The notes under the pieces were generated by a model that made no database searches, had not been told where the DNA came from, and saw only the letters and a list, made by a program, of their open reading frames with translations. The translations under genes were made by a program, and so were the position numbers. Positions 1 through 64,000 of a stretch of 64,000 nucleotides of DNA are shown one piece after another. The DNA lies in the NCBI RefSeq assembly GCF_000012325.1, contig NC_003910.7, forward strand, positions 1,984,001 through 2,048,000, written 5' to 3'. How positions within the stretch are numbered: the stretch's first letter is position 1; each line of letters starts with the position of its first letter. The DNA comes from Colwellia psychrerythraea 34H (GTDB lineage Bacteria; Pseudomonadota; Gammaproteobacteria; Enterobacterales; Alteromonadaceae).

Positions 1-1
1 A

Positions 2-565
2 AAGTCTAATGAAGGTTACTTTATCAACCTTGATAAAACTCAGCGCCAAGGAGTAGAGCTTGCGTTTTCCACCCAAGTTGGCGATGTTGATTTTAGTGCT
101 AGTTATAACTATTTAAAAGCAACGTTTGAATCTCCCTTTGTCTCTTTTAGTCCTGTTAATCCTTTAGGACCGAACAGACAAGTTAATCCAGGTGATGAAA
201 TACCAGGACAACCTCAAAACCAGTTTAAATTCCATATAAATTGGCTGTTCAACGACCAGATAAATGTCGGCACAGAATTTTTATATGCCTCTTCATCCTA
301 TTATCGAGGTGATGAAGCAAACGATAATAAGAAAATACCGGGTTATGCAGTAACCAATATTTATCTGAATTATCAAATCAATGAGCGACTACGTTTATCT
401 GCGAAAGTGGATAATTTATTTGACCGTCATTTTGATACGTTTGGAACCTATGGCGAAGCCGATGAAGTGCTAGGCGAACTATACCCAGATACGGAATTTG
501 ATGAATACTTTGTCGGACCATCAAGACCACGTGCTATCAGCGTCAGTATTAACTATCAGTTCTAA
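2..565 (+). CDS. TonB-dependent receptor, C-terminal part (5' end outside the window)
   Basis: The reading frame is open from the first bases of the window and ends at a TAA codon, giving about 187 residues of a protein whose start lies upstream. The visible part has alternating beta-strand patterns, including TQRQGVELAFSTQVGDVDFS and the receptor-type segment KVDNLFDRHF near the end. It closes with ISVSINYQF, whose terminal phenylalanine is the usual outer-membrane barrel sorting signal. This is the end of a TonB-dependent receptor barrel, so the protein would import a ligand across the outer membrane using TonB energy. The next receptor gene starts about 100 bases downstream on the same strand, so the two may be co-transcribed. 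The substrate cannot be read from this fragment. Confidence 0.85.
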   Translation, partial: KSNEGYFINLDKTQRQGVELAFSTQVGDVDFSASYNYLKATFESPFVSFSPVNPLGPNRQVNPGDEIPGQPQNQFKFHINWLFNDQINVGTEFLYASSSYYRGDEANDNKKIPGYAVTNIYLNYQINERLRLSAKVDNLFDRHFDTFGTYGEADEVLGELYPDTEFDEYFVGPSRPRAISVSINYQF

Positions 566-667
566 ATTTATTTGAATCGGTAGAATACTGGCGTACTCAC
601 TAAAAGACGAGCTTTGTCATACTAAAGGAGGAAAGCATTGTTGCAGCAGTGAGAATAGGATTAGGGT

Positions 668-2845
668 ATGTATTTTATCTCTTATAAGATCAAATCGATG
701 TACAAAAACTCTTATCCTGCTTACCTTTCTTATTGCGCCTTATCACTAACTAGCTTGAGTGGGATAGCGCTGGCAGATGATGATATAAAAATCGAGCAAA
801 ACAATTCATCTCATACCGAGGTTATTGTCATTACCGGCAGTCGACAAGCCTCTGACTTGTTGAGTTTTGCCGGCAATGTCGATCGCATTTCCACTGAAGA
901 TATCGACATTGTTAGCGCTGTTCACCCTAGCGACATTCTTAATCGTGCAACTGGCGTTCATATTCAAACTAATAATGGCATGGAATCATTGCCTTCAATG
1001 CGCTCTCCTGTGCTAACAGGACCGGGAGCTGCTGGCGCCTTTTTGTTCCTCGAAGATGGTATTGCTACGCGATCTGCTGGTTTTGCCAATAATAATGGTC
1101 TATCAGAGCTGAACCTTGCGCAAGCCAGTGAAATAGAAGTTATCAGAGGACCCGCTAGTGCTGTCTATGGCTCTAATGCCGTGCATGGTGTGATTAATGT
1201 CTTAACAAAAGCCCCGAGTGATGAAGGGGACGTTTCATTACTATTTGGTCCGAATGAACGCGTTCAACTTCAAGGCACGCTAGGTCGGGAAATGGATCAG
1301 CAAGGTGTCAGTGGTAATTTTCAAGTTATTGACGAAGAGGGCTATCGAGATGATAGTGGCTTTACTTCATTTAAGGTCAATGGCAGACATGATTATGAAG
1401 AAGGTGTTGATAAAATTAGCACGCTTATTTCAGGTTTTGTACTAGATCAAGATACCGCTGGTTTTATCTCTTCAGGTGACAATGGAAGTGATTGTTATAG
1501 TTCTGACTATGCAGATGGAAACCTTTATCAAGACCGTAATGCAATGGAAAAAAATTGTGATGATGATGCATATCGTAAGTGGTCATCATTACGTATTGCT
1601 ACTAACTGGCAACGTCTATTAAGTGCTAAAACTCACTTCAGTATTACCCCATACTTTCGGGTCAATCAAATGGAATTTCGCCAACACTACTTGCCGTCAA
1701 AAGCGATAGAAGAAAATAGTCATTACAGTGTCGGAGTTACCAGTAATTATTATTGGCAACTAGAAGCTAACCTAGCGTTAGTCATGGGTATTGATGCTGA
1801 GTGGACTGAGGGAGAGCTGACCCAAACGCAACAAAAGCCAGATACCTTTAGTTTTGGTAAAGCACGACAACAAGGCACACATTATGATTATGAGGTTGAG
1901 GCTTCAACGATAGCGCCCTATATTCAAGCAGACTGGCAAGTGAACGATATTTTAAAGTTCACCGGTAGTATCCGTTTTGATGCCACCGAGTATCGTTACA
2001 ATAATCTCATTGCTGACGGCACCACTAAAGCTGATGGTAGCAGTTGTGTTAATAACTCAGGCGAAGCGACCCCTTGTTTGTATCTTAGACCGAGTGATAG
2101 CGATGATCACTTTAATAATACTAGTACCAAGCTTGGCTTTAATTATCAATTTGCTGATGATACCGCGTTGTTTGGCGCTTGGTCGCAAGGATTTAGGGCG
2201 CCACAAACGACAGACTTGTATCGATTACAAAATCAACAAGTGGTAGGAGAAATAGACTCAGAGGAAATTAGCAGTACTGAGATAGGTGTACGTGGCGTAA
2301 CTGACAAATTTCATTATGAAGCTGTTATTTATACCATGACTAAAAATAACGTTTTCTTCCGCGATGCTAGTGGCCTCAATGTTACCGATGGTAAAACTTC
2401 ACATCAAGGTCTTGAACTCGGCGTTAACTATGACTTTACCGAAAACATCAATCTGGCTATTAATTACAGCTATGGCGAGCATGAATACGAATTCGACCGT
2501 CCAAGCAGTGGCGTGGTAAAAGGTAATGAGATTGATACCGCACCTAAAAACCTTGCCAATACACGATTACGCTGGTTACCAACGACGAACACAACCCTTG
2601 AACTAGAATGGTTACATATGGGGGACTACTTCTTAGACCCAGCTAATGAGCATAAGTATAAAGGGCATAACTTGTGGCAACTTCGTGGTGCTGTTCAAAT
2701 AAATCGTCATGTTAATTTGTTTGCCCGTATTGAGAACCTAACCGATGAGAAATACGCTAGTCGTGCTGATTATGCGTTTGGCTCTTATCGCTTCTTTGGT
2801 GGTCAACCGCGCGCTATTCATTTTGGTGTTAGTGCCAACTTTTAG
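668..2845 (+). CDS. TonB-dependent receptor
   Basis: The 725-residue product has an N-terminal signal sequence ending near ALADDD, a TonB-box-like stretch (EVIVITGSR), and a plug domain of roughly residues 55-185 with the plug motif EIEVIRGPASAVYGSNAV. A 22-strand-type barrel follows, ending in the terminal phenylalanine HFGVSANF. The size is typical for siderophore, cobalamin or other small-ligand receptors. An AGGA ribosome site lies seven bases before the ATG at 668. An in-frame ATG at 698 would give a cleaner signal peptide but has no ribosome site. The NitT/TauT-like ABC importer follows after 49 bases, so the receptor probably feeds that importer. The ligand is unknown. Confidence 0.88.
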   Translation: MYFISYKIKSMYKNSYPAYLSYCALSLTSLSGIALADDDIKIEQNNSSHTEVIVITGSRQASDLLSFAGNVDRISTEDIDIVSAVHPSDILNRATGVHIQTNNGMESLPSMRSPVLTGPGAAGAFLFLEDGIATRSAGFANNNGLSELNLAQASEIEVIRGPASAVYGSNAVHGVINVLTKAPSDEGDVSLLFGPNERVQLQGTLGREMDQQGVSGNFQVIDEEGYRDDSGFTSFKVNGRHDYEEGVDKISTLISGFVLDQDTAGFISSGDNGSDCYSSDYADGNLYQDRNAMEKNCDDDAYRKWSSLRIATNWQRLLSAKTHFSITPYFRVNQMEFRQHYLPSKAIEENSHYSVGVTSNYYWQLEANLALVMGIDAEWTEGELTQTQQKPDTFSFGKARQQGTHYDYEVEASTIAPYIQADWQVNDILKFTGSIRFDATEYRYNNLIADGTTKADGSSCVNNSGEATPCLYLRPSDSDDHFNNTSTKLGFNYQFADDTALFGAWSQGFRAPQTTDLYRLQNQQVVGEIDSEEISSTEIGVRGVTDKFHYEAVIYTMTKNNVFFRDASGLNVTDGKTSHQGLELGVNYDFTENINLAINYSYGEHEYEFDRPSSGVVKGNEIDTAPKNLANTRLRWLPTTNTTLELEWLHMGDYFLDPANEHKYKGHNLWQLRGAVQINRHVNLFARIENLTDEKYASRADYAFGSYRFFGGQPRAIHFGVSANF

Positions 2846-2894
2846 TCCAGACTAAGACTAGAATTAATATTGAATCGATAGAAAAGGAAAAAAG

Positions 2895-3893
2895 ATGAGT
2901 AAATGGTTTATTGGCTTGATGGTATGTTTTTTCTTATCTTCTTATGTCGTTGCCCAACCTGAGGTACGTGTTGGTGTTTTAAAGTTCGGCACGGTTAACT
3001 GGGAAATTGATGTGATTAAACATCATCAACTCGATAAGAAGTTTCAGTTTGATTTAACCGTAATGGCATTAGCCAGTAAAAATGCCTCTGCGGTTGCCTT
3101 ACAAAGTAAGGCGGTTGATATTATCCTCAGTGATTGGCTTTGGGTGAACCGTCAGCGTTTTGAACAGAGAATGTATACCATGTACCCAACCTCAATGGCG
3201 ACTGGAGGACTTTATGTTTCTGCTAATTCTGCAGTTAAATCTTTGGCCGACCTTAAAGGAAAAAAAGTAGGTATTGCTGGCGGAGCTGTTGATAAAAGTT
3301 GGTTGTTATTGCAAGCCTACAGTCAAAAAAAATATGGACTTGATTTAAAGAAGCAAGCTGAACCTACTTTTGCCGTGCCACCTTTGTTAAATAGACTAAT
3401 GCTACGCGGTGATTTAGACGCCGCAATTAACTTTTGGCACTATGGCGCTAGACTGAAAGCGGCAGGTTATGAGACCTTAGTGACTGTGCCTCAAATGCTT
3501 GCGGAACTTGGAATTGAAACTAAAATACCTTTGTTAGGTTGGGTATTTGATCAAACATGGGCAAATGAACATCCCGAGGCGATAACACGATTTTTGCAAG
3601 CGTCACTAGAAGCCAAGCAAATATTATTATCATCTGATAAAGAGTGGCAACGTATTCGTCCCTTGATTAAAGCTGAAAATGAAGACGTATTTACCCTATT
3701 GAAAAAAGATTATCGCGCAGGTTTGTTACGTGAATTTGGTGACAAAGAAATAGCGGCGAGTCAGCAGGTTTTTGAGATATTAGCAGAGCAGGGCGGCAGT
3801 ACTTTGGTTGGTAAAGCGACGGCATTAAGCGAGGGAACTTTCTGGCGAAACAATACGCTGGATAAAACGAGTCGTGCTAAGAGTATTCAATGA
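2895..3893 (+). CDS. NitT/TauT-family ABC transporter substrate-binding protein
   Basis: The 332-residue protein starts after a good AAGGAA ribosome site and has a signal peptide ending at VVAQP, so it should be periplasmic. It has the NitT/TauT/SsuA-type two-lobe pattern. VRVGVLKFGTVNWEIDVI opens lobe one, DIILSDWLWVNRQR is a ligand-pocket region, and SLADLKGKKVGIAGG is the usual hinge-entry motif. The DKSWLLLQAY and LDAAINFWHYGARL segments are conserved in a subgroup whose ligand I do not know. Its stop overlaps the permease start by four bases (ATGA), indicating translational coupling. Taurine, sulfonates, nitrate and pyrimidine precursors are ligands of relatives, but none is supported specifically here. 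Confidence 0.85.
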   Translation: MSKWFIGLMVCFFLSSYVVAQPEVRVGVLKFGTVNWEIDVIKHHQLDKKFQFDLTVMALASKNASAVALQSKAVDIILSDWLWVNRQRFEQRMYTMYPTSMATGGLYVSANSAVKSLADLKGKKVGIAGGAVDKSWLLLQAYSQKKYGLDLKKQAEPTFAVPPLLNRLMLRGDLDAAINFWHYGARLKAAGYETLVTVPQMLAELGIETKIPLLGWVFDQTWANEHPEAITRFLQASLEAKQILLSSDKEWQRIRPLIKAENEDVFTLLKKDYRAGLLREFGDKEIAASQQVFEILAEQGGSTLVGKATALSEGTFWRNNTLDKTSRAKSIQ

Positions 3894-4738
3894 AACTCTT
3901 TTTCAACAAAAATGTTGCAACACCAAAAAGCTTTTTTAAAAATATCCCTTTACACAAAGGCGCTTTGACCATGAGATTTTCAAGGGAGTTGTTTTCATTT
4001 TTATTATTGCGGCTCGGCGTTATTATTGTAATCTCTGCATTATGGCAGGGCTTGGCATGGGTAATTGCTAGCCCAGATTTTCCTTCACTATTTGCCGTGA
4101 TTAACAGTGTACAGTTTCACCTCAATGAAGGTGAGATGGTGACTAATATTTTGATTACGCTTAGACGTGTATTACTGAGCTTTATTATTGCGATGCTGTT
4201 AGGCGGCATTATTGGAATAATGATGGGGGTTAATGCTCGGATTAATAAACTAAGCGATTCGCTGCTTATTATCATGCTTAATATTCCAGCCTTGGTGACT
4301 ATTTTACTTTGTTATATCTGGTTTGGTTTAGTTGAATCTGCGGCCATTGCTGCAGTGGTTATTAATAAGATCCCTACGGTAGTTGTGATGATACGAGAAG
4401 GAGCGCGAGCGGTCGATAAAGACTTATTGGCGGTTGCTAAAATTTACCAACTGTCAGCCAGTAAAACCTTTTTTAATGTATTTTTACCGCAACTTTATCC
4501 CTTTATCATTGCTTCTGCCCGCTCAGGGTTATCTTTAATTTGGAAAATAGTATTAGTGGTTGAGTTGCTAGGGCGAAGTGATGGCGTCGGCTTTGCACTG
4601 AATACCTTGTTTCAATTTTTTGATATTGCAGGAATTCTTGCCTATACCCTTGTCTTTGTTGTGATTATTTTACTCATTGAAGCGCTGATTTTTAAACCCT
4701 TTGATAAACTTGTTGCCAGAGGAACCCGTTTTGATTGA
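3890..4738 (+). CDS. NitT/TauT-family ABC transporter permease
   Basis: The 282-residue inner-membrane protein has about six hydrophobic segments from residue 35 onward. The binding-protein-dependent transport motif lies around VAKIYQLSASKTFFNVFLPQLYP, which corresponds to the EAA loop that docks on the ATPase. The first 27 residues are polar and basic; a second in-frame ATG at 3971, before RFSRELF, is a possible alternative start. The gene overlaps the binding protein by four bases and the ATPase gene by eight, so the three proteins are made together. It is of ordinary length for the SsuC/TauC type. Confidence 0.88.
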   Translation: MKLFFNKNVATPKSFFKNIPLHKGALTMRFSRELFSFLLLRLGVIIVISALWQGLAWVIASPDFPSLFAVINSVQFHLNEGEMVTNILITLRRVLLSFIIAMLLGGIIGIMMGVNARINKLSDSLLIIMLNIPALVTILLCYIWFGLVESAAIAAVVINKIPTVVVMIREGARAVDKDLLAVAKIYQLSASKTFFNVFLPQLYPFIIASARSGLSLIWKIVLVVELLGRSDGVGFALNTLFQFFDIAGILAYTLVFVVIILLIEALIFKPFDKLVARGTRFD

Positions 4739-5519
4739 ACTCAATGTCGCTATAAAAAATAAGTATTATGCAAACAGTGACCAAGCGGTATTAGCGCAAT
4801 TGGATTTTACTGTGAAGCCTGGAGAGTTTGTTGCCCTCATAGGCCCGTCGGGTTGTGGAAAGTCGACCTTACTCAATATGATTAGTGGTCTTGAAAATTG
4901 TTCGGGCCAGCACATCTCTTATAATGAGAACGCTTATAATGAGAACGCTTATAATGAACGGGCTTTGCAAGAAGAGGGTGAAAGTAATAAAGCGTTACAT
5001 CAACTCGGCTATATTTTTCAACAGCCCAGGTTAATGCCTTGGCTTACCGTTCGAGAGAATATTGAGCTGATATTACAACCGAACCAGTTTCACAAAATTG
5101 ATGATTTATTAGCGCAAGTTGGTTTAGCAAATGAAGGGGAGTATTTTCCAAGTCAACTTTCTGGTGGCATGCAACGACGGGTAAGCATCGCGCGTGCTTT
5201 TGCAATAAATCCACAGTTGCTGTTATTAGATGAGCCTTTTAATTCTCTTGATGCGCCTACTGCAGCACGATTACGACAACTGTTAATTGATTTGTGCGAA
5301 CAAAGAGGTACTACCGTTGTGTTTGTAACCCATGATTTGCAAGAAGCTGTTTATTTAGCTGACCGCATTATTTTTATGAGTGACTCTCCTAGTACCATAG
5401 TTCATCAGAGCATTGTTGATTTGCCTAGGCCGCGTAAAGAGTCTGGGGTGTCTGAGTTAGCATGGCAAGCAAAGCTTTTATCTAAGTACCCAGGCTTACT
5501 TGCGGGGCAAATTGACTAA
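4731..5519 (+). CDS. NitT/TauT-family ABC transporter ATP-binding protein
   Basis: From a TTG start at 4731 the product is 262 residues. I chose this start because AGAGGAA lies six bases upstream and the overlap with the permease is short. A TTG at 4701 would add ten residues but has no ribosome site. Visible motifs are Walker A (GPSGCGKST), a Q-loop region (GYIFQQPRLMPWLTV), the ABC signature (LSGGMQRR), Walker B (LLLLDEPFNSLD) and the switch histidine (VFVTHDLQEA). This is a cytoplasmic ATPase that powers the importer. Between Walker A and the Q-loop it carries a repeated YNENA insertion encoded by a 15-bp tandem repeat, which is unusual for the family. Confidence 0.9.
   Translation: MIELNVAIKNKYYANSDQAVLAQLDFTVKPGEFVALIGPSGCGKSTLLNMISGLENCSGQHISYNENAYNENAYNERALQEEGESNKALHQLGYIFQQPRLMPWLTVRENIELILQPNQFHKIDDLLAQVGLANEGEYFPSQLSGGMQRRVSIARAFAINPQLLLLDEPFNSLDAPTAARLRQLLIDLCEQRGTTVVFVTHDLQEAVYLADRIIFMSDSPSTIVHQSIVDLPRPRKESGVSELAWQAKLLSKYPGLLAGQID
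4920..4964 (+). repeat. 15-bp tandem repeat, three copies, inside the ABC ATPase gene
   Basis: TATAATGAGAACGCT occurs twice in perfect tandem and is followed by a third copy, TATAATGAACGGGCT, with three differences. The unit is five codons long and the frame is kept, giving YNENA-YNENA-YNERA at residues 64-78. The repeat sits in a surface region between Walker A and the Q-loop. Copy-number change would alter protein length without breaking the frame. Confidence 0.9.
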
Positions 5520-5930
5520 CGCGCGATATTTATTTGCGTGAGGCAATAATAAGATCAATTTAAAAGGATGAACAATCAGTGCTGTAAATATTGTCGACTC
5601 TGTTATTACTTTTACTTACCTTTACTTACCTTTACTTAGTTTTTCATAGTAACAAATATTAATATCTTAATTAAATAAAGTCAGCCTTGTCGTCATATTG
5701 CTCATTTATTTGTCTTTTAGTTCCCGCTTAGAGCTCTATTACTCCCTCAAATTAGTCCGTTTATTCCAACTAACAAAAGCAATTACTCACTTCTCATCCT
5801 TGCTCCCCCTAAAGTAGTAAGCCTTTTGTATGCGACTAAATAACAAGCTATTTGGGTAAGTTGACTCATTCTCTTTCTATTGGATGGTTTTATCATGGAT
5901 GTACTAAATAATAACGATAAAACGGGAAGC
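5520..5930. other. Intergenic region upstream of the porin gene
   Basis: This 411-base AT-rich stretch has no convincing gene. It contains a short tandem repeat at 5611-5640 and probably the porin promoter, which I could not place confidently. Open frames crossing it are short and unlike known proteins. Confidence 0.5.
5611..5640 (+). repeat. 10-bp tandem repeat, three copies
   Basis: TTTACTTACC is present twice in direct tandem and a third time as TTTACTTAGT. It lies between the ABC operon and the porin gene, in non-coding DNA. No function is apparent. It may be a simple slippage product. Confidence 0.75.
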
Positions 5931-7118
5931 ATGAAAATGACTAAACTATTTAAATTAAGCTTAATTACAGCAACAATGACTATGGCAGCATTCAACGCAA
6001 ATGCAGCAGTTGAAATTTACGAAAAAGATGGCATGTCATTTAGTGCTGATGGCTTAGTCAATGTCTTTTATTCTAACAGCTCAATTGATTCAACCAATGC
6101 TGCTGGCATGGAAGAAGATCGTACTCAATCGCGTGTTCGCACAGGCTTCCTACCAAGTAATATTGGTTTTAATTTTGCTAAGCAATTATCAGATGTGAAA
6201 ATTGGTATGCGCTCTTCATTTTGGGTTTCTCTAAGTGATAGCGATAATAATCGTGATGCATCGCCAGCTGATTTGGGCACAGGTTCACTAATTGATGTGC
6301 GTCAATTCTATGCAACGGTAAGTGGTAGCTGGGGTGAAGTTTTACTTGGTAAAGATTTTGGTCTCTATAACCGTGCTAATATTTTAGGTGATGAACTGTT
6401 ACTTGGTTTTGGTCAAACGTCTGACTTTTTTGGTTTAGTTGATGGCGGTAATGTGTCTTTCGGTAACATTGCTACGGGTTACACTTACCCAATGCCAAAA
6501 GCACAAATGACTTATAGAACACCTGAAATGAACGGCTTTAAATTAGCGGTAGGTATTATGGACCCTAATAAAACAGCGGGAGACTCATCTGAAGAATTAC
6601 CGCGTTTTGAAGCTGAATTAATGTACAACACAAGCTTTAATGAAAACAGTTCAATGAAAGCCTGGGTTAGTGGTGTAGCGCAAACTAGTGAAATAAATGA
6701 TGTTGAACAAAATCAATCAGGTATTGGCTACGGCGTTAACGTTATGTTTTCAGGCTTATCATTAACTGCTTCTGGTTATAGTTCAAAAGGTTTAGGTCAT
6801 GTTGCAGGTTTAGATCATATTGTTGGGGTTGATACGATTGAATCTGATGGTTATCTAGTACAAGCAGCCTACACAATGGATGATAACCGTTTTGTATTAA
6901 CTTACGGTGAATCTGAAACAACAAATGCTGGTAATGTTGAGGTTGTTGGCATTGTTGGTGATGCGGTACATAGTAATACCGGTGTGGCTTATTTTAGAAC
7001 GATTGTTCCTGGTGTAACAGCGGTATTTGAATATAACAATACCGAAGTTGATGCAACTAACTCACTGATAGCAGAAGATAATAACACCTTCTCAATTGGC
7101 GCAGTGGTAACTTTCTAA
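5931..7118 (+). CDS. Gram-negative porin
   Basis: The 395-residue product starts with a classic signal peptide (MKMTKLFKLSLITATMTMAA, cleavage after NANA) and continues as a beta-rich porin. Typical features are FSADGLVNVFY, GNIATGYTYPMPKAQMTYRT and the last strand NTFSIGAVVTF with its terminal phenylalanine. It is a general diffusion or substrate-preferring outer-membrane channel of the trimeric porin type. I place the start at ATG 5931 (or 5937) rather than an in-frame ATG at 5880, because the extra 17 residues are polar and precede the signal peptide. GGGAAG lies just upstream. The downstream response regulator may control it, but that is inference from position only. Confidence 0.85.
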   Translation: MKMTKLFKLSLITATMTMAAFNANAAVEIYEKDGMSFSADGLVNVFYSNSSIDSTNAAGMEEDRTQSRVRTGFLPSNIGFNFAKQLSDVKIGMRSSFWVSLSDSDNNRDASPADLGTGSLIDVRQFYATVSGSWGEVLLGKDFGLYNRANILGDELLLGFGQTSDFFGLVDGGNVSFGNIATGYTYPMPKAQMTYRTPEMNGFKLAVGIMDPNKTAGDSSEELPRFEAELMYNTSFNENSSMKAWVSGVAQTSEINDVEQNQSGIGYGVNVMFSGLSLTASGYSSKGLGHVAGLDHIVGVDTIESDGYLVQAAYTMDDNRFVLTYGESETTNAGNVEVVGIVGDAVHSNTGVAYFRTIVPGVTAVFEYNNTEVDATNSLIAEDNNTFSIGAVVTF

Positions 7119-7175
7119 CGCGCAGTTCATCATGCTTCCTCGTTAGTGTGTGGGGAAGGTGATGAATATTAATTT

Positions 7176-7246
7176 ACACCCAAGCGTTATGGTTAAGCAG
7201 ATTTTAGCTATAATTAGCAACAGGCACCTTTAAATGGCTTGGGTGT
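7176..7246. repeat. Inverted repeat with 51-base loop between porin and response-regulator genes
   Basis: ACACCCAAGC at 7176-7185 is an exact inverted match to GCTTGGGTGT at 7237-7246. A shorter imperfect hairpin (TTCATCA..CTTCC against GGAAG..TGATGAA) lies just before it at about 7132-7166. Neither is followed by a clear T-run, so they could be porin mRNA 3' structure or a regulatory site for the next gene. Confidence 0.6.
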
Positions 7247-7373
7247 TTATTGATCTATTGTTGGGTAAGTGTTGCACTAAAAGATGAGTTACCTACAACT
7301 AACGTAGGGTTAACTAAGTACTTGTAACATGTTAAGTTTAAATAGTTAATTTAATCGCATGGTAGTTAGCCTT

Positions 7374-8033
7374 ATGTATAAAATTTTAGTCGCAGACGAT
7401 CATCCGTTGTTTAGAGATGCCATTGTAAATATTATCGGCATAAAGTATCCCGGTTCAACCACCTATGAAACTGAGGATGTAGAATCGACACTCGCTTTCG
7501 TTAAAGATAATGATGAGATTGACTTAATATTGTTAGACTTGAATATGCCTGGTATGTCAAACCTCAGCGGTTTGCTAGATCTACGTAATCAATGCCCGAC
7601 AACGCCTGTTGTTATTGTTTCAGCAGAGCAAGAGAAACAAAAAATTCTACAAACCCTTTCTTATGGTGCGGTTGGTTTTATAGCCAAATCATCTTCGAAA
7701 GATGTTATTGGCGATGCACTAGACAGTATCTTTCAAGGCAACGTATATTTACCATCAGATATTATGCGCTCGCCAACGAACTCAACAGTGACTAAAAATG
7801 AGTTTCAAGCCTTACCTGAAAGTATTTCCTTATTGACTCGGCGTGAATTGATTGTGTTACAACACTTAACTAAAGGTGAAGCTAACAAACAAATTGCCTT
7901 TAATTTACATATTTCTGAAACAACCGTTAAATCACATGTTTCATCCATTCTTAAAAAGCTAGGTGCATCTAATCGAGTGAAAGTAGTACTCGGCTGTAGC
8001 GATATCGATTTTAATCAATATTTAAAGCGTTAG
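7374..8033 (+). CDS. NarL/FixJ-family response regulator, AgmR/ExaE-like
   Basis: The 219-residue protein has a receiver domain at residues 1-120, with the acidic pair in MYKILVADDHPLF, the phospho-acceptor Asp in LILLDLNMPG, and the switch and Lys positions in VVIVSAEQ and GFIAKSS. A LuxR-type helix-turn-helix follows at about 150-210 (LTRRELIVLQHLTKGEANKQ...ISETTVKSHVSSIL). The ATG at 7374 gives the usual family start; an ATG five codons upstream (7359) is also possible. The receiver resembles AgmR/ExaE regulators known in Pseudomonas for alcohol oxidation. No sensor kinase gene is adjacent. A role for the porin or the upstream uptake genes is only suggested by position. Confidence 0.85.
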   Translation: MYKILVADDHPLFRDAIVNIIGIKYPGSTTYETEDVESTLAFVKDNDEIDLILLDLNMPGMSNLSGLLDLRNQCPTTPVVIVSAEQEKQKILQTLSYGAVGFIAKSSSKDVIGDALDSIFQGNVYLPSDIMRSPTNSTVTKNEFQALPESISLLTRRELIVLQHLTKGEANKQIAFNLHISETTVKSHVSSILKKLGASNRVKVVLGCSDIDFNQYLKR

Positions 8034-8048
8034 TTTTATTTTCCTTCC

Positions 8049-8079
8049 AATAATTGAGGACGTAAGTACCTCAATTATT
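8049..8079 (+). terminator. Stem-loop after the response regulator
   Basis: AATAATTGAGG and CCTCAATTATT form a perfect 11-bp stem around a nine-base loop, 15 bases after the stop codon. The T-run is weak, so it may be a terminator or only an mRNA 3' end structure. Confidence 0.55.
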
Positions 8080-8173
8080 CTATGTCATAAATATAAGTTT
8101 CGGTGCTTTGATAAATCGACAAAGCAATTTCTATCTCCATTTCTAAATATTCAATTGAAATCTCCAGTTTTAC

Positions 8174-8215
8174 ACGCCAAAGGATTAGCAGGGCAGCGCT
8201 TTAATATTTTGGCGT
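8174..8215. repeat. Inverted repeat upstream of the GGDEF/EAL gene
   Basis: ACGCCAAA and TTTGGCGT are exact 8-bp inverted arms separated by 26 bases, about 85 bases before the diguanylate-cyclase gene. It could be an operator or leader structure. It does not match the known c-di-GMP riboswitch core. Confidence 0.4.
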
Positions 8216-8300
8216 AGATGAAAAAATAATCAATTAGTTGTGTCAAATTGATTATGTAAGTCTATTATAAAAGTAAAGGAATTCTTGGATTTAGCTTAAT

Positions 8301-10379
8301 ATGAAATCAAGCAAAGCTGAAAAGGAACTAACTCATCAATATGTTCTTAATGATTCACTTCACCAATTATTTGATGCTGTAAATATTGTTTCCGTACAGG
8401 GATATGATGAACAGCGTCGGGTAATTTATTGGAATGTCGGAAGTGAATTACTTTATGGTTACACCCAAAAAGAAGCACTAGGGCAAAAATTAGAAGATTT
8501 AATTATCCCTAAGCCCATGCGTGAGATAGTTATTGGTGCGCACAGTGATTGGATCAAAAAAGGCATTGAAATCCCTGCTTCAGAAATTACCCTATGTCAT
8601 AAAAATGGTAATGATGTAAATGTTTTTTCAAGTCATGCGCTATTTACTAATCAATATAATAAAAAGCAAATGTATTGTATTGACGTCAATTTAGCTGATG
8701 TGAAACATGCCCAATCCCAAGCACTATTTAAAGAGCATATGCTTGAGACAATCTTTAATGCAATACCTGATTTATTTTTCTTGATGGAAGTAGATGGGAT
8801 GATTGTTGATTATCATACGGGTGACCAAAAGAATCTCTACGTTGCGCCACACCAGTTTATTGGTAAGCGTATGACAGATTTATTACCTCAGGAGGTCGTC
8901 AGTAAATTTCAAACCCATGTTGATAAAATATTACAGCAAGAGGGGATGATAACCTTTGAATATGAGTTAACTATGCCGCATGGATTGGTGCATTTTGAGG
9001 CAAGAATGAGTTATTTGCCTGAGTATAATCAAATAGTACTCATCATTCGTGATATTAGTGAACAATATAAATCTGCCGAAATAATACGGCATCAGGCTTA
9101 TTTTGATACATTAACCTCATTACCCAATCGTTTCTTAGCACTCGACCGTTTATCTCAAATGCTTACTGAAGCTGAAAGGAATAATGAAAAAATCGCAGTG
9201 CTTTTTCTTGATTTAGATGACTTTAAGAAAATTAATGATTCATTGGGTCATGAGATAGGCGATAAAGTACTCATACAATCAGCCCATAGATTAAAGCAAG
9301 TATTAAGAGAAGGAGATACTGTAGGGCGCTTGGGTGGTGATGAGTTTATTGTGCTATTACGCGGTGTAACTGAAAATCATGATGCGTTAGTTATTACTGA
9401 AAATTTACTTAAAAGTTTTAGGGAACCCTTTGTAATAGATGGTAGAGAATTAATGCTGACCTTGAGTATTGGTGTTGCCATTTCACCTGAAAATGGCCGT
9501 TGTGCTTCTGATTTGTTGAGAAATGCAGATACCGCTATGTATAAAGCAAAAGATTTAGGACGAAATACTTATTCGTTTTTTTCTAAGAAAATGAATACCA
9601 TGATGCTCCGTCGTTTTGAAGTTGAAGAACAAATGCATGGGGCCTTGGAGCGTAATGAATTTGAATTATATTACCAACCTCAATTTGACGTTAAAAAACA
9701 AAAGATCACGGGGGTGGAAGCGTTGTTGCGGTGGCACAATTCAGTACTAGGTAATGTAACGCCGGATGAGTTTATTCCCATTGCAGAACACACTGGGCTT
9801 ATTATTCCTATTGGGCGATTTGTTATTAAGCAAGCCCTCGGTTTTTTAAATAAATGGCAAAATATTCATCAGCAAAAATTCACAATGGCAGTTAATTTAT
9901 CTCCTTGCCAATTCAGAGATTCAACATTACTTGGCTTTATCAAGGATTCACTGAGTGAAACAAATGTTATTGCTGAACATCTGGAGCTTGAAATTACAGA
10001 GGGAGTATTAATGAGTGGGCAATCTCATATTCATGATGCGTTAGTTGAAATTAGTGAGTTGGGTATAAAACTATCAATGGATGATTTTGGTACAGGGTAT
10101 TCATCCTTAAGCTATTTAAGACAATATGCTTTTGATGTACTGAAAATAGATCAGAGCTTTATTCGTGGTATACCGCTAAATAAGGCTGATTGTGAGTTAG
10201 TTAATACAATCATAGCAATGGCACATAGTTTAGGGCTGACAGTGGTTGCTGAAGGTGTTGAAACGAAGGAGCAACTCACGTTATTAGAGGAATTGGGATG
10301 TGACTTAGTGCAAGGGTATTATTTTAGTAAACCGATACCAGCGAAGCAGCTTCTTGATTTTTCAGTCCACTATAAATAA
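8301..10379 (+). CDS. PAS-PAS-GGDEF-EAL c-di-GMP turnover protein
   Basis: The 692-residue cytoplasmic protein has two PAS domains (about 20-130 and 145-250), a diguanylate cyclase domain (about 265-425) and a phosphodiesterase domain (about 440-690). The GGDEF site is intact (GRLGGDEF), with an inhibitory RxxD site (REGD) just before it. The EAL domain keeps its catalytic signatures: GVEALLRW, LEITEGVLM, DDFGTGYSSL, LKIDQSF and VAEGVET. Both activities could therefore be functional, with the PAS domains setting the balance. No transmembrane segment is visible. The stop codon lies in the first unit of a tandem 8-bp repeat. No strong ribosome site precedes the ATG. It appears to be a single-gene unit. 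Confidence 0.92.
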   Translation: MKSSKAEKELTHQYVLNDSLHQLFDAVNIVSVQGYDEQRRVIYWNVGSELLYGYTQKEALGQKLEDLIIPKPMREIVIGAHSDWIKKGIEIPASEITLCHKNGNDVNVFSSHALFTNQYNKKQMYCIDVNLADVKHAQSQALFKEHMLETIFNAIPDLFFLMEVDGMIVDYHTGDQKNLYVAPHQFIGKRMTDLLPQEVVSKFQTHVDKILQQEGMITFEYELTMPHGLVHFEARMSYLPEYNQIVLIIRDISEQYKSAEIIRHQAYFDTLTSLPNRFLALDRLSQMLTEAERNNEKIAVLFLDLDDFKKINDSLGHEIGDKVLIQSAHRLKQVLREGDTVGRLGGDEFIVLLRGVTENHDALVITENLLKSFREPFVIDGRELMLTLSIGVAISPENGRCASDLLRNADTAMYKAKDLGRNTYSFFSKKMNTMMLRRFEVEEQMHGALERNEFELYYQPQFDVKKQKITGVEALLRWHNSVLGNVTPDEFIPIAEHTGLIIPIGRFVIKQALGFLNKWQNIHQQKFTMAVNLSPCQFRDSTLLGFIKDSLSETNVIAEHLELEITEGVLMSGQSHIHDALVEISELGIKLSMDDFGTGYSSLSYLRQYAFDVLKIDQSFIRGIPLNKADCELVNTIIAMAHSLGLTVVAEGVETKEQLTLLEELGCDLVQGYYFSKPIPAKQLLDFSVHYK

Positions 10380-10416
10380 TGCCTTAATGCCTTAATGCCT
10401 TAATGCCTTAATGCCT
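10377..10416 (+). repeat. 8-bp tandem repeat, five perfect copies
   Basis: TAATGCCT occurs five times in perfect tandem, with a degenerate sixth copy (TAATATCT) after it. The first TAA is the stop codon of the GGDEF/EAL gene, so copy-number changes would leave that protein unchanged. The repeat lies between two convergent genes. Confidence 0.95.
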
Positions 10417-10427
10417 TAATATCTTGG

Positions 10428-11291
10428 TTAATCCTTGTTTAGGATAGTAATTGAACCGTCAAGATGTACATCTCTTTGCGGGAAGGCAACAATAATATTA
10501 TGCTCTTCAAATAGTTCATCTAATCTAAAACGAATGTTACTTCTCATCACTCTCAACCCCCCTTCAACATTTGACTTCATCCAAAAATTCACTTCAAATA
10601 TTAAGGCGTTATCACCAAAATCTTCAAAGACAACCAGAGGTTTTGGATCAGTTAATATTCGTGACTGCTCTGTTGTTGCCTGCAAAATAAGTTCAGACAC
10701 TTTTTTTGCTGACGTGCCATAAGCGACCCCAACTCTTACCGTTGATCTCATTAAACTATCGACAAGCGTCCAGTTAATCACCGTATTTTCAATTAACTTA
10801 CTATTTGGTATTAATAAATGTACGCCATCAACACGCTTTATCCGTGTTGACCGCGTGTTAATTTGCTCAACGATACCCTTTGCATCTTCAACTTCGAGAA
10901 AGTCACCTATGCGAATAGGGCGCTCCCACATTAGTATCCAACCGCTAATAAAGTTATTTATAATGTTTTGTGCACCAAAACCGAAACCAATGGCGATAGC
11001 CCCCGATAAGAATGCAAAAGCAGTGATGGGCACATTGATAACGTCTAGCGTGGTGATCACTATGATCGTTATTGCCACAACATAGAATACTCGTTGCAGT
11101 AAATGAATAATATTAGGATCGGTATTTTTGGTTGTTAAGCGGTGAGTAATTATTTTTACCGACCATTTTGTCAAGAAAAAACCAATAATCAAAAAAGTGG
11201 GGACCAGCAAAATGTCACCAATAGTAATAGGTTGCTCTGCAATTGAAGCGATAGAAATGTTTAAAAAACTTACCAGTTGTTCATATGTCAT
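10428..11291 (-). CDS. Small-conductance mechanosensitive channel (MscS family)
   Basis: The 287-residue inner-membrane protein has three N-terminal hydrophobic segments. The pore helix is typical of MscS (AFAFLSGAIAIGFGFGAQNI), followed by the beta domain motif WERPIRIGDFLEVEDAKGIV and the conserved segment TRSTRIKRVDG...LIPNSKLIENTVINWT. It opens under membrane tension and protects against hypo-osmotic shock. Its length matches E. coli MscS (286). AAGGAG lies seven bases before the ATG. The gene converges with the GGDEF/EAL gene and appears to be monocistronic. Confidence 0.92.
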   Translation of the reverse strand: MTYEQLVSFLNISIASIAEQPITIGDILLVPTFLIIGFFLTKWSVKIITHRLTTKNTDPNIIHLLQRVFYVVAITIIVITTLDVINVPITAFAFLSGAIAIGFGFGAQNIINNFISGWILMWERPIRIGDFLEVEDAKGIVEQINTRSTRIKRVDGVHLLIPNSKLIENTVINWTLVDSLMRSTVRVGVAYGTSAKKVSELILQATTEQSRILTDPKPLVVFEDFGDNALIFEVNFWMKSNVEGGLRVMRSNIRFRLDELFEEHNIIVAFPQRDVHLDGSITILNKD

Positions 11292-11825
11292 CAGACACTC
11301 CTTATAGAATAATGATCAAAATGGGTAAAAAAACTAAGAACTACTTTGTATGGCTAACAAATAATTACACTTATGAGTGTTGAGTAACGTAGGTGAATTG
11401 AGTACGCCGACCTTAAATTTTGGTTTGTTCATACACTGTCTAGTCTTGCCTATTTGCATAGGTAACATTCTCTACAGATAATACCATCAATGGGGTAAGC
11501 TTAGCATTTAATGAAAAAAACTCAAAAAATACAGTTTTAACAGTGGCTTGGAGGTTAACCTTAAATATCATGTTTAGCCCCTTTAGATTTATTTTATGGG
11601 TATGTTAAAACCTTCAAAAAAAATAATTTTTTGTAGGGGGACTGACTGAATAAATAAAAGAAAATTGAGTTATTTATTGGCAGGATTTACAGTGAGAGCT
11701 TTAAGACTTGCTAATTTTCAAGCTTGGGACAATGGCTATGATATCGATTTAAGTTATGTGAAAGTTATCAATAATTTCTAGTAAATATTAATAACTTTCA
11801 ACCTTTATCAATTAACGTCAAAACA
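11292..11825. other. Intergenic region between mscS-like and chemoreceptor genes
   Basis: This 534-base region holds no gene I can support. It contains an inverted repeat AATAAATAA/TTATTTATT (11649-11678) and a hairpin at 11760-11799 next to the chemoreceptor stop. A 29-codon GTG frame at 11692-11781 has no recognisable similarity and no convincing ribosome site. Confidence 0.5.
11760..11799 (-). terminator. Stem-loop downstream of the chemoreceptor gene
   Basis: GAAAGTTAT and ATAACTTTC are exact 9-bp inverted arms around a 22-base loop that pairs further. It lies 26 bases beyond the chemoreceptor stop on the minus strand. No T-run follows, so the terminator role is tentative. Confidence 0.4.
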
Positions 11826-13814
11826 TTAAGATATTTTAAATATCGTCGATATATCTTGTAATGTTACAGCTAATATCGCTTGTTCTCTGGCTGTAGTGGT
11901 AATTTGAGTTGAACCTGTAGCCGATTCCATTGATTTATGTTCAATTGTCACAACATTTTTAGCGACATCTTGAGTAACCATTGCTTGCTCTTCTACCGCA
12001 ACAGCAACTTGCTCGGTCATCGCAAAAATGGTACTGACTGAATGGGTGATAGCGCCTAATGTTTGTTCAACATTTTTAGAATTTTCCACTGCACTCACTG
12101 CCATTTTCTGACTTTTTTCTATCACACTATAGGCTGAGTTAGCATCTGATTGTAGCGCCGATATAAAACCTTCTATTTCACTGGTCGATTGTTGAGTTCT
12201 TTGTGCTAAAGTTCTCACTTCATCAGCAACAACTGCAAATCCACGCCCTTGTTCTCCGGCTCTTGCTGCTTCAATAGCTGCATTTAAGGCTAGTAAATTA
12301 GTTTGTTCCGCGACTGATTTAATCACATCAACCACACTAGTTATATTGTTACTACTTTCGTGAAGGCTTGTTATTCTCAACGCTAAATTATTTATTTCTT
12401 CAGCAAGAAGTTCAATTGAGTGGTAAGACTCTTGCACAACACCCGCGCCACCTTGTGCTTGCTCATCCGCTTCTTTTGCTGAATCAGCCGCTAGTTGAGT
12501 ATTTCCTGCAACTTCTTTAACCGTTGCTGATAACTCTTCTATCGCAGTAGCAATAAGCGTAATCTCATCTTGTTGCTCAACTAAAGAACGTGAGTTATGT
12601 TCACATGTTTGTGATGTTTCTTCTGAAGCGGCTGCAAGCATTGTACTTGAAGTAGAAATTTCACTCATGGCACCAGCAAACTTCTCAAGCGTTAAATTTA
12701 ATGCCGTAGAAATGAGCCCTAACTCGCTCTTACCGGTAAATTTGGCTCTAACGGTTAAATCATTTCCATCACTGACTTTTGACATAACGCAAGTAAGATC
12801 TGTCACTTGATTATGTAGTTCTTTCAAAATATAGAAGCTAAAAATAGCAACTAACAAAAGAATCATTAATGAAGATATTAGGTAATAAATTAACGAGTTG
12901 AATGCGTTACCTTGGGTTTCTTTGGTGAGTAATAATAATGAACGTGTTAATTCATCTTCAATCTCTTTTAACACGCCAATTCTTTTAGTTGCTTGTTCAA
13001 ACCAAAAAGAAGCGTCTACATTAAGGTTTTCTGAAGTAGCATTATCTATCGCTATTTTTCTTAGCTTTATCACTTCTTTAATTGAAGGGGCATTTTGTTT
13101 TTGACTAAAATAATTTTTATTTTCGTTACTCGCGAAGGCATTAAAGCTATAAAAATACGTATTTTGCTCAGAAAGAAACCGAATGAATTTCTGGTACATA
13201 CCTGGATTAAACTTACCTGAAGCAAAAGTACCCGTTAATACGGCTCTCTCAATACCGGCTCTTTCTTTACCTTGAAGGAAGTTATAATAGGCAACCGTTT
13301 CTTTTGTGATTTTGGCATCAGTAGAAATCGAAGAAATGATTGTTGAAACACTCAACAGTAATTCATTGGTTTTGGTATAGAAGGCTAATGCATCTGAGAT
13401 AGGGATTGATAAACTGTCAACATTACTTCTAATTTGATTGAGCATATTTAAACGCTGATTAATATTGTCATTTAATTGTTGAACCTGCTTATTATCAAAT
13501 TGATTATTTTGCCAGTAATCTAATCGTTTCCCCGCAATACTGGAGGTATTTTGTCTCTGGCTTGGTAATTTATAGGCGAACTTCACTCCTTTTGAGCCAA
13601 GGAAACCCGCTGTCATTCCTCTTTCTTTTTGTAGCTCATGAACTAGTTCACTATACACAGAAGACAGTTTTGTGTACTTGCTCAGCTGTTCCATTTCATT
13701 ATTGGTCGAAAGGGAAGACACAATGGCATTTAATCCGATCCCTAAAAACCCCAATAGAGGAAAAAATAATAAAATAAAAATTTTCTTATTAAAGGATATA
13801 TCTATAAGTCTCAT
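11826..13814 (-). CDS. Methyl-accepting chemotaxis protein with nitrate/nitrite-type sensing domain
   Basis: The 662-residue protein has a transmembrane segment at about 10-30, then a periplasmic helical region with the NIT-domain pattern (LQKERGMTAGFLGSKG, GKERAGIERAVLTGTFASG) to about residue 300. A second membrane segment (LIYYLISSLMILLLVAIFSF) leads into a HAMP domain and a long coiled-coil signalling domain. The hairpin tip is canonical: EQTNLLALNAAIEAARAGEQ and GRGFAVVADEVRTLAQRT. NIT domains are associated with nitrate or nitrite sensing, though the ligand here is inferred. It would signal through CheW and CheA, whose genes are not in this window. It is divergent from the excisionase-type response regulator. 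Confidence 0.92.
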   Translation of the reverse strand: MRLIDISFNKKIFILLFFPLLGFLGIGLNAIVSSLSTNNEMEQLSKYTKLSSVYSELVHELQKERGMTAGFLGSKGVKFAYKLPSQRQNTSSIAGKRLDYWQNNQFDNKQVQQLNDNINQRLNMLNQIRSNVDSLSIPISDALAFYTKTNELLLSVSTIISSISTDAKITKETVAYYNFLQGKERAGIERAVLTGTFASGKFNPGMYQKFIRFLSEQNTYFYSFNAFASNENKNYFSQKQNAPSIKEVIKLRKIAIDNATSENLNVDASFWFEQATKRIGVLKEIEDELTRSLLLLTKETQGNAFNSLIYYLISSLMILLLVAIFSFYILKELHNQVTDLTCVMSKVSDGNDLTVRAKFTGKSELGLISTALNLTLEKFAGAMSEISTSSTMLAAASEETSQTCEHNSRSLVEQQDEITLIATAIEELSATVKEVAGNTQLAADSAKEADEQAQGGAGVVQESYHSIELLAEEINNLALRITSLHESSNNITSVVDVIKSVAEQTNLLALNAAIEAARAGEQGRGFAVVADEVRTLAQRTQQSTSEIEGFISALQSDANSAYSVIEKSQKMAVSAVENSKNVEQTLGAITHSVSTIFAMTEQVAVAVEEQAMVTQDVAKNVVTIEHKSMESATGSTQITTTAREQAILAVTLQDISTIFKIS

Positions 13815-14034
13815 TAGAGCCTGCTATGAATGTTTCATGTTATTTATGAAAGTAAAGTTTACGGAATAGAATCATAAAAACAATAAAAATCGCAAAAAAC
13901 GCAACAAACCTTTACTACGTTTGATATGGATCACATTTCATCACATAAAGGGTAAAAAACTATATAAAAGCTTAAGGGCTTCTTATATGTTAGCGAATAA
14001 TTATTATGCATCAACTATCAATTAAGTTATCTAC

Positions 14035-14607
14035 ATGTCATCGAAAAAATCAGTAAAAAGCTACTTAACACCTAAAGAAGTCGCTGAATTACTTATGGTT
14101 TCTACTGCCGCGGTACGTTTGTGGGCAGAAAAAGGGAACTTAAAAGCAAGAGTCACTGCTGGCGGGCATCGTCGCTTCAAACTTGATGATATAAAAGAAT
14201 TTGCGGCTAAAAGAAACATAGAACTTAATGTAAAAATGAGTGAAAACCCTAAAGTGTTGATTGTCGATGATGATATTCATTTTGCTGAATTTCTAAAGGC
14301 GCTTCTCAAAATAGAGATTGAAAATGTTGAAGTCGAAATTAGTTTAGATGGTTTCGATGCAGCGAACAAACTTCACGATTTTACTCCGAATATACTGTTG
14401 TTGGATCTTAAAATGCATGGTCTCGATGGTTTTCAAGTTTGCCAAGCGGTAAAGGAAAATCCTCTTCAAAATCATATTAGGGTGATTACCATTTCTGGAA
14501 ATACTAGTGAAAGTGATGCTGAAAAGCTTAAAAATATTGGTGCAGAAACTTGTTTAAATAAACCGATAGATATTCCTGTTTTACTAAAACAATTGGCTTT
14601 AAATTAA
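14035..14607 (+). CDS. Response regulator with N-terminal MerR/excisionase-type HTH and C-terminal receiver
   Basis: The 190-residue protein has the reverse of the usual order. A winged HTH of the excisionase/MerR type comes first (residues 10-58: LTPKEVAELLMVSTAAVRLW, TAGGHRRFKLDDIKEFA). A receiver domain follows (about 70-188) with acidic residues in VLIVDDDIHFAEF, the phospho-acceptor Asp near residue 124 in LLLDLKMHGLDGFQ, and the Lys in CLNKPIDI. It probably binds DNA through the HTH when phosphorylated or dephosphorylated. It is followed after 94 bases by the large hybrid kinase, so it is a likely output of that kinase. No strong ribosome site is visible. Confidence 0.88.
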   Translation: MSSKKSVKSYLTPKEVAELLMVSTAAVRLWAEKGNLKARVTAGGHRRFKLDDIKEFAAKRNIELNVKMSENPKVLIVDDDIHFAEFLKALLKIEIENVEVEISLDGFDAANKLHDFTPNILLLDLKMHGLDGFQVCQAVKENPLQNHIRVITISGNTSESDAEKLKNIGAETCLNKPIDIPVLLKQLALN

Positions 14608-14701
14608 TCGGTTTTATGAACATAAGTGCTTTGTGGTGATGGAAAATATATCAAAGAAGTCATAACTTTTAGATGTTTTGAGAAAAAGTAAAGGAGTACA
14701 A

Positions 14702-17700
14702 GTGAAACAAAAATTAAACTTAATTATGTTTGCAAGTATATTTAGCCTCGCTGTACTCGGGGGGATTTCATATTTACCTTTATTTGAATTCTTCTTAAGT
14801 ATTGATGAAGGCTTTATTCCAATGGCCCCGTCAACTTCTGCTTTACTTTTAGTGACTTTTTTAGCTTTGTTTATTTGGGTTAACTGTACTCGTCAATTTT
14901 ATCGTTATAAAAAGTCTATTGGCTTAATGTTATTAATAGTTTCGCTCTTTGGGCTGTTAGAAATTGTTGAATATTTCACTGGCGTTGAGCTTAATTTTGA
15001 GAGTTATATAGTGCCGAATTATGGCGATTTAAATGGTGTTCCCATCGCCAGAATGTCTCCAGTAACAGGGCTGTGCTTTTTTCTCACCAGTTGTGTTTTA
15101 TTCATACTATTAAATCACAATAAAAAGAGTGACGTCAGCCATTTTATTGGTCTAATAAAAAATTCTTTCACAACAATACTATCGTTAATTTCCTTATTAT
15201 TTATAGTTACTTACCTTTATCGTTCACCTATTTTTTATAATACACAAGATATAATACCTATGGCTTTATCCACCAGTTTAGGTTTTTTATCTGTGTCTGG
15301 AGTACTCATAGTAAATGATAATAAAAATTATTTTATGAAAACATTTACTCACTTGTCACCCTCTACCGCTTTGATTCGTTTTATTACTCCTTTTACGGTA
15401 TTCAGTGTTTTTATAACAGGACTCGTTCAGCACTTTATGTTTGCAGTCAGTTCAGTAAATAATTCTATTTTTTTATCGACGACCATTCTTATATTATTTG
15501 CGGTAATTTGTGGTTTTATAGCCATGCTGGTCACTAAAAAATTGATGTCTTTTCAAGATGAAAGTAATAAAAATCTACATCAATATAAATCTATGGTGAC
15601 TTTATCTTCAGGCATGCAAGCGTTGCTTGATGATAAATTTGTTTATTTAGCGGTGAACCAAGCTTATGCAGAAAAACTTAATTTAACCATTGATCAGGTT
15701 ATAGGTAAGCATCCTCGTGATATTTATAGTAAAGGTTATTTTGAGTCAGAGCTTAAAATTTACAGTGAGCGTTGTTTAGCAGGAGAAATTATTAAGTTAG
15801 AAAAGTGGATGAGATCCTCTTCGGGTCAGGCATGGTTTATCGATATAGAAATGTCGCCCTATTATCAAAATGACGGTAATATTTATGGTGTTATGGTAAA
15901 TGCGCGTGATATTACCGAACTAAAGCACTATCAAGACAACCTCGAGAAATCAAAGCTTGTTATTGAAAATAGTAGAGTTATTGCTTTTCGCTGGAAGCCC
16001 GACTGCTCAGTAGAACATGTATCAAGCAATGTTGATTTATTGGGGGTTAAGGCAAGTGATTTACTCTCGGGGAAAACTAAATATACCGATATGGTGCATC
16101 CGCAAGATTTAGCTCGTGTGATGCAAGAAGTTAGGTCTTTTACTGAAAAAGGTGTAAAACAATTTATTCATGAATACCGTATTGTTTCTCCTTCAGGAGC
16201 AATGTATTGGGTTGAAGATAGAACAACCATTGAACGAGGTGAAGATAATAACGTTGCTTTTTATCAAGGTATTGTTATTGATATAACAGAAAAAAAACAA
16301 GTAGAACTTAAATTAAAGCAATCTAATGCAATCATACAAAATGTTATTAATTCAACACCAGATTTAATTTTTGCTAAGAATACAGAACATCAATATATAT
16401 TAGCGAATAATGCTTTTGCCCACTCTTTAAAGCAATCATCGCAGTCATTAATTGGAAAAACGGATCAACAGTTTAATTATACCGACGAGCAAATAAATAA
16501 CTTCAAAATGCAAGATGAGAAAGTCTTGCATGGGAGCTGTGTTATTACGCCAAGCCGTCGACCGCTTGATGGCAATAAAGTACTTGAGACCTCAAAGTTT
16601 CCCTTAAGAAATGAAAATGGTGATATTGGTGGAGTGATAGGGATTGGTCATGATGTGACTGAACATATTGCTAATCTTGCTAAAATATCTAAACAACAAA
16701 AGGAGTTATCGCAAACACTTGACGCTATATTTGATGCGGTTATTACCATTGATGAATCAGGTTTAATACTAAGTTGTAATAGGGCGACAGAACTCATGTT
16801 TGGTTATGCAGCAGAGGAATTAGTTGGCAACAATGTTAGTTTACTTATGCCTGAAAAGTTAGCTGCCCAACATGATGAATACATTAATAATTACTTGTTA
16901 ACCGGTGAAAATAAAATAATAGGAAGAGGTCGAGAGCTTGTAGGTAAAAATAAAGATCAGAAGGCATTTCCTTTACATTTAACCATTGCTGAGCTCCCTA
17001 AAAATAAAGATGAGCGAAAACGATTTGTCGGGGTTTGTCATGATTTATCAAAGACGAAACAGCATGAAAAACTGCTAAATAGAACTCAAAAGATGGAAGC
17101 GCTTGGGCAACTTACCGGTGGTATTGCTCATGATTATAACAATATGCTCGGCGTTATTATTGGCTATAGTGATATTTTAAAAACCCAGCTAAAAGATCAA
17201 CCTGGATTGCTTAATTTTGTTGAACAAATCCATCAAGCGGGCGATAGAGGAGCCCAACTCACCCGTAAATTACTTTCTTTCTCTCGTCAAACACCTGATG
17301 CGAGTCAAGAGTCAGACATCAATCGGCTTATTAAAAATAATAAAGACGTACTGCGCAAGACTCTATTGTCGGTTGATTTAAGGCTCAACCTTGATGATGC
17401 AATTCACAAGATTAATATTGATCGGAACTCTTTTGAAGATGCACTATTAAATATGGCAATTAATGCAATGCATGCCATGCCCCATGGTGGAGTATTGAAC
17501 TTATCCACTTGTGAAGTAGAGTTATCAAAAGAACAAGCAGCTAACTTTAATATTGAACAGGGGAAGTACGTACAGTTATCGATTGAAGATAATGGTGAAG
17601 GGATGAGTAAAGCGATACAAGATAAAATTTTTGAACCTTTCTTTTCTACCAAAGGAGATCAGGGCTCAGGGCTTGGTCTTGCACAAGTCTATGGATTCAT

Positions 17701-18712
17701 TAAATCCTCTATGGGCGCTATTAATGTGTATTCAGAGCTAGGATCAGGAACAAGGTTTTCACTTTATTTACCCATACCTAAACAAGATTATAAAGCAGAA
17801 AATAAAGTAGAAGATAAAGAAGAGCAATCTAGTGTTTTTGGCAATGAAACCATTCTTGTTGTCGACGATGAACCTCAACTTCGTGCTTTAGCTCAAACAA
17901 TTTTAGCCGCCAAAGGTTACCGAGTGTTAACCGCAACAAATGGTATAGAGGCGTTAGCTGTATTAGAAGAAAATTCAATAGACTTGATGTTTTCAGACAT
18001 TATTATGCCTAAAATGAACGGTTATATTTTGGTTGAAAAAGCGCAAAAACTGTATCCAGAATTGAAGATATTATTAGCGAGTGGCTTTCAAGGTAATCAA
18101 ATTGATAACAACATCATTTTGGATGAACCTATCATAGCTAAGCCTTACGAGAACAAATGTTTACTTCGTATCATCAGGGAGTGCCTAGATAAACAAGATG
18201 CCAAGACTATTCAAGGGAGTAATCAAAATAACAACCTAATCGTCCCCAAAAGCTCACCAATAAAAAGAATAATATGGACGAATGAAATGAGCATTGATGA
18301 TGGCGGCGAACTCGATGAAGACCATAAGTTTATGTTTTCTTTACTCAATCGTTGTCAAGAATTGTTAGAAGAGCAAGATGATCACCAATCTGCACAAGCA
18401 ATTATTACTGAGATAGTGCAATACACTCAAGACCATTTTGTTAACGAAGAATTATTGATGAATAACATCAACTATCCCTATGCTAAAAATCATTGTGATG
18501 TTCACCGCATGATTGCTAAACAATTAAGCAAAAAGGTTTTGGTCTGTTCAGACAAAGAAATTCTAAGGTGGCTAATTACCGATATGAGCACTTGGCTAGT
18601 TGAACATATCATGGAAATGGATAAACCTTTGCATAAGTATATTTTGAAACACAAAGAGCAAGTAGGCAGCGGTTTAAAAGGAAATACCGAGGGTTATATG
18701 TATGATGAATAG
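14702..18712 (+). CDS. Hybrid sensor kinase: 8-TM sensor, four PAS (one FixL-like), HisKA, HATPase, receiver, hemerythrin
   Basis: I chose the GTG at 14702 (1336 residues) because AAGGAG lies five bases upstream; a TTG at 14678 lacks one. About eight hydrophobic segments fill residues 5-285. Four PAS domains follow. The fourth (about 675-790) closely follows FixL: LLMPEKLAAQHDEY has a His near 724 at the position of the heme ligand, and GRGRELVG has the FixL-type Arg. HisKA has His about 810 (GGIAHDYNNML), and HATPase has DNGEGM and GSGLGL. The receiver (about 1048-1165) has Asp near 1099 (FSDIIMPKMNG). The C-terminal hemerythrin domain keeps all the ligand pattern: DEDHKF near 1208, HFVNEE, HCDVH and HIMEMD. 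This predicts a membrane kinase with two oxygen- or NO-responsive metal sites. It overlaps the next gene by 11 bases. Confidence 0.9.
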   Translation: MKQKLNLIMFASIFSLAVLGGISYLPLFEFFLSIDEGFIPMAPSTSALLLVTFLALFIWVNCTRQFYRYKKSIGLMLLIVSLFGLLEIVEYFTGVELNFESYIVPNYGDLNGVPIARMSPVTGLCFFLTSCVLFILLNHNKKSDVSHFIGLIKNSFTTILSLISLLFIVTYLYRSPIFYNTQDIIPMALSTSLGFLSVSGVLIVNDNKNYFMKTFTHLSPSTALIRFITPFTVFSVFITGLVQHFMFAVSSVNNSIFLSTTILILFAVICGFIAMLVTKKLMSFQDESNKNLHQYKSMVTLSSGMQALLDDKFVYLAVNQAYAEKLNLTIDQVIGKHPRDIYSKGYFESELKIYSERCLAGEIIKLEKWMRSSSGQAWFIDIEMSPYYQNDGNIYGVMVNARDITELKHYQDNLEKSKLVIENSRVIAFRWKPDCSVEHVSSNVDLLGVKASDLLSGKTKYTDMVHPQDLARVMQEVRSFTEKGVKQFIHEYRIVSPSGAMYWVEDRTTIERGEDNNVAFYQGIVIDITEKKQVELKLKQSNAIIQNVINSTPDLIFAKNTEHQYILANNAFAHSLKQSSQSLIGKTDQQFNYTDEQINNFKMQDEKVLHGSCVITPSRRPLDGNKVLETSKFPLRNENGDIGGVIGIGHDVTEHIANLAKISKQQKELSQTLDAIFDAVITIDESGLILSCNRATELMFGYAAEELVGNNVSLLMPEKLAAQHDEYINNYLLTGENKIIGRGRELVGKNKDQKAFPLHLTIAELPKNKDERKRFVGVCHDLSKTKQHEKLLNRTQKMEALGQLTGGIAHDYNNMLGVIIGYSDILKTQLKDQPGLLNFVEQIHQAGDRGAQLTRKLLSFSRQTPDASQESDINRLIKNNKDVLRKTLLSVDLRLNLDDAIHKINIDRNSFEDALLNMAINAMHAMPHGGVLNLSTCEVELSKEQAANFNIEQGKYVQLSIEDNGEGMSKAIQDKIFEPFFSTKGDQGSGLGLAQVYGFIKSSMGAINVYSELGSGTRFSLYLPIPKQDYKAENKVEDKEEQSSVFGNETILVVDDEPQLRALAQTILAAKGYRVLTATNGIEALAVLEENSIDLMFSDIIMPKMNGYILVEKAQKLYPELKILLASGFQGNQIDNNIILDEPIIAKPYENKCLLRIIRECLDKQDAKTIQGSNQNNNLIVPKSSPIKRIIWTNEMSIDDGGELDEDHKFMFSLLNRCQELLEEQDDHQSAQAIITEIVQYTQDHFVNEELLMNNINYPYAKNHCDVHRMIAKQLSKKVLVCSDKEILRWLITDMSTWLVEHIMEMDKPLHKYILKHKEQVGSGLKGNTEGYMYDE

Positions 18713-19895
18713 AGTTTTTATAGTCGATGATGATACCTTAACGTGCAATTTACTTAAAACTATCGTTGAGCCTATTTTTGGAAATGTTGAAGCATTTCAG
18801 CATCCACGCGCATTTTTAACGTTAAGCTTGAACAAGCAAGATATTATTATATTAGACTTAATGATGCCTGATATGGATGGCATTGAAGTGATTCGTCACT
18901 TAGCAGAGCATAAATCACCGGCAAGTTTGATTTTAATCAGTGGTTACGATAGTGGTGTATTGCACTCGGCTGAAACATTAGCGCTAAGTTGTGGCCTGAA
19001 TGTTATTAACACTTTTACCAAACCAATTAATACCGAGGTATTGACGTGCTTTTTGACCTCTCTGTCGAATAGGCAGGCACAAAGAGAACTTGTTAGCTTC
19101 AATAATGATAAAGCAAATCAAGGTAAGTTTGACTTCATTCCAACGGAACAAGACTTACGTGAAGCGATTGATAAAAAACAGCTAATATTATATTACCAGC
19201 CACAAATTAATATGAAAACCGAATGTCTCCATGGCGCAGAAGTACTTGTGCGTTGGTTACACCCTGAGTTTGGATTGATTTACCCTGATAAATTCATTGC
19301 ACTCGCAGAGCAAACAGGCTTAATTGAACAGCTTTCTGAAGAAGTAATCCATTTAGCGATCAAACAAAGTGTCCATTGGCAAAAACTAAATAGAGCGACT
19401 CGATTATCTATTAATATATCTGCACAAAACATCACCAGCTTGAAACTGCCTGAGCAGCTAAGAATGCTGGTTAAAAAGTATGAAATTGACCCTTCTATGA
19501 TCGTTTTAGAATTAACAGAGAGTGCATTAATGGATAGTGAAGTGACTTCATTAGATATTTTTACTCGTTTTAGATTAAAGGGCTTTCAACTATCCATTGA
19601 TGATTTTGGTACGGGATACTCATCATTATCGCAGTTACACAAAATACCTTTTACCGAATTAAAAATTGACCAATCGTTCGTTACTAATATGAAGCAAGAA
19701 AAGGAAAGCATGGCAATTGTCGAAACCTGCATTATGTTAGCGCATAAGCTTAATATGGAAGCGGTTGCTGAAGGTATTGAAGATAAAGAAACATGGGATT
19801 TATTATCGGCCGAAGGGTGTGACATAGCTCAAGGGTACTATATCGCCAGACCTATGCCTGCGGATCAATTTGATAAATGGCAGTTTAACGAATAA
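18702..19895 (+). CDS. Response regulator with EAL phosphodiesterase output
   Basis: The 397-residue protein has a receiver domain (residues 1-125: FIVDDDTLTC, IILDLMMPDMDG, FTKPINTE) and an EAL domain (about 150-395). The EAL motif itself reads EVL (GAEVLVRW), a conservative change. The other catalytic signatures are present: LELTESALM, DDFGTGYSSL, LKIDQSFV and VAEGIED. It should therefore hydrolyse c-di-GMP when activated. It resembles PvrR/RocR-type regulators in layout. The start overlaps the hybrid kinase gene by 11 bases, so it is a probable phosphorelay output of that kinase. ATG codons at 18702 and 18705 are both possible. Confidence 0.9.
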   Translation: MMNRVFIVDDDTLTCNLLKTIVEPIFGNVEAFQHPRAFLTLSLNKQDIIILDLMMPDMDGIEVIRHLAEHKSPASLILISGYDSGVLHSAETLALSCGLNVINTFTKPINTEVLTCFLTSLSNRQAQRELVSFNNDKANQGKFDFIPTEQDLREAIDKKQLILYYQPQINMKTECLHGAEVLVRWLHPEFGLIYPDKFIALAEQTGLIEQLSEEVIHLAIKQSVHWQKLNRATRLSINISAQNITSLKLPEQLRMLVKKYEIDPSMIVLELTESALMDSEVTSLDIFTRFRLKGFQLSIDDFGTGYSSLSQLHKIPFTELKIDQSFVTNMKQEKESMAIVETCIMLAHKLNMEAVAEGIEDKETWDLLSAEGCDIAQGYYIARPMPADQFDKWQFNE

Positions 19896-19906
19896 TTAGT
19901 TTGATA

Positions 19907-19944
19907 TGCCCACTACGTTAATTCTTCGATTTTTGTAGTGAGCA
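19907..19944. terminator. Stem-loop between convergent genes
   Basis: TGC-C-CACTAC pairs with GTAGTG-A-GCA (nine pairs with one mismatch), with a T-rich loop, between the EAL regulator and the cytochrome gene. It plausibly ends transcription from the plus-strand operon, but no T-run follows the stem. Confidence 0.4.
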
Positions 19945-19967
19945 TCGTCAATATTTACCTGCCATGT

Positions 19968-20687
19968 CTAGTGATCAGTTGGCTCATCTTTAGGGAGATA
20001 CTTATAACCATTGAACATCGCAGAAACAATAGCGCTTCGTTCTCGTCTTTCAGCAACAATGACTCCGATAATATGCAATGGAATGAGAAATAAAAGACAG
20101 TAAAAAGAATACACATGCGCGGTAATAAAGGGTTTTCGAAAATCTCTCATTGCTTGATAAGAGGCTTCATCGATATTTTCTTTTGAATAAGGTTTTATCA
20201 CCGCTAAATTGTCTTTATCAATAGCTATGCTCTGGATGAAATAGTTACCAAAGGGGGGATAATAAATATCAGTACCGGCGATGACAAGGCCTGAAATCAT
20301 TTGAACACTCATGAATGATAACAGCGCTAATACCATCAGTTTACCTGCTGGGTTATGCCCCTTGTACGTTAATCTTTTTTGTTGGGTAAACTCAATTAAC
20401 TCCTCAGTAAAACCTTTGTTAAAAGGTAACATCTTGCCCCATTTTTCATATGTTTTACCTATAAAAGCAATGATTAAACGGAAAATTAAATTTGTAGCAA
20501 AAACATAACCAACAATCACGTGTATTGTTTTTAATAATATTTTTCCGTCAGTGCTTACACCAAAAAGTTTGCCATTTAATATGACAACACCGATAACAAT
20601 CAGCAATAAAATGGCAATAACATTTATCCAATGAAAAAGTCTAATTTTACCACTCCATACGAAAACCTGTTCTCTTTTGATATTCAT
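19968..20687 (-). CDS. b-type cytochrome (cytochrome b561 / hydrogenase cytochrome b-like)
   Basis: The 239-residue inner-membrane protein begins after GAGAGG with VFVWSGKIRLFHWINVIAIL, where the HW histidine is typical of di-heme b561-type subunits. It has four or more hydrophobic segments and further candidate heme histidines in KTIHVIVGYVFA, KGHNPAGKL, TAHVYSFYC and LHIIGVI. It should move electrons between quinone and a partner. The neighbours upstream in the same direction are a DUF3240 protein and a metal RND pump, with only 28 bases between. It may thus support redox handling of a metal, but the partner is not evident. Confidence 0.85.
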   Translation of the reverse strand: MNIKREQVFVWSGKIRLFHWINVIAILLLIVIGVVILNGKLFGVSTDGKILLKTIHVIVGYVFATNLIFRLIIAFIGKTYEKWGKMLPFNKGFTEELIEFTQQKRLTYKGHNPAGKLMVLALLSFMSVQMISGLVIAGTDIYYPPFGNYFIQSIAIDKDNLAVIKPYSKENIDEASYQAMRDFRKPFITAHVYSFYCLLFLIPLHIIGVIVAERRERSAIVSAMFNGYKYLPKDEPTDH

Positions 20688-20715
20688 ATCGACCTCTCTT
20701 TTATTTTATACAGGA

Positions 20716-21018
20716 TTAAAAGTGTGCACTTTCTATAACGGGTGTAAGCCAATACTTTAACTTGGCTGGTTGGCAAATAGGATTGAGACTTGCCTTAAGT
20801 TGTTTAATATCTGTTAAAGGTATCAGCACCTCTATTTGATAAAAAGCTCTATACCCTTCGACTTGTTCAGCGATATCAAATTGACTATGTTCTTTGCTGT
20901 AGCCACTTATTGTTTTTAAATTAAATCCGGTAATGCTTGAAAAGGTGATTAATTTATCAACGACATCATCTTTTAAATCCGTTGGTACATTTAAGGTAAA
21001 TATTACTTGTTCAGGCAT
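20716..21018 (-). CDS. DUF3240 family protein
   Basis: This 100-residue protein (MPEQVIFTLNVPTDLKDDVV...) matches the size and pattern of DUF3240, a small ferredoxin-fold-like, CutA/PII-sized family usually found next to CusA/CzcA pumps. It overlaps the pump gene by eight bases and is preceded by a GGAG ribosome site, which supports co-translation. Its biochemical role is not known. A metal-sensing or pump-modulating role is inferred from context. No signal peptide is visible, so it should be cytoplasmic. Confidence 0.8.
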   Translation of the reverse strand: MPEQVIFTLNVPTDLKDDVVDKLITFSSITGFNLKTISGYSKEHSQFDIAEQVEGYRAFYQIEVLIPLTDIKQLKASLNPICQPAKLKYWLTPVIESAHF

Positions 21019-24000
21019 TTCGTTTCTCCAGCCAGCAGTAAAATAGTGGTAATAGATATAGGGTGGTGACGGTTGATGTTATTAAGCCGCCGATAACAAC
21101 AATCGCTAATGGTTTTTGAATTTCTGCGCCAGGACCCGTTGCAAAAACTAAGGGTAATAAACCAAACATTGCTGTGGTTGCGGTCATTAAAACAGGTCTA
21201 AGTCGGCGCTTTGCTCCGTCAATAATCCGGTTATGCAAACTCTCGGCAAACTGTTTGGTTTGTTCAAAATAACTTATCATCACAATACCGTTTAGTACCG
21301 CAATACCGAGCAATGCAATAAAACCAACGGAAGCAGGTACGGATAAATATTCGTTACTCACATATAACGCAATAACGCCTCCCATTAAGGCAAAAGGGAT
21401 ATTGGCAATAATCAGGCTCGATTTAGAAAGAGAATTAAAGGTGGTGAACAATATTATAAAGATCAAAATAAGCGCGATAGGAATTAATAATAATAAATTT
21501 TTTGTCGCGCGTTGCTGACTTTCAAACTCACCGCCAAAGGTTAAAGTATAGCCACTAGGCAGTGTTATTTCATTCTGGATTTTCATGTTTAACTCATCAA
21601 CAAAGCTAACAACGTCTCTGTTAACAACATTTGCACTTACCGAGGAAAATCGGTTGCCTTTTTCTCTTTCAATTAATAGTGGACCATTTTTCATGCTGAT
21701 ATTGGCAACTTGTTCAAGGGGGAGTAAAACGTTACTAGGCATTAAAATTAGCTTTTGTTTTAGTGCATGAATGGACGATATTTCATCAGCAGTAGATGAT
21801 GTTTCTTTTGCGCGATTAAATACGATAGGAATCGCATGATTTCCATCAAGTAAGGATGAAATTTGCAATCCTTCTAATTGATATTTCAAGTAATGACTTA
21901 AGGCTTGGGTGGATAAACCGAACTGACTTGCTACTTCAGGAATAAGTTTAATATTTACGTATTTCCCCCCTTCAATTAAGGCCATTTGCACATCTGAAGC
22001 GCCTTGGATTTTATTTGCCAACCCTGATATTTCTTCAGCAAGGGAGGTCAGTATGGCAATGTCATTGCCAAAGACTTTGATAGAAATATCTCCAGTACCA
22101 CCGGTTAGCATTTCTGATACGCGCATTTGAATTGGCTGAGTGAAACCTATATTCATGCCGGGATAATTGGTCAGTGTATTGCGAATATCCTCAATAAGCT
22201 CGGATTTAGTGTTAAACCGCCATGTTGACTTTGGTGCTAACTCCATAAATACATCGGTCTCGTTTAACCCCATTGGATCTAGGCCTAGCTCGTCTGAACC
22301 TGTGCGAGCGACAATCTGTATTATTTCAGGCGTACTTTTTAAAAGCGTTTTCTCAATTTGTTCATCTATATCAACAGATGAAGACAAAGAGATACTAGGA
22401 GATTTTTCGAGTTGAACTATGATGTCGCCCTCATCAAGTACCGGCATAAAGCTTTTACCTAAGCCTTGAAAAAGAATAATGCTAATGATGAAAGTACTTA
22501 CCGATAACACAAGGATGGCTGCTGGCTTGTTGATGGTTTTACGAAGTGTTTTTGAATAAAAATGCTGCAGTAAAGTGACTATTTTGGGTTGTTTAACCGG
22601 CTCATTTTTTAATAATAAAGACGCCAGTATTGGAATAATAGTTAAGGATAGAAGTAGGGCGCTTAACATGGCAAATACAATCGTCAAGGCGACAGGGGTG
22701 AATAATTTTCCCTCTAAGCCAGAAAGCATCAGTAAAGGTGAAAAGACTATAATGATAATAATGGTGCCAGAAAATACCGGGGTTGCGACTTCTTTGCATG
22801 CACGATATATGACATGTAATCGAGGTAAATGTTGATTACTTGAGAGTCGATTTACAATGTTTTCAACGATCACTACAGAAGAGTCGACTAACATGCCTAT
22901 AGCGATTACTAGCCCGCCTAAACTCATCAAATTAGCGGATAAATCAAATTCTTTCATCAGTATAAAGGTCATTAATGCTGACATTGGTAAAGAAAGTGCA
23001 ACGACTAATGATGAGCGAATATCACCTAAAAAAATGGCAAGCAATACGATGACCAATATAACGGCTTGGCTTAATGCATTGGTAATGGTATTAATTGCGG
23101 TATTGATAAGATTAGATCTGTCATAGAAAACGTTGATCTTTGTTCCTGTAGGTAAAGATGCCTCAATCGTTTGCAGCTTACTTTTTACATTCTCAACTAC
23201 CTTAGCGGTATTACTGTTTTTTAACGCAATAATTAAACCTTGGACTGCTTCTTCACCATTCTTAGAAACGCCACCATAACGCGTTAAACTACCTATCGAT
23301 ACCGTCGCTATATTGTGTAATTTAATGACCTTATTATTAGTTGTTTTTATCACTGCATTTTTTAATGAATCAATGTTTTCAAATTTACCTTCGGTTCTAA
23401 GTATTAAGGTATCATTACCTTTTACCAGACGACCAACGCCGCCATTTTGGTTTGTGGCTGTTATAGCCGTTTCTAACTCGTTAAAAGAAATGTTGTATTG
23501 TTGCATTAGCAATATGTCAGGTGTTATTTCATAAGCTTTAACATAGCCGCCTAAACTATTTACATCTGCGACACCTGAAACCGTTCGTAATAATGGGCGA
23601 ATATGCCAATCTAATAGTTCTCTTCTTTGTGTAAGTGACAAAGTAGGGTTCTCTACAGTAAACATAAACACTTCACTTAATGGTGTGCTCATTGGCGCCA
23701 TACCGCCACTTATGTTTGAAGGTAGGGAAGGGAGAATATTTACCAAACGCTCATTTACCTGTTGTCTTGCCCAATAAATGTCAGTTCCCTCTTCAAAATC
23801 AATCGTGATGTCCGTGATTGCATATTTTGTTGTTGAACGAAGCATTTCTTGTGATGGTATACCGAGTAATTCTGTTTCAATCACTCGTGTTACTTGAGAT
23901 TCAATTTCTAAGGCATTCATTCCTGGTAACTTAAGCACAATTTTAACTTGTGTAGGTGATATCTCTGGAAAGGCATCTATAGGTATACTTAACCAAGACT

Positions 24001-24085
24001 TAGCACCAACCAATAGAGTAATTACCACAAAGATACAGACAAACAAGCGTTGAGTGAGAGAAAATTTAATAAGGAAGTTCAGCAT
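21011..24085 (-). CDS. Heavy-metal efflux RND transporter permease (CzcA/CusA family)
   Basis: The 1024-residue protein has the 12-TM RND layout with two large periplasmic loops. It starts LNFLIKFSLTQRLFVCIFVV and includes the family segment SIPIDAFPEISPTQVKIVLK. The TM4 region is SLGGLVIAIGMLVDSSVVIVEN, with the proton-relay Asp and Glu. The C-terminal half carries GFIALLGIAVLNGIVMISYF and RRLRPVLMTATTAMFGLLP. It would export cations or metal complexes from the periplasm or cytoplasm by proton antiport. The exact metal is not clear. Its start codon follows the adaptor stop directly. No outer-membrane factor gene is adjacent. Confidence 0.9.
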   Translation of the reverse strand: MLNFLIKFSLTQRLFVCIFVVITLLVGAKSWLSIPIDAFPEISPTQVKIVLKLPGMNALEIESQVTRVIETELLGIPSQEMLRSTTKYAITDITIDFEEGTDIYWARQQVNERLVNILPSLPSNISGGMAPMSTPLSEVFMFTVENPTLSLTQRRELLDWHIRPLLRTVSGVADVNSLGGYVKAYEITPDILLMQQYNISFNELETAITATNQNGGVGRLVKGNDTLILRTEGKFENIDSLKNAVIKTTNNKVIKLHNIATVSIGSLTRYGGVSKNGEEAVQGLIIALKNSNTAKVVENVKSKLQTIEASLPTGTKINVFYDRSNLINTAINTITNALSQAVILVIVLLAIFLGDIRSSLVVALSLPMSALMTFILMKEFDLSANLMSLGGLVIAIGMLVDSSVVIVENIVNRLSSNQHLPRLHVIYRACKEVATPVFSGTIIIIIVFSPLLMLSGLEGKLFTPVALTIVFAMLSALLLSLTIIPILASLLLKNEPVKQPKIVTLLQHFYSKTLRKTINKPAAILVLSVSTFIISIILFQGLGKSFMPVLDEGDIIVQLEKSPSISLSSSVDIDEQIEKTLLKSTPEIIQIVARTGSDELGLDPMGLNETDVFMELAPKSTWRFNTKSELIEDIRNTLTNYPGMNIGFTQPIQMRVSEMLTGGTGDISIKVFGNDIAILTSLAEEISGLANKIQGASDVQMALIEGGKYVNIKLIPEVASQFGLSTQALSHYLKYQLEGLQISSLLDGNHAIPIVFNRAKETSSTADEISSIHALKQKLILMPSNVLLPLEQVANISMKNGPLLIEREKGNRFSSVSANVVNRDVVSFVDELNMKIQNEITLPSGYTLTFGGEFESQQRATKNLLLLIPIALILIFIILFTTFNSLSKSSLIIANIPFALMGGVIALYVSNEYLSVPASVGFIALLGIAVLNGIVMISYFEQTKQFAESLHNRIIDGAKRRLRPVLMTATTAMFGLLPLVFATGPGAEIQKPLAIVVIGGLITSTVTTLYLLPLFYCWLEKRNA

Positions 24086-25162
24086 TTATTCAGCCCCTAA
24101 CTCAAGTAATTTTCCCTGAAGGATACTTACGGAACTAACAAGTGCTTTCTTATTACTGATATCCTCTTTAGCGGTAACGTAATACTCGTTATTGTTTGAT
24201 CCAACAATAACGATAGAAGTAAGTGAGATTTTATCTTTAGATTTTATGGCAATATAGTCTTTGTCATTGAGCTCAAAAAGTGATTTTTTAGGGACTTTAT
24301 AACCAACAAAATTGAGTATGGGGGTCAGCTTTACCGATTGACCCAATGTTAATTTACACTGTTCAGACTTCGGGGAAGCCCATACTGTTTGGTGATACTT
24401 ATCGACAATACTTTCAAAGCTGTTAATTTCAAGCTCACAAGTCGATGACATAATAAAATGGGATAAGTTGGCAGAGTAGGACAAAGGTGTGGTGATCTTT
24501 ACTTTTACCGAATTAGTACTTATAACATCAAAAGCGAGATCTCCTGCTGACTTTATATTCTGAAAGCTAGGTATTTTCACTATGCCATTTTTAGGGCTAA
24601 TAAGGGTGATTTTTTCATTTTTATCAATATGTAAAAAAGACATTTGATGTTGGAAATGTTCAAAATTTAATTTAGCTTTGAAATAGCTTTTGGTAATTTC
24701 AATCCATTGGGTGCTTTTTATGGTTTTATTCTCAAAATAAGCTTTATTGGTTTGAAAATGATTTTCTGACGCTTCCAGTATTATTTTAGCTGACTCAAAC
24801 TCGTCGAGAAAGTGATGGACATCATATCCTTCTACAGTAGCAATGGTTGCACCGAGTTCTACATAACTGCCATTTTTTATATGGTAAGTAACTTTTTGAA
24901 CATCAAACGGTAGTACAACAGAATAGTTCTCCCCAGGTTTGTAGGTTACTTCTCCAATTAAATTTTGACCGACTTTCAATGTTTCTTTTTCTATTGTTGA
25001 AAATTTAATTTCAAAATCACCCAGTACAGATAGCTCAATAATTTCCTTTTTCTCAAAAGCGAATACTGATGGTATTTGACATAGTGCAATAAAAAACAAA
25101 GTTAATAATACAAAGTTGTTAGTAAAAACATTTGGTGTTTTTTTTAACTGTAAAAACGGCAT
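24086..25162 (-). CDS. RND efflux periplasmic adaptor subunit, divergent
   Basis: The 358-residue protein has an N-terminal hydrophobic signal segment (NFVLLTLFFIALCQIPSVFA). A barrel-sandwich/lipoyl-type pattern follows (GQNLIGEVTYKPGENYSVVL, GSYVELGATIATVEGYDVHH), then a helical hairpin and a membrane-proximal region. It is directly followed by the RND permease gene with no spacer, which makes the adaptor assignment firm despite low motif conservation. It would bridge the pump to an outer-membrane channel encoded elsewhere. No strong ribosome site is visible before its ATG. Confidence 0.8.
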   Translation of the reverse strand: MPFLQLKKTPNVFTNNFVLLTLFFIALCQIPSVFAFEKKEIIELSVLGDFEIKFSTIEKETLKVGQNLIGEVTYKPGENYSVVLPFDVQKVTYHIKNGSYVELGATIATVEGYDVHHFLDEFESAKIILEASENHFQTNKAYFENKTIKSTQWIEITKSYFKAKLNFEHFQHQMSFLHIDKNEKITLISPKNGIVKIPSFQNIKSAGDLAFDVISTNSVKVKITTPLSYSANLSHFIMSSTCELEINSFESIVDKYHQTVWASPKSEQCKLTLGQSVKLTPILNFVGYKVPKKSLFELNDKDYIAIKSKDKISLTSIVIVGSNNNEYYVTAKEDISNKKALVSSVSILQGKLLELGAE

Positions 25163-25322
25163 ATAATAAGTTCAGTGGTAATTAAATTTTGTAGAGTAAT
25201 TATTACTAAATTGAAATGCCAGGTCATTGGGCATAGGTCGTAATCTAATGAATTTATACTTATTCTTACGTATGGTACATATGTCCATTGATTTCTCAAT
25301 GGTCTGATTTAAAAGAGGTTTT

Positions 25323-25814
25323 ATGAAGGACAAAGTTATACTGTTGGTTTTGATAATAATAATGTTATTAAATTTTTCTGATGTGATCACCGATATATCG
25401 TTAGGCGTACCCAATTGGCATATTGTCTCTGAAAGCCTCATTGTTCTTGTTTCAGGTTTTGGTGCACTGTTTTTAATAAGGGATATGCGTGCTCGAACAT
25501 TAAATACTATTCGATTAAAACAAGAGTTAGTATTTTCAGATAATAAATTGAGAGATATCTCTGAAGAGATGAGAAGCGCTCGTCATGAATATAGCAATGT
25601 TATTCATACACAGTTTGAACAATGGGTCTTAACGCCTAGTGAGCAAGACGTTGCCATGTTATTACTGAAGGGACTCAGTTTTAAAGAAATAAGTGGCGTT
25701 AGGAATACCAAAGAAAAGACGGTTAGACAACAAGCCTCTGTTATCTATAGTAAAGCAAATGTAGAAGGGCGACATGAGTTTGCTGCATGGTTTTTAGAAG
25801 ACTTTATGGGCTAG
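25323..25814 (+). CDS. Membrane-anchored LuxR-family HTH regulator
   Basis: The 163-residue protein has two hydrophobic segments near the N-terminus (KVILLVLIIIMLLNFSDVIT and SESLIVLVSGFGALFLI). A coiled-coil-like linker follows (residues 60-95), then a LuxR-type HTH at about 100-160 (LTPSEQDVAMLLLKGLSFKE, TKEKTVRQQASVIYSKANVE). There is no receiver domain. AGAGG lies just before the ATG. It is divergent from the RND adaptor-pump-DUF3240-cytochrome operon with a 160-base gap, so it is a good candidate regulator of that operon. The signal it senses is unknown. Confidence 0.82.
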   Translation: MKDKVILLVLIIIMLLNFSDVITDISLGVPNWHIVSESLIVLVSGFGALFLIRDMRARTLNTIRLKQELVFSDNKLRDISEEMRSARHEYSNVIHTQFEQWVLTPSEQDVAMLLLKGLSFKEISGVRNTKEKTVRQQASVIYSKANVEGRHEFAAWFLEDFMG

Positions 25815-25912
25815 ATTAATGGCTTTTATTATTGGTTGGCTACGCGGAATAGCACATAATTTGAAGTATTGTTCGTTTTGTTAGAGACGTTGAATGAGAC
25901 CCTATAGGCTAC

Positions 25913-26175
25913 TATACCCGTTACCAATCAAGATGCAGGTTTCAGAGTGCTTGAGCAATTTCAATTCAAGGCGCTGTGACTGATAATGGTTGTTCCATTA
26001 TCAGTCACTGCAACGATGAAGTGATATGGCTCAAGCGCTTCTTCGATGGGTTTAAAATCACTTTATGCCGTGTTAAATAACTTAACCATAGACTGACTAT
26101 GCTTAAATTATTTTCCTTGCCTAAAATGATTTTAAATCCCACTGAAATCCTGCACTTTGAATGGTAATGGGTATA
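25913..26175. mobile_element. MITE-like fold-back element with imperfect terminal inverted repeats
   Basis: The ends are imperfect inverted repeats of about 33 bases, starting TATACCC on the left and ending GGGTATA on the right, with a shared core TGCAGG/CCTGCA. Inside lie a perfect 14-bp hairpin, GTGACTGATAATGG/CCATTATCAGTCAC (25976-26008), and an imperfect fold-back of about 44-base arms (26048-26139). No transposase is encoded. The element occupies the middle of the 599-base gap between the LuxR regulator and the crotonase gene (25815-26413). The rest of that gap shows only promoter-like AT-rich DNA. Target duplications are not clear. Confidence 0.7.
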
Positions 26176-26413
26176 TAACCAGTCACTTGAATTGATTGCG
26201 CTATTCAATGTAAGCTAAAGTTATGTATGATAATGTGTATAAAAACGATGTTGAATTCTCATGTTTTCTGGTTTAACGCTCAGTTAAGTTCATTGTTTTT
26301 AGCTGCCTAAAGAGGCGTAGTGATCACACTTGTTTTAATGTTTAACTTTCGAATTCAGCTTCAGATTTAGTATTAAGTAATCAAACGGAATAATTTACAT
26401 AAATAGGAATGTC

Positions 26414-27226
26414 ATGACTCTAACTAATGAAAATCAGCCTTATGTGTTAGTAAACACCAATAATCATGTGCTTTGGTTATCTATGAATCGTCCGAAAGAA
26501 AGAAATCCATTATCTTCAGCTATGTTACGGGCGTTATATGGGCGTATAAGAGAAGCGAGTGAGAATGATGACATTCGGGTCATTGTGATTACAGGCGAAG
26601 GTGGGGTTTTTTCAGCGGGTCATGATTTAAAAGAAATGTCAGGCAGAAAAGAGCACTGTGAACCTGATAATGAAAAACGCGTTAAAGCCGTTTTAGATGA
26701 CTGCACACAATTGATGATGTCACTCATTAAATCTCCTAAAGCAATTATTGCTTGTGTACAAGGCACGGCAAGTGCTGCTGGGTGTCAGTTAGTGTCTATG
26801 TGTGATTTAGCGGTTACTCAAGACCAAGCTAAATTTTGTGCACCTGGGGTAAATATAGGAACATTCTGTACCACTCCACTGGTAGGCATTGGTCGTAATA
26901 TGCATCGTAAGCATGCCATGGAAATAGCATTAACAGGTGATATGTTTAGTGCAGAGGATGCCATGCGTTTCGGCTTGGTCAATAAAGTAGTAAAAATAGA
27001 AGACTTAAAAAACGAAACTGAAAAGTTAGCGAATAAGATAGCTCAAAAGTCAGCGGTTGGAATTCATTCAGGTAAACTTGCCTTCTATCAGCAAATAGAA
27101 GAGTCAATTGAAGATGCTTACACTTCAGCAAGTCAAGCTATGTTGCAGGCTATGTTGTCTGATGAATGTGAAGAAGGTGTCAGTGCATTTTTTGATAAAA
27201 GAGCACCGCAATGGCAAGGACTTTAA
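26414..27226 (+). CDS. Crotonase-fold protein, ECHDC3-like (lacks both catalytic glutamates)
   Basis: The 270-residue protein has the crotonase fold, with the oxyanion segment SAGHDLKEMSG and the second conserved block CVQGTASAAGCQLVSMCDLA. In classical enoyl-CoA hydratase both catalytic Glu lie in this block and the next. Here they are Gln (near residue 125) and Gly (near 145, in CAPGVNIGTFCTTP). This matches the ECHDC3-type subgroup, so a hydratase reaction is doubtful although CoA-thioester binding is likely. An AGGA site precedes the ATG. The next gene, a CoA-binding protein, starts one base after its stop, so the pair is translationally linked. Confidence 0.85.
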   Translation: MTLTNENQPYVLVNTNNHVLWLSMNRPKERNPLSSAMLRALYGRIREASENDDIRVIVITGEGGVFSAGHDLKEMSGRKEHCEPDNEKRVKAVLDDCTQLMMSLIKSPKAIIACVQGTASAAGCQLVSMCDLAVTQDQAKFCAPGVNIGTFCTTPLVGIGRNMHRKHAMEIALTGDMFSAEDAMRFGLVNKVVKIEDLKNETEKLANKIAQKSAVGIHSGKLAFYQQIEESIEDAYTSASQAMLQAMLSDECEEGVSAFFDKRAPQWQGL

Positions 27227-27227
27227 T

Positions 27228-27683
27228 GTGAGTACTGAACTTATTCATGATAGGTATGATCTTGAAGACCATAAAATTGTTGAAACGTTAAAAAAGGTTA
27301 AAACGATTGCCTTAATTGGTGCCAGTTCAAAACCAGAACGCGACAGTTATAAGGTGATGTCTTTTTTGATAAATGAAGGTTATCAAGTTTTCCCTATCAA
27401 CCCACTTCTTTCGGGAACAACAATCATGGAGCAAAAGGTTTATGGTTGTTTAGGCGAGGTACCATCACCTATTGATATGCTTGATGTATTCCGCCAATCG
27501 AAATATCTGTACGATATAGTTGTTGAGGCTACACAAGCCAATATAACCACTATATGGACTCAACTGGGGGTGACTGAGGCAAGTGCTGAGCTATTGGCGA
27601 TAAAAAGCGGTATCACCATGATTGTAAATCGCTGCCCAGCCATAGAAATACCTCGATTAAAGCTTTCCCTTGATACCGATTGA
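27228..27683 (+). CDS. CoA-binding domain protein (Rossmann fold)
   Basis: The GTG at 27228 gives 151 residues and follows AAGGA with a seven-base spacer, two bases after the crotonase stop. A longer frame upstream lies inside the crotonase gene and is not plausible. The protein has the CoA-binding (succinyl-CoA-synthetase-like) Rossmann pattern: TIALIGASSKPERDSYKV, GYQVFPINPLL, VYGCLGEVPSPIDMLDVF and late IVNRCPAIEIPR. It is cytoplasmic and of unknown reaction. Close coupling with an acyl-CoA-type protein fits a shared thioester role. Confidence 0.82.
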   Translation: MSTELIHDRYDLEDHKIVETLKKVKTIALIGASSKPERDSYKVMSFLINEGYQVFPINPLLSGTTIMEQKVYGCLGEVPSPIDMLDVFRQSKYLYDIVVEATQANITTIWTQLGVTEASAELLAIKSGITMIVNRCPAIEIPRLKLSLDTD

Positions 27684-27740
27684 AATAGCCCAGATAAACT
27701 CATACCTTGGCATAGAAAGTAAAAAACAGAACACCTAACG

Positions 27741-29705
27741 CTATGAAGAGATTAGTTGTTCTGAGTGTTTATTGCTTTCGCTCAATTGCTGCATACCTGT
27801 GTTATAAAATTGTATGTTATTACGACCCGCTATTTTTGCCTGATATAACGCAAGGTCTGCGGCTTTTAACAGTTGAGTTGGAATACAGCCATCTTGAGGT
27901 GCGAGACAAACACCCAAACTACAGGTGATAGAAAAAGTATGCTCGCCTACATCTATTGGCTCTGATAAAGTCTTAAGAATATTTGCTGCCACTCGTTGAG
28001 CATCAGAGACTTTACTAACATCCTGTAACAGTATAATAAACTCATCGCCTCCAAAACGAGAGACGGTATCTTCTTTACGAGTAGACAATAGTAATTTGCG
28101 TGCGACTTCTTTTAATATTAAATCACCGACGTCATGACCATAGGTATCATTGATATCTTTGAAATGGTCAAGATCAAGCATAATAATTCCAATACCATTT
28201 CTATTTTGATAGCTGATTATTTGAATCGCTTGGTTAAGGCGATCATCAAACAAACGGCGATTAGCTAAACCCGTTAAGGGATCTCTGAGGGCTAATTCTT
28301 CCATTTTTAAATGCTTGGATTTATGTTCAGTTATATCCTGACTAACACTAACAAACTGACTTATTTCTCCATTCTCATTCCTAATGGGTGAAATTGACAT
28401 CATCGACCAATAAAATTCACCGTTTTTGGTACAGTTATAGGTTTCTCCATGCCAATCATCACCGGCAAGAATTGTTTTCCACAATTCGGTATGTAGTTCT
28501 GTTCGTGTCTTCGCGGTACTAATTAAGCTTGGTGTCTGACCAATAACTTCTTGTTCACTGTAACCAGTTACCACGCAAAACCGAGGATTAACGTATTCAA
28601 TAATACCGTTTTTATCAGTGATAATAATTGAGCTGGCGCTATGTTTTACTGCACTGTTTAATGTTCTTAGTTCTACTTCTTTCAGCTTTCGTTCGGTAAT
28701 ATCAGTAATATAAGTAAAAAAACCGTTACCATCGGCCATAACTGTCGCCTTGTATCGAATAAATACATGATGGCCATTTTTGTGCATTAGGGTTAACTCG
28801 GCGGCTAGGTGCGAGTGAGAACGCGCCATAATCAACTGTTGACGTAATTGCTTACGGGATTCAGAGGTGACGAAGACTAATACTGATTTTCCCTGCATTT
28901 CAGTTAATGAATAACCGGCTAGTTGGCAAATAGCGGTATTAGAAAAGTTGATATCTAATTGTGGTGTAAGAATTAAAAATCCTTCAGAGGTTGTTTCTAT
29001 AAATGAGCGGAATTTTTGTTCGCTTTCTAAAAGGGCTTTTTCGGCCTGACGCTGATCGGTAATATCATGGATAATTGAATAAAGTACCTTACGGCCAGCC
29101 ATTATTATAGGGCCTGAATAGACACAAACATCCTTTATTTCGCCGTTTTTAAGCTGATGTCTAAAATTAAAATAGTCACGCTTTTCGGTTAGTGCTAGTT
29201 CTATTTCCGCTTCTATTTTGTCAACTGACAGTATATTGATATCGCTGATAGATAAGTTCTTAAATTCTTGTTCGTTATAGCCGTAGAATATTTCAGCAGC
29301 ACCATTTGCTTTGATGATTTTTTGAGTATTGGGATCTATCAGTAACTCAATCGCCTTGTTTTTATCGAACAACTGGTAGTATTTTTCTGAGGATTCACGT
29401 AACTGCTGCTCTGCTAGTTTACGTTCAGTTATATCAAGCAGATAACCTTTAGCGAGAGTTGGCAATCCTGTATCATCTGTTTTCAATATCGTTTTTTCAT
29501 AGACCCAACGAATATCACCACCTTTGGTAAATATTCGATAGTCCTGTTCAAAATAAACGATATCGTTCTTTAAAAAAGCGACCATTTCTTTGACAATACG
29601 ATCTAAATCTTCAGGGTGGACAATGTCAGTAAATGTTAGCTTTTTTGATAAGAACTCCGCTGGTTCATAGCCAAATTGATGAACATTATTCGTTATTTTT
29701 ACCAC
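27741..29705 (-). CDS. Multi-PAS diguanylate cyclase, frameshifted at the 5' end
   Basis: From the GTG at 29705 the frame gives 654 residues. It begins in the middle of a PAS domain (ITNNVHQFGYEPAEFLSKK). Three more PAS domains follow (about 105-225, 225-340 and 345-465), then a GGDEF domain (about 470-640) with RFGGDEF intact and an RxxD inhibitory site (RKED). The cyclase should be active if the protein is made. The missing start of the first PAS is found just upstream in another frame (29706-29785), preceded by a good ribosome site and a TTG codon. The gene therefore carries a net frameshift between about 29703 and 29716. It may be a pseudogene, a sequencing error, or a genuinely shortened gene. 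Confidence 0.75.
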   Translation of the reverse strand: MVKITNNVHQFGYEPAEFLSKKLTFTDIVHPEDLDRIVKEMVAFLKNDIVYFEQDYRIFTKGGDIRWVYEKTILKTDDTGLPTLAKGYLLDITERKLAEQQLRESSEKYYQLFDKNKAIELLIDPNTQKIIKANGAAEIFYGYNEQEFKNLSISDINILSVDKIEAEIELALTEKRDYFNFRHQLKNGEIKDVCVYSGPIIMAGRKVLYSIIHDITDQRQAEKALLESEQKFRSFIETTSEGFLILTPQLDINFSNTAICQLAGYSLTEMQGKSVLVFVTSESRKQLRQQLIMARSHSHLAAELTLMHKNGHHVFIRYKATVMADGNGFFTYITDITERKLKEVELRTLNSAVKHSASSIIITDKNGIIEYVNPRFCVVTGYSEQEVIGQTPSLISTAKTRTELHTELWKTILAGDDWHGETYNCTKNGEFYWSMMSISPIRNENGEISQFVSVSQDITEHKSKHLKMEELALRDPLTGLANRRLFDDRLNQAIQIISYQNRNGIGIIMLDLDHFKDINDTYGHDVGDLILKEVARKLLLSTRKEDTVSRFGGDEFIILLQDVSKVSDAQRVAANILKTLSEPIDVGEHTFSITCSLGVCLAPQDGCIPTQLLKAADLALYQAKIAGRNNIQFYNTGMQQLSESNKHSEQLISS

Positions 29706-29785
29706 CAGGCCAACCCGGGCGTAAGTTGCCAGGTAAACAAAATAACAGGTCCTTGTTCAAATAGTTCCTCATCAGAAAATTCCAA
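29706..29785 (-). pseudogene. Displaced N-terminus of the multi-PAS diguanylate cyclase
   Basis: From a TTG at 29785, after AAGGGGAG, the frame reads MEFSDEELFEQGPVILFTWQ and then LTPG. This is the usual start of the PAS type that continues WPV...V..NV.QFGY. That continuation exists in the downstream frame. Two extra bases in the CCCGGG and CTGGTGG stretches would explain the break. Confidence 0.65.
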
Positions 29786-30205
29786 AGTATTTCTCCCCTT
29801 AGATACAACAATAATGAGCTTTATTATTATGAATTAAGTTTCACATTGTCATGTTGACCTTGATCAACCGCATAACTATAAAAAGCCAACAAAAGAGCAA
29901 CGTCTTCTAAATTATTATCGCCAATTTTCTATCAAAACGATCGCGATTGAGGAAGTGTACAGATACAAGAACGACTGTTTTCAGCACGAGGAAATATCAC
30001 TGGGTGTTTTGGAATTGAAAACTAAGTGGAACTGGTTATGATGGGGTATGAAAATTGAAAGACATAGAAAACATTAGCAATCAAATATAGGTTTTTGATT
30101 GCTAAGAGAACTGTATTTAAGTTATCTATAAGATTGGTTTTTGAGCATTATTGAGCCTCTACATTACTGCAACAATGCTGTGGAAACTATCCGTCTTAGC
30201 TAACG
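29786..30205. other. Intergenic region
   Basis: This 420-base region lies between the start of the PAS-GGDEF gene and the end of the CBS-protein gene. Apart from the hairpin at 30074-30105 I see no gene or clear element. A promoter for the PAS-GGDEF gene should lie near 29820-29900. Confidence 0.45.
30074..30105 (-). terminator. Stem-loop downstream of the DUF1538-PII-CBS operon
   Basis: TTAGCAATCAAA and TTTGATTGCTAA form a perfect 12-bp stem with an eight-base loop. On the minus strand it is followed by TGTTTTCT, so it is a plausible terminator for the operon that ends at 30206, 101 bases away. Confidence 0.55.
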
Positions 30206-30601
30206 TTATTCAACTTGGCTAAAAACCATATTGGTATAATCAACCATACCAATAATGTTTTTATTTTCAATAACGGGTGCAAGGTGAATACTTAAGCGCT
30301 CAAATAATCGTGCGCAATATCTTACATCCATGTCAGGTAATACACTGACCAATGGTTTTGTCATTATTTCATATAAGTTCACGCGATCTGGAGAACGATC
30401 TTTTGCCAGTACTTCTTTGGCAATATCAGCAAGCATAACTAAACCGTATTCATCTTGTTCATTACGTTTATTAATAATTAGCGCACTAATATTGTGCTCT
30501 TTGGCTAATTTAATGCCTTCAGCAACGGTCATCATCCCATCAGCAAATTGATAGTTGTTGGTGGTCATTACATCTTTAACTTGTACAAACTTATGGCTCA
30601 T
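30206..30601 (-). CDS. CBS-domain protein
   Basis: The 131-residue cytoplasmic protein consists of a pair of CBS motifs (VKDVMTTNNYQFADGMMTVA; later LYEIMTKPLVSVLPDMDVRY). It ends IIGMVDYTNMVFSQVE. CBS pairs usually bind adenine nucleotides and tune transporters or enzymes. Its ATG overlaps the stop of the PII-like gene (ATGA), so the two proteins are coupled. As part of the DUF1538 operon, it probably senses energy state for the membrane proteins, but this is inference. Confidence 0.85.
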   Translation of the reverse strand: MSHKFVQVKDVMTTNNYQFADGMMTVAEGIKLAKEHNISALIINKRNEQDEYGLVMLADIAKEVLAKDRSPDRVNLYEIMTKPLVSVLPDMDVRYCARLFERLSIHLAPVIENKNIIGMVDYTNMVFSQVE

Positions 30602-30948
30602 AACTCTTCCTCAATTTTACCTTTTAAGCGCTCCACCTGATGAGCTACTCCTACTGCATCTTCGACATTTAATTGAATAGCAATACCTTTACCTGGATCT
30701 TCATCAAAACCAGCAATATTACTAATTCGCTCAAGAATTTTTCTCGCTAAGTGCTGTTCAACAACAAAAAGCAATACATCTCTTTGTGTCTCAAGTTGCA
30801 TGCCAAAAAAAGTGCGCTGGCGTTTAACACCTTCGCCTCGGGCATTGTTTATTATGGTTGCGCCTGTTGCGCCGGCCATTCTTGCACCTTTCATAACGTC
30901 GTCTGTTACAGCGTCGTCAACAAAGGCAACAATTAGTTTGAATTGCAT
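30598..30948 (-). CDS. PII-like signal protein (GlnB/GlnK-like fold)
   Basis: The 116-residue protein has the PII pattern. It opens with FKLIVAFVDDAVTDDVMKGA, has a T-loop-like stretch (GVKRQRTFFGMQLETQRD), and a C-terminal half with LFVVEQHLARKILERI and PGKGIAIQLNVEDAVGV. The classical uridylylation Tyr of GlnB is not obvious, so it is a divergent PII member. It sits downstream of the two DUF1538 membrane genes (34-base gap) and overlaps the CBS gene by four bases. A role binding to and gating the membrane proteins, as GlnK does to AmtB, is inferred from context. Confidence 0.82.
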   Translation of the reverse strand: MQFKLIVAFVDDAVTDDVMKGARMAGATGATIINNARGEGVKRQRTFFGMQLETQRDVLLFVVEQHLARKILERISNIAGFDEDPGKGIAIQLNVEDAVGVAHQVERLKGKIEEEL

Positions 30949-30982
30949 ATGATCACCTGTTTTATTTATCTTTTAGACTCTG

Positions 30983-31819
30983 TTAAGGAGCCTCGTTATT
31001 TCTGTTTAAATTACGTTTCTCTTCTTTAATTCTTTTTCTTTTTTCTAATTTTTTATTCGTCCGATGTGTTTTGGCTTCAGTAAGCTGCGCATAAGCCATT
31101 ACGGCAATGATTGGACATAAACTAGCGAAAGCGATTAAACCAAATCCGTCAATCAAAGGACTACGTCCCGGAATAGTACTGGCTAAACCTAACCCCAAAG
31201 CAGCTACCAAAGGAACGGTTACGGTTGAGGTTGTTACACCACCTGAATCATATGCCAATGGCACTATAAGTTTAGGACAATAAAAAGTTTGAATGACCAC
31301 GACAATATAGCCGGCAATAATATAATAATGAATAGGATGACCAACGACGATGCGGTAGCTCCCTAAAGCGATACCAAAAGCAACGCCAATAGCCACTGAA
31401 ATTCTCAGGCTATTCGCATTAATCGCTCCACCGGAAACTTCTTCTGCTTTAAGGGCTACGGCGATAAGTGAGGGCTCTGCAATGGTAGTACTAAAACCAA
31501 TAGCTGCGGCAAAAATATAAACCCACTTATAATCTGTCCAATGAATGCTGGTTAACACTTGCTCGCCAGCATGAATAAACTCTGGTGCGGTTAGCTGTTC
31601 TGCCATCATTTTTCCGAGCGGAAATAAGGCTTTTTCTAAACCAAGCAAAAACAACGCTAAACCAATAAGTACATAGATAAAACCGAAACCTACTTGTTTA
31701 ATGTGCGGAATAGGTTTGCGAATAACCAGCAACTGAAAGCCTAAAATTATCGACAGAATAGGTAATACATCAATAACAGTATTTTTTAAGGTGGTCAAAA
31801 ATTCAAATAATAAATCCAT
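30983..31819 (-). CDS. DUF1538 membrane protein (second copy)
   Basis: The 278-residue protein has about seven hydrophobic segments and the DUF1538 signature region [20 protein letters not shown] followed by [20 protein letters not shown]. Another conserved stretch is [19 protein letters not shown]. The basic C-terminal tail (KLEKRKRIKEEKRNLNRN) is cytoplasmic. Its start overlaps the stop of the first DUF1538 gene by one base (TAATG). The family is an uncharacterised likely transporter. The paired copies suggest a heterodimer or a functional repeat. Its substrate is unknown. Confidence 0.85.
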   Translation of the reverse strand: MDLLFEFLTTLKNTVIDVLPILSIILGFQLLVIRKPIPHIKQVGFGFIYVLIGLALFLLGLEKALFPLGKMMAEQLTAPEFIHAGEQVLTSIHWTDYKWVYIFAAAIGFSTTIAEPSLIAVALKAEEVSGGAINANSLRISVAIGVAFGIALGSYRIVVGHPIHYYIIAGYIVVVIQTFYCPKLIVPLAYDSGGVTTSTVTVPLVAALGLGLASTIPGRSPLIDGFGLIAFASLCPIIAVMAYAQLTEAKTHRTNKKLEKRKRIKEEKRNLNRNNEAP

Positions 31820-32556
31820 TAACTGATCACCATGCCGTAAATCATCACAAAAATCATTGGTGTTAATGAGGCAAAAGCAATTAAACCAAAGCCATCAATC
31901 ATCGGGTTTCTACCTTTTATTGCTGAGGCTAAACCAACACCTAATGCTGTTACTAAGGGGACGGTAATCGTTGACGTAGTAACACCGCCAGAATCGTAGG
32001 CAATACCAATAATCCAGCTAGGAGCAATTAACGTCATCAATACCACAACAACATAACCGCCCAAAATTAAATATTGTATAGGCCAACCACGAATTATGCG
32101 TAATACACCAATAACAATGGCAAAACCAACAGCAAAGGCAACGGTAAAACGTAAACCATTGGCATAAGAAAGTTGTGACTCTAACGTATCAGCAATAATT
32201 CCACCGGATGCTGCAACAATTGCTGCTTCTTTAGCTACGGCGATTAAGGAAGGCTCAGCCACAGTGGTGCCAAATCCTAAACAAAAGGCAAAAGTCAGTA
32301 ACCAGCTAATGCTGCCTTTTTTGGCGAATGCTTGCGCCATCGATTCACCAATGGGGAATAAGCCCATTTCTAAACCGTAAATAAAGAAGGTTAATCCGAG
32401 AACGACTAATGCGAGACCAACTAAAATATCGCCAATATTAGGCATGGGTTGTTGCAGCACAGCAAATTGAAAAAATGCAATAACGAGGATAATAGGTAAC
32501 AAGTCTTTACAACTACCTAATAATGCTTTTAGAAAAACGATAAACTGATGATTCAT
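31819..32556 (-). CDS. DUF1538 membrane protein (first copy)
   Basis: The 245-residue inner-membrane protein shares the core of its downstream neighbour: [39 protein letters not shown] and [17 protein letters not shown]. It lacks the charged C-terminal tail of the second copy. It is the first gene of a four-gene operon with DUF1538, PII-like and CBS genes. Function is unknown. Conserved Asp/Ser/Gly/Thr patterns in membrane segments fit a transporter. Confidence 0.85.
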
Positions 32557-32966
32557 AAATAATAAATTAATGGGGATTACCTGATATTATAAAATTAATT
32601 AAAACAATTACTTTGATTCAACACAAGGTAATTGTTTAATTAACATTAAAAGTAGGTGTTTTTTGGGCTTTACTGCCAGTCACTGATTTAATGCACTTAC
32701 AATTGGGCTAAAACACTGTAATTGCACCATCTTATGACGACTAATTTTAAGGAGAGGGAAAGAGTAATCGTTGAGATAATCTATATGTCATCCAAAATAC
32801 TCTGATAAATATTATTTAAAAATTAAAAAACTTCATCCAGTTTTTTACCTAATGAAATTTTTCCCATTTATTTGATTTAGATTGGGATAATAGGCAGATT
32901 TATCCTTGCGGTATTATTTATCGCTGGTTATTATTTTTACTCTTCCCATAATCATAAAGGAATAAA
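32557..32966. other. Divergent intergenic region between the DUF1538 operon and the trpB-like gene
   Basis: This 410-base region must contain both promoters. The clearest element is the stem-loop at 32595-32643, close to the DUF1538 operon start. The remainder is AT-rich with no support for a gene. I could not place -35 and -10 elements confidently. Confidence 0.45.
32595..32643. promoter_or_regulatory. Inverted repeat upstream of the DUF1538 operon
   Basis: TTAATTAAAACAATTAC pairs with GTAATTGTTTAATTAA across a 16-base loop, with one bulged A. It lies 39 bases before the first DUF1538 start codon, in the leader or promoter. It could be an operator or a leader hairpin. Confidence 0.5.
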
Positions 32967-34169
32967 ATGAAAGAGAATTATTTTAAAAAGTACCCAAACA
33001 AAGACGGATTTTTTAATGAATATGGCGGTGCATTTATTCCCCCAAATTTAGAAGAAGAAATGAAAAAAATTAATGATGCTTACTTTGCTATTAGTAAGTC
33101 CCATAAATTTATTTCAGAGCTTCGTGATATTAGAAAATATTATCAAGGTCGTCCGACTCCTGTTTATCATTGCCAACGCTTATCAGAAAAATATGGTGGC
33201 CAAATTTATTTAAAAAGAGAAGATTTAAACCATACTGGTGCTCATAAGTTAAATCATTGTATGGGTGAAGCATTGCTCGCTAAACACTTAGGTAAAAAGA
33301 AACTAATTGCTGAAACGGGCGCAGGACAACATGGTGTTGCCTTGGCTACCGCAGCGGCTTATTTTGGCTTAGAGTGCGAAATACATATGGGCGAAGTTGA
33401 TATAAAAAAAGAGTACCCTAATGTACTGCGCATGAAAGTATTAGGGGCAACTGTTATCCCCGTAACGCATGGTTTGAAAACTTTAAAAGAAGCGGTAGAT
33501 AGTGCTTTTGAAGCGTACCTTAAAGATCCTATTTCAACCATTTATTGCATCGGTTCAGTTGTGGGTCCACATCCATTTCCAATGATAGTACGTGATTTTC
33601 AACGTGTTATTGGCATTGAAGCGCGGGAACAATTTTTAGATATGACAGGTGAGTTACCTGACAGCGTTGTTGCTTGTATTGGTGGTGGTAGTAATGCAAT
33701 GGGAATATTTTCTTCTTTTTTAGAAGATGATGAGACTCAATTGTTTGGTATTGAACCTGCAGGGAAATCTTTTAAAACGGGAGAACATGCCGCCACTATG
33801 ACTCTCGGTAAGCCTGGTCTCATCCATGGGTTTAAATGTTATATCTTACAGGATGAAAATGGTGAGCCAGCACCAGTGCATTCAATTGCCAGTGGACTTG
33901 ATTACCCAGGCGTTGGTCCAGAGCACAGTATGTTGAAGGATATGAATAAAGTGACCTACGACAGTATTACCGATAAAGAGTGTATTGATGCATTTTATGA
34001 ATTGAGTCGATTAGAAGGAATTATTCCCGCTTTAGAAAGTGCCCATGCGGTTGCTTACGCCATGAAGCTTGCACAGAAATTCCCTGAAAAATCTGTACTC
34101 GTTAATCTAAGTGGTCGAGGAGATAAAGATCTCGATTACGTTGTTGATACCTTTGGTTTACCTGAATAA
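32967..34169 (+). CDS. Stand-alone tryptophan synthase beta-like PLP enzyme
   Basis: The 400-residue protein has the full TrpB core: the PLP lysine in DLNHTGAHK (about residue 94), the catalytic Glu in [13 protein letters not shown] (about 116), [17 protein letters not shown], the phosphate loop [21 protein letters not shown] and [11 protein letters not shown]. It should use PLP to join L-serine with indole or a similar nucleophile. Unusual differences follow the PLP lysine: [12 protein letters not shown] where classical TrpB has INNxxGQALLAK. No trpA or other trp gene is nearby and the gene stands alone, so it may be a specialised paralog. A ribosome site AAAGGAAT precedes the ATG. Confidence 0.88.
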
Positions 34170-34184
34170 AGTATTAGTTATCAA

Positions 34185-34215
34185 AAACAGGTAATAATTT
34201 TATTGTTGCCTGTTT
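34185..34215. terminator. Stem-loop between convergent trpB-like and merR-type genes
   Basis: AAACAGG and CCTGTTT form the outer stem, and the inner part also pairs (TAATAAT with ATTGTTG via G-T pairs), 15 bases after the trpB-like stop. It probably serves both convergent genes, with only a weak T-tract. Confidence 0.5.
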
Positions 34216-34222
34216 AGCTAAT

Positions 34223-34609
34223 TTACTGTTTCAAATTCTTCAAAATTTCACATTCCCCAACAATATCATTTGAACAAGATTTTGCTAACGTATGCAACGT
34301 TTTCTCTAATAATGATAATTCGTTTATCGTCTCACGAACATTCTCCAATTGCTGCTTAATAAGTAGGTCTACTTCACTGCACGAGGATGAGGTGTCTGTT
34401 TGTACTTGTATTAAAATTTTTATTTTCTCAAGAGGAATTTGTAGCTCTCGACATCGGCGAATAAAAATCAAATTATCGACATCGCTAGAACGGTACTCTC
34501 GATAGCCATTGCTATTTCGCGATGCTTTAGGCAGTAAACCAACGTCTTCATAATATCGAATGGTTTTGCTGAGCACATTGGTTAATTTAGATAGCTGATT
34601 TATTTTCAT
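34223..34609 (-). CDS. MerR-family metal-responsive regulator
   Basis: From the ATG at 34609 the product is 128 residues, beginning MKINQLSKLTNVLSKTIRYY as MerR members do. A longer frame to 34669 would run through the operator and is rejected. It has the MerR winged HTH, a dimerisation helix (residues 75-110) and cysteines at SSSCSEVD, AKSCSND and GECEIL that could bind a thiophilic or divalent metal. It is divergent from the CDF transporter. The MerR-type promoter between them overlaps a perfect palindrome, so it most likely activates that transporter. It belongs to the CadR/PbrR/ZntR side of the family, and the metal is not certain. Confidence 0.87.
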   Translation of the reverse strand: MKINQLSKLTNVLSKTIRYYEDVGLLPKASRNSNGYREYRSSDVDNLIFIRRCRELQIPLEKIKILIQVQTDTSSSCSEVDLLIKQQLENVRETINELSLLEKTLHTLAKSCSNDIVGECEILKNLKQ

Positions 34610-34614
34610 TACGC

Positions 34615-34645
34615 TTGACCTTACTCCAACAGTAAGGTTTATCAT
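34615..34645 (+). promoter_or_regulatory. MerR-type promoter with 19-bp spacer and palindromic operator
   Basis: A -35 TTGACC (34615-34620) and a -10 TATCAT (34640-34645) are separated by 19 bases, the long spacer typical of MerR-activated promoters. Inside lies the perfect dyad ACCTTACT-N5-AGTAAGGT (34618-34638). It points at the CDF transporter gene and lies just upstream of the merR start on the other strand. Confidence 0.85.
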
Positions 34646-34686
34646 GACGTAATTAAATACCTTATTCAAGAATAAAGAAGCTTATT

Positions 34687-35310
34687 ATGTCGAGTTGTTG
34701 TGCTGCAGAAGCAAAGAATGCCAGTGAAAGAAAACTACTCTGGATTGTACTCATCCTTAATTTTAGTATGTTTGTTATCGAATTTATTGCCGGCTGGTTA
34801 GCCAATTCTAGTGGATTGCTTGCAGATTCTTTAGATATGCTTGCCGATGCTGCAGTGTACTCACTTAGCCTTTATGCGGTTGGTAAAAGTTTGTTGTATA
34901 AAGGTCGTGCGGCTTTGGCAAATGGCTATTTGCAGTTATCGCTTGGTTTACTCGTATTAGTCGATGTCGCCAGACGCATCTGGCTTGGCAGTGAGCCTCA
35001 ATCTGAGTTGATGCTTTCGATTGGTTTCATGGCCTTAATTGTTAACATGATTTGTTTTGTCCTCTTATACCAGTTCAGACAAGGTGATGTGAACCTTAAA
35101 GCAAGCTGGATTTGCTCACGTAACGATATGTTGGCCAATATAGGGATAATAATCTCAGCCGTTTTAGTCGGTCAATTCGATGCAGCATGGCCTGATTGGG
35201 TAATAGGCAGTGTCATTGCTGGTATCGTCATTCATTCTAGTCTCGCTATTATTAATGAAGCGAAAGTATCAATTCAAAGCGATGCAGTAGCTGATAAAAA
35301 CCGTACTTAA
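34687..35310 (+). CDS. Short cation diffusion facilitator (CDF-like) transporter
   Basis: The 207-residue protein has about six membrane segments and begins with MSSCCAAEAKNAS, whose paired cysteines could bind metal. The CDF metal-site motifs are visible as ADSLDMLADA in the second membrane helix and SRNDMLANIG in the fifth. It lacks the usual cytoplasmic C-terminal domain and is thus about 90 residues shorter than CzcD. It probably exports Zn, Cd or a related cation, under the divergent MerR regulator. The CzcCBA operon begins 169 bases downstream on the same strand. Confidence 0.85.
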   Translation: MSSCCAAEAKNASERKLLWIVLILNFSMFVIEFIAGWLANSSGLLADSLDMLADAAVYSLSLYAVGKSLLYKGRAALANGYLQLSLGLLVLVDVARRIWLGSEPQSELMLSIGFMALIVNMICFVLLYQFRQGDVNLKASWICSRNDMLANIGIIISAVLVGQFDAAWPDWVIGSVIAGIVIHSSLAIINEAKVSIQSDAVADKNRT

Positions 35311-35479
35311 TGAGTGCATTACCCAAGAATTTTCAGCCATATTTTTATCGTTATCAAGTCGGTCTAACCGGTTTAGTTTAGGACTTCGTCCGCCAAAAAC
35401 GTACGTTATAACCTTTTAAAACTCCGTAGGTAGTTGACAAAATACCTTCAATATCATTATCAAAAAATAGGAAATACAG

Positions 35480-36853
35480 ATGCATTATTTTAGTAATGTG
35501 CCTCATAAGACAGTAAACATGTCGTGGTTATCTTCAGCGAAGGTATTTTACCTTCAATTATTTATTCTGCTTTGTTGGGCATTTAGTCCTTTGGTGCACA
35601 GTAAAAATGAAGTAAAAACACCTGAACAGCAACACTTAACATTGTCTTCGGCGATCAAACGAACGCTTAAAGATAACCCTTCACTTAAGGTATTTAAATT
35701 TCGTCAGAACGCTCTTGAGGGCCAATTACAAATTCAGGGTTTAAGTCCGGCTTATGAAGTCGGTTTTGAAATGGAAAATTTCGCCGGTACGGATGATGTA
35801 GGTGTCTTCAAAAGTACAGAATTCACTCTTTCACTTTCTTCAATTTTAGAATTAGGGGATAAAAGAAAAGCGCGTGCCGATGTGATTAATAGCCGTAGCT
35901 CACAAATTGCGGCGATGCGTAAAATTGAAGCGCTAAATGTGCTAGGTGAAGTGACTCGTCGGTACATTGACATCATTGCGGCACAAGAGCGTTTGTTATT
36001 AGCTAAAGAGGCGACATTACTCGCTGAGGAGACGTTAACCGAAGTTGAAAAACGCTCAAAAGCGGGAGTAGCACCTAAAGCAGAGATAAAACGAGCACTA
36101 GCCGCAGTAGGCAATGCCAGACTTACCACCTCATCTGAGCAACAACAGCTGGACTACGCAAGAGTTGCGCTCGCTATGATGTGGAATGAAACGACACCAT
36201 CATTTACGGGTGTTGAAGGACGCTTATATCAGTTTTCAACGGATATTGAATTTAAAGAGTTACTGGAAAAAGTTAAACAAAACCCTGAAATTTTAATTTA
36301 TGCCACTGAAGAACGATTAAAAGAAGCTCAGTTAAGATTAGCCCGTACAGAGTCCAGTGCAGATATAAAATGGTCGGTCGGTATCAAACAAATACAAGCG
36401 CTAAATGATACTGCACTAACCGCCGGTTTTAGCATGCCGTTATTTTCTTCAAAACGAAATGTCGGTGCCATTAGTTCAGCACAAGCAGCACGTGACGAAG
36501 TAGTTGTTAAAAGGAAAGCGACCATGCTGGCTTTACATCATCAGCTATATCGAGCTTATGCGAACAGGAAACAGGCTATTTTTACTGCGAAAAATTTAAA
36601 AGAGAGCATCATACCTACATTAACAGAAGCGTTAAATGAGACCCAGGTAGCATACCAACGTGGCCGTTACAGTTATTTGGATTATTTAAGTGCAAGGCAG
36701 GAATTGCTCTTTGCTCGTCGCGCCATGATTGAATCAGCAGCAGCCGCTTTACGTTATGGCACACAAATAGAACAACTTATCGCTGAGCCATTGTCTGCGA
36801 CACAGAGCAATCATGCGCAACCAAATAACTTCATCAATCAAAAAGCATTTTAA
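35480..36853 (+). CDS. czcC: TolC/CzcC-family outer-membrane efflux protein
   Basis: The 457-residue protein has a signal sequence (LQLFILLCWAFSPLVHS) and two TolC-type helical repeats. Among the recognisable features are LTLSSAIKRTLKDNPSLKVF at the start and RGRYSYLDYLSARQELLFAR near the end. It forms the outer-membrane exit duct for the CzcB-CzcA pump encoded next. An AGGAAAT site precedes the ATG at 35480; an ATG at 35519 would give a shorter leader. The symbol reflects operon position and fold, and the metal is inferred. Confidence 0.85.
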   Translation: MHYFSNVPHKTVNMSWLSSAKVFYLQLFILLCWAFSPLVHSKNEVKTPEQQHLTLSSAIKRTLKDNPSLKVFKFRQNALEGQLQIQGLSPAYEVGFEMENFAGTDDVGVFKSTEFTLSLSSILELGDKRKARADVINSRSSQIAAMRKIEALNVLGEVTRRYIDIIAAQERLLLAKEATLLAEETLTEVEKRSKAGVAPKAEIKRALAAVGNARLTTSSEQQQLDYARVALAMMWNETTPSFTGVEGRLYQFSTDIEFKELLEKVKQNPEILIYATEERLKEAQLRLARTESSADIKWSVGIKQIQALNDTALTAGFSMPLFSSKRNVGAISSAQAARDEVVVKRKATMLALHHQLYRAYANRKQAIFTAKNLKESIIPTLTEALNETQVAYQRGRYSYLDYLSARQELLFARRAMIESAAAALRYGTQIEQLIAEPLSATQSNHAQPNNFINQKAF

Positions 36854-36863
36854 GGTATTTTCC

Positions 36864-37880
36864 ATGGCAACTTTTCAAAGAGAAACTAGTCACCAACTAA
36901 AAGGTCACAAAAAAGTGATTAAAAATAGAGTCAATCCCAGTGTTTTATTCTTATTAGTAACGGCGTTAGCCAGCATAGCCATCAGCAACAATGCAATGTC
37001 AGCAGATACGCATGGTCATAAAGATGAGCACACGGATGAGCATAAAAGCGAACACAAAGATGAACATGGTGAAGAAGAAGGGCATATTGAAATTACAAAA
37101 GTTAATGCGCAAAAAGCAGGTATCATCAACGCTACAGCAGGTACAGGGCAAATAAAACAAACGACCACTGTCTATGGTAAAGCGGTGATTGACTCAAGTG
37201 CAATAAGTCAGGTGCGCGCACGTTTTCCTGGGCTGATCACTAAATTAACCGTTAACGTTGGCGATAATGTTACGACGGGTGAAAACATTGCTCAAGTAGA
37301 ATCAAGCGATAGTTTAACGCGTTATAACATTACCGCGCCTATTTCAGGTGTGATAACCAAACGTCACGCTAACCCCGGCGACTTGACCAATCAACAACCG
37401 CTATTAACTGTCGAAAACTATAAGCAGTTATGGGTTCAGTACAAGATATTCCCAAGTCAACGACAAGCAATTCACACCGGTCAACAAGTCACTATTTCAT
37501 CAACAGCTGCCACAACTCAATCGAGCATCATGCATTTAATGGCCAATAAAAATCAGCCATTTATCATCGCAAGAGTGCCATTAGATAATAGCAAAGGTTC
37601 ATGGGCTCCAGGACAATTGTTAACGGGCAGTGTAGTAACTCATCAAGTGGATGTTAACTTAGTTATCGATAATCGTGCCTTTCAATCCGTTGAAGGAAAA
37701 AACATTATTTTTGTAACAAATAAAGGGGGATATGAAACGCGTGAACTAACACTTGGCCAAACTGATGGACAATTTAGTCAAGTTATCTCAGGTTTAAAAG
37801 CGGGTGAGCAATATGCGCTGATCAATAGCTACTTGCTAAAAGCCGATTTAGGTAAAGCTGGCGCAGCGCACGCTCACTAA
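36864..37880 (+). CDS. czcB: CzcB-like efflux adaptor with His-rich metal-binding segment
   Basis: I place the start at ATG 36864 (338 residues), ten bases after czcC, with AAGG upstream. A frame opening earlier overlaps czcC and is unlikely. A signal or anchor segment (PSVLFLLVTALASIAISNNA) is followed by a striking His/Asp/Glu-rich stretch, HGHKDEHTDEHKSEHKDEHG, which should bind divalent metal. The lipoyl half-motifs (VNVGDNVTTGENIAQVESSD and ISGVITKRHANPGDLTNQQP) and the C-terminal barrel make it a membrane-fusion protein of the CzcB type. It links CzcA to CzcC. Confidence 0.9.
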   Translation: MATFQRETSHQLKGHKKVIKNRVNPSVLFLLVTALASIAISNNAMSADTHGHKDEHTDEHKSEHKDEHGEEEGHIEITKVNAQKAGIINATAGTGQIKQTTTVYGKAVIDSSAISQVRARFPGLITKLTVNVGDNVTTGENIAQVESSDSLTRYNITAPISGVITKRHANPGDLTNQQPLLTVENYKQLWVQYKIFPSQRQAIHTGQQVTISSTAATTQSSIMHLMANKNQPFIIARVPLDNSKGSWAPGQLLTGSVVTHQVDVNLVIDNRAFQSVEGKNIIFVTNKGGYETRELTLGQTDGQFSQVISGLKAGEQYALINSYLLKADLGKAGAAHAH

Positions 37881-37890
37881 GGAGATAAAC

Positions 37891-40800
37891 ATGATTGAAT
37901 CAATATTACGTTTCTCCATCGCGCGTCGTTGGCTGATGATGACCATGATATTTGTACTCATCGGTCTTGGTTATTGGAGTTATCAAAAACTTCCCATAGA
38001 CGCAGTGCCTGACATTACTAATGTGCAAGTGCAAATTAATACCCGTGCGCCAGGTTATTCACCACTTGAAACGGAGCAGCGCATTACTTTTCCGGTCGAA
38101 ACGGCGCTTACTGGTATTCCTAATTTGTCATACACGCGCTCCATCTCACGTTATGGATTATCGCAGGTCACGGTGGTTTTTAGTGAAGATACCGATTTAT
38201 ATTTTGCCCGTAATTTGATTAACGAAAAGTTAAGCGCCATTAAAAATAAAATTCCCGCAGGTCTAGAGCCTGAAATGGGGCCGATATCAACGGGATTGGG
38301 AGAAATTTTCATGTATAGCGTGGTGGCATCACCACAGGCAGTAAAAGCAGACGGTTTATCCTATGACGCAACGGCTTTGCGGGAAATTCAAGATTGGATT
38401 ATTAAACCTCAACTTGCATTGGTGCCCGGCGTTACAGAAATAAATACGATAGGAGGGTATGACAAACAATACCATATCACGCCATTGCCTAAAAAAATGC
38501 TCGAATTTTCAATCTCCTTTAACGATATCAATGTTGCCTTAAGTAATAATAATAGCAATCGAGGGGCAGGTTACATAGAACAAAATGGTCAGCAACTTAC
38601 GGTTAGATCGCCGGGTCAACTCGCCAATATCAACGATATAGAACAAGTGATTGTTAAAGTCATTGATGATACACCAGTGCAAATATCAGATATTGCCCAA
38701 GTTGCTATCGGTAAATCACTTCGCACGGGTGCTGCAACATCTGCTGGTAAAGAAATAGTACTCGGCAGTGCCATGATGTTGGTGGGTGAGAACTCTCGGG
38801 TAGTTGCCTTAGCGGTAGCTAAAAAGCTTGAGAAAATAAAATTGTCACTACCAAAAGGCGTTATCGTTGAGTCGGTATATGACCGAACAACACTGGTTGA
38901 TAAAGCCATGTACACAGTACAAAAAAACTTAGTTGAAGGGGCTTTACTGGTCATCATTGTGCTCTTTCTTTTACTAGGCAATGTTCGAGCAGCATTAATT
39001 ACTGCAGCAGTAATTCCCTTAGCTATGTTAGCAACGATCACTGGTATGGTGAAAACAGGTGTTTCAGCCAACTTAATGAGTCTTGGCGCACTTGATTTTG
39101 GTTTAATTGTTGATGGTGCAGTGATCATTGTTGAAAACTCCATTAGACGGTTAAGCGATGCGCAAAAACTCCAAGGCGGTATTCTTTCTCGAAAAGATCG
39201 GTTACATGTCGTTTATTCGGCAACGAATGAAGTGATCAGACCAAGCTTATTTGGCGTCTTCATTATTACCATTGTTTATATTCCGTTATTTAGTTTAACG
39301 GGTGTTGAAGGGAAGATGTTCCACCCTATGGCGGCAACTGTAGTGATGGCATTGATAGCCGCACTTGTTTTATCTTTAACCCTTGTGCCTGCTGCCGTTG
39401 CTTTATTTATGAAGGGTAAAATTAGTGAGAAAGAAAGCCCAGTGATCAGTGCCGCTAAAAGTGTGTACAAGCCACTTCTTATTGGTGCAATGAAGCTACG
39501 TTGGATAATTTTACTGGCGTGTGCTGCTTTGGTCGCTTTTTCAATTTGGTTAGCGACCACACTGGGCTCTGAATTCATTCCGCAGCTCAATGAGGAAGAC
39601 TTACTGTTGCAAGCAATCCGCATTCCAGGTACGAGTTTGAGCCAATCGATTGAAATGCAAAAAGCACTGGAATTAAAAATACAGCAATACCCTCAAGTCA
39701 AAAATGTATTCTCTAGAATTGGTACGCCAGAAGTAGCTAATGATCCTATGCCACCTAATATTGCTGATACTTATGTAATGCTAATACCTCGGAGCCAATG
39801 GCCTGATCCGAAGTTAAGTCATGGTGAATTGGCTGCACAAATTGTTGTGTCAGTTTCTGGCCAACCGGGAAACAATTTTGAGCTAACCCAGCCCATTGAA
39901 ATGCGTTTTAATGAACTGATTTCTGGCGTTAGGGCAGATCTTGGCATCAAAGTTATTGGTGATGATCTAAACCAGCTACTTAAATCAGCGAATGCCATTC
40001 GAGAAGTGATAGAAAAAATTGAAGGCGCTAGCGATATTCAAGTTGAGCAGGTAACGGGATTGCCAATGTTATCGATACACCCAAAAAGGGTTGAACTTGC
40101 GCGCTATGGTCTTAATGTCTCACAACTGCAATATGCTTTATCTACAGCTATTGGTGGCGAGAAAGCAGGGGTGATTTATGAGGGGGACCGCCGTTTTGAT
40201 ATCGTGGTAAGACTGCCAGAGCAAGTTAGACAAAATGTTAATCGGTTAAGCGAGTTGCCAATTGCTCTGCCTAATGGGAATTATGTTCCATTGTCTGAAG
40301 TGGCTATATTGGAGCTAGCGCCTGCACCTAATCAAATTAGTCGAGAAAATGGTAAACGACGTATCGTGGTAACCGCCAATGTACGTGGTACTGATTTAGG
40401 CTCGTTTGTTAAAAATGCCAAGCAACAAATCCAAGATAATGTTGAGATACCTGCTGGTTATTGGCTTGAGTACGGTGGCGCTTTTGAACAGTTAGAATCG
40501 GCAAGTAAACGCTTAACCATTGTTGTTCCGCTCACCTTAGCATTGATTTTAGGGCTGTTAATCATGGCATTTGGCAATCTAAAAGATGCTTTGATTATAT
40601 TTACAGGTGTCCCATTAGCGCTTACTGGGGGTGTTCTTGCTTTGTGGTTTCGTGGTATGCCCTTATCTATTTCAGCAGGTGTAGGTTTCATTGCGCTTTC
40701 TGGTGTGGCCGTGCTCAATGGTTTAGTCATGCTCTCCTTTATTCGTGATTTATGTAAAGAACGCGGAGAACTTATGTCTAGAATTATTGATGGCGCTATG

Positions 40801-41007
40801 ATCAGATTAAGACCTGTTTTGATGACGGCTTTAGTCGCTGGACTAGGTTTTGTTCCTATGGCGCTTAATATAGGTACGGGTGCAGAAGTACAGCGACCAT
40901 TAGCCACCGTAGTGATTGGTGGAATTATCTCGTCTACTTTGCTTACTTTATTTGTATTGCCAATACTTTATCGGATTGCGCATCAAAGTGACTTCAAGCG
41001 GGCTTAG
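37891..41007 (+). CDS. czcA: CzcA-type heavy-metal efflux RND permease
   Basis: The 1038-residue protein starts after AAGGAG and has the RND 12-TM pattern with two periplasmic loops. Distinctive motifs are KLPIDAVPDITNVQVQINTR at the start and DFGLIVDGAVIIVEN in TM4, the signature of heavy-metal (HME1-like) pumps that act on Zn, Co, Cd or Ni. The late region holds GFIALSGVAVLNGLVMLSF and RLRPVLMTALVAGLGFVPMA. It exports divalent metal by proton antiport as the engine of the CzcCBA complex. It is the last gene of the operon, and a long perfect hairpin follows. Confidence 0.93.
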   Translation: MIESILRFSIARRWLMMTMIFVLIGLGYWSYQKLPIDAVPDITNVQVQINTRAPGYSPLETEQRITFPVETALTGIPNLSYTRSISRYGLSQVTVVFSEDTDLYFARNLINEKLSAIKNKIPAGLEPEMGPISTGLGEIFMYSVVASPQAVKADGLSYDATALREIQDWIIKPQLALVPGVTEINTIGGYDKQYHITPLPKKMLEFSISFNDINVALSNNNSNRGAGYIEQNGQQLTVRSPGQLANINDIEQVIVKVIDDTPVQISDIAQVAIGKSLRTGAATSAGKEIVLGSAMMLVGENSRVVALAVAKKLEKIKLSLPKGVIVESVYDRTTLVDKAMYTVQKNLVEGALLVIIVLFLLLGNVRAALITAAVIPLAMLATITGMVKTGVSANLMSLGALDFGLIVDGAVIIVENSIRRLSDAQKLQGGILSRKDRLHVVYSATNEVIRPSLFGVFIITIVYIPLFSLTGVEGKMFHPMAATVVMALIAALVLSLTLVPAAVALFMKGKISEKESPVISAAKSVYKPLLIGAMKLRWIILLACAALVAFSIWLATTLGSEFIPQLNEEDLLLQAIRIPGTSLSQSIEMQKALELKIQQYPQVKNVFSRIGTPEVANDPMPPNIADTYVMLIPRSQWPDPKLSHGELAAQIVVSVSGQPGNNFELTQPIEMRFNELISGVRADLGIKVIGDDLNQLLKSANAIREVIEKIEGASDIQVEQVTGLPMLSIHPKRVELARYGLNVSQLQYALSTAIGGEKAGVIYEGDRRFDIVVRLPEQVRQNVNRLSELPIALPNGNYVPLSEVAILELAPAPNQISRENGKRRIVVTANVRGTDLGSFVKNAKQQIQDNVEIPAGYWLEYGGAFEQLESASKRLTIVVPLTLALILGLLIMAFGNLKDALIIFTGVPLALTGGVLALWFRGMPLSISAGVGFIALSGVAVLNGLVMLSFIRDLCKERGELMSRIIDGAMIRLRPVLMTALVAGLGFVPMALNIGTGAEVQRPLATVVIGGIISSTLLTLFVLPILYRIAHQSDFKRA

Positions 41008-41011
41008 TAAA

Positions 41012-41049
41012 AGGAGCAGTAAGCTGTTAGATAACAGCTTACTGCTCCT
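41012..41049 (+). terminator. Perfect 17-bp stem-loop after czcA
   Basis: AGGAGCAGTAAGCTGTT and its exact complement AACAGCTTACTGCTCCT flank a four-base loop, four bases after the czcA stop. The following bases (CTCTACG) do not form a T-run, so it may protect the mRNA end as well as or instead of terminating. Confidence 0.6.
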
Positions 41050-41154
41050 CTCTACGTAGGATGAATATGAATTAGCTGTTATAGAAAACAGGTAAAGAAA
41101 TAAACGTTTTAGTCTAGATACAGTCATCTTGTTGTGGGGGTATAGATGATTAAT

Positions 41155-42231
41155 TTAAAGAATATTTGTTAATGCTATGCCAATACCGAAACGTTTTTGA
41201 TTAACATTGTAGTCAATCAAACTCTCACCATAGCCACTACTAAATTGAGCGTAACCTTTTAATTTTCCCCACAGTGGAAAGGTAGCACCGACTTCAACAA
41301 AGCCATTATGCGTGGCGAAATTCTCACGGCCTTTAAAAGATAATTCAAAATCTTTACTGTATTTGTATACCATGCCTAATTCAAAGTGACCCATGTAATC
41401 TAAAATATCGGGATTGTCATCCCCTTGGCCAGCCGAAGGAGAAGACTTCTCTCCTTCAGGTATGCGATACCAAGGACGAAAAGATAGGGCGAAGTTACGT
41501 TTTTCATACAGGTAGTTAATATAAACACGATTCCAACTTCTGGAAAGCAACTGTGAACGGCCATTTGATTGATGCTCGAAACCGGTAATTAAGGCTGAGT
41601 TTCCTCCCCAAGGATGATAATTTAGCGGCGTAATATAGAAGAATTCAGGTTGATAATTGGTTTCTCTAAACGGTTTAGAAATTTCATCTGCGTAAATTTG
41701 CCACCATGACTTTAAGGTAAAACCAAAAAATAATTGGTCACCTTCATTCAACCAATACCCAGTCAGCAGGGGAATCTTTAGGCTTATTTGAAACTTGGCC
41801 TCAGCATCTTTTAAATTATCGGCCCATAATGGAACGTCTTGATAAGCTTGACGATTAATTTCATCAACATAAGAAAAAGGCAAGATGTAATTCATTTTAT
41901 GAGGTGTAAGCACATAAGGATCCGCAGCGGTTCTTTTTTCTTTAATTATTCTATGGGAAAGCGCACCCAGTTCAATGTCCTGGCCTTCGCCATCTTGGAG
42001 AATGATACGTGCTATCTGTTCTTCGCATTGTTTTTCTATTTGCGCTAGCGTAGCCTTTTTATTGGCACTTTTATTGGCACTTTTAATGGCAGTAAATAAA
42101 CATTCTTCAAAGGCTGTTTCGTGAGGAGTTCTGTCGACGCTGTTGTCATCACTTTCAGGTGTAAAAGCTCGTGTGCTCATCGAAAGTGACAATAAAAGTA
42201 GGTAAAACCCAATTAAAAATACTGATCTCAT
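41155..42231 (-). CDS. pldA: Outer-membrane phospholipase A
   Basis: The 358-residue protein has a signal peptide (LIGFYLLLLSLSMSTRAF), then an N-terminal extension of about 90 residues with a cysteine pair, then the phospholipase A1 barrel. The catalytic block is intact: ITGFEHQSNGRSQLLSRSWN, with the His and Ser of the His-Ser-Asn triad. It hydrolyses phospholipids that reach the outer leaflet and is active as a calcium-dependent dimer. It is longer than E. coli PldA (289) because of the N-terminal extension. The barrel ends with FGIGIALTNIL. It is transcribed away from the downstream RND operon, with 299 bases of apparently gene-free sequence between. Confidence 0.9.
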   Translation of the reverse strand: MRSVFLIGFYLLLLSLSMSTRAFTPESDDNSVDRTPHETAFEECLFTAIKSANKSANKKATLAQIEKQCEEQIARIILQDGEGQDIELGALSHRIIKEKRTAADPYVLTPHKMNYILPFSYVDEINRQAYQDVPLWADNLKDAEAKFQISLKIPLLTGYWLNEGDQLFFGFTLKSWWQIYADEISKPFRETNYQPEFFYITPLNYHPWGGNSALITGFEHQSNGRSQLLSRSWNRVYINYLYEKRNFALSFRPWYRIPEGEKSSPSAGQGDDNPDILDYMGHFELGMVYKYSKDFELSFKGRENFATHNGFVEVGATFPLWGKLKGYAQFSSGYGESLIDYNVNQKRFGIGIALTNIL

Positions 42232-42530
42232 AATAGTCGATAACTTGAACTAAAAATTTGTCTCGATTATAGCTTATTGTGTTACAAATCAATAGCGCTT
42301 CAACGTCGTAAGTTCACAAGAGTGACCCAGTAAGTCATCAAACTATTAACATTTTATTCACTTATTTCAAAGCCCCCTCTAAATATGTCTAATTATGTCA
42401 GGTAATTTCAAAGCATTTCGCTCTGGTCATTGGTCGTGTATTTATCTCGATTAACCGCAACCGTCCTTTCTTTATTACTGAGGACTTGTATCTTGATTGT
42501 TAAATAATGTAACCCAACGTTGGTATCACA

Positions 42531-45500
42531 ATGAAACTCACCAAGAGCGCCTTAACTAGCCCAGCAGCCGTTGCTGTAGTTGTTGCCCTAACTCTGCTAG
42601 TCGGCATGCTCAGTTTATTTAAGTTACCCGTTCAGCTTTTTCCTGATATTGAACGTCCACAAATAGCGGTACAAACCTTTTGGCGATCGGCATCACCTAA
42701 AGAAATTGAATCTGAAATCATTGAACCCCAAGAGCAAGTATTGCGAGGTATCCCTGGTATAGAGTCAATGAATGCTTTTGCCAATAGAGGAAGTGCTTAC
42801 ATAAACTTGTCGTTTGGTGTTGGCACTAATATGGAGCAAACCTTAATTGAAGTGATAAGTCGAATGACTCGTGTGGCCAATTTGCCACGTGATGCCAGAC
42901 CGCCACGAATAATGCTTGGCGGTTTTGGGGGCAATACTCCCGCGCTAACCTATTTCTTTTTACAAGCTTTACCGGGCAATACTCAAGATATTAACCAATA
43001 TATCGACTTTACTAATGATGTTATTAGGCCGCGCCTTGAAGCGGTTGAAGGGGTTGCTGGCGTGCAAACCTTTATGGAGCAAAATAGGGAAGAGCTACAG
43101 ATCCGATATGACCCTATTAAAGCGGCAGAATATGGTATCGAAATTCCAGAATTAATCGCTTTAGTTTCGGCAAGTGATGACATTTCAGGTGGTTTTGTCG
43201 ATGTTGGCAGACGTCAATATACCTTGCGATATAGCGGTAAATACAGTGTTGATGAATTATCACAATTAATGCTTGAGTCACGTGGTGGTCGTAATATTCG
43301 TTTAAGTGATATTGCTACTGTTGAGGTGCGTCGTAACGATAGACAAGGACTGGCAGTTCAAAATGGTAATCCTGCTTTTTCAATGCGCATAGACAGAGCC
43401 AATGGCGCTAATGTATTAGAAACGCTAAATCGCGTTAAAACAGAAGTGGCATTACTTAATAATGAATTACTCGCGGATAAAAAATTAGTGATGGTGCAAT
43501 CTTTTGATGCCTCGGTCTTTATTTATCGCGCCATTAATTTAGTGACTAGTAATCTATTTGTCGGAATTGTTTTATCGTTATCGGTTTTATGGTTCTTTAT
43601 TCGTCGAGCCCGCGCTACGTTCATTATTGCTACCGCTATCCCGGTAAGCTTGTTAAGTACTTTTATCGTCTTGGAAATAACGGGGCGGTCGCTCAATGTT
43701 ATCTCATTAGCGGGTTTAGCTTTTGCAGTAGGCATGGTGCTTGATGCCGCCATTGTGGTGTTAGAAAATATTTTACGAATGCGTGATAAAGGCTTAGATG
43801 AACATGATAGTGCGGAGCAAGGTGCAGGGCAGGTGTGGGGCGCTTTACTTGCTTCTACTGCGACAACCGTTGCTATATTTCTACCAGTATTTTTCTTAAA
43901 AGATATTGAAGGGCAACTCTTTGGTGATTTAGCGTTAACTATTGCCATTGCGGTGTCGGTGTCACTTATCGTTGCCGTAGTGCTGCTACCTGTTTTAGCA
44001 AAATATTTTCTCAAACAACAAGAAGTGAACGATCCGAATAAAAAACTGTGGCAGAGAATTACCCGTTTTGTGATGAACAGCACCAGTAGTCGAGCTAAGC
44101 GCTTGTCACTCGCTGCAAGTCTTTTAATATTACCGGTTGTCATATCTATTATTGCCATACCAAAACTTGATTATTTACCACCAGTAAAGCGCGATGCTAT
44201 TGATGCGAACTTGCAATTTCCGCCCGGTGCAAATGTCAAAACTATAGAGAAGGAAATTATCCAACCAATTGTCGAGCGATTAAAACCATATATGGATGGC
44301 ACTAAAGAACCAGCATTGAAAAACTATTATATTTTTGGTGGACCCTTTGGTGGCAGTTTAGGCGTTAGGGTAAAAGATCAAGACCGAGTTGATGAGCTAC
44401 TTGACATTGTTCAGAATGAAATACTTATTGACCTACCCGATACACGAGCGTTTGCGAGACAAGGTAACTTGTTCGGTGGTTTTGGTGGCGGTAGACAAGT
44501 ACAGGTACATCTGCAATCTAAAGATACCAAAGCACTGCAAGAAGTAGCTCGCCAAGGTATGGATTGGATAAAAGAAGCGATTGAAGGGGCGAATGTTAAC
44601 GCCAACCCTGGTCTTGCTATGTCAGAGCCAGAGATTAACTTAAGCCCGAACGATCGTAATATTTTAGAGCAAGGCTGGAACCGTCGAGATGTAGGTCGCG
44701 TGGTGAGAACCTTGGGTGATGGTCTGTATGTTGGTGAGTATTTTAATGGCAGTAAACGGTTGAACATGATTTTACGTGCCGATGGCTGGGATGATCCCGA
44801 TAACTTGGGAGATGTGCCTGTTGTTACAGGAAATGGCAGCGTTACACCGTTATCAAACTTAGTCGATATACAACGTACAGTTGGACCAAGCCGATTAACG
44901 CGTATTGATGGACAACGTACCATTAGTTTGAATGTTAACCCGCCTAAAGGTTGGTCGCTGGAAGAAACGATATCAGCATTAAAGTTACAGGTAGAGCCAA
45001 AGTTACGAAATATCATGCCAAATGATGGCAATATTCAATATGGTGGCAGTGCTGACCAGTTAGATAAAGCGATTAGTGTTATGGCAGAGAACTTTGCTTT
45101 TGCTTTAGTTATTCTGTTTCTATTAATGGCTGCCTTATTCAAGTCCATCAAGGATAGTTTACTGGTTGTTATTACCATTCCTTTAGCCACGGTTGGTGGT
45201 ATTTTAGCGCTACAACTACTTAACCTCACTGTTTTTCAACCACTCGATTTACTGACTATGATAGGTTTTATCATTTTACTGGGATTAGTGGTTAATAACG
45301 CCATTTTATTAGTACATCAAACACGTTTAGGCCAACAAGATGGTCTTGAACGGACACAAGCTATTGAGGAAGCGTTGACCTTACGTTTACGGCCTATTTT
45401 TATGAGCACAGCAACCAGCTTTTTTGGCATGTTACCACTGTTACTTATGCCTGGCGCTGGCAGTGTTATATATCGCGGTTTAGCCGCGGTTATCGTCGGT

Positions 45501-45647
45501 GGTTTAGCCTTTAGTACAATATTTACCATCGTTTTACTGCCATGTTTGTTAAGACTCTCTAAGCATGATTTTTTCTTAAGTCGGAGTAAAAATCAGAGTA
45601 AACAAAGTGCAGTACAACAATTACCAAACGCTAGCGTTAACCCGTAA
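42531..45647 (+). CDS. RND efflux permease (AcrB/MdtC-like subgroup)
   Basis: The 1038-residue protein has the RND architecture, with KLPVQLFPDIERPQIAVQTF near the N-terminus and TM4 region LAFAVGMVLDAAIVVLENIL. The late region has GFIILLGLVVNNAILLVHQT and RLRPIFMSTATSFFGMLPLL. It resembles single-component, drug/organic-compound-type pumps rather than the metal subgroup, since it lacks the DFG..VDG signature. Substrates are unknown. The adaptor gene follows after 29 bases, an order reversed compared with the usual adaptor-first operons. No outer-membrane factor is adjacent. Confidence 0.9.
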   Translation: MKLTKSALTSPAAVAVVVALTLLVGMLSLFKLPVQLFPDIERPQIAVQTFWRSASPKEIESEIIEPQEQVLRGIPGIESMNAFANRGSAYINLSFGVGTNMEQTLIEVISRMTRVANLPRDARPPRIMLGGFGGNTPALTYFFLQALPGNTQDINQYIDFTNDVIRPRLEAVEGVAGVQTFMEQNREELQIRYDPIKAAEYGIEIPELIALVSASDDISGGFVDVGRRQYTLRYSGKYSVDELSQLMLESRGGRNIRLSDIATVEVRRNDRQGLAVQNGNPAFSMRIDRANGANVLETLNRVKTEVALLNNELLADKKLVMVQSFDASVFIYRAINLVTSNLFVGIVLSLSVLWFFIRRARATFIIATAIPVSLLSTFIVLEITGRSLNVISLAGLAFAVGMVLDAAIVVLENILRMRDKGLDEHDSAEQGAGQVWGALLASTATTVAIFLPVFFLKDIEGQLFGDLALTIAIAVSVSLIVAVVLLPVLAKYFLKQQEVNDPNKKLWQRITRFVMNSTSSRAKRLSLAASLLILPVVISIIAIPKLDYLPPVKRDAIDANLQFPPGANVKTIEKEIIQPIVERLKPYMDGTKEPALKNYYIFGGPFGGSLGVRVKDQDRVDELLDIVQNEILIDLPDTRAFARQGNLFGGFGGGRQVQVHLQSKDTKALQEVARQGMDWIKEAIEGANVNANPGLAMSEPEINLSPNDRNILEQGWNRRDVGRVVRTLGDGLYVGEYFNGSKRLNMILRADGWDDPDNLGDVPVVTGNGSVTPLSNLVDIQRTVGPSRLTRIDGQRTISLNVNPPKGWSLEETISALKLQVEPKLRNIMPNDGNIQYGGSADQLDKAISVMAENFAFALVILFLLMAALFKSIKDSLLVVITIPLATVGGILALQLLNLTVFQPLDLLTMIGFIILLGLVVNNAILLVHQTRLGQQDGLERTQAIEEALTLRLRPIFMSTATSFFGMLPLLLMPGAGSVIYRGLAAVIVGGLAFSTIFTIVLLPCLLRLSKHDFFLSRSKNQSKQSAVQQLPNASVNP

Positions 45648-45676
45648 CGACAACTCAAGAGATTAAGGAACAAATC

Positions 45677-46858
45677 ATGAATAATTTAATGCTAACCAAT
45701 GTTGTACCACCAAAAATGGCACTGTTGAGAAATAAGTCGAGCAATAAGTCGATTAAAGGAAACCTTTTCAGTTCAGCATTCATAACTTTTACGTTTATCT
45801 CAGTCATTGGTTTACTTAACTTTTGCCAAGAAGCCAATGCGGCAGAAACGCCAGAAAAGCCAGCACACTTGGTCAGTGTTGAGTCCGTTAAAAAAGAACA
45901 GGTGAACCCAAGTATTTGGTTGCCTGCCAATGTTATCAGCCGTAAAAATGCACCAATATCTGCGGAACAAACCGGACAATTGTTGTGGATTGAAGATGTT
46001 GGTAGCCAAGTTAAAAAAGGCCAGCTGTTAGCACAAATTGACGATCGCCATTTGAAGTTGCAATTGGCCGGTCAACAAGCTCAAGTGAATCAACATCAAG
46101 CTGATGTTGACTATCTCACCGGGCAAAAGGCACGTTTTCTAAAGTTGCGCGAAAAAAACAATTCAGCGTTAAGTGAACTTGAACGGGTTAATAAAGATTT
46201 AACCATTGCTATTAATGAAGTTGCTGCGTTGAATATATCAGTGGAGCAAACCTTACTTTCCTTAGAGAAAACCACTATTAGAGCGCCGTTTACTGGAAAT
46301 ATTAGTCAACGTTTTGCCCATGTTGGTGAGCTAATCTCTGTTGGCCGTCCGTTAGTGCAACTCATTGATACTAAGAATCTTGATATTAAAATTGCTGCGC
46401 CAATTTCAATCGCACCATTTTTACAACGAGGCAGTAAGGTGATGGTCAAATGGAATCAAACCTTGATTGAACTACCTGTACGTACATGGAGCCAAGCGGG
46501 CGATCAAGCTTCCCGTACTTTTGATGTCAGGCTAGCTGCTGATGGCATAGCGATGTTAGCAGGTACCGCTGTTACTGTCTCTTTACCTAAACAAGCACCA
46601 AGAGAAGCTATTTTAGTGCCACGTGATGCTTTGATGCTGCGAGAAAATGAAACTTATGTATTAACTATCGATGCTGATCAACAAGCACAGAAAGTTGCTG
46701 TGCTTGTTGGACAAGGTGTAAAGAGTTGGGTTTCAGTAACGGGCGCTTTATCGGTAAATGATAGTGTGGTCGTTCGTGGCGGAGAGCGTTTACAAAGCGG
46801 TGAGAAAGTACGATTTATGAAAGATAAAAATCATGAGGTCATTGCTAAAGTTAATTAA
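45677..46858 (+). CDS. RND efflux periplasmic adaptor (HlyD/AcrA type)
   Basis: The 393-residue protein has a long polar N-terminus, then a signal/anchor segment (SAFITFTFISVIGLLNF) ending near EANAAE. The lipoyl half-motifs are clear (SAEQTGQLLWIEDVGSQVKK, KTTIRAPFTGNISQRFAHVG), with a helical hairpin between them and the beta-barrel and membrane-proximal regions after. It joins the preceding RND permease to an outer-membrane channel encoded elsewhere. An intrinsic terminator follows about 115 bases downstream. Confidence 0.88.
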   Translation: MNNLMLTNVVPPKMALLRNKSSNKSIKGNLFSSAFITFTFISVIGLLNFCQEANAAETPEKPAHLVSVESVKKEQVNPSIWLPANVISRKNAPISAEQTGQLLWIEDVGSQVKKGQLLAQIDDRHLKLQLAGQQAQVNQHQADVDYLTGQKARFLKLREKNNSALSELERVNKDLTIAINEVAALNISVEQTLLSLEKTTIRAPFTGNISQRFAHVGELISVGRPLVQLIDTKNLDIKIAAPISIAPFLQRGSKVMVKWNQTLIELPVRTWSQAGDQASRTFDVRLAADGIAMLAGTAVTVSLPKQAPREAILVPRDALMLRENETYVLTIDADQQAQKVAVLVGQGVKSWVSVTGALSVNDSVVVRGGERLQSGEKVRFMKDKNHEVIAKVN

Positions 46859-46974
46859 CAGCCAGAATAACGGGTACATAAATAGTTATTATTCTAGCTA
46901 AATTAACAGAGGAACTATGGTTATAAAATATAAAAGTATTCACTAGTTTTGCTTACACTTTCATGTATGAGCTC

Positions 46975-47007
46975 AGCCGACTCGTGTGGCCACTTGTCGG
47001 CTTTTTT
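46975..47007 (+). terminator. Intrinsic terminator
   Basis: AGCCGAC pairs with GTCGGCT, with a further small palindrome (GTGGCCAC) in the loop, and the stem runs into TTTTTT. It lies between the RND adaptor gene and the convergent alkaline phosphatase gene. The T-run is on the plus strand, so it serves the RND operon. Confidence 0.85.
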
Positions 47008-47022
47008 GTACCTACTTTGCTC

Positions 47023-48456
47023 CTACTTTTTACCTAGTAAAGTAAATATCTTTTTGGCAATATCAGTATTATCTATTTGCCCCTTAAATTGCTCACTTCC
47101 TTTACCAAAGGCATAGACGGGTACATCCACTGCGGTATGTGTACCCGAATGACTAATTGAACCCCAGCCAGTGTTTGTCTTTATGTCTATGATTTTTTTA
47201 ATTGCTATCAAAATAGGTCCTTCAGCTTTAGGTGCCCATTTTTTTTGTTTTTGTTCTGCTGATAACTGTTGGTATATTTTTATACCCTCTTTTTTTGACT
47301 GTAATAACAACGCCATATCATCAGAAGATATCTCAAACTTTAATACCTCATTGACCTGTTGCAGAGTCAGGTTGTTGTTAGCAAAGGTTTTGGCAAACGT
47401 TTCAGGAGAAAGGGGCAGTGTTCGTAGTATCTCAGGTTGCCATAAATATTTACTGTGTATGTCTTTGTTAGACATAGCTGTTTTTCTTCCAATACTGAGG
47501 CCTCCTGTACTATGATCTGCTGTAAGTACAACTAAGGTATCTGGATTTTTAGCGACATACTCTTCTAGAAAAGCGATTGTTTTTGCAAGGTCGTCCATTT
47601 CAGCCATAGCCGCGCCAATATCTCGTCCATGTCCACCCCAATCGATTTGACTGGCTTCAACTAACATAAAGTAACCATTGGGATTTTTAAGCTGTTTTGT
47701 AGCTGCCTTTGTCATTAACGACAAACGATGTTTTTCTTTATCGTCTAGGGCCCAAGGTAAACCGCTATCGCCAAAAAGACCGAGTACCGGTTTATTTAAT
47801 TTCAGTGTTGATAATTGTTTATAATCATCTATATATTGAAAACCAGCTGCTTTAAATTCGTTGACTAAATTACGGTCTTCTCGAATAAAGTATTTCCAGC
47901 CGCCACCAAAATAAACATCGGCTTTTATGCCATTGTCGATATAACTATCAGCAATAGCGTTATAGTTATTTCTGTTTTCATTATGAGAAAGATAAGAGGC
48001 AGGAGTTGCATGATTTATCTGAGAAGTAACAACGACACCTGTTTTTTTACCTTGCTGTTTGGCCCACTCTAAAACAGTCAAAAGCGACTTTTTATTAGTA
48101 TCAACAGATATCGCATCATTATAAGTTTTTACACCTGTCGCTAGCGCTGTTGCAGCAGCAGCTGAATCAGTGATGTACCCAGACATTTTTGCTGGGTAGG
48201 TACTACTTGAGCCGACATAATGTTTATCAAATACACTTTGTTCAATTTCAGCTGTTGTCGGGTCATCATTGAAATAACGATAAGCAGTGGTATAAGCTGG
48301 TCCCATACCATCGCCTACGATCATGATGATATTTTTAGGGCTGCTTTGTGAATTTGGGGCTACTGAGTTATCAGATGAAATATCACTAGACTGTTCAGTG
48401 GTAGTACAAGCACCCAATGTGAGGGTGACAAAAACGGCGGAAAGTAGTTTTTTCAT
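47023..48456 (-). CDS. phoA: Alkaline phosphatase (PhoA superfamily), lipoprotein
   Basis: The 477-residue protein starts with a lipoprotein signal (SAVFVTLTLGACTTTEQ, lipobox LGAC), so it is probably anchored to the outer membrane. It shows the alkaline phosphatase core: IIMIVGDGMGPAYTTA (metal), the nucleophile Ser in GYITDSAAAATALATGVKTY, the metal-binding IDWGGHGRD, VLTADHSTGG and SHSGTHTAVDVPV. It would strip phosphate from nucleotides and other phosphomonoesters. It is the last gene after a TetR-type regulator and a nuclease-family gene on the same strand, 33 bases from the latter, so a nucleotide-scavenging role is likely. Confidence 0.87.
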   Translation of the reverse strand: MKKLLSAVFVTLTLGACTTTEQSSDISSDNSVAPNSQSSPKNIIMIVGDGMGPAYTTAYRYFNDDPTTAEIEQSVFDKHYVGSSSTYPAKMSGYITDSAAAATALATGVKTYNDAISVDTNKKSLLTVLEWAKQQGKKTGVVVTSQINHATPASYLSHNENRNNYNAIADSYIDNGIKADVYFGGGWKYFIREDRNLVNEFKAAGFQYIDDYKQLSTLKLNKPVLGLFGDSGLPWALDDKEKHRLSLMTKAATKQLKNPNGYFMLVEASQIDWGGHGRDIGAAMAEMDDLAKTIAFLEEYVAKNPDTLVVLTADHSTGGLSIGRKTAMSNKDIHSKYLWQPEILRTLPLSPETFAKTFANNNLTLQQVNEVLKFEISSDDMALLLQSKKEGIKIYQQLSAEQKQKKWAPKAEGPILIAIKKIIDIKTNTGWGSISHSGTHTAVDVPVYAFGKGSEQFKGQIDNTDIAKKIFTLLGKK

Positions 48457-48489
48457 TATGTTGGTTCTTTGTGGTTAAATATAATGGGA

Positions 48490-49674
48490 TTAATTCTTTG
48501 TGGTTAGTTCAAGCCAGACCAAGCGGTGATCGGATGACGCTTTTCTATCTTTTATCAACCGGTAGCTTTCGTCGGTTTCTGCAGGCCAAAAGATACCAGA
48601 ATTGTTAATATTTAACCCGCTAACTGAGGGTAAGACATAATCAACTCTCATGCGCCAAAAAGCCGTATGGTACTTACCATGAGCATTTTCAGGACTATGC
48701 TTTTCGCCTGCTTGACTTTGCGGCATAGCATCTTGAATTTTATCATCGTTTAATAACGATGAAATACCGGCTTTAATCGCATTACCATCCACAGTCGTTG
48801 CGTTTAAGTCGCCAAGAATAACAAAGGATTGCTTGGCTTTAATGCCACCCTTATTACCTTTGTCATCGTAAATGTAGCTCGATTTCCCAGGGGATATATA
48901 GTCTTGCCAAAAACGTATTTCATCATGATTACGTTTACCGTTTCTATCTTCTGGACCATCAAATACCGGTGGTGTTGGATGGCTTGCCAGTATGTGAATG
49001 GTTTTACCGTTGACCTCTACGGGCACGTCCCAATGGGACTTTGATGAAAGTCTAAGCTTTTGCCAAACCTGTTGGCTGTACCAGGCTTTATTTGATTCAG
49101 GATCTATAGGCATTAATGCATTTGGCATGTCATGCCATTTAAAGTGTTGGAAAGTTCTGATTTGATCAACGTTTATTGGGTATTTTGATAAAAGAGCCAT
49201 ACCAAAATGACCTGGGAAGTAACCAAAACCATAACCATCGCCGGGCAATTTTCCTTTTTCACCGTTACCATCGATGTCCATACCAGAATTTACTCCGGTA
49301 TTAACAGAGCCTTGGTAATAGTATGGAAAATCAATAGCCGTTTTACCGTTTTGATTTTTATTTAAATAGTGACTGATAAAGGCTTTTAAGTCCTGGTGAT
49401 CATTATTTTGATTATCAAATTCATTTAATAAAATAATATCAGGGTTAACCGTTTGAATGATCTCAGCAATATTTTTTATCTGTTGATGATCACTAGCTAA
49501 AGCTTTGGTAAGTGTTTTTCCGGAGATATTGGGTGCTTCACCACGTTTATGGGCAACGTAATTTAACGCCTCCATACTAACATTGAAGGTCGCAATTTTT
49601 AATGTCGTTTCTTGTGCAATAGTCATAGTGGGGAACACCCAGGCAATTAAGGCAATGATTGAATATTTTTTCAT
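48490..49674 (-). CDS. Secreted endonuclease/exonuclease/phosphatase-family protein
   Basis: The 394-residue protein has a signal peptide (MKKYSIIALIAWVFPTMTIA) and the DNase-I-like fold motifs: KIATFNVSMEAL, the catalytic Glu in IILLNEFDNQ, a His in ILASHPTPP, LGDLNATTVDG, the Asp in RVDYVLPS, and SDHRLVWLEL. It is exported, so it should act on extracellular or periplasmic phosphodiesters such as DNA, RNA or nucleotides. It lies 25 bases downstream of the TetR-type regulator gene and 33 bases upstream of the phosphatase gene, so the three look like one operon. Exact substrate is not shown by sequence. Confidence 0.85.
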   Translation of the reverse strand: MKKYSIIALIAWVFPTMTIAQETTLKIATFNVSMEALNYVAHKRGEAPNISGKTLTKALASDHQQIKNIAEIIQTVNPDIILLNEFDNQNNDHQDLKAFISHYLNKNQNGKTAIDFPYYYQGSVNTGVNSGMDIDGNGEKGKLPGDGYGFGYFPGHFGMALLSKYPINVDQIRTFQHFKWHDMPNALMPIDPESNKAWYSQQVWQKLRLSSKSHWDVPVEVNGKTIHILASHPTPPVFDGPEDRNGKRNHDEIRFWQDYISPGKSSYIYDDKGNKGGIKAKQSFVILGDLNATTVDGNAIKAGISSLLNDDKIQDAMPQSQAGEKHSPENAHGKYHTAFWRMRVDYVLPSVSGLNINNSGIFWPAETDESYRLIKDRKASSDHRLVWLELTTKN

Positions 49675-49699
49675 AATAGATTTTCTTTACGTCAATGAA

Positions 49700-50332
49700 T
49701 TAAATTAAGCCGCAACCACGTAAAATAATGTCTGACAAAAATGCGATAACTTTTTCAACATCATCATCTTCGAAATCAGCTTGATTCATTATGGTTAATA
49801 TTTGGGTGTCAAAATCAGCGTAATGCTGGGTAGAAGACCAAATAAGGAAAATAAGATGAACGGGATCAACATTAACCATCTCACCGTTGTCTATCCACTG
49901 TTGAAATAACTTAGCTTTTTCTCTTACCCATTGGCGTTGGTATGTTCGAGCATAATCTTTCAGGTGTTGCGCGCCTTGGATAACTTCCATGGCATATATC
50001 TTTGATGCTTCAGGGTGTTTAAATGACATTCTTACCTTGGCGGCGATAAATTTTTCTATGGCAACTTTAGGTCCTTCGTTTTGCTCAATATCTCCAATAC
50101 CTTCGTCCCACATTTGAAGTGTATTTTCTAGTACAGCATGATAAATATTCTCTTTGTTTTTGAAATAATAGAGGACATTTGCCTTGGGTAGCTCAGCTCT
50201 ATCAGCAATAGACTGAACTGTTGCACCCCTATAGCCTTGCAGTACAAACTCTGTTCTGGCTGCCGATAGAATCTTAACTTGACTCTTTACTCGAATATTA
50301 CCTGTTTTTTTTATTAGATTAGCACTAGTCAT
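49700..50332 (-). CDS. TetR-family regulator, RutR-like
   Basis: The 210-residue protein has an N-terminal TetR HTH (residues 18-65: VKILSAARTEFVLQGYRGAT, IADRAELPKANVLYYFKNKE). Its ligand-binding domain resembles RutR (QMWDEGIGDIEQNEGPKVA, PEASKIYAMEVIQGA, IFLIWSSTQHYADF). RutR senses pyrimidines such as uracil or thymine and binds TTGACCANNTGGTCAA. Two sites of that form occur in this window, at 54325 and 59822, both in front of nucleoside genes. This protein is thus the best candidate to bind them. It heads an apparent operon with the nuclease and phosphatase genes. A signal such as uracil is inferred. Confidence 0.85.
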   Translation of the reverse strand: MTSANLIKKTGNIRVKSQVKILSAARTEFVLQGYRGATVQSIADRAELPKANVLYYFKNKENIYHAVLENTLQMWDEGIGDIEQNEGPKVAIEKFIAAKVRMSFKHPEASKIYAMEVIQGAQHLKDYARTYQRQWVREKAKLFQQWIDNGEMVNVDPVHLIFLIWSSTQHYADFDTQILTIMNQADFEDDDVEKVIAFLSDIILRGCGLI

Positions 50333-51038
50333 TCTTTAGGCTCGGTGTTCGTTAGTATTTTTATGATTGTTTTTATGTGAATTTTTACGTTTTGTATTGG
50401 TAGAAATTACACATTACTTAAATTGTTATTAGTCAATTTTCTCGTCTTTTTAGAAAAATTACTCATATTATGTTTATTAACAATATCTACAGTGAATGTA
50501 ATTTATTAAACTAAAAAAGTACATCATATCGTTGTTTGATTACAATTTTATTATGAGATGGCTAAAAATTAATGTTTTATAAATATTTTTATAAAATTTT
50601 TTTATTACTTCAAATATTATCAAGTGAACTGCTTTTATTCGTTTACTTTAAGTTATTGTTTTTACTGTAACTGGATTGCTTATGATTATTTATCTGACCG
50701 TTTGGAAAGTTTTTATAACCAAATGTAATTAAACTTGTCTCTTTTCATAACAATATTTTATATAAAAAAGTTATTTATTTTATCTTCTACAAACCTACAA
50801 CTGAAATAACTCGTTACTCTTTGTTTTTAAAGGGTTTGTAATTTACTTGTTGTTTTATTCTTACTGGTCTTACATCTCTATACATTTACATTCTTATCAA
50901 TATGTAAATATTTGTAATGAAACTGACATAAAAGTCTGCTAATTTCAATATAAATAAAAACAGAGCAAATGGTTAACTTTTTATCATTTGTTTCCATAAG
51001 AAAAATAATTATTTAATAACATAACTTAGGAATAACAG
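50333..51038. other. Long AT-rich divergent regulatory region
   Basis: This 706-base, very AT-rich gap separates the TetR operon from a large TonB-dependent receptor gene. No gene is supported. It contains an inverted repeat ATTTACAT/ATGTAAAT (50884-50909) and one degraded match to the RutR-type site (TGACCG-TT-TGGAAA, 50695-50708). The receptor ribosome site AGGAATAA is at its end. Confidence 0.5.
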
Positions 51039-54000
51039 ATGAAAACTCATCGTATCTCACGCATTACTGGCGCGTTAATACTTGCGCTTGGACTCTCTAC
51101 GGCGGCTATGGCTAATGTTACCACCTCTGCAATAAAAGGACGGGTTGCAGGGCCAAGTGGTAATCCTGCGGCTGGATCAATCATAACTATTGTTCACGTA
51201 CCATCTGGTACTACCAAAACGGCAACAGTTAATGAAGCAGGCCTTTTCGTTGCCAAAGGCTTACGTGTAGGTGGACCTTACCGAGTTGTTGTTGATTCAA
51301 ATAAATTTGAGGATACAACTGTAAAAGATATTTATTTAACATTAGGTGAAACATACCCGTTAAGTGTGGCTTTAAACTCAGAAAGCGCATTAGAAACCAT
51401 TGTTGTTACTGGTCGTTCTATCAGTATGCAGTCAGGTGGTACAGGACCAGCAGCTCATTTTAATTCTGACGACTTAAAATATGCCCCGTCAATAAATCGT
51501 GATCTGAAAGATATTGTACGTATTGACCCACGTATTTATATTGATGAAAGTCGCAGCGATGCTATTCAGTGTGGTGGTGGTAACCCAAGATTTAACAGTT
51601 TAACTGTTGATGGCGTTCGTATGAATGATAGCTTTGGTTTAAATGATAATGGTTATCCGACTACACGTATTCCTTTTTCATATGATTCAATTGATCAAGT
51701 CTCGGTTGAACTCGCCCCATTTGACGTAAAGTATGGTGGTTTCACCTCTTGTAACATTAACGCGGTAACAAAATCAGGCACAAATGAAGTGCATGGCAGT
51801 GTCTTTTACGATTACAGCAATGATTCATTGAAAGGTGACAGCATTGAAGGTGAAGACCAAGACAATGGTGATTACGATGATAAGCGCTATGGTTTTAATG
51901 TTGGTTTACCGTTAATTGAAGATACGTTATTTTTATATACCTCTTATGAAAAATTAGATGGTGTGCAATTATTTGAATATTCGCCAATGACTGGAAGCGA
52001 TCCTCAAGTTACACAAGCGGATATTGATCGTGTAAACCAAATATCGATAGATAAATATGGTTATAACGCGGGTGGCACTCCAGCAAGTAAAGCGGTTGAT
52101 GATGAAAAAATTCTTGTTAAATTAGATTGGAATATTAATGAAGATCATCGTGCTAGTTTTGTGTACAACTACAATGATGGTTTTAAATTAGACCAATCTG
52201 ATGAATGGGGTATGACGTTAGACAATCATTTTTATGAGTCAGGCGCAGAATTAAATTCATTCGTAGGCTCACTGAACTCTGATTGGACAGATAATTTCTC
52301 TACTGAAGTAAGAGTAGGCCACACAGAACTCGAAAATAGACAAGAATCCTTAGATGCGGATAGCGGTTTTGGTGAAGTGCAAATTCGTCACAATGGCACA
52401 ACTATCTTTTTAGGTCCGGATGATTCACGCCAATCGAACGAAATGAACTGGGAAACAACTACATTTAAGCTTGCTGGTAGTTACTATTTAGATGAACACA
52501 CCATTACTGCTGGTTATGAGTATGAAAGTTTAACTGCATTTAATTTATTTATGCAACACACCGTAGGTGAGTATCGTTTTGGTTCTATAGATGAATATGA
52601 GAATGGTTTAGCGGATCGTGTTTACTACAATAACTCTGCTGGTACTAATGTGCCAAGTGATGCTAGCCAAGAATTCACTTATGGTTTGCATACTTTCTAT
52701 ATTCAAGATGAATACACATTACCTGATATTGATATGACATTAACGGTAGGTTTACGTTATGACCGTTATACCAGTAGCGATAACCCGCGCTATAACGCTC
52801 AATTTGAAGAACGTTATGGTATCAGAAATGACAAAAATATGGATGGTATTGACTTAATCCAACCCCGCGTAGGTTTTAACTGGGCGGTTCAAGATAATTT
52901 AGAAGTTAGAGGTGGTTTCGGTCTTTATTCTGGCGGTAACCCTAACGTTTGGTTGTCTAACTCATATTCAAACGATGGTTTAGTGAATATTAGTGAACGT
53001 GCCAAGTATCACAAAGATAGTATTGCAATGGTTGGTGAGCAATTTGATTTGTTTAATACACCATCTTCGGACCCTCGAGGCCCAGGTTTTGGTGTACCAC
53101 AAGTGATGGTAGATTCAATTCAAGATCTAGACGAACTAAGTGGTAATGCTTCTGTTAATGCGACTGACCCAAATTTTGAAATTCCATCAGAGTGGAAATA
53201 TGCATTAGGTGCTACTTACACTACTGATAATGATTATATTGTTTCGGCAGATATCCTACATAACCGTAAGCAAGATTCAGCGACTATTCTTGACTATAAT
53301 TTAGAATACGGCGATAAAACATTCGATGGCCGTCCTACCTATAAGGAAGTAACTCATCCTGATGGTGTTAAAAATGTGTCTAATGAATATGTATTAACGA
53401 ATACTAAGAGTGATGGTAGTTCTACAATTATTTCATTAGCGTTAAGCAAAAGTTTTGATTTTGGTTTAGATGCTTCATTTGGTTATTCTTACACCAAGTC
53501 TGAAGATGCTAACCCAATGACTAGTGCGGTTGCAGGATCTAACTACGGAAACTTAGCGACAACGGATGCACTTAATCCGCCAATTACCACATCTAATTAT
53601 GAGATACCGCATCGTTTCACCATGAATATTAGTTATGGTGTTGAGCTCATTGGTGGGCTTGAAACACGCTTTAGCTTATTTGGTCAAGCAAGTGAAGGGC
53701 AAGCTTATTCATTTACTTATGATGATTCAGATGGTGCTTTTGGCGACAATAACTGGAGTGGCGACCGACAGTTAGTTTATATTCCAACCGTTGATGATGC
53801 TAATGTTGTTTATGGACCTGATTTTGATAAAGCAGCATTTGACGCTTTTGTTAGCGCTGAAGGGCTTGCACGTGGTCAAACTACTGGTCGAAACGCACAA
53901 AATGCTGACTGGTATGTAAGCTTTGATATTAAAATTAACCAAGAAATCCCTGGTTTAATTGAAGGACATCGAGGCAATGCATTCTTTATCATTAAAAACG

Positions 54001-54194
54001 TAGGTAATATGATAAATGATGATTGGGGTGTGATGAAGCAAGGTGAGTTTGTTGGTAATCGCATGGTTGAAATGTCGGTTCAAGATGATGGTAAATACCT
54101 TTATGAGGGCTTCAATAGTGGTAATGAAGATCAAAACTTTTACAAAGATGCTTCCGTTTGGGAAATGCGCGTAGGGGTAAGTTACGACTTTTAA
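51039..54194 (+). CDS. Large TonB-dependent receptor with carboxypeptidase-like N-terminal domain (Oar-like)
   Basis: The 1051-residue protein has a signal peptide (RITGALILALGLSTAAMA), then a carboxypeptidase regulatory-like beta domain (residues 28-115: TSAIKGRVAGPSGNPAAG). A TonB-box-like LETIVVTGRS, a plug domain and a long barrel ending VWEMRVGVSYDF follow. This Oar-like layout is common in Alteromonadales and is used for polymer or large-substrate uptake. It lies between the extracellular nuclease/phosphatase operon and the cdd-deoA genes, so nucleoside, oligonucleotide or DNA-fragment uptake is the favoured inference. A strong terminator follows it. Confidence 0.85.
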   Translation: MKTHRISRITGALILALGLSTAAMANVTTSAIKGRVAGPSGNPAAGSIITIVHVPSGTTKTATVNEAGLFVAKGLRVGGPYRVVVDSNKFEDTTVKDIYLTLGETYPLSVALNSESALETIVVTGRSISMQSGGTGPAAHFNSDDLKYAPSINRDLKDIVRIDPRIYIDESRSDAIQCGGGNPRFNSLTVDGVRMNDSFGLNDNGYPTTRIPFSYDSIDQVSVELAPFDVKYGGFTSCNINAVTKSGTNEVHGSVFYDYSNDSLKGDSIEGEDQDNGDYDDKRYGFNVGLPLIEDTLFLYTSYEKLDGVQLFEYSPMTGSDPQVTQADIDRVNQISIDKYGYNAGGTPASKAVDDEKILVKLDWNINEDHRASFVYNYNDGFKLDQSDEWGMTLDNHFYESGAELNSFVGSLNSDWTDNFSTEVRVGHTELENRQESLDADSGFGEVQIRHNGTTIFLGPDDSRQSNEMNWETTTFKLAGSYYLDEHTITAGYEYESLTAFNLFMQHTVGEYRFGSIDEYENGLADRVYYNNSAGTNVPSDASQEFTYGLHTFYIQDEYTLPDIDMTLTVGLRYDRYTSSDNPRYNAQFEERYGIRNDKNMDGIDLIQPRVGFNWAVQDNLEVRGGFGLYSGGNPNVWLSNSYSNDGLVNISERAKYHKDSIAMVGEQFDLFNTPSSDPRGPGFGVPQVMVDSIQDLDELSGNASVNATDPNFEIPSEWKYALGATYTTDNDYIVSADILHNRKQDSATILDYNLEYGDKTFDGRPTYKEVTHPDGVKNVSNEYVLTNTKSDGSSTIISLALSKSFDFGLDASFGYSYTKSEDANPMTSAVAGSNYGNLATTDALNPPITTSNYEIPHRFTMNISYGVELIGGLETRFSLFGQASEGQAYSFTYDDSDGAFGDNNWSGDRQLVYIPTVDDANVVYGPDFDKAAFDAFVSAEGLARGQTTGRNAQNADWYVSFDIKINQEIPGLIEGHRGNAFFIIKNVGNMINDDWGVMKQGEFVGNRMVEMSVQDDGKYLYEGFNSGNEDQNFYKDASVWEMRVGVSYDF

Positions 54195-54254
54195 TGACTT
54201 AATTATTAAGTGTGTTAGCTGACATGAGCTAACGCTATTTGGTCAATCAAAAGT

Positions 54255-54286
54255 AAAGCCATACTGAAAAGTATGGCTTTTTTTTT
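54255..54286 (+). terminator. Intrinsic terminator after the Oar-like receptor
   Basis: AAAGCCATACT and AGTATGGCTTT form an 11-bp stem with a GAAA loop, followed by a run of more T. It separates the receptor gene from the cdd-deoA promoter. Confidence 0.93.
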
Positions 54287-54324
54287 GCTAACAGTATGCC
54301 AGTGTATTTTATCTCATATATAAC

Positions 54325-54352
54325 TTGACCATATGGTCAGCAATGGTATATT
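54325..54352 (+). promoter_or_regulatory. RutR-type operator overlapping the cdd-deoA promoter
   Basis: The palindrome TGACCATATGGTCA (54326-54339) is perfect and fits the RutR consensus TTGACCANNTGGTCAA, including the leading T. TTGACC also reads as a -35 box, and TATATT (54347-54352) as a -10 box at 16 bases distance. A bound protein here would block the promoter, so repression is expected. The TetR gene at 49700 is the candidate regulator. Confidence 0.8.
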
Positions 54353-54392
54353 AATATAATAAATACAGTAAATTATCTAAAGGCATGTAAAT

Positions 54393-54812
54393 ATGGATAA
54401 AAATAAAATAGAGCGTTTTGATGAGCTACTATCAGCGGCAAAAGAAGCTTACCAACGCGCTTATGCTCCTTACAGTAAATTTCATGTTGGGGCGTCAGCA
54501 CTGACTACGGATGGAGACATCGTGAACGGCTGTAATGTGGAAAATGCCTCTTATGGTTTGACCATTTGCGCCGAACGTAACTGTATTAGTCATGCTGTCG
54601 TTCAGGGTAAGCAGATGTTTAAGTTCATCATGATTTACACAGAACAAGACAAGCTGACTCCTCCGTGCGGTGCATGTCGGCAAGTGATTGCTGAATTTTT
54701 CGAGCAATCAGCGCTAGTGGTTGCAGTAAACCACAAAAATGACCGAAAAATCTGGACGGTACAACAATTATTACCAGATGCATTCACCCCAAAAGATTTA
54801 TTAGACTTATAA
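54393..54812 (+). CDS. cdd: Cytidine deaminase
   Basis: The 139-residue protein is a short, homotetramer-type cytidine deaminase. It has the catalytic and zinc motifs (YGLTICAERNCISHAV and PPCGACRQVIAEF) and the substrate-binding start YAPYSKFHVGA. It turns cytidine and deoxycytidine into uridine and deoxyuridine. AAGG lies before the ATG. The deoA gene starts 11 bases after its stop, so the two form an operon downstream of a RutR-type operator. It is smaller than the E. coli dimeric enzyme (294). Confidence 0.95.
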   Translation: MDKNKIERFDELLSAAKEAYQRAYAPYSKFHVGASALTTDGDIVNGCNVENASYGLTICAERNCISHAVVQGKQMFKFIMIYTEQDKLTPPCGACRQVIAEFFEQSALVVAVNHKNDRKIWTVQQLLPDAFTPKDLLDL

Positions 54813-54823
54813 GGATTTAATTC

Positions 54824-56140
54824 ATGTCTGTAACCGCTAAAATCATCCCTCAAGAGATTATTCGACTGAAACGTGATGGTAAAATATTAGATGAACAAGC
54901 GATAAATGGCTTTGTTTCAGGCCTTGTTGATGGCAACTTTTCAGATAGCCAAGTTGGCGCTATGGCCATGGCTATTTTTCAACAGGGTATGTCGATTGAT
55001 GAAAGAGTCAATTTTACCAAGGCTATGATGCGCTCAGGAGAGGTTCTTAGCTGGGAAGGTTTTGATGGTCCTATTGTTGATAAGCATTCAACGGGTGGTG
55101 TCGGTGATAAAGTTAGCTTTATGTTAGCTGCTATCGTTGCTGCTTGCGGCGGTTATGTTCCTATGATTTCAGGGCGTGGTTTGGGCCATACTGGTGGTAC
55201 CGCAGATAAACTTGAAAGTATTGCTGGTTTTAATGTACAACCCAGTATTAGTGAATTTAAACGTATTGTTAAAGACGTTGGTGTTGCCATTATTTCACAA
55301 ACCGATAATTTAGCACCCGCCGATAAACGTTTGTATTCTATTCGTGATGTGACCGCTACAGTTGAATCTATTCCATTGATCACCGCTTCTATCTTATCGA
55401 AGAAGCTTGCCGCAGGACTTGATGTCTTAGTGATGGATGTCAAGGTTGGCAATGGTGCCATGATGAATAATTTAGATGATGCTAAAGCACTTGCACAAAG
55501 CATTACCAGTGTTGCTAACGGAGCGGGCGTTAAAACACAGGCTATTATTACCGATATGAATCAAGTCTTGGGTACTAGTGCCGGTAACGCCATAGAAATG
55601 TATGAAACAGTTAAATACTTAACCGGTAAACAACGAGAGCCGCGCTTACATAAAATTGTGCAAGCACTTGCTAGTGCAATGCTTATTAATACAAATCTAG
55701 CGAGTAGTGAAAAAGATGCCCGTGAGAAAATTGATAAGGTATTAAATTCAGGCTTAGCGGCTGAAAAATTTGATCGCATGGTATCCGCGTTAGGTGGACC
55801 GAAAAACTTTATAGAAAAGCCTTGGGACTCAATGAAAAAGGCAAATGTTATTACTGAGGTGCGAGCATTACAGCATGGTTACATTGCGCAGACGGACACT
55901 CGTGCTATTGGCATGTCGGTGGTTGGTTTAGGTGGAGGGAGAACGGCACCTACACAACAGGTAGATCACAGTGTTGGTTTTGATCGGATATTACCACTGG
56001 GTGTACAAGTGAATCGTGGCGAAGTGATTGCACGTTTACATGCTAAAGATGAAGACTCAGCCAATAGAGCCATTGAGCAATTTAATAATGCGATTACTTA
56101 CTCTGAAGAGAGCCCTGAGCTACCACCGGTAATCTACTAA
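54824..56140 (+). CDS. deoA: Thymidine phosphorylase
   Basis: The 438-residue protein matches DeoA in size and motifs: IVDKHSTGGVGDKVSFMLAA, SGRGLGHTGGTADKLESI, VASLASKKLAAG-like SILSKKLAAGLDVLVMDVK, and the late GGRTAPTQQVDHSVGF. It phosphorolyses thymidine and deoxyuridine to the base plus deoxyribose-1-phosphate. The product is passed to DeoB and DeoC, encoded nearby. The gene lies 11 bases after cdd. Confidence 0.96.
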   Translation: MSVTAKIIPQEIIRLKRDGKILDEQAINGFVSGLVDGNFSDSQVGAMAMAIFQQGMSIDERVNFTKAMMRSGEVLSWEGFDGPIVDKHSTGGVGDKVSFMLAAIVAACGGYVPMISGRGLGHTGGTADKLESIAGFNVQPSISEFKRIVKDVGVAIISQTDNLAPADKRLYSIRDVTATVESIPLITASILSKKLAAGLDVLVMDVKVGNGAMMNNLDDAKALAQSITSVANGAGVKTQAIITDMNQVLGTSAGNAIEMYETVKYLTGKQREPRLHKIVQALASAMLINTNLASSEKDAREKIDKVLNSGLAAEKFDRMVSALGGPKNFIEKPWDSMKKANVITEVRALQHGYIAQTDTRAIGMSVVGLGGGRTAPTQQVDHSVGFDRILPLGVQVNRGEVIARLHAKDEDSANRAIEQFNNAITYSEESPELPPVIY

Positions 56141-56149
56141 CGAATAAAT

Positions 56150-56181
56150 AACCTTAGCAGCTAATATAGATTGCTAAGGTT
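56150..56181. terminator. Bidirectional stem-loop between deoA and tdk
   Basis: AACCTTAGCA and TGCTAAGGTT form a perfect 10-bp stem with a 12-base loop between two convergent genes. On the minus strand a T-rich tract (ATTTATT) follows. Confidence 0.65.
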
Positions 56182-56195
56182 AGTAACCGGCTGCT

Positions 56196-56774
56196 TTATA
56201 GCCAGACGAGTTGCTTAAAATGAGCACGACAAAGGGGCTCATAACGTTCATTGCCACCAACCTCTACTTGCTCACCATTTTGTACCGCTTTACCGTTAGC
56301 ATCTTGTCTGATGACAAAGTTAGCTTTTCGCCCACAGTGACATATCGTTTTTAATTCAACCAATTTGTCAGCCCAAGCGAGCAAAGCGGCACTACCTGAG
56401 AAGGTTTGTCCTAAAAAGTCAGTGCGTATGCCATAAGCCAATACAGGAATATGCAATAGGTCGACAATATCAGTAAGCTGTTTAACTTGTTCAGTTGACA
56501 AAAACTGTGCTTCGTCTATTAGTACACAATCAATTTTTTCAGCTTGATGTTTCTGGTCAACGTCTTTAAATAGATTGATCTTTTCGTCGAATAAAAAAGC
56601 GTCTGCATCAATACCTAATCGTGAAGCAACCTTGCCTTTTGCAAATCTATCATCAATTTTCGCAGTATAAATAGCGGTGACTAAGCCACGTTCTTGATAG
56701 TTATAAGATGATTGTAAAAGGTGAGTTGATTTTCCCGCATTCATCGATGAGTAATAAAAATAAAGTTGTGCCAT
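56196..56774 (-). CDS. tdk: Thymidine kinase
   Basis: The 192-residue protein is a type-II thymidine kinase with a P-loop ([16 protein letters not shown]), the Walker-B-like [12 protein letters not shown], and a zinc ribbon ([11 protein letters not shown] and CRAHF). It phosphorylates thymidine and deoxyuridine for salvage. It is convergent with deoA and stands alone, 132 bases downstream of deoC on the same strand, with a stem-loop between. Salvage and breakdown of thymidine are thus side by side. Confidence 0.95.
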
Positions 56775-56800
56775 TTTTAGTTATTTCTTTTTATGTAGTA

Positions 56801-56843
56801 AATACCTGAGCATTGAAAATTAATGTTTCAACGTTCAGGTATT
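56801..56843 (-). terminator. Stem-loop downstream of deoC
   Basis: AATACCTGA and TCAGGTATT form the outer stem, and TTGAAA/TTTCAA form an inner one. On the minus strand it follows the deoC stop by about 60 bases and is a likely end of the udk-nupC-deoC transcript. T-richness after it is moderate. Confidence 0.55.
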
Positions 56844-56906
56844 GTTGTAATGGGATTTAGTTGCCTGATAATAGCAGCAATAACTTAGCTGTGATTTAGG
56901 GGGGAC

Positions 56907-57680
56907 TTAGTAGTTACTTGATGACTTAGTATTACTTTTATGTCCAAGTGTATCTAATAAGCTGATAAGTAAGCTACTAGCACCAAATCTAAAGTGATTA
57001 GCATCTGCCCACTCATTACCTAATATATTATCTGCTAAATCAAGATAAATAGCGGCATCATCGGCATTTCTAACGCCTCCTGCAGGTTTAAATCCCACCG
57101 CAGTATTTTTATTTTTTATCACGGTTAACATAACTTTAGCCGCTTCAGGTGTGGCATTAATGGCTACTTTACCTGTCGATGTTTTAATAAAGTCGGCGCC
57201 AGCGTTGATAGCAATTTCACTCGCTTTTCGTATCAATTCTTCAGATTTAAGCTCACCTGTTTCAATGATGACTTTAAGCTTAGCATTGCCGCTACAGGCT
57301 TGTTTACATACCTTTACCATATCAAAACCAATTGTCTCATTACCCTGTATTAACGCACGGTAAGGAAAGACTAAATCGACTTCATCAGCGCCATAAGCGA
57401 CAGCAGCTCTTGTTTCTGCCAACGCAATATCAAGATCGTCATTGCCCTGTGGAAAATTAGTGACGGTTGCTATTTTTATGTGAGGTGTTTGTTGCGCTTT
57501 TAACGCCTTCTTAGCCACAGGAATAAAGCGTGGGAAAATACAAATAGCGGCCGTTTCGCCGGCAGGTGATTTAGCTTGACGACAAAGGTCAATAATTTCT
57601 TGGTCAGTCTCCGTGTTGGTAAGACTCGTTAAATCCATTAGTGACAGTGCACGTTGGGCTACTGCTTTAATATCAGACAT
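56907..57680 (-). CDS. deoC: Deoxyribose-phosphate aldolase
   Basis: The 257-residue protein matches DeoC. The Schiff-base lysines and surroundings are visible as [35 protein letters not shown] and [15 protein letters not shown]. It splits deoxyribose-5-phosphate into glyceraldehyde-3-phosphate and acetaldehyde, the last step of deoxynucleoside catabolism. An AGGAA site precedes the ATG. It is the third gene of udk-nupC-deoC, with 53 bases to nupC. Confidence 0.96.
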
Positions 57681-57733
57681 AATGTATTGTTCCTGTGTTA
57701 AATTCTCGTGTATCGTTTTTGTGTATATATTTC

Positions 57734-58978
57734 CTATAAGGAAATAAATATACCAGCAATTGCTGCGCTCATTAGATTGGCTAAAGTAGCTGCAATCATG
57801 GCTCGCATGCCTAATCTGGCAATGTCATGTCGACGGCTCGGCGCCATCGAACCAATGCCACCAAGTAAAATGGCTATTGATGATAAATTAGCAAAACCAC
57901 ATAATGCGAAAGTCACAATGGCTTGAGTTGCAGGGCTTAAGGTATCTTTGATTTCAACAAAATTAACATAGGCAAAGAATTCATTGACGACAACTTTTTG
58001 CCCAATAAAACTACCTGCTTGCAGCATTTCATTGACCGGAACACCAATAACATAAGCAAACGGTGCAAAAAGGTAACCCAAGAAAAATTCTATGGTGATA
58101 TCTTCATAACCGAATAAGCCAAAAACACCGCCAATTAGCGAATTTAACAATGCTATTAAGGCAATGAAGGCAAGTAACATTGCACCGACATTTACTGCCA
58201 ATTTAAGACCTGACGCTGCACCAGAAGCGGCGGCATCAATTACATTTGTTGGTTTTTCATTTTCGTCATCATAATCGACAGACTCGGTAACTATTTTATC
58301 GTGTTCAGTTTCAGGGCAAATGATTTTAGCCATTAATAGTCCACCTGGGGCGGCCATAAATGAAGCGGCAATTAGATATTTTAGTTCAATACCTAGGCCA
58401 GCGTATCCTGCTAAAATAGAACCTGCAACGGATGCTAGGCCACCAACCATGATGGCAAATAGCTCTGATTGGGTCATTTTTGCAATATAGGGACGAATAA
58501 TAAGAGGGGCTTCGGTTTGACCGACAAATATGTTGGCCGTAGCTGAAAGTGACTCAGGTTTGCTTGTCTTTAAAAGCTTTTGTAATGCGCCGCCGATGAT
58601 TTTAATTACCCATTGCATTATGCCAAGGTAATAAAGCACAGCAATTAAAGACGAAAAGAAAATAATATTAGGCAATACTCTGATGGCAAAGACAAAACCT
58701 ACACCATTGTCAAACATAGCATCGGTACCTAAACCACCAAAAAGAAAGTTAATGCCTACTTTTGCACTATCAATAACACTTTGCACGCCATTAGTCATAG
58801 ACAGCAAAACATCTTTACCAAAGGGAACATATAACACAAAAGCGCCAAGCAGCACTTGTAGTGCAAAAGCTAAACCGACTGTGCGAATATTTATTGATTT
58901 TTTTCCACTTGATAACGCGTAGGCGATAGCTAACAAAACGAAAATTCCTAGCACACCTCTTAGAGCACCTAATTCCAT
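57734..58978 (-). CDS. nupC: Concentrative nucleoside transporter, NupC family
   Basis: The 414-residue inner-membrane protein has the CNT layout with about ten hydrophobic segments and hallmark motifs: [38 protein letters not shown], and [20 protein letters not shown] near the end. It imports nucleosides using an ion gradient. It lies between udk and deoC, 28 bases from udk, so uptake and catabolism are co-expressed. The sequence does not reveal whether protons or sodium drive it; sodium would fit a marine host but is a guess. Confidence 0.94.
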
Positions 58979-59006
58979 GAATACCTCTTATATTTTATTA
59001 TTATAT

Positions 59007-59657
59007 TTATTGTTGTGGGGGTAATTGTGAAAGTTGTCGAATTTTTGCTTTGATCACCTCAATTGCCATTCTATTTTTACCTCCTCGGGTAATAACAATA
59101 TCAGCCCAAGCTTTAGAGGGTTCAATAAATTGATAATACATTGGCCTAACCGTTGCTAAATATTGGTTAGTGACCGATTCAATACTGCGGTTACGTTCAA
59201 CTAAATCTCGCTTAATTCTTCTAATGAGACATATGTCTAATGGTGTATCCATGTAGACCTTAATGTCAAAACACTCTCTTAATTCCTTGTTAGATAAAAG
59301 TAATATACCTTCAACTAGAATTATTTTAGTGGGTAAAAACTTTTTACTCTCATCGAGCCGGGTATGAGTTTTGTAACAATAAACAGGACTATTAATCATC
59401 TGATTTTCAGTGAGTTTTTTTAAGTGCTCTGATAAAAGTTCGTGTTCAAATGCACTGGGATGATCATAGTTAGTTTGCTCACGCTCTTGCATGGACAAAT
59501 GAGATTGGTCACGATAATAAGCATCTTCATAAATAATAGAAATACCACTGTCACCAAGCTCATCAATAAGCTCATCATGTATTGTTTTGGCAAAAAGAGT
59601 CTTGCCTGAGGCCGAAGGGCCAGCGATAGCAATAATTGTTGGTTTAATTGGTTTCAA
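59007..59657 (-). CDS. udk: Uridine kinase
   Basis: The 216-residue protein starts at a TTG codon at 59657, giving the typical beginning MKPIKPTIIAIAGPSASGKT with the P-loop GPSASGKT. Other family features are IIYEDAYYRDQSHLS, NYDHPSAFEHELL and IILVEGILLLSN, then the lid region IRRIKRDLVERNRSIESV. It phosphorylates uridine and cytidine. It is the first gene of udk-nupC-deoC and is divergent from deoB. The RutR-type operator lies in the shared upstream region. No strong ribosome site precedes the TTG. Confidence 0.93.
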   Translation of the reverse strand: MKPIKPTIIAIAGPSASGKTLFAKTIHDELIDELGDSGISIIYEDAYYRDQSHLSMQEREQTNYDHPSAFEHELLSEHLKKLTENQMINSPVYCYKTHTRLDESKKFLPTKIILVEGILLLSNKELRECFDIKVYMDTPLDICLIRRIKRDLVERNRSIESVTNQYLATVRPMYYQFIEPSKAWADIVITRGGKNRMAIEVIKAKIRQLSQLPPQQ

Positions 59658-59821
59658 TGTTCAGCCTGTAGTTAAAGCAAATATCAATAATTAAGAATTT
59701 TTTACTATCTTGAGCTTTGTTAGTAATTGGCGCAAGATATTCTCTATAGTTTAGATAAATAATCAGCGACAAGATAAAGCTCTATTTACCCTTAATTGTA
59801 AAGATGATAAATTAACACAAC

Positions 59822-59837
59822 TTGACCAGTTGGTCAT
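59822..59837. promoter_or_regulatory. RutR-type operator between udk and deoB
   Basis: TTGACCAGTTGGTCAT has the perfect half-site pair TGACCA-GT-TGGTCA (59823-59836) and fits the consensus TTGACCANNTGGTCAA at all but the last base. It sits 54 bases before deoB and 165 bases before udk, with a TTGACA -35-like box (59843-59848) just after it. One bound regulator could control both directions. A separate inverted repeat, TTTAATCA-TTG-TGATTAAA, lies at 59855-59873. Confidence 0.8.
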
Positions 59838-59890
59838 AGTTTTTGACAAATTATTTTAATCATTGTGATTAAATGTAAAAAGGAAACATT

Positions 59891-61105
59891 ATGGCTCGTG
59901 CAATAATTATAGTTATTGATAGCTTGGGTATCGGTTATTCTCCAGATGCTGTTGATTTTGGTGATGTGGGCGCAAATACGTTTGCTAACCTAGCTCGTGC
60001 TTATTATGAAGAAACAGGTAAAGAGATTTTCTTACCCAACTTATCGGCACTTGGAATGATAAAGGCTTGTGAACAAGCATCTAATCAAACATTTCCTTAT
60101 CAGGGTCAAGAACCAAGTAAAGGTGCTTATGGTTTTGCACAAGAAATAAGTACTGGTAAAGATACGCCCAGTGGTCACTGGGAGATGGCAGGCGTACCTG
60201 TACTTTTTGATTGGGGATATTTTACCGATAAAAACAGTAGCTTTCCCACATCATTAATTGACGATATTAATCGTGAAACGGGTTTTGATGGCATATTAGG
60301 CAATTGTCATGCTTCAGGTACCGAAATTCTTACCCGTTTAGGACAAGAGCATATTGAAACAGGTTTACCGATTTGTTATACCTCGGCCGATAGCGTTTTT
60401 CAAATAGCTGCGCATGAAGAACATTTTGGTTTAGATAACCTCTATAAATACTGTGAAACGGTTCGAGAGTTACTTGGTGATTTAAATATAGGACGTGTTA
60501 TTGCTAGACCCTTTGTAGGAGATAGTGCTGATAACTTTGCTAGAACAGGTAACCGTAGAGATTACTCAGTGTTACCGCCAGCTCCTACGGTACTTGATAA
60601 AATATCACAGGAAGGAACTCATGTTATCAGTGTTGGTAAAATTGCTGATATTTTCGCTCATCAAGGCATTGATGAAAAAACAAAAGCGACTGGGCTCAAT
60701 GCACTTTTTGATGCCACTTTGGATCATATTAATACCGCACAAGACAATTCACTCATTTTCACTAATTTGGTTAATTTTGATCAAGATTTTGGTCATAGAC
60801 GCGATGCTATCGGTTATGCAAAAGAGCTTGAAGCACTAGATGTTCGTATACCTGAGCTCTTTCATGCGATGTCTGCGGAGGATGTACTATTCTTAACCGC
60901 TGATCATGGTTGTGATCCAACATGGCCTGGTACTGAGCATACTCGAGAGTATGTACCTATTATTGCTTATCATCATCAGATTGACTCTGTAAACCTTGGT
61001 AACCGTAAGACGTTCGCTGATTTAGGACAAAGTGTCGCCGAGTTATTTAACGTAGAAGCAATGGACTACGGCACAAGCTTTCTGTCAGAGATATACAGTA
61101 AGTAA
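59891..61105 (+). CDS. deoB: Phosphopentomutase
   Basis: The 404-residue protein matches DeoB of the alkaline phosphatase superfamily. The metal-site motifs are IIVIDSLGIGYSPDA, the phospho-Thr region ISTGKDTPSGHWEMAG, NFDQDFGHRRDAIGY, LFLTADHGCDPTWPGTEHTR and the following EYVPIIAY. It interconverts ribose- or deoxyribose-1-phosphate and the 5-phosphate, linking the phosphorylases to DeoC. AAGGAAA precedes the ATG. It is divergent from udk and followed by a TonB-dependent receptor on the same strand. Confidence 0.96.
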   Translation: MARAIIIVIDSLGIGYSPDAVDFGDVGANTFANLARAYYEETGKEIFLPNLSALGMIKACEQASNQTFPYQGQEPSKGAYGFAQEISTGKDTPSGHWEMAGVPVLFDWGYFTDKNSSFPTSLIDDINRETGFDGILGNCHASGTEILTRLGQEHIETGLPICYTSADSVFQIAAHEEHFGLDNLYKYCETVRELLGDLNIGRVIARPFVGDSADNFARTGNRRDYSVLPPAPTVLDKISQEGTHVISVGKIADIFAHQGIDEKTKATGLNALFDATLDHINTAQDNSLIFTNLVNFDQDFGHRRDAIGYAKELEALDVRIPELFHAMSAEDVLFLTADHGCDPTWPGTEHTREYVPIIAYHHQIDSVNLGNRKTFADLGQSVAELFNVEAMDYGTSFLSEIYSK

Positions 61106-61267
61106 TAAAACAATAAAGTTATAAGTACAGTGAATGGTAGGGGGAAGTTCTACCGCAATTAATTCAATAACCTGTATAAGTTCTACTACACTATAAAACA
61201 TAATAAAAACAAAAGATAAAAAGCATAAAACATAATAAATAACAAAAACAGTTCTGGGAGTAAACAA

Positions 61268-63577
61268 ATGAAAATATTTAAAAAAAGCGTATTGTCACTT
61301 TGTGTGCAGGCGTCAATCATTGCGAGCGTTACTGGTTTCTCTGCTAGTGCCCTAGCAGCAGAAGAAGTGGATAAGAATAAGCTAGAAGTCATTGAGGTTA
61401 CTGCACGTAAACGTGTTGAAAATGTTCAAGAAGTTCCGGTTTCTGTCTCTTCTTTACAAGGTGAAAATCTTGATGCTTACAGCTCTGGGGGGATGGATAT
61501 TCGCTTTATGAGTGCTCGTATTCCAAGTCTTGCGGTAGAGTCCTCATATGGACGAAGCTTTCCCCGATTTTATATTCGTGGTTTAGGTAATACTGATTTT
61601 GACTTAAATGCTTCACAGCCTGTTTCCTATGTCGTGGATGATGTTGTTCAAGAAAATCCAATTTTAAAAGGTTTTCCTGTCTTTGATGTAGAAAGAGTCG
61701 AAGTGCTTCGTGGGCCTCAAGGAACGTTGTTTGGACGTAATACGCCAGCTGGCTTAGTTAAGTTTGATTCAATGAAGCCAACACAGTCTTTTGATGGTTA
61801 TGCTGCAATTTCTTATGGTACTCGTGGCGCAATTGATTCATCAGGCGCAATTGGTGGTGGTTTAACTGATAATTTATCAGTTCGGGTGTCTGCTCTGCAT
61901 CAATCAAAGGGTGACTATATCGATAATAGAGCAGTTGGCTTTGAGAAAAAAGACCAATTAGGTGGTTATGATGATAATGCTGCCCGTATTCAGTTTTTAT
62001 ATGAAGGTAGTGCTTTTAGCGCATTGTTTAATTATCATTTTAGAGACCTTGATGGCTCGCCTATTGTTTTTCATCCCAATATTGCTACTCCTGGGACTAA
62101 TAATATTCGCGGTGACTTTGAAGCTGATGTCGTTTATCAAGATGCAGGTCAATTTGCAACTCAGGATGTATCAACTCAAGGTAGTAGTTTAAAGCTTGAG
62201 TGGGATATTGATGATTACACTGTAACGTCTATCACGGCTTGGGAAAGCGCTGAGATATTTTCTAGAGCTGATGTTGATGGCGGCTATAACGGTTTTCCTC
62301 CTGCAGGTGATGCCAATGCAGTATGGTGGGGGGCTCAAACAGCGGATGAAATTCCTGAGCATGATCAATATACGCAAGAGCTTCGTTTAGCTTCCAATTT
62401 TGCAGGTAAGCTTAATTATCAAGTGGGTCTTTTCTACTTTAGTGAAGAATTAATTATTAATACTTATGATTATTTTACTCGAGATGGTACATCAACACCA
62501 TCTGACCCAGCGCACGGCGCACAGAACGGTGAATCAACACAGTATCAAGATACAACAGCTTGGGCAGTATTTGGCTCTGTTGATTACGATTTCACAGAAG
62601 ACTTAGCAATAACAGTAGGCCTTCGTTACTCTGACGATCAGAAAGACTTTACGGCTGAGTTATTAGATCATCCATTTATACCAGGAGCAGATGGCGGTAA
62701 TTTCTCTGAGTCTGTTGATGTAAGCGATAGCCACGTAAGTTGGGATATTAGCGGTACTTATAAAATAAACAAAAATATAAATTGGTATGCTCGTGTCGCC
62801 AATAGCTTTAGAGCACCAAGCATTCAAGGTCGTGTGCTTTATGACCAAAATGTGAGTGTTGCTGATTCAGAAACGATTACATCGTATGAAACTGGATTAA
62901 AATCTGATGTTTTAGAAGGGAGAGGTAGAGTTAATGCATCCGTCTATTATTTTGATATGAATGATCAACAATTAACGGCAGTAGGTGGAACCTCGAATTC
63001 AAACACATTGTTAAATTCAAATGGTACTATCGGTTATGGTATTGAGCTAGATTCAGAATGGATTCTAACTGATAACATTATTGCTACTTTCAACATCAGC
63101 TACAATAAAACAGAAATTGATGATGACGGTCTAGCCGTTGCGGCTTGTGGTTCTGGTACATGTACTGTAACTGATCCAACCTTCCAAGTTCCAGGCGATT
63201 TTGGCCCAACTACTATGGCGTATATTGACGGTAACAGCTTACCTAATGCACCTGAATGGATTTCAAACTTAACCTTAAGCTACGTAAAAGAGATTGGAGA
63301 TGGAGAGTTTTTTGCGCATACTGATTTAACTTACCGTGGCAAAGTTGATTTCTTTTTATATAGAGCCGAGGAGTTTGAAGGTGAAGCCTTAATAGAAGTT
63401 GGCGCACGTACTGGTTATAACTGGATTTCTGGTGATAATGAGTACGAAGTTTCAGCATTTGTGCGTAACCTTACCGATGAGGAAGTGATTATTGGTGGTG
63501 TTGATTTCAATAATAACTCAGGCATGGTTAACGAAGAGCGTTTTGTTGGCGCAGCATTTAAAGTGTCTTTCTTTTAG
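61268..63577 (+). CDS. TonB-dependent receptor, probable nucleoside-related
   Basis: The 769-residue protein starts after GGGAG with a signal peptide (residues 1-30, ending SALAAEE), a TonB-box-like LEVIEVTARKR, a plug with VERVEVLRGPQGTLFGRNTP, and a barrel ending GAAFKVSFF with a terminal aromatic residue. It imports a ligand across the outer membrane with TonB energy. Its position after deoB and before deoD makes nucleosides or nucleotides the best guess for the ligand. A 162-base gap separates it from deoB, so it may have its own promoter. Confidence 0.85.
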   Translation: MKIFKKSVLSLCVQASIIASVTGFSASALAAEEVDKNKLEVIEVTARKRVENVQEVPVSVSSLQGENLDAYSSGGMDIRFMSARIPSLAVESSYGRSFPRFYIRGLGNTDFDLNASQPVSYVVDDVVQENPILKGFPVFDVERVEVLRGPQGTLFGRNTPAGLVKFDSMKPTQSFDGYAAISYGTRGAIDSSGAIGGGLTDNLSVRVSALHQSKGDYIDNRAVGFEKKDQLGGYDDNAARIQFLYEGSAFSALFNYHFRDLDGSPIVFHPNIATPGTNNIRGDFEADVVYQDAGQFATQDVSTQGSSLKLEWDIDDYTVTSITAWESAEIFSRADVDGGYNGFPPAGDANAVWWGAQTADEIPEHDQYTQELRLASNFAGKLNYQVGLFYFSEELIINTYDYFTRDGTSTPSDPAHGAQNGESTQYQDTTAWAVFGSVDYDFTEDLAITVGLRYSDDQKDFTAELLDHPFIPGADGGNFSESVDVSDSHVSWDISGTYKINKNINWYARVANSFRAPSIQGRVLYDQNVSVADSETITSYETGLKSDVLEGRGRVNASVYYFDMNDQQLTAVGGTSNSNTLLNSNGTIGYGIELDSEWILTDNIIATFNISYNKTEIDDDGLAVAACGSGTCTVTDPTFQVPGDFGPTTMAYIDGNSLPNAPEWISNLTLSYVKEIGDGEFFAHTDLTYRGKVDFFLYRAEEFEGEALIEVGARTGYNWISGDNEYEVSAFVRNLTDEEVIIGGVDFNNNSGMVNEERFVGAAFKVSFF

Positions 63578-63605
63578 CGTTTAAATCTCATCATTTGAGA
63601 AATAA

Positions 63606-63634
63606 AAAAGGGTTAGCATTTTGCTAACCCTTTT
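63606..63634. terminator. Bidirectional intrinsic terminator
   Basis: AAAAGGGTTAGCA and TGCTAACCCTTTT form a perfect 13-bp stem with a three-base loop. T-rich DNA follows and A-rich DNA precedes, so it serves both the TonB receptor and the convergent deoD gene. Confidence 0.93.
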
Positions 63635-63664
63635 CTTTAACACAACGAAAACTGAATTTGAAAG

Positions 63665-64000
63665 CTATAGTACGCTTTCTAATGTAAGTTCCATCATATC
63701 TTTAAACGTAGTTTCTCTTTCTTCAGAAGTAGTTTTCTCACCTGTTTTTATATGATCACTAACGGTCAATACGGTAAGTGCTTTTTTACCATATTCAGCA
63801 GCAACACCATAAAGGCCGGCTGCTTCCATTTCTACCGCTAAAATTCCATACTTTTCCATGGTTGCAAACTTTTCAGGTTGCGGCGTATAAAATAAATCAG
63901 CAGTAAAAATATTACCTACATGTACAGGTTTACCGAGTTTTTCAGCGGTATCAACGACACTTTTTAATAAAGAGAAGTCGGCACAAGCAGCAAAATCTAC
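63665..64000 (-). CDS. deoD: Purine nucleoside phosphorylase, C-terminal part (5' end outside the window)
   Basis: The frame is open to the window edge and gives 111 residues of DeoD. Typical features are [14 protein letters not shown], the substrate-binding [20 protein letters not shown] with the Met-Glu pair, and the catalytic-Asp region [11 protein letters not shown]. It phosphorolyses purine nucleosides to base and (deoxy)ribose-1-phosphate, the partner activity of DeoA for purines. It completes the nucleoside catabolic set in this region. Its promoter and start lie beyond the window. Confidence 0.95.

Follow-up and report, generated by a model that had tools for sequence, protein, structure and literature searches.

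Marine microbes draw phosphorus, nitrogen and carbon from extracellular DNA and RNA, and the question raised by the locus described here is how fragments of nucleic acid pass the outer membrane of a Gram-negative cell. The window that we analysed is a stretch of 64,000 nt from the 5.37-Mb genome of Colwellia psychrerythraea 34H (GCF_000012325.1, NC_003910.7, positions 1,984,001 to 2,048,000). Coordinates of features are given relative to the window, in which the island under study occupies 47023..64000. The island offers one candidate receptor with partner enzymes, together with two candidate operators and a likely inducer; since the bacteria that carry it have relatives in culture, the question is directly testable. 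We consider it probable that the island is an inducible locus for nucleic-acid and nucleotide utilisation, with the flow and TetR control proposed below, and the best reading of the sequence is that the TetR protein would control both nucleoside catabolism and an import-and-digest system for nucleic-acid fragments. We favour this reading because of the conserved linkage of the genes, the operators, a fusion of two of the enzymes, the clustering of TB1, NUC and udk in loci without TetR, and the residues of the regulator's pocket.

The left end of the island carries three genes on the minus strand: AP, an alkaline phosphatase with a lipoprotein signal (47023..48456; lipobox found by eye), NUC, an EEP hydrolase of the DNase-I fold (48490..49674; PF03372, Exo_endo_phos; N-terminal signal found by eye), and a predicted RutR-type TetR repressor (49700..50332). 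Since tetR, NUC and AP are separated by only 25 and 33 bp, they likely form one operon with tetR first. On the plus strand follow TB1, an Oar-like TonB-dependent receptor with a CarboxypepD_reg domain and an outer-membrane barrel (51039..54194), cdd for cytidine deaminase (54393..54812; NF004064, 157.4 bits, cut-off 74) and deoA for thymidine phosphorylase (54824..56140; TIGR02643, 621.7 bits, cut-off 570.7). The minus strand then encodes thymidine kinase (tdk, 56196..56774; NF003300, 301.9 bits, cut-off 195), deoxyribose-phosphate aldolase (deoC, 56907..57680; TIGR00126, 239.6 bits, cut-off 117.3), a nucleoside transporter (nupC, 57734..58978; TIGR00804, 474.4 bits, cut-off 442) and uridine kinase (udk, 59007..59657; NF004018, 299 bits, cut-off 180). 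Phosphopentomutase (deoB, 59891..61105; NF003766, 554.8 bits, cut-off 256) and a second TonB-dependent receptor (TB2, 61268..63577; PF00593 and PF07715) lie on the plus strand. Finally, purine-nucleoside phosphorylase (deoD, 63665..64000, minus strand) is cut by the window end; it has 234 aa in the full genome, where an adenosine deaminase gene comes next. Profile searches thus matched every family in the gene list of the initial annotation, from the regulator, nuclease-family enzyme, phosphatase and two receptors to the genes cdd to deoD. Polysaccharide loci of the SusCD type likewise group a receptor and exported hydrolases with an inner transporter, catabolic functions and a regulator. The island differs from them in substrate class, and no SusD-like lipoprotein lies next to its receptor; the ORF list holds no unassigned, non-overlapping frame of at least 90 aa within it.

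Of the two predicted hydrolases, AP belongs to the PhoA type (PF00245, 311.8 bits, cut-off 24.4), and its nearest solved structure is the cold-active alkaline phosphatase 3a52 (368 bits). NUC matches the EEP family in sequence and fold and has its conserved catalytic-type residues; it is not an ExeM/NucH extracellular nuclease (NF033681, 18.4 bits, cut-off 300). Its sequence has no match among solved structures at E up to 1, and its fold matches in Foldseek, headed by a sphingomyelinase, include nucleases, phosphatases and sphingomyelinases. Because of this top match, and because one relative of NUC is annotated as 'esterase-like activity of phytase family protein', which counts against the best reading, kinship does not fix the substrate. 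We infer that NUC would be exported and would cut nucleic acid.

TB1 has both the plug and the beta-barrel of a TonB-dependent receptor. A sequence search against solved structures gave only two matches (E about 0.6), both unrelated methyltransferases, and the first two Foldseek matches are YddB and FusA. In the FusA-FusC and YddB-PqqL systems, which handle protein, a TonB receptor works with an exported partner enzyme. The island similarly pairs a large TonB receptor with a predicted exported hydrolase; unlike those systems, its hydrolases are phosphoesterases, and the shared fold is no proof of substrate. TB1 is a candidate receptor for nucleic-acid fragments. The receptors in the TB1 slot of relatives range from 34 to 96% identity, which counts against the best reading and may reflect varied ligands.

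The open-licence literature examined describes no energised outer-membrane receptor for DNA or RNA fragments, and among the matches listed no title or abstract opening brings a TonB receptor together with RutR and nucleoside catabolism. The closest physiological parallel is DNA utilisation by Shewanella and other sediment bacteria, for which the available text of PMC8289736 describes nucleases acting outside the cell, nucleotidases and the breakdown of DNA subcomponents, a set to which the functions predicted for the island correspond. In the island, by contrast, TB1, NUC and AP are physically linked to nucleoside genes; the word 'TonB' has 0 occurrences in the main text of PMC8289736.

A lack of co-occurrence of receptors and nucleoside genes in relatives had been named beforehand as refuting the proposal; the comparison did not refute it, and the linkage proved to be kept. 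AP, NUC and TetR occur together in 45/46 related loci, TB1 is divergent from the TetR block in all 44 of the 44 loci with room, and cdd-deoA lie in the same neighbourhood in 39/45. Two loci are set aside in the TB1 count: L039, where the TetR is a second copy, and L083, whose contig spans 4 kb. L039 is also left out of the cdd-deoA count. In a set of named genomes that overlaps the 46 loci, after removal of the 4 loci (of 67) with less than 69% identity, NUC was found in 61/63 loci, AP in 57/62, TB1 in 54/56 and cdd-deoA in 47/51. Three named Colwellia loci that retain NUC (L166, L167 and L187) have no AP match, which counts against the linkage. TB2, frequent among relatives and not universal, follows deoB in 19 of the 25 relative loci with room. 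In two related genomes, NUC and AP are fused in a single ORF (829 or 831 aa).

A rival explanation, which we consider unlikely, is that TB1, NUC and AP are a general unit for scavenging organic phosphate (phosphodiester or phytate-like) that came to be under or beside the nucleoside regulon. Many phosphoesters serve as substrates of EEP hydrolases and alkaline phosphatases, and the phytase-family annotation and the fold common to sphingomyelinases point the same way. Moreover, relatives of NUC occur widely in the absence of nucleoside genes: in 16/38 sampled family loci without TetR and in 13/20 order loci, neither a TB1 match beside NUC nor the nucleoside genes were found. On the other hand, TB1 adjoins NUC in 22 of these 38 TetR-less family loci, 18 have udk no more than about 2.6 kb from TB1 and nupC is nearby in 17, and the neighbours of the NUC-AP fusion are a PF04231 (Endonuclease-I) protein, nupC, and deoD or deoB, which argues against this explanation. 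In a scan with the PHO-box consensus, a PHO-box-like repeat at 50912 before TB1 scores 11/14, a score reached by 4.3% of 300 shuffles of the tetR-TB1 gap. In the 300 bp preceding TB1, best scores of at least 11 are seen in 9/44 TetR loci versus 16/880 shuffles, which favours the rival, and in 2/22 loci without TetR versus 15/440, which counts against it. The signal is weak, a mild excess in TetR loci and little without TetR; PhoB control is conceivable and is not adopted here.

Returning to the utilisation locus, its control was examined through the operators. An exact pattern search for TGACCANNTGGTCA found 2 sites genome-wide, each inside the island, and none for the reversed pattern; roughly 0.2 matches are expected from base composition. 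These are TTGACCATATGGTCA before cdd (54325..54339, palindrome 54326-54339) and TTGACCAGTTGGTCA between udk and deoB (59822..59836, palindrome 59823-59836), which are the two palindromes noted initially. The left half of the former doubles as the first of the two hexamers in a promoter-like match upstream of cdd; such matches are fewer in the region than in shuffles (37 versus 56.4), which counts against the best reading. Because the 16-base form with up to 3 mismatches is no commoner in the whole genome than a control (381 versus 406 per strand), genome-wide meaning is limited to near-exact sites.

In 44 relative loci there are 69 TGACC-N4-GGTCA sites, of which 65 are found no more than 500 bp ahead of cdd, udk, deoB, TB1 or tetR; a control palindrome made by reversing each half has 6 occurrences. 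Upstream of udk, the palindrome is present in 28/30 loci with an island-type TetR versus 2/18 without (Fisher 9e-9, relatedness ignored); operator presence therefore goes together with this TetR. Counting against the best reading, 14 of 39 cdd genes in loci with TetR have no strict site within 350 bp. Note that the palindrome alone is not proof of island TetR action, since such palindromes are also found close to paralogues in other genomes (L089, L091, L093-L096).

The joint control inferred initially from gene order and shared operators is thus partly supported: strict sites lie at cdd and between udk and deoB, whereas TB2 and deoD have no strict site in front of them and the tetR-TB1 gap contains none. 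Two weaker operator-like sites lie in the gap, at 50691..50712 (matrix score 5.9; similar in the closest relative, L038) and at 50958..50979, 59 bp before the TB1 start (3.6; similar in 9/46 relative loci). When the gap was shuffled 200 times, the best scores had a 99th percentile of 0.79, which both sites exceed; a site at 11156, elsewhere in the window, scores higher (10.0), which counts against them. Control of TB1 is weakly suggested by these sites. The regulon could instead comprise only the nucleoside genes (cdd-deoA, udk-nupC-deoC-tdk and deoB), with TB1, NUC and AP as conserved, separately controlled neighbours. The strict operators do sit in nucleoside promoters, and among relatives a strict site occurs in the tetR-TB1 gap in 8/45 loci and within 350 bp of TB1 in 1/44. 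The operon-like spacing of tetR, NUC and AP and the weak gap sites, some with counterparts in relatives, argue against this arrangement, which we regard as quite unlikely.

The regulator had been called RutR-like, and this description stands at the level of the family: TetR_N (45.8 bits, cut-off 24) and TetR_C_3 (155.5 bits, cut-off 25) place it in the RutR-type subfamily, and RutR structures are its best matches. It is not RutR itself, as it scores 166.5 bits against the RutR equivalog TIGR03613 (cut-off 368). The available text of PMC10891134 gives W77, Y97, W167, Q171 and Q179 as the uracil contacts of RutR, and four of these five are present in the island TetR as W75, W165, Q169 and Q177, conserved in 46, 44, 46 and 46 of 46 orthologues, respectively. 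The position of Y97 is F in the island TetR (42/46 orthologues F, 4/46 I), which counts against the best reading. The protein probably senses pyrimidine bases. It resembles E. coli RutR, the uracil-sensing repressor of the rut operon, in family, TetR_C_3 domain, a palindrome of about 16 bp, and the two stacking tryptophans and two of the glutamines that line the uracil site; unlike RutR, it has no rut genes in its island and is surrounded by nucleoside-catabolism genes and a module of receptor and hydrolases. For 13 proteobacterial groups (68 genomes), RegPrecise gives reconstructed RutR regulons whose motif varies with the taxon and whose pathway is pyrimidine catabolism; the available text (PMC5343134) connects RutR with no TonB receptor, phosphatase or EEP enzyme. 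Part of the island regulon may already be in the RegPrecise RutR tables.

The proposed utilisation locus would work as follows. Nucleic acids would first be cut outside the cell; ExeM-type and Endonuclease-I domains are encoded elsewhere in the genome, seemingly within a single frame of 1325 aa. Fragments would be bound by TB1 and taken across the outer membrane using TonB energy, and NUC and AP would degrade them, most simply in the periplasm, to nucleosides and phosphate. Nucleosides would enter via NupC; Cdd, DeoA, DeoD and the neighbouring adenosine deaminase would release the bases, DeoB and DeoC would pass the pentose to central metabolism, and Udk and Tdk could allow salvage. TetR would repress cdd-deoA, udk-nupC-deoC-tdk and deoB via TTGACCANNTGGTCA, and probably also its own operon and TB1 at the weaker sites. 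Uracil or thymine would be the likely inducers, as products of DeoA.

The genome contains two further RutR paralogues, at genome positions 5172060 and 4274267, one with purine-ring and one with pyrimidine-ring catabolism. The initial terms 'complete' and 'one regulator' therefore lack support, as ring catabolism of the released bases is accompanied by these paralogues elsewhere. As a tentative extension, TB1 might import oligonucleotides or nucleotides with digestion while three paralogues share nucleic-acid catabolism in one genome: polymer and nucleosides with a TonB receptor in the island, the purine ring with a Tsx-type channel, and the pyrimidine ring with a Tsx-type channel and an F420-dependent oxidoreductase. 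That another paralogue binds both island operators is very improbable: all three proteins share family and pocket, and an exact site stands in front of udk in two genomes (L104 and L109) that have paralogues of about 40% identity and no island TetR, but the operator tracks the island-type TetR among relatives, the 5172060 locus has no site with at most 1 mismatch, and the sites near the 4274267 paralogue are of another form, TTTACCANNTGGTCAA (with at most 2 mismatches, 9 matches at 6 places in 20 kb, 0.21 expected). Y at RutR position 97 is kept by 13/13 sampled paralogues, unlike the island TetR.

The genes lie at 47023..64000 of the window, which covers bases 1984001-2048000 of a single-contig genome of 5,373,180 bases, and ORF calling together with family profiles confirmed all the gene identities named in the initial annotation. 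The gene block is genuine and conserved, and its functions fit together. The genes for a RutR-type TetR repressor (tetR), an EEP hydrolase of the DNase-I fold (NUC) and an alkaline phosphatase (AP) are co-directional, with intergenic gaps of 25 and 33 bp, and an Oar-like TonB-dependent receptor (TB1, 51039..54194) diverges from tetR across a 706-bp gap. Downstream of TB1 lies cdd-deoA, and udk-nupC-deoC-tdk run in the opposite direction; deoB and a second TonB-dependent receptor (TB2, 61268..63577) point rightward, and deoD and an adenosine deaminase gene point leftward, extending beyond the window end.

The linkage of receptors and nucleoside genes to one regulator gene recurs in relatives; joint operation had previously been inferred from gene order and shared operator sites in this genome. 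TetR orthologues (at least 59% identity; the following matches drop to 46%) occur in 46 of 147 genomes of the host's family, Alteromonadaceae. As relative loci we took the 46 orthologue copies that remain when the window's own is set aside, as 20-kb pieces, a length that limits the counts of later genes. The order AP-NUC-TetR is kept in 45/46 loci, the sole exception being L039, a second TetR copy within one genome. TB1 is divergent in all 44 loci with room (excluding L039 and L083, which is at a contig end), and cdd-deoA is present in 39/45. Matches to tdk (31), deoC (31, two of them just 37-38% identical), nupC (30), udk (30) and deoB (26) are also found, and TB2 follows deoB in 19 of the 25 relative loci with room. 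A scan of named genomes, which overlaps the 46-locus set and is not independent of it, gave the same picture in Colwellia, Cognaticolwellia, Pseudocolwellia, Litorilituus, Thalassotalea, Thalassomonas, Psychrosphaera and others. Three named Colwellia loci (L166, L167 and L187) have TetR and NUC and lack an AP match.

Two operators, TTGACCATATGGTCA at 54325 upstream of cdd and TTGACCAGTTGGTCA at 59822 between udk and deoB, each hold an exact TGACCANNTGGTCA, which occurs nowhere else in the genome. The 54325 operator overlaps the first hexamer of a 10/12 promoter-like match upstream of cdd, the placement expected of a repressor site; taken together, promoter-like matches in the region are no more frequent than expected by chance (37 vs 56.4 in shuffles). 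Of the 69 TGACC-N4-GGTCA sites in 44 TetR loci, 65 fall in the 500 bp preceding cdd, udk, deoB, TB1 or tetR; a control palindrome made by reversing each half is found 6 times. The site is found within 350 bp upstream of udk in 28/30 TetR loci vs 2/18 others (Fisher 9e-9, which overstates independence since the genomes are related), and within the same distance of cdd in 25/39 TetR loci; the TetR-less set contained no cdd. Predicted control of the nucleoside operons by the island TetR is well supported at the sequence level. A matrix trained on 71 strict sites, taken from the window and from relatives, scores two weaker sites in the tetR-TB1 gap at 5.9 and 3.6, whereas the best scores from 200 shuffles of the gap have a 99th percentile of 0.79; scores of 10.0 at 11156, 5.0 at 51440 and 4.0 at 23736 elsewhere in the window indicate that such values arise by chance over 64 kb. 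A strict site lies inside this gap in 8/45 relative loci. The gap also holds a PHO-box-like direct repeat (11/14; 50912-50929) upstream of TB1, a match reached by 4.3% of 300 gap shuffles.

NUC (E <=1e-40) and TB1 (E <=1e-100) extend to 116 and 132 of the 147 family genomes, respectively. Among 38 loci sampled from the 70 family genomes with NUC and without the TetR, TB1 adjoins NUC in 22, with udk no more than about 2.6 kb away from TB1 in 18 and nupC nearby in 17; in the remaining 16, no TB1 match was found near NUC. In L111, the one locus of these 16 scanned for large ORFs, the large ORF near NUC encodes a Tricorn-like protease. At the level of the order, Enterobacterales, NUC (E <=1e-60) occurs in 63/247 genomes, and TB1 is next to NUC in 7 of the 20 loci retrieved; none of these loci has a match to the nucleoside genes. 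TB1-NUC thus appears to be the more ancient pair. Its association with nucleoside genes is widespread across the family, and the TetR goes with one part of it. In ten TetR-less loci (L099-L102, L104, L108, L109, L114, L124 and L136) a recurrent pair of ORFs, about 290 and 320 aa long, lies between udk and TB1; in L099, the only one scanned, the first shows a weak, below-cut-off likeness to phosphonate-binding proteins and the second matches no Pfam family.

According to a figure legend in PMC10891134, uracil in RutR is stacked between W77 and W167 and is also contacted by Q171, Q179' and a water-bridged Y97. The island TetR has W, W, Q and Q at the equivalents of W77, W167, Q171 and Q179, but F at that of Y97; this position is F or I in 46/46 orthologues and Y in 13/13 sampled paralogues. 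Uracil or thymine is a natural guess for the inducer, because pyrimidine bases are the products of DeoA.

The genome encodes two further RutR-type TetRs, and a fourth match is confined to the DNA-binding end. The paralogue at 5172060 neighbours allantoicase, OHCU decarboxylase, urate oxidase, amidohydrolases and a marginal Tsx-type channel (28.2 vs cut-off 27.2); this purine-ring catabolism cluster (L084, genome 5162000-5181999) has no island-type operator at <=1 mismatch. The paralogue at 4274267 neighbours dihydropyrimidinase, a clearer Tsx-type channel (60.6 bits) and F420 genes, and lies near TTTACCANNTGGTCAA sites, whose 9 operator-like matches are spread over 6 places within 20 kb (0.21 expected). 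This pyrimidine-ring cluster, outside the window (genome 4248000-4284499; L098 and L085), also contains a hydantoinase/carbamoylase-type amidase, an LLM F420-dependent oxidoreductase (TIGR03842), NADPH:F420 reductase and CofC, D, E, G and H. The DHO_dh matches in the genome, one near-full and one partial, include no obvious dihydropyrimidine dehydrogenase, which suggests that uracil reduction is F420H2-dependent; we found no paper on such a reduction in the open-licence literature.

Both ring-catabolism arms carry Tsx-type channels, whereas the island carries TonB receptors, a contrast which hints that the TB1 cargo may be larger than a nucleoside. In two genomes, both of which also have the island, NUC and AP form a single ORF of 829 or 831 aa (L118 and L138); the protein encoded next carries Endonuclease I, LTD and PKD-type domains, and nupC and deoD or deoB are nearby. 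This fusion is the strongest evidence for NUC and AP acting in sequence on nucleic acids. TB1-NUC-AP probably has a nucleic-acid role; that TB1 imports oligonucleotides is a reasoned prediction. L118 and L039 are two stretches of the same contig in one genome; the L039 TetR copy is 87% identical, lies about 14 kb from the fusion locus and is flanked on the other side by a relative of TB1. At 2735037-2737994 of the Colwellia psychrerythraea genome, a 1325-aa open frame with both ExeM-type nuclease and Endonuclease I domains is probably a fused nuclease.
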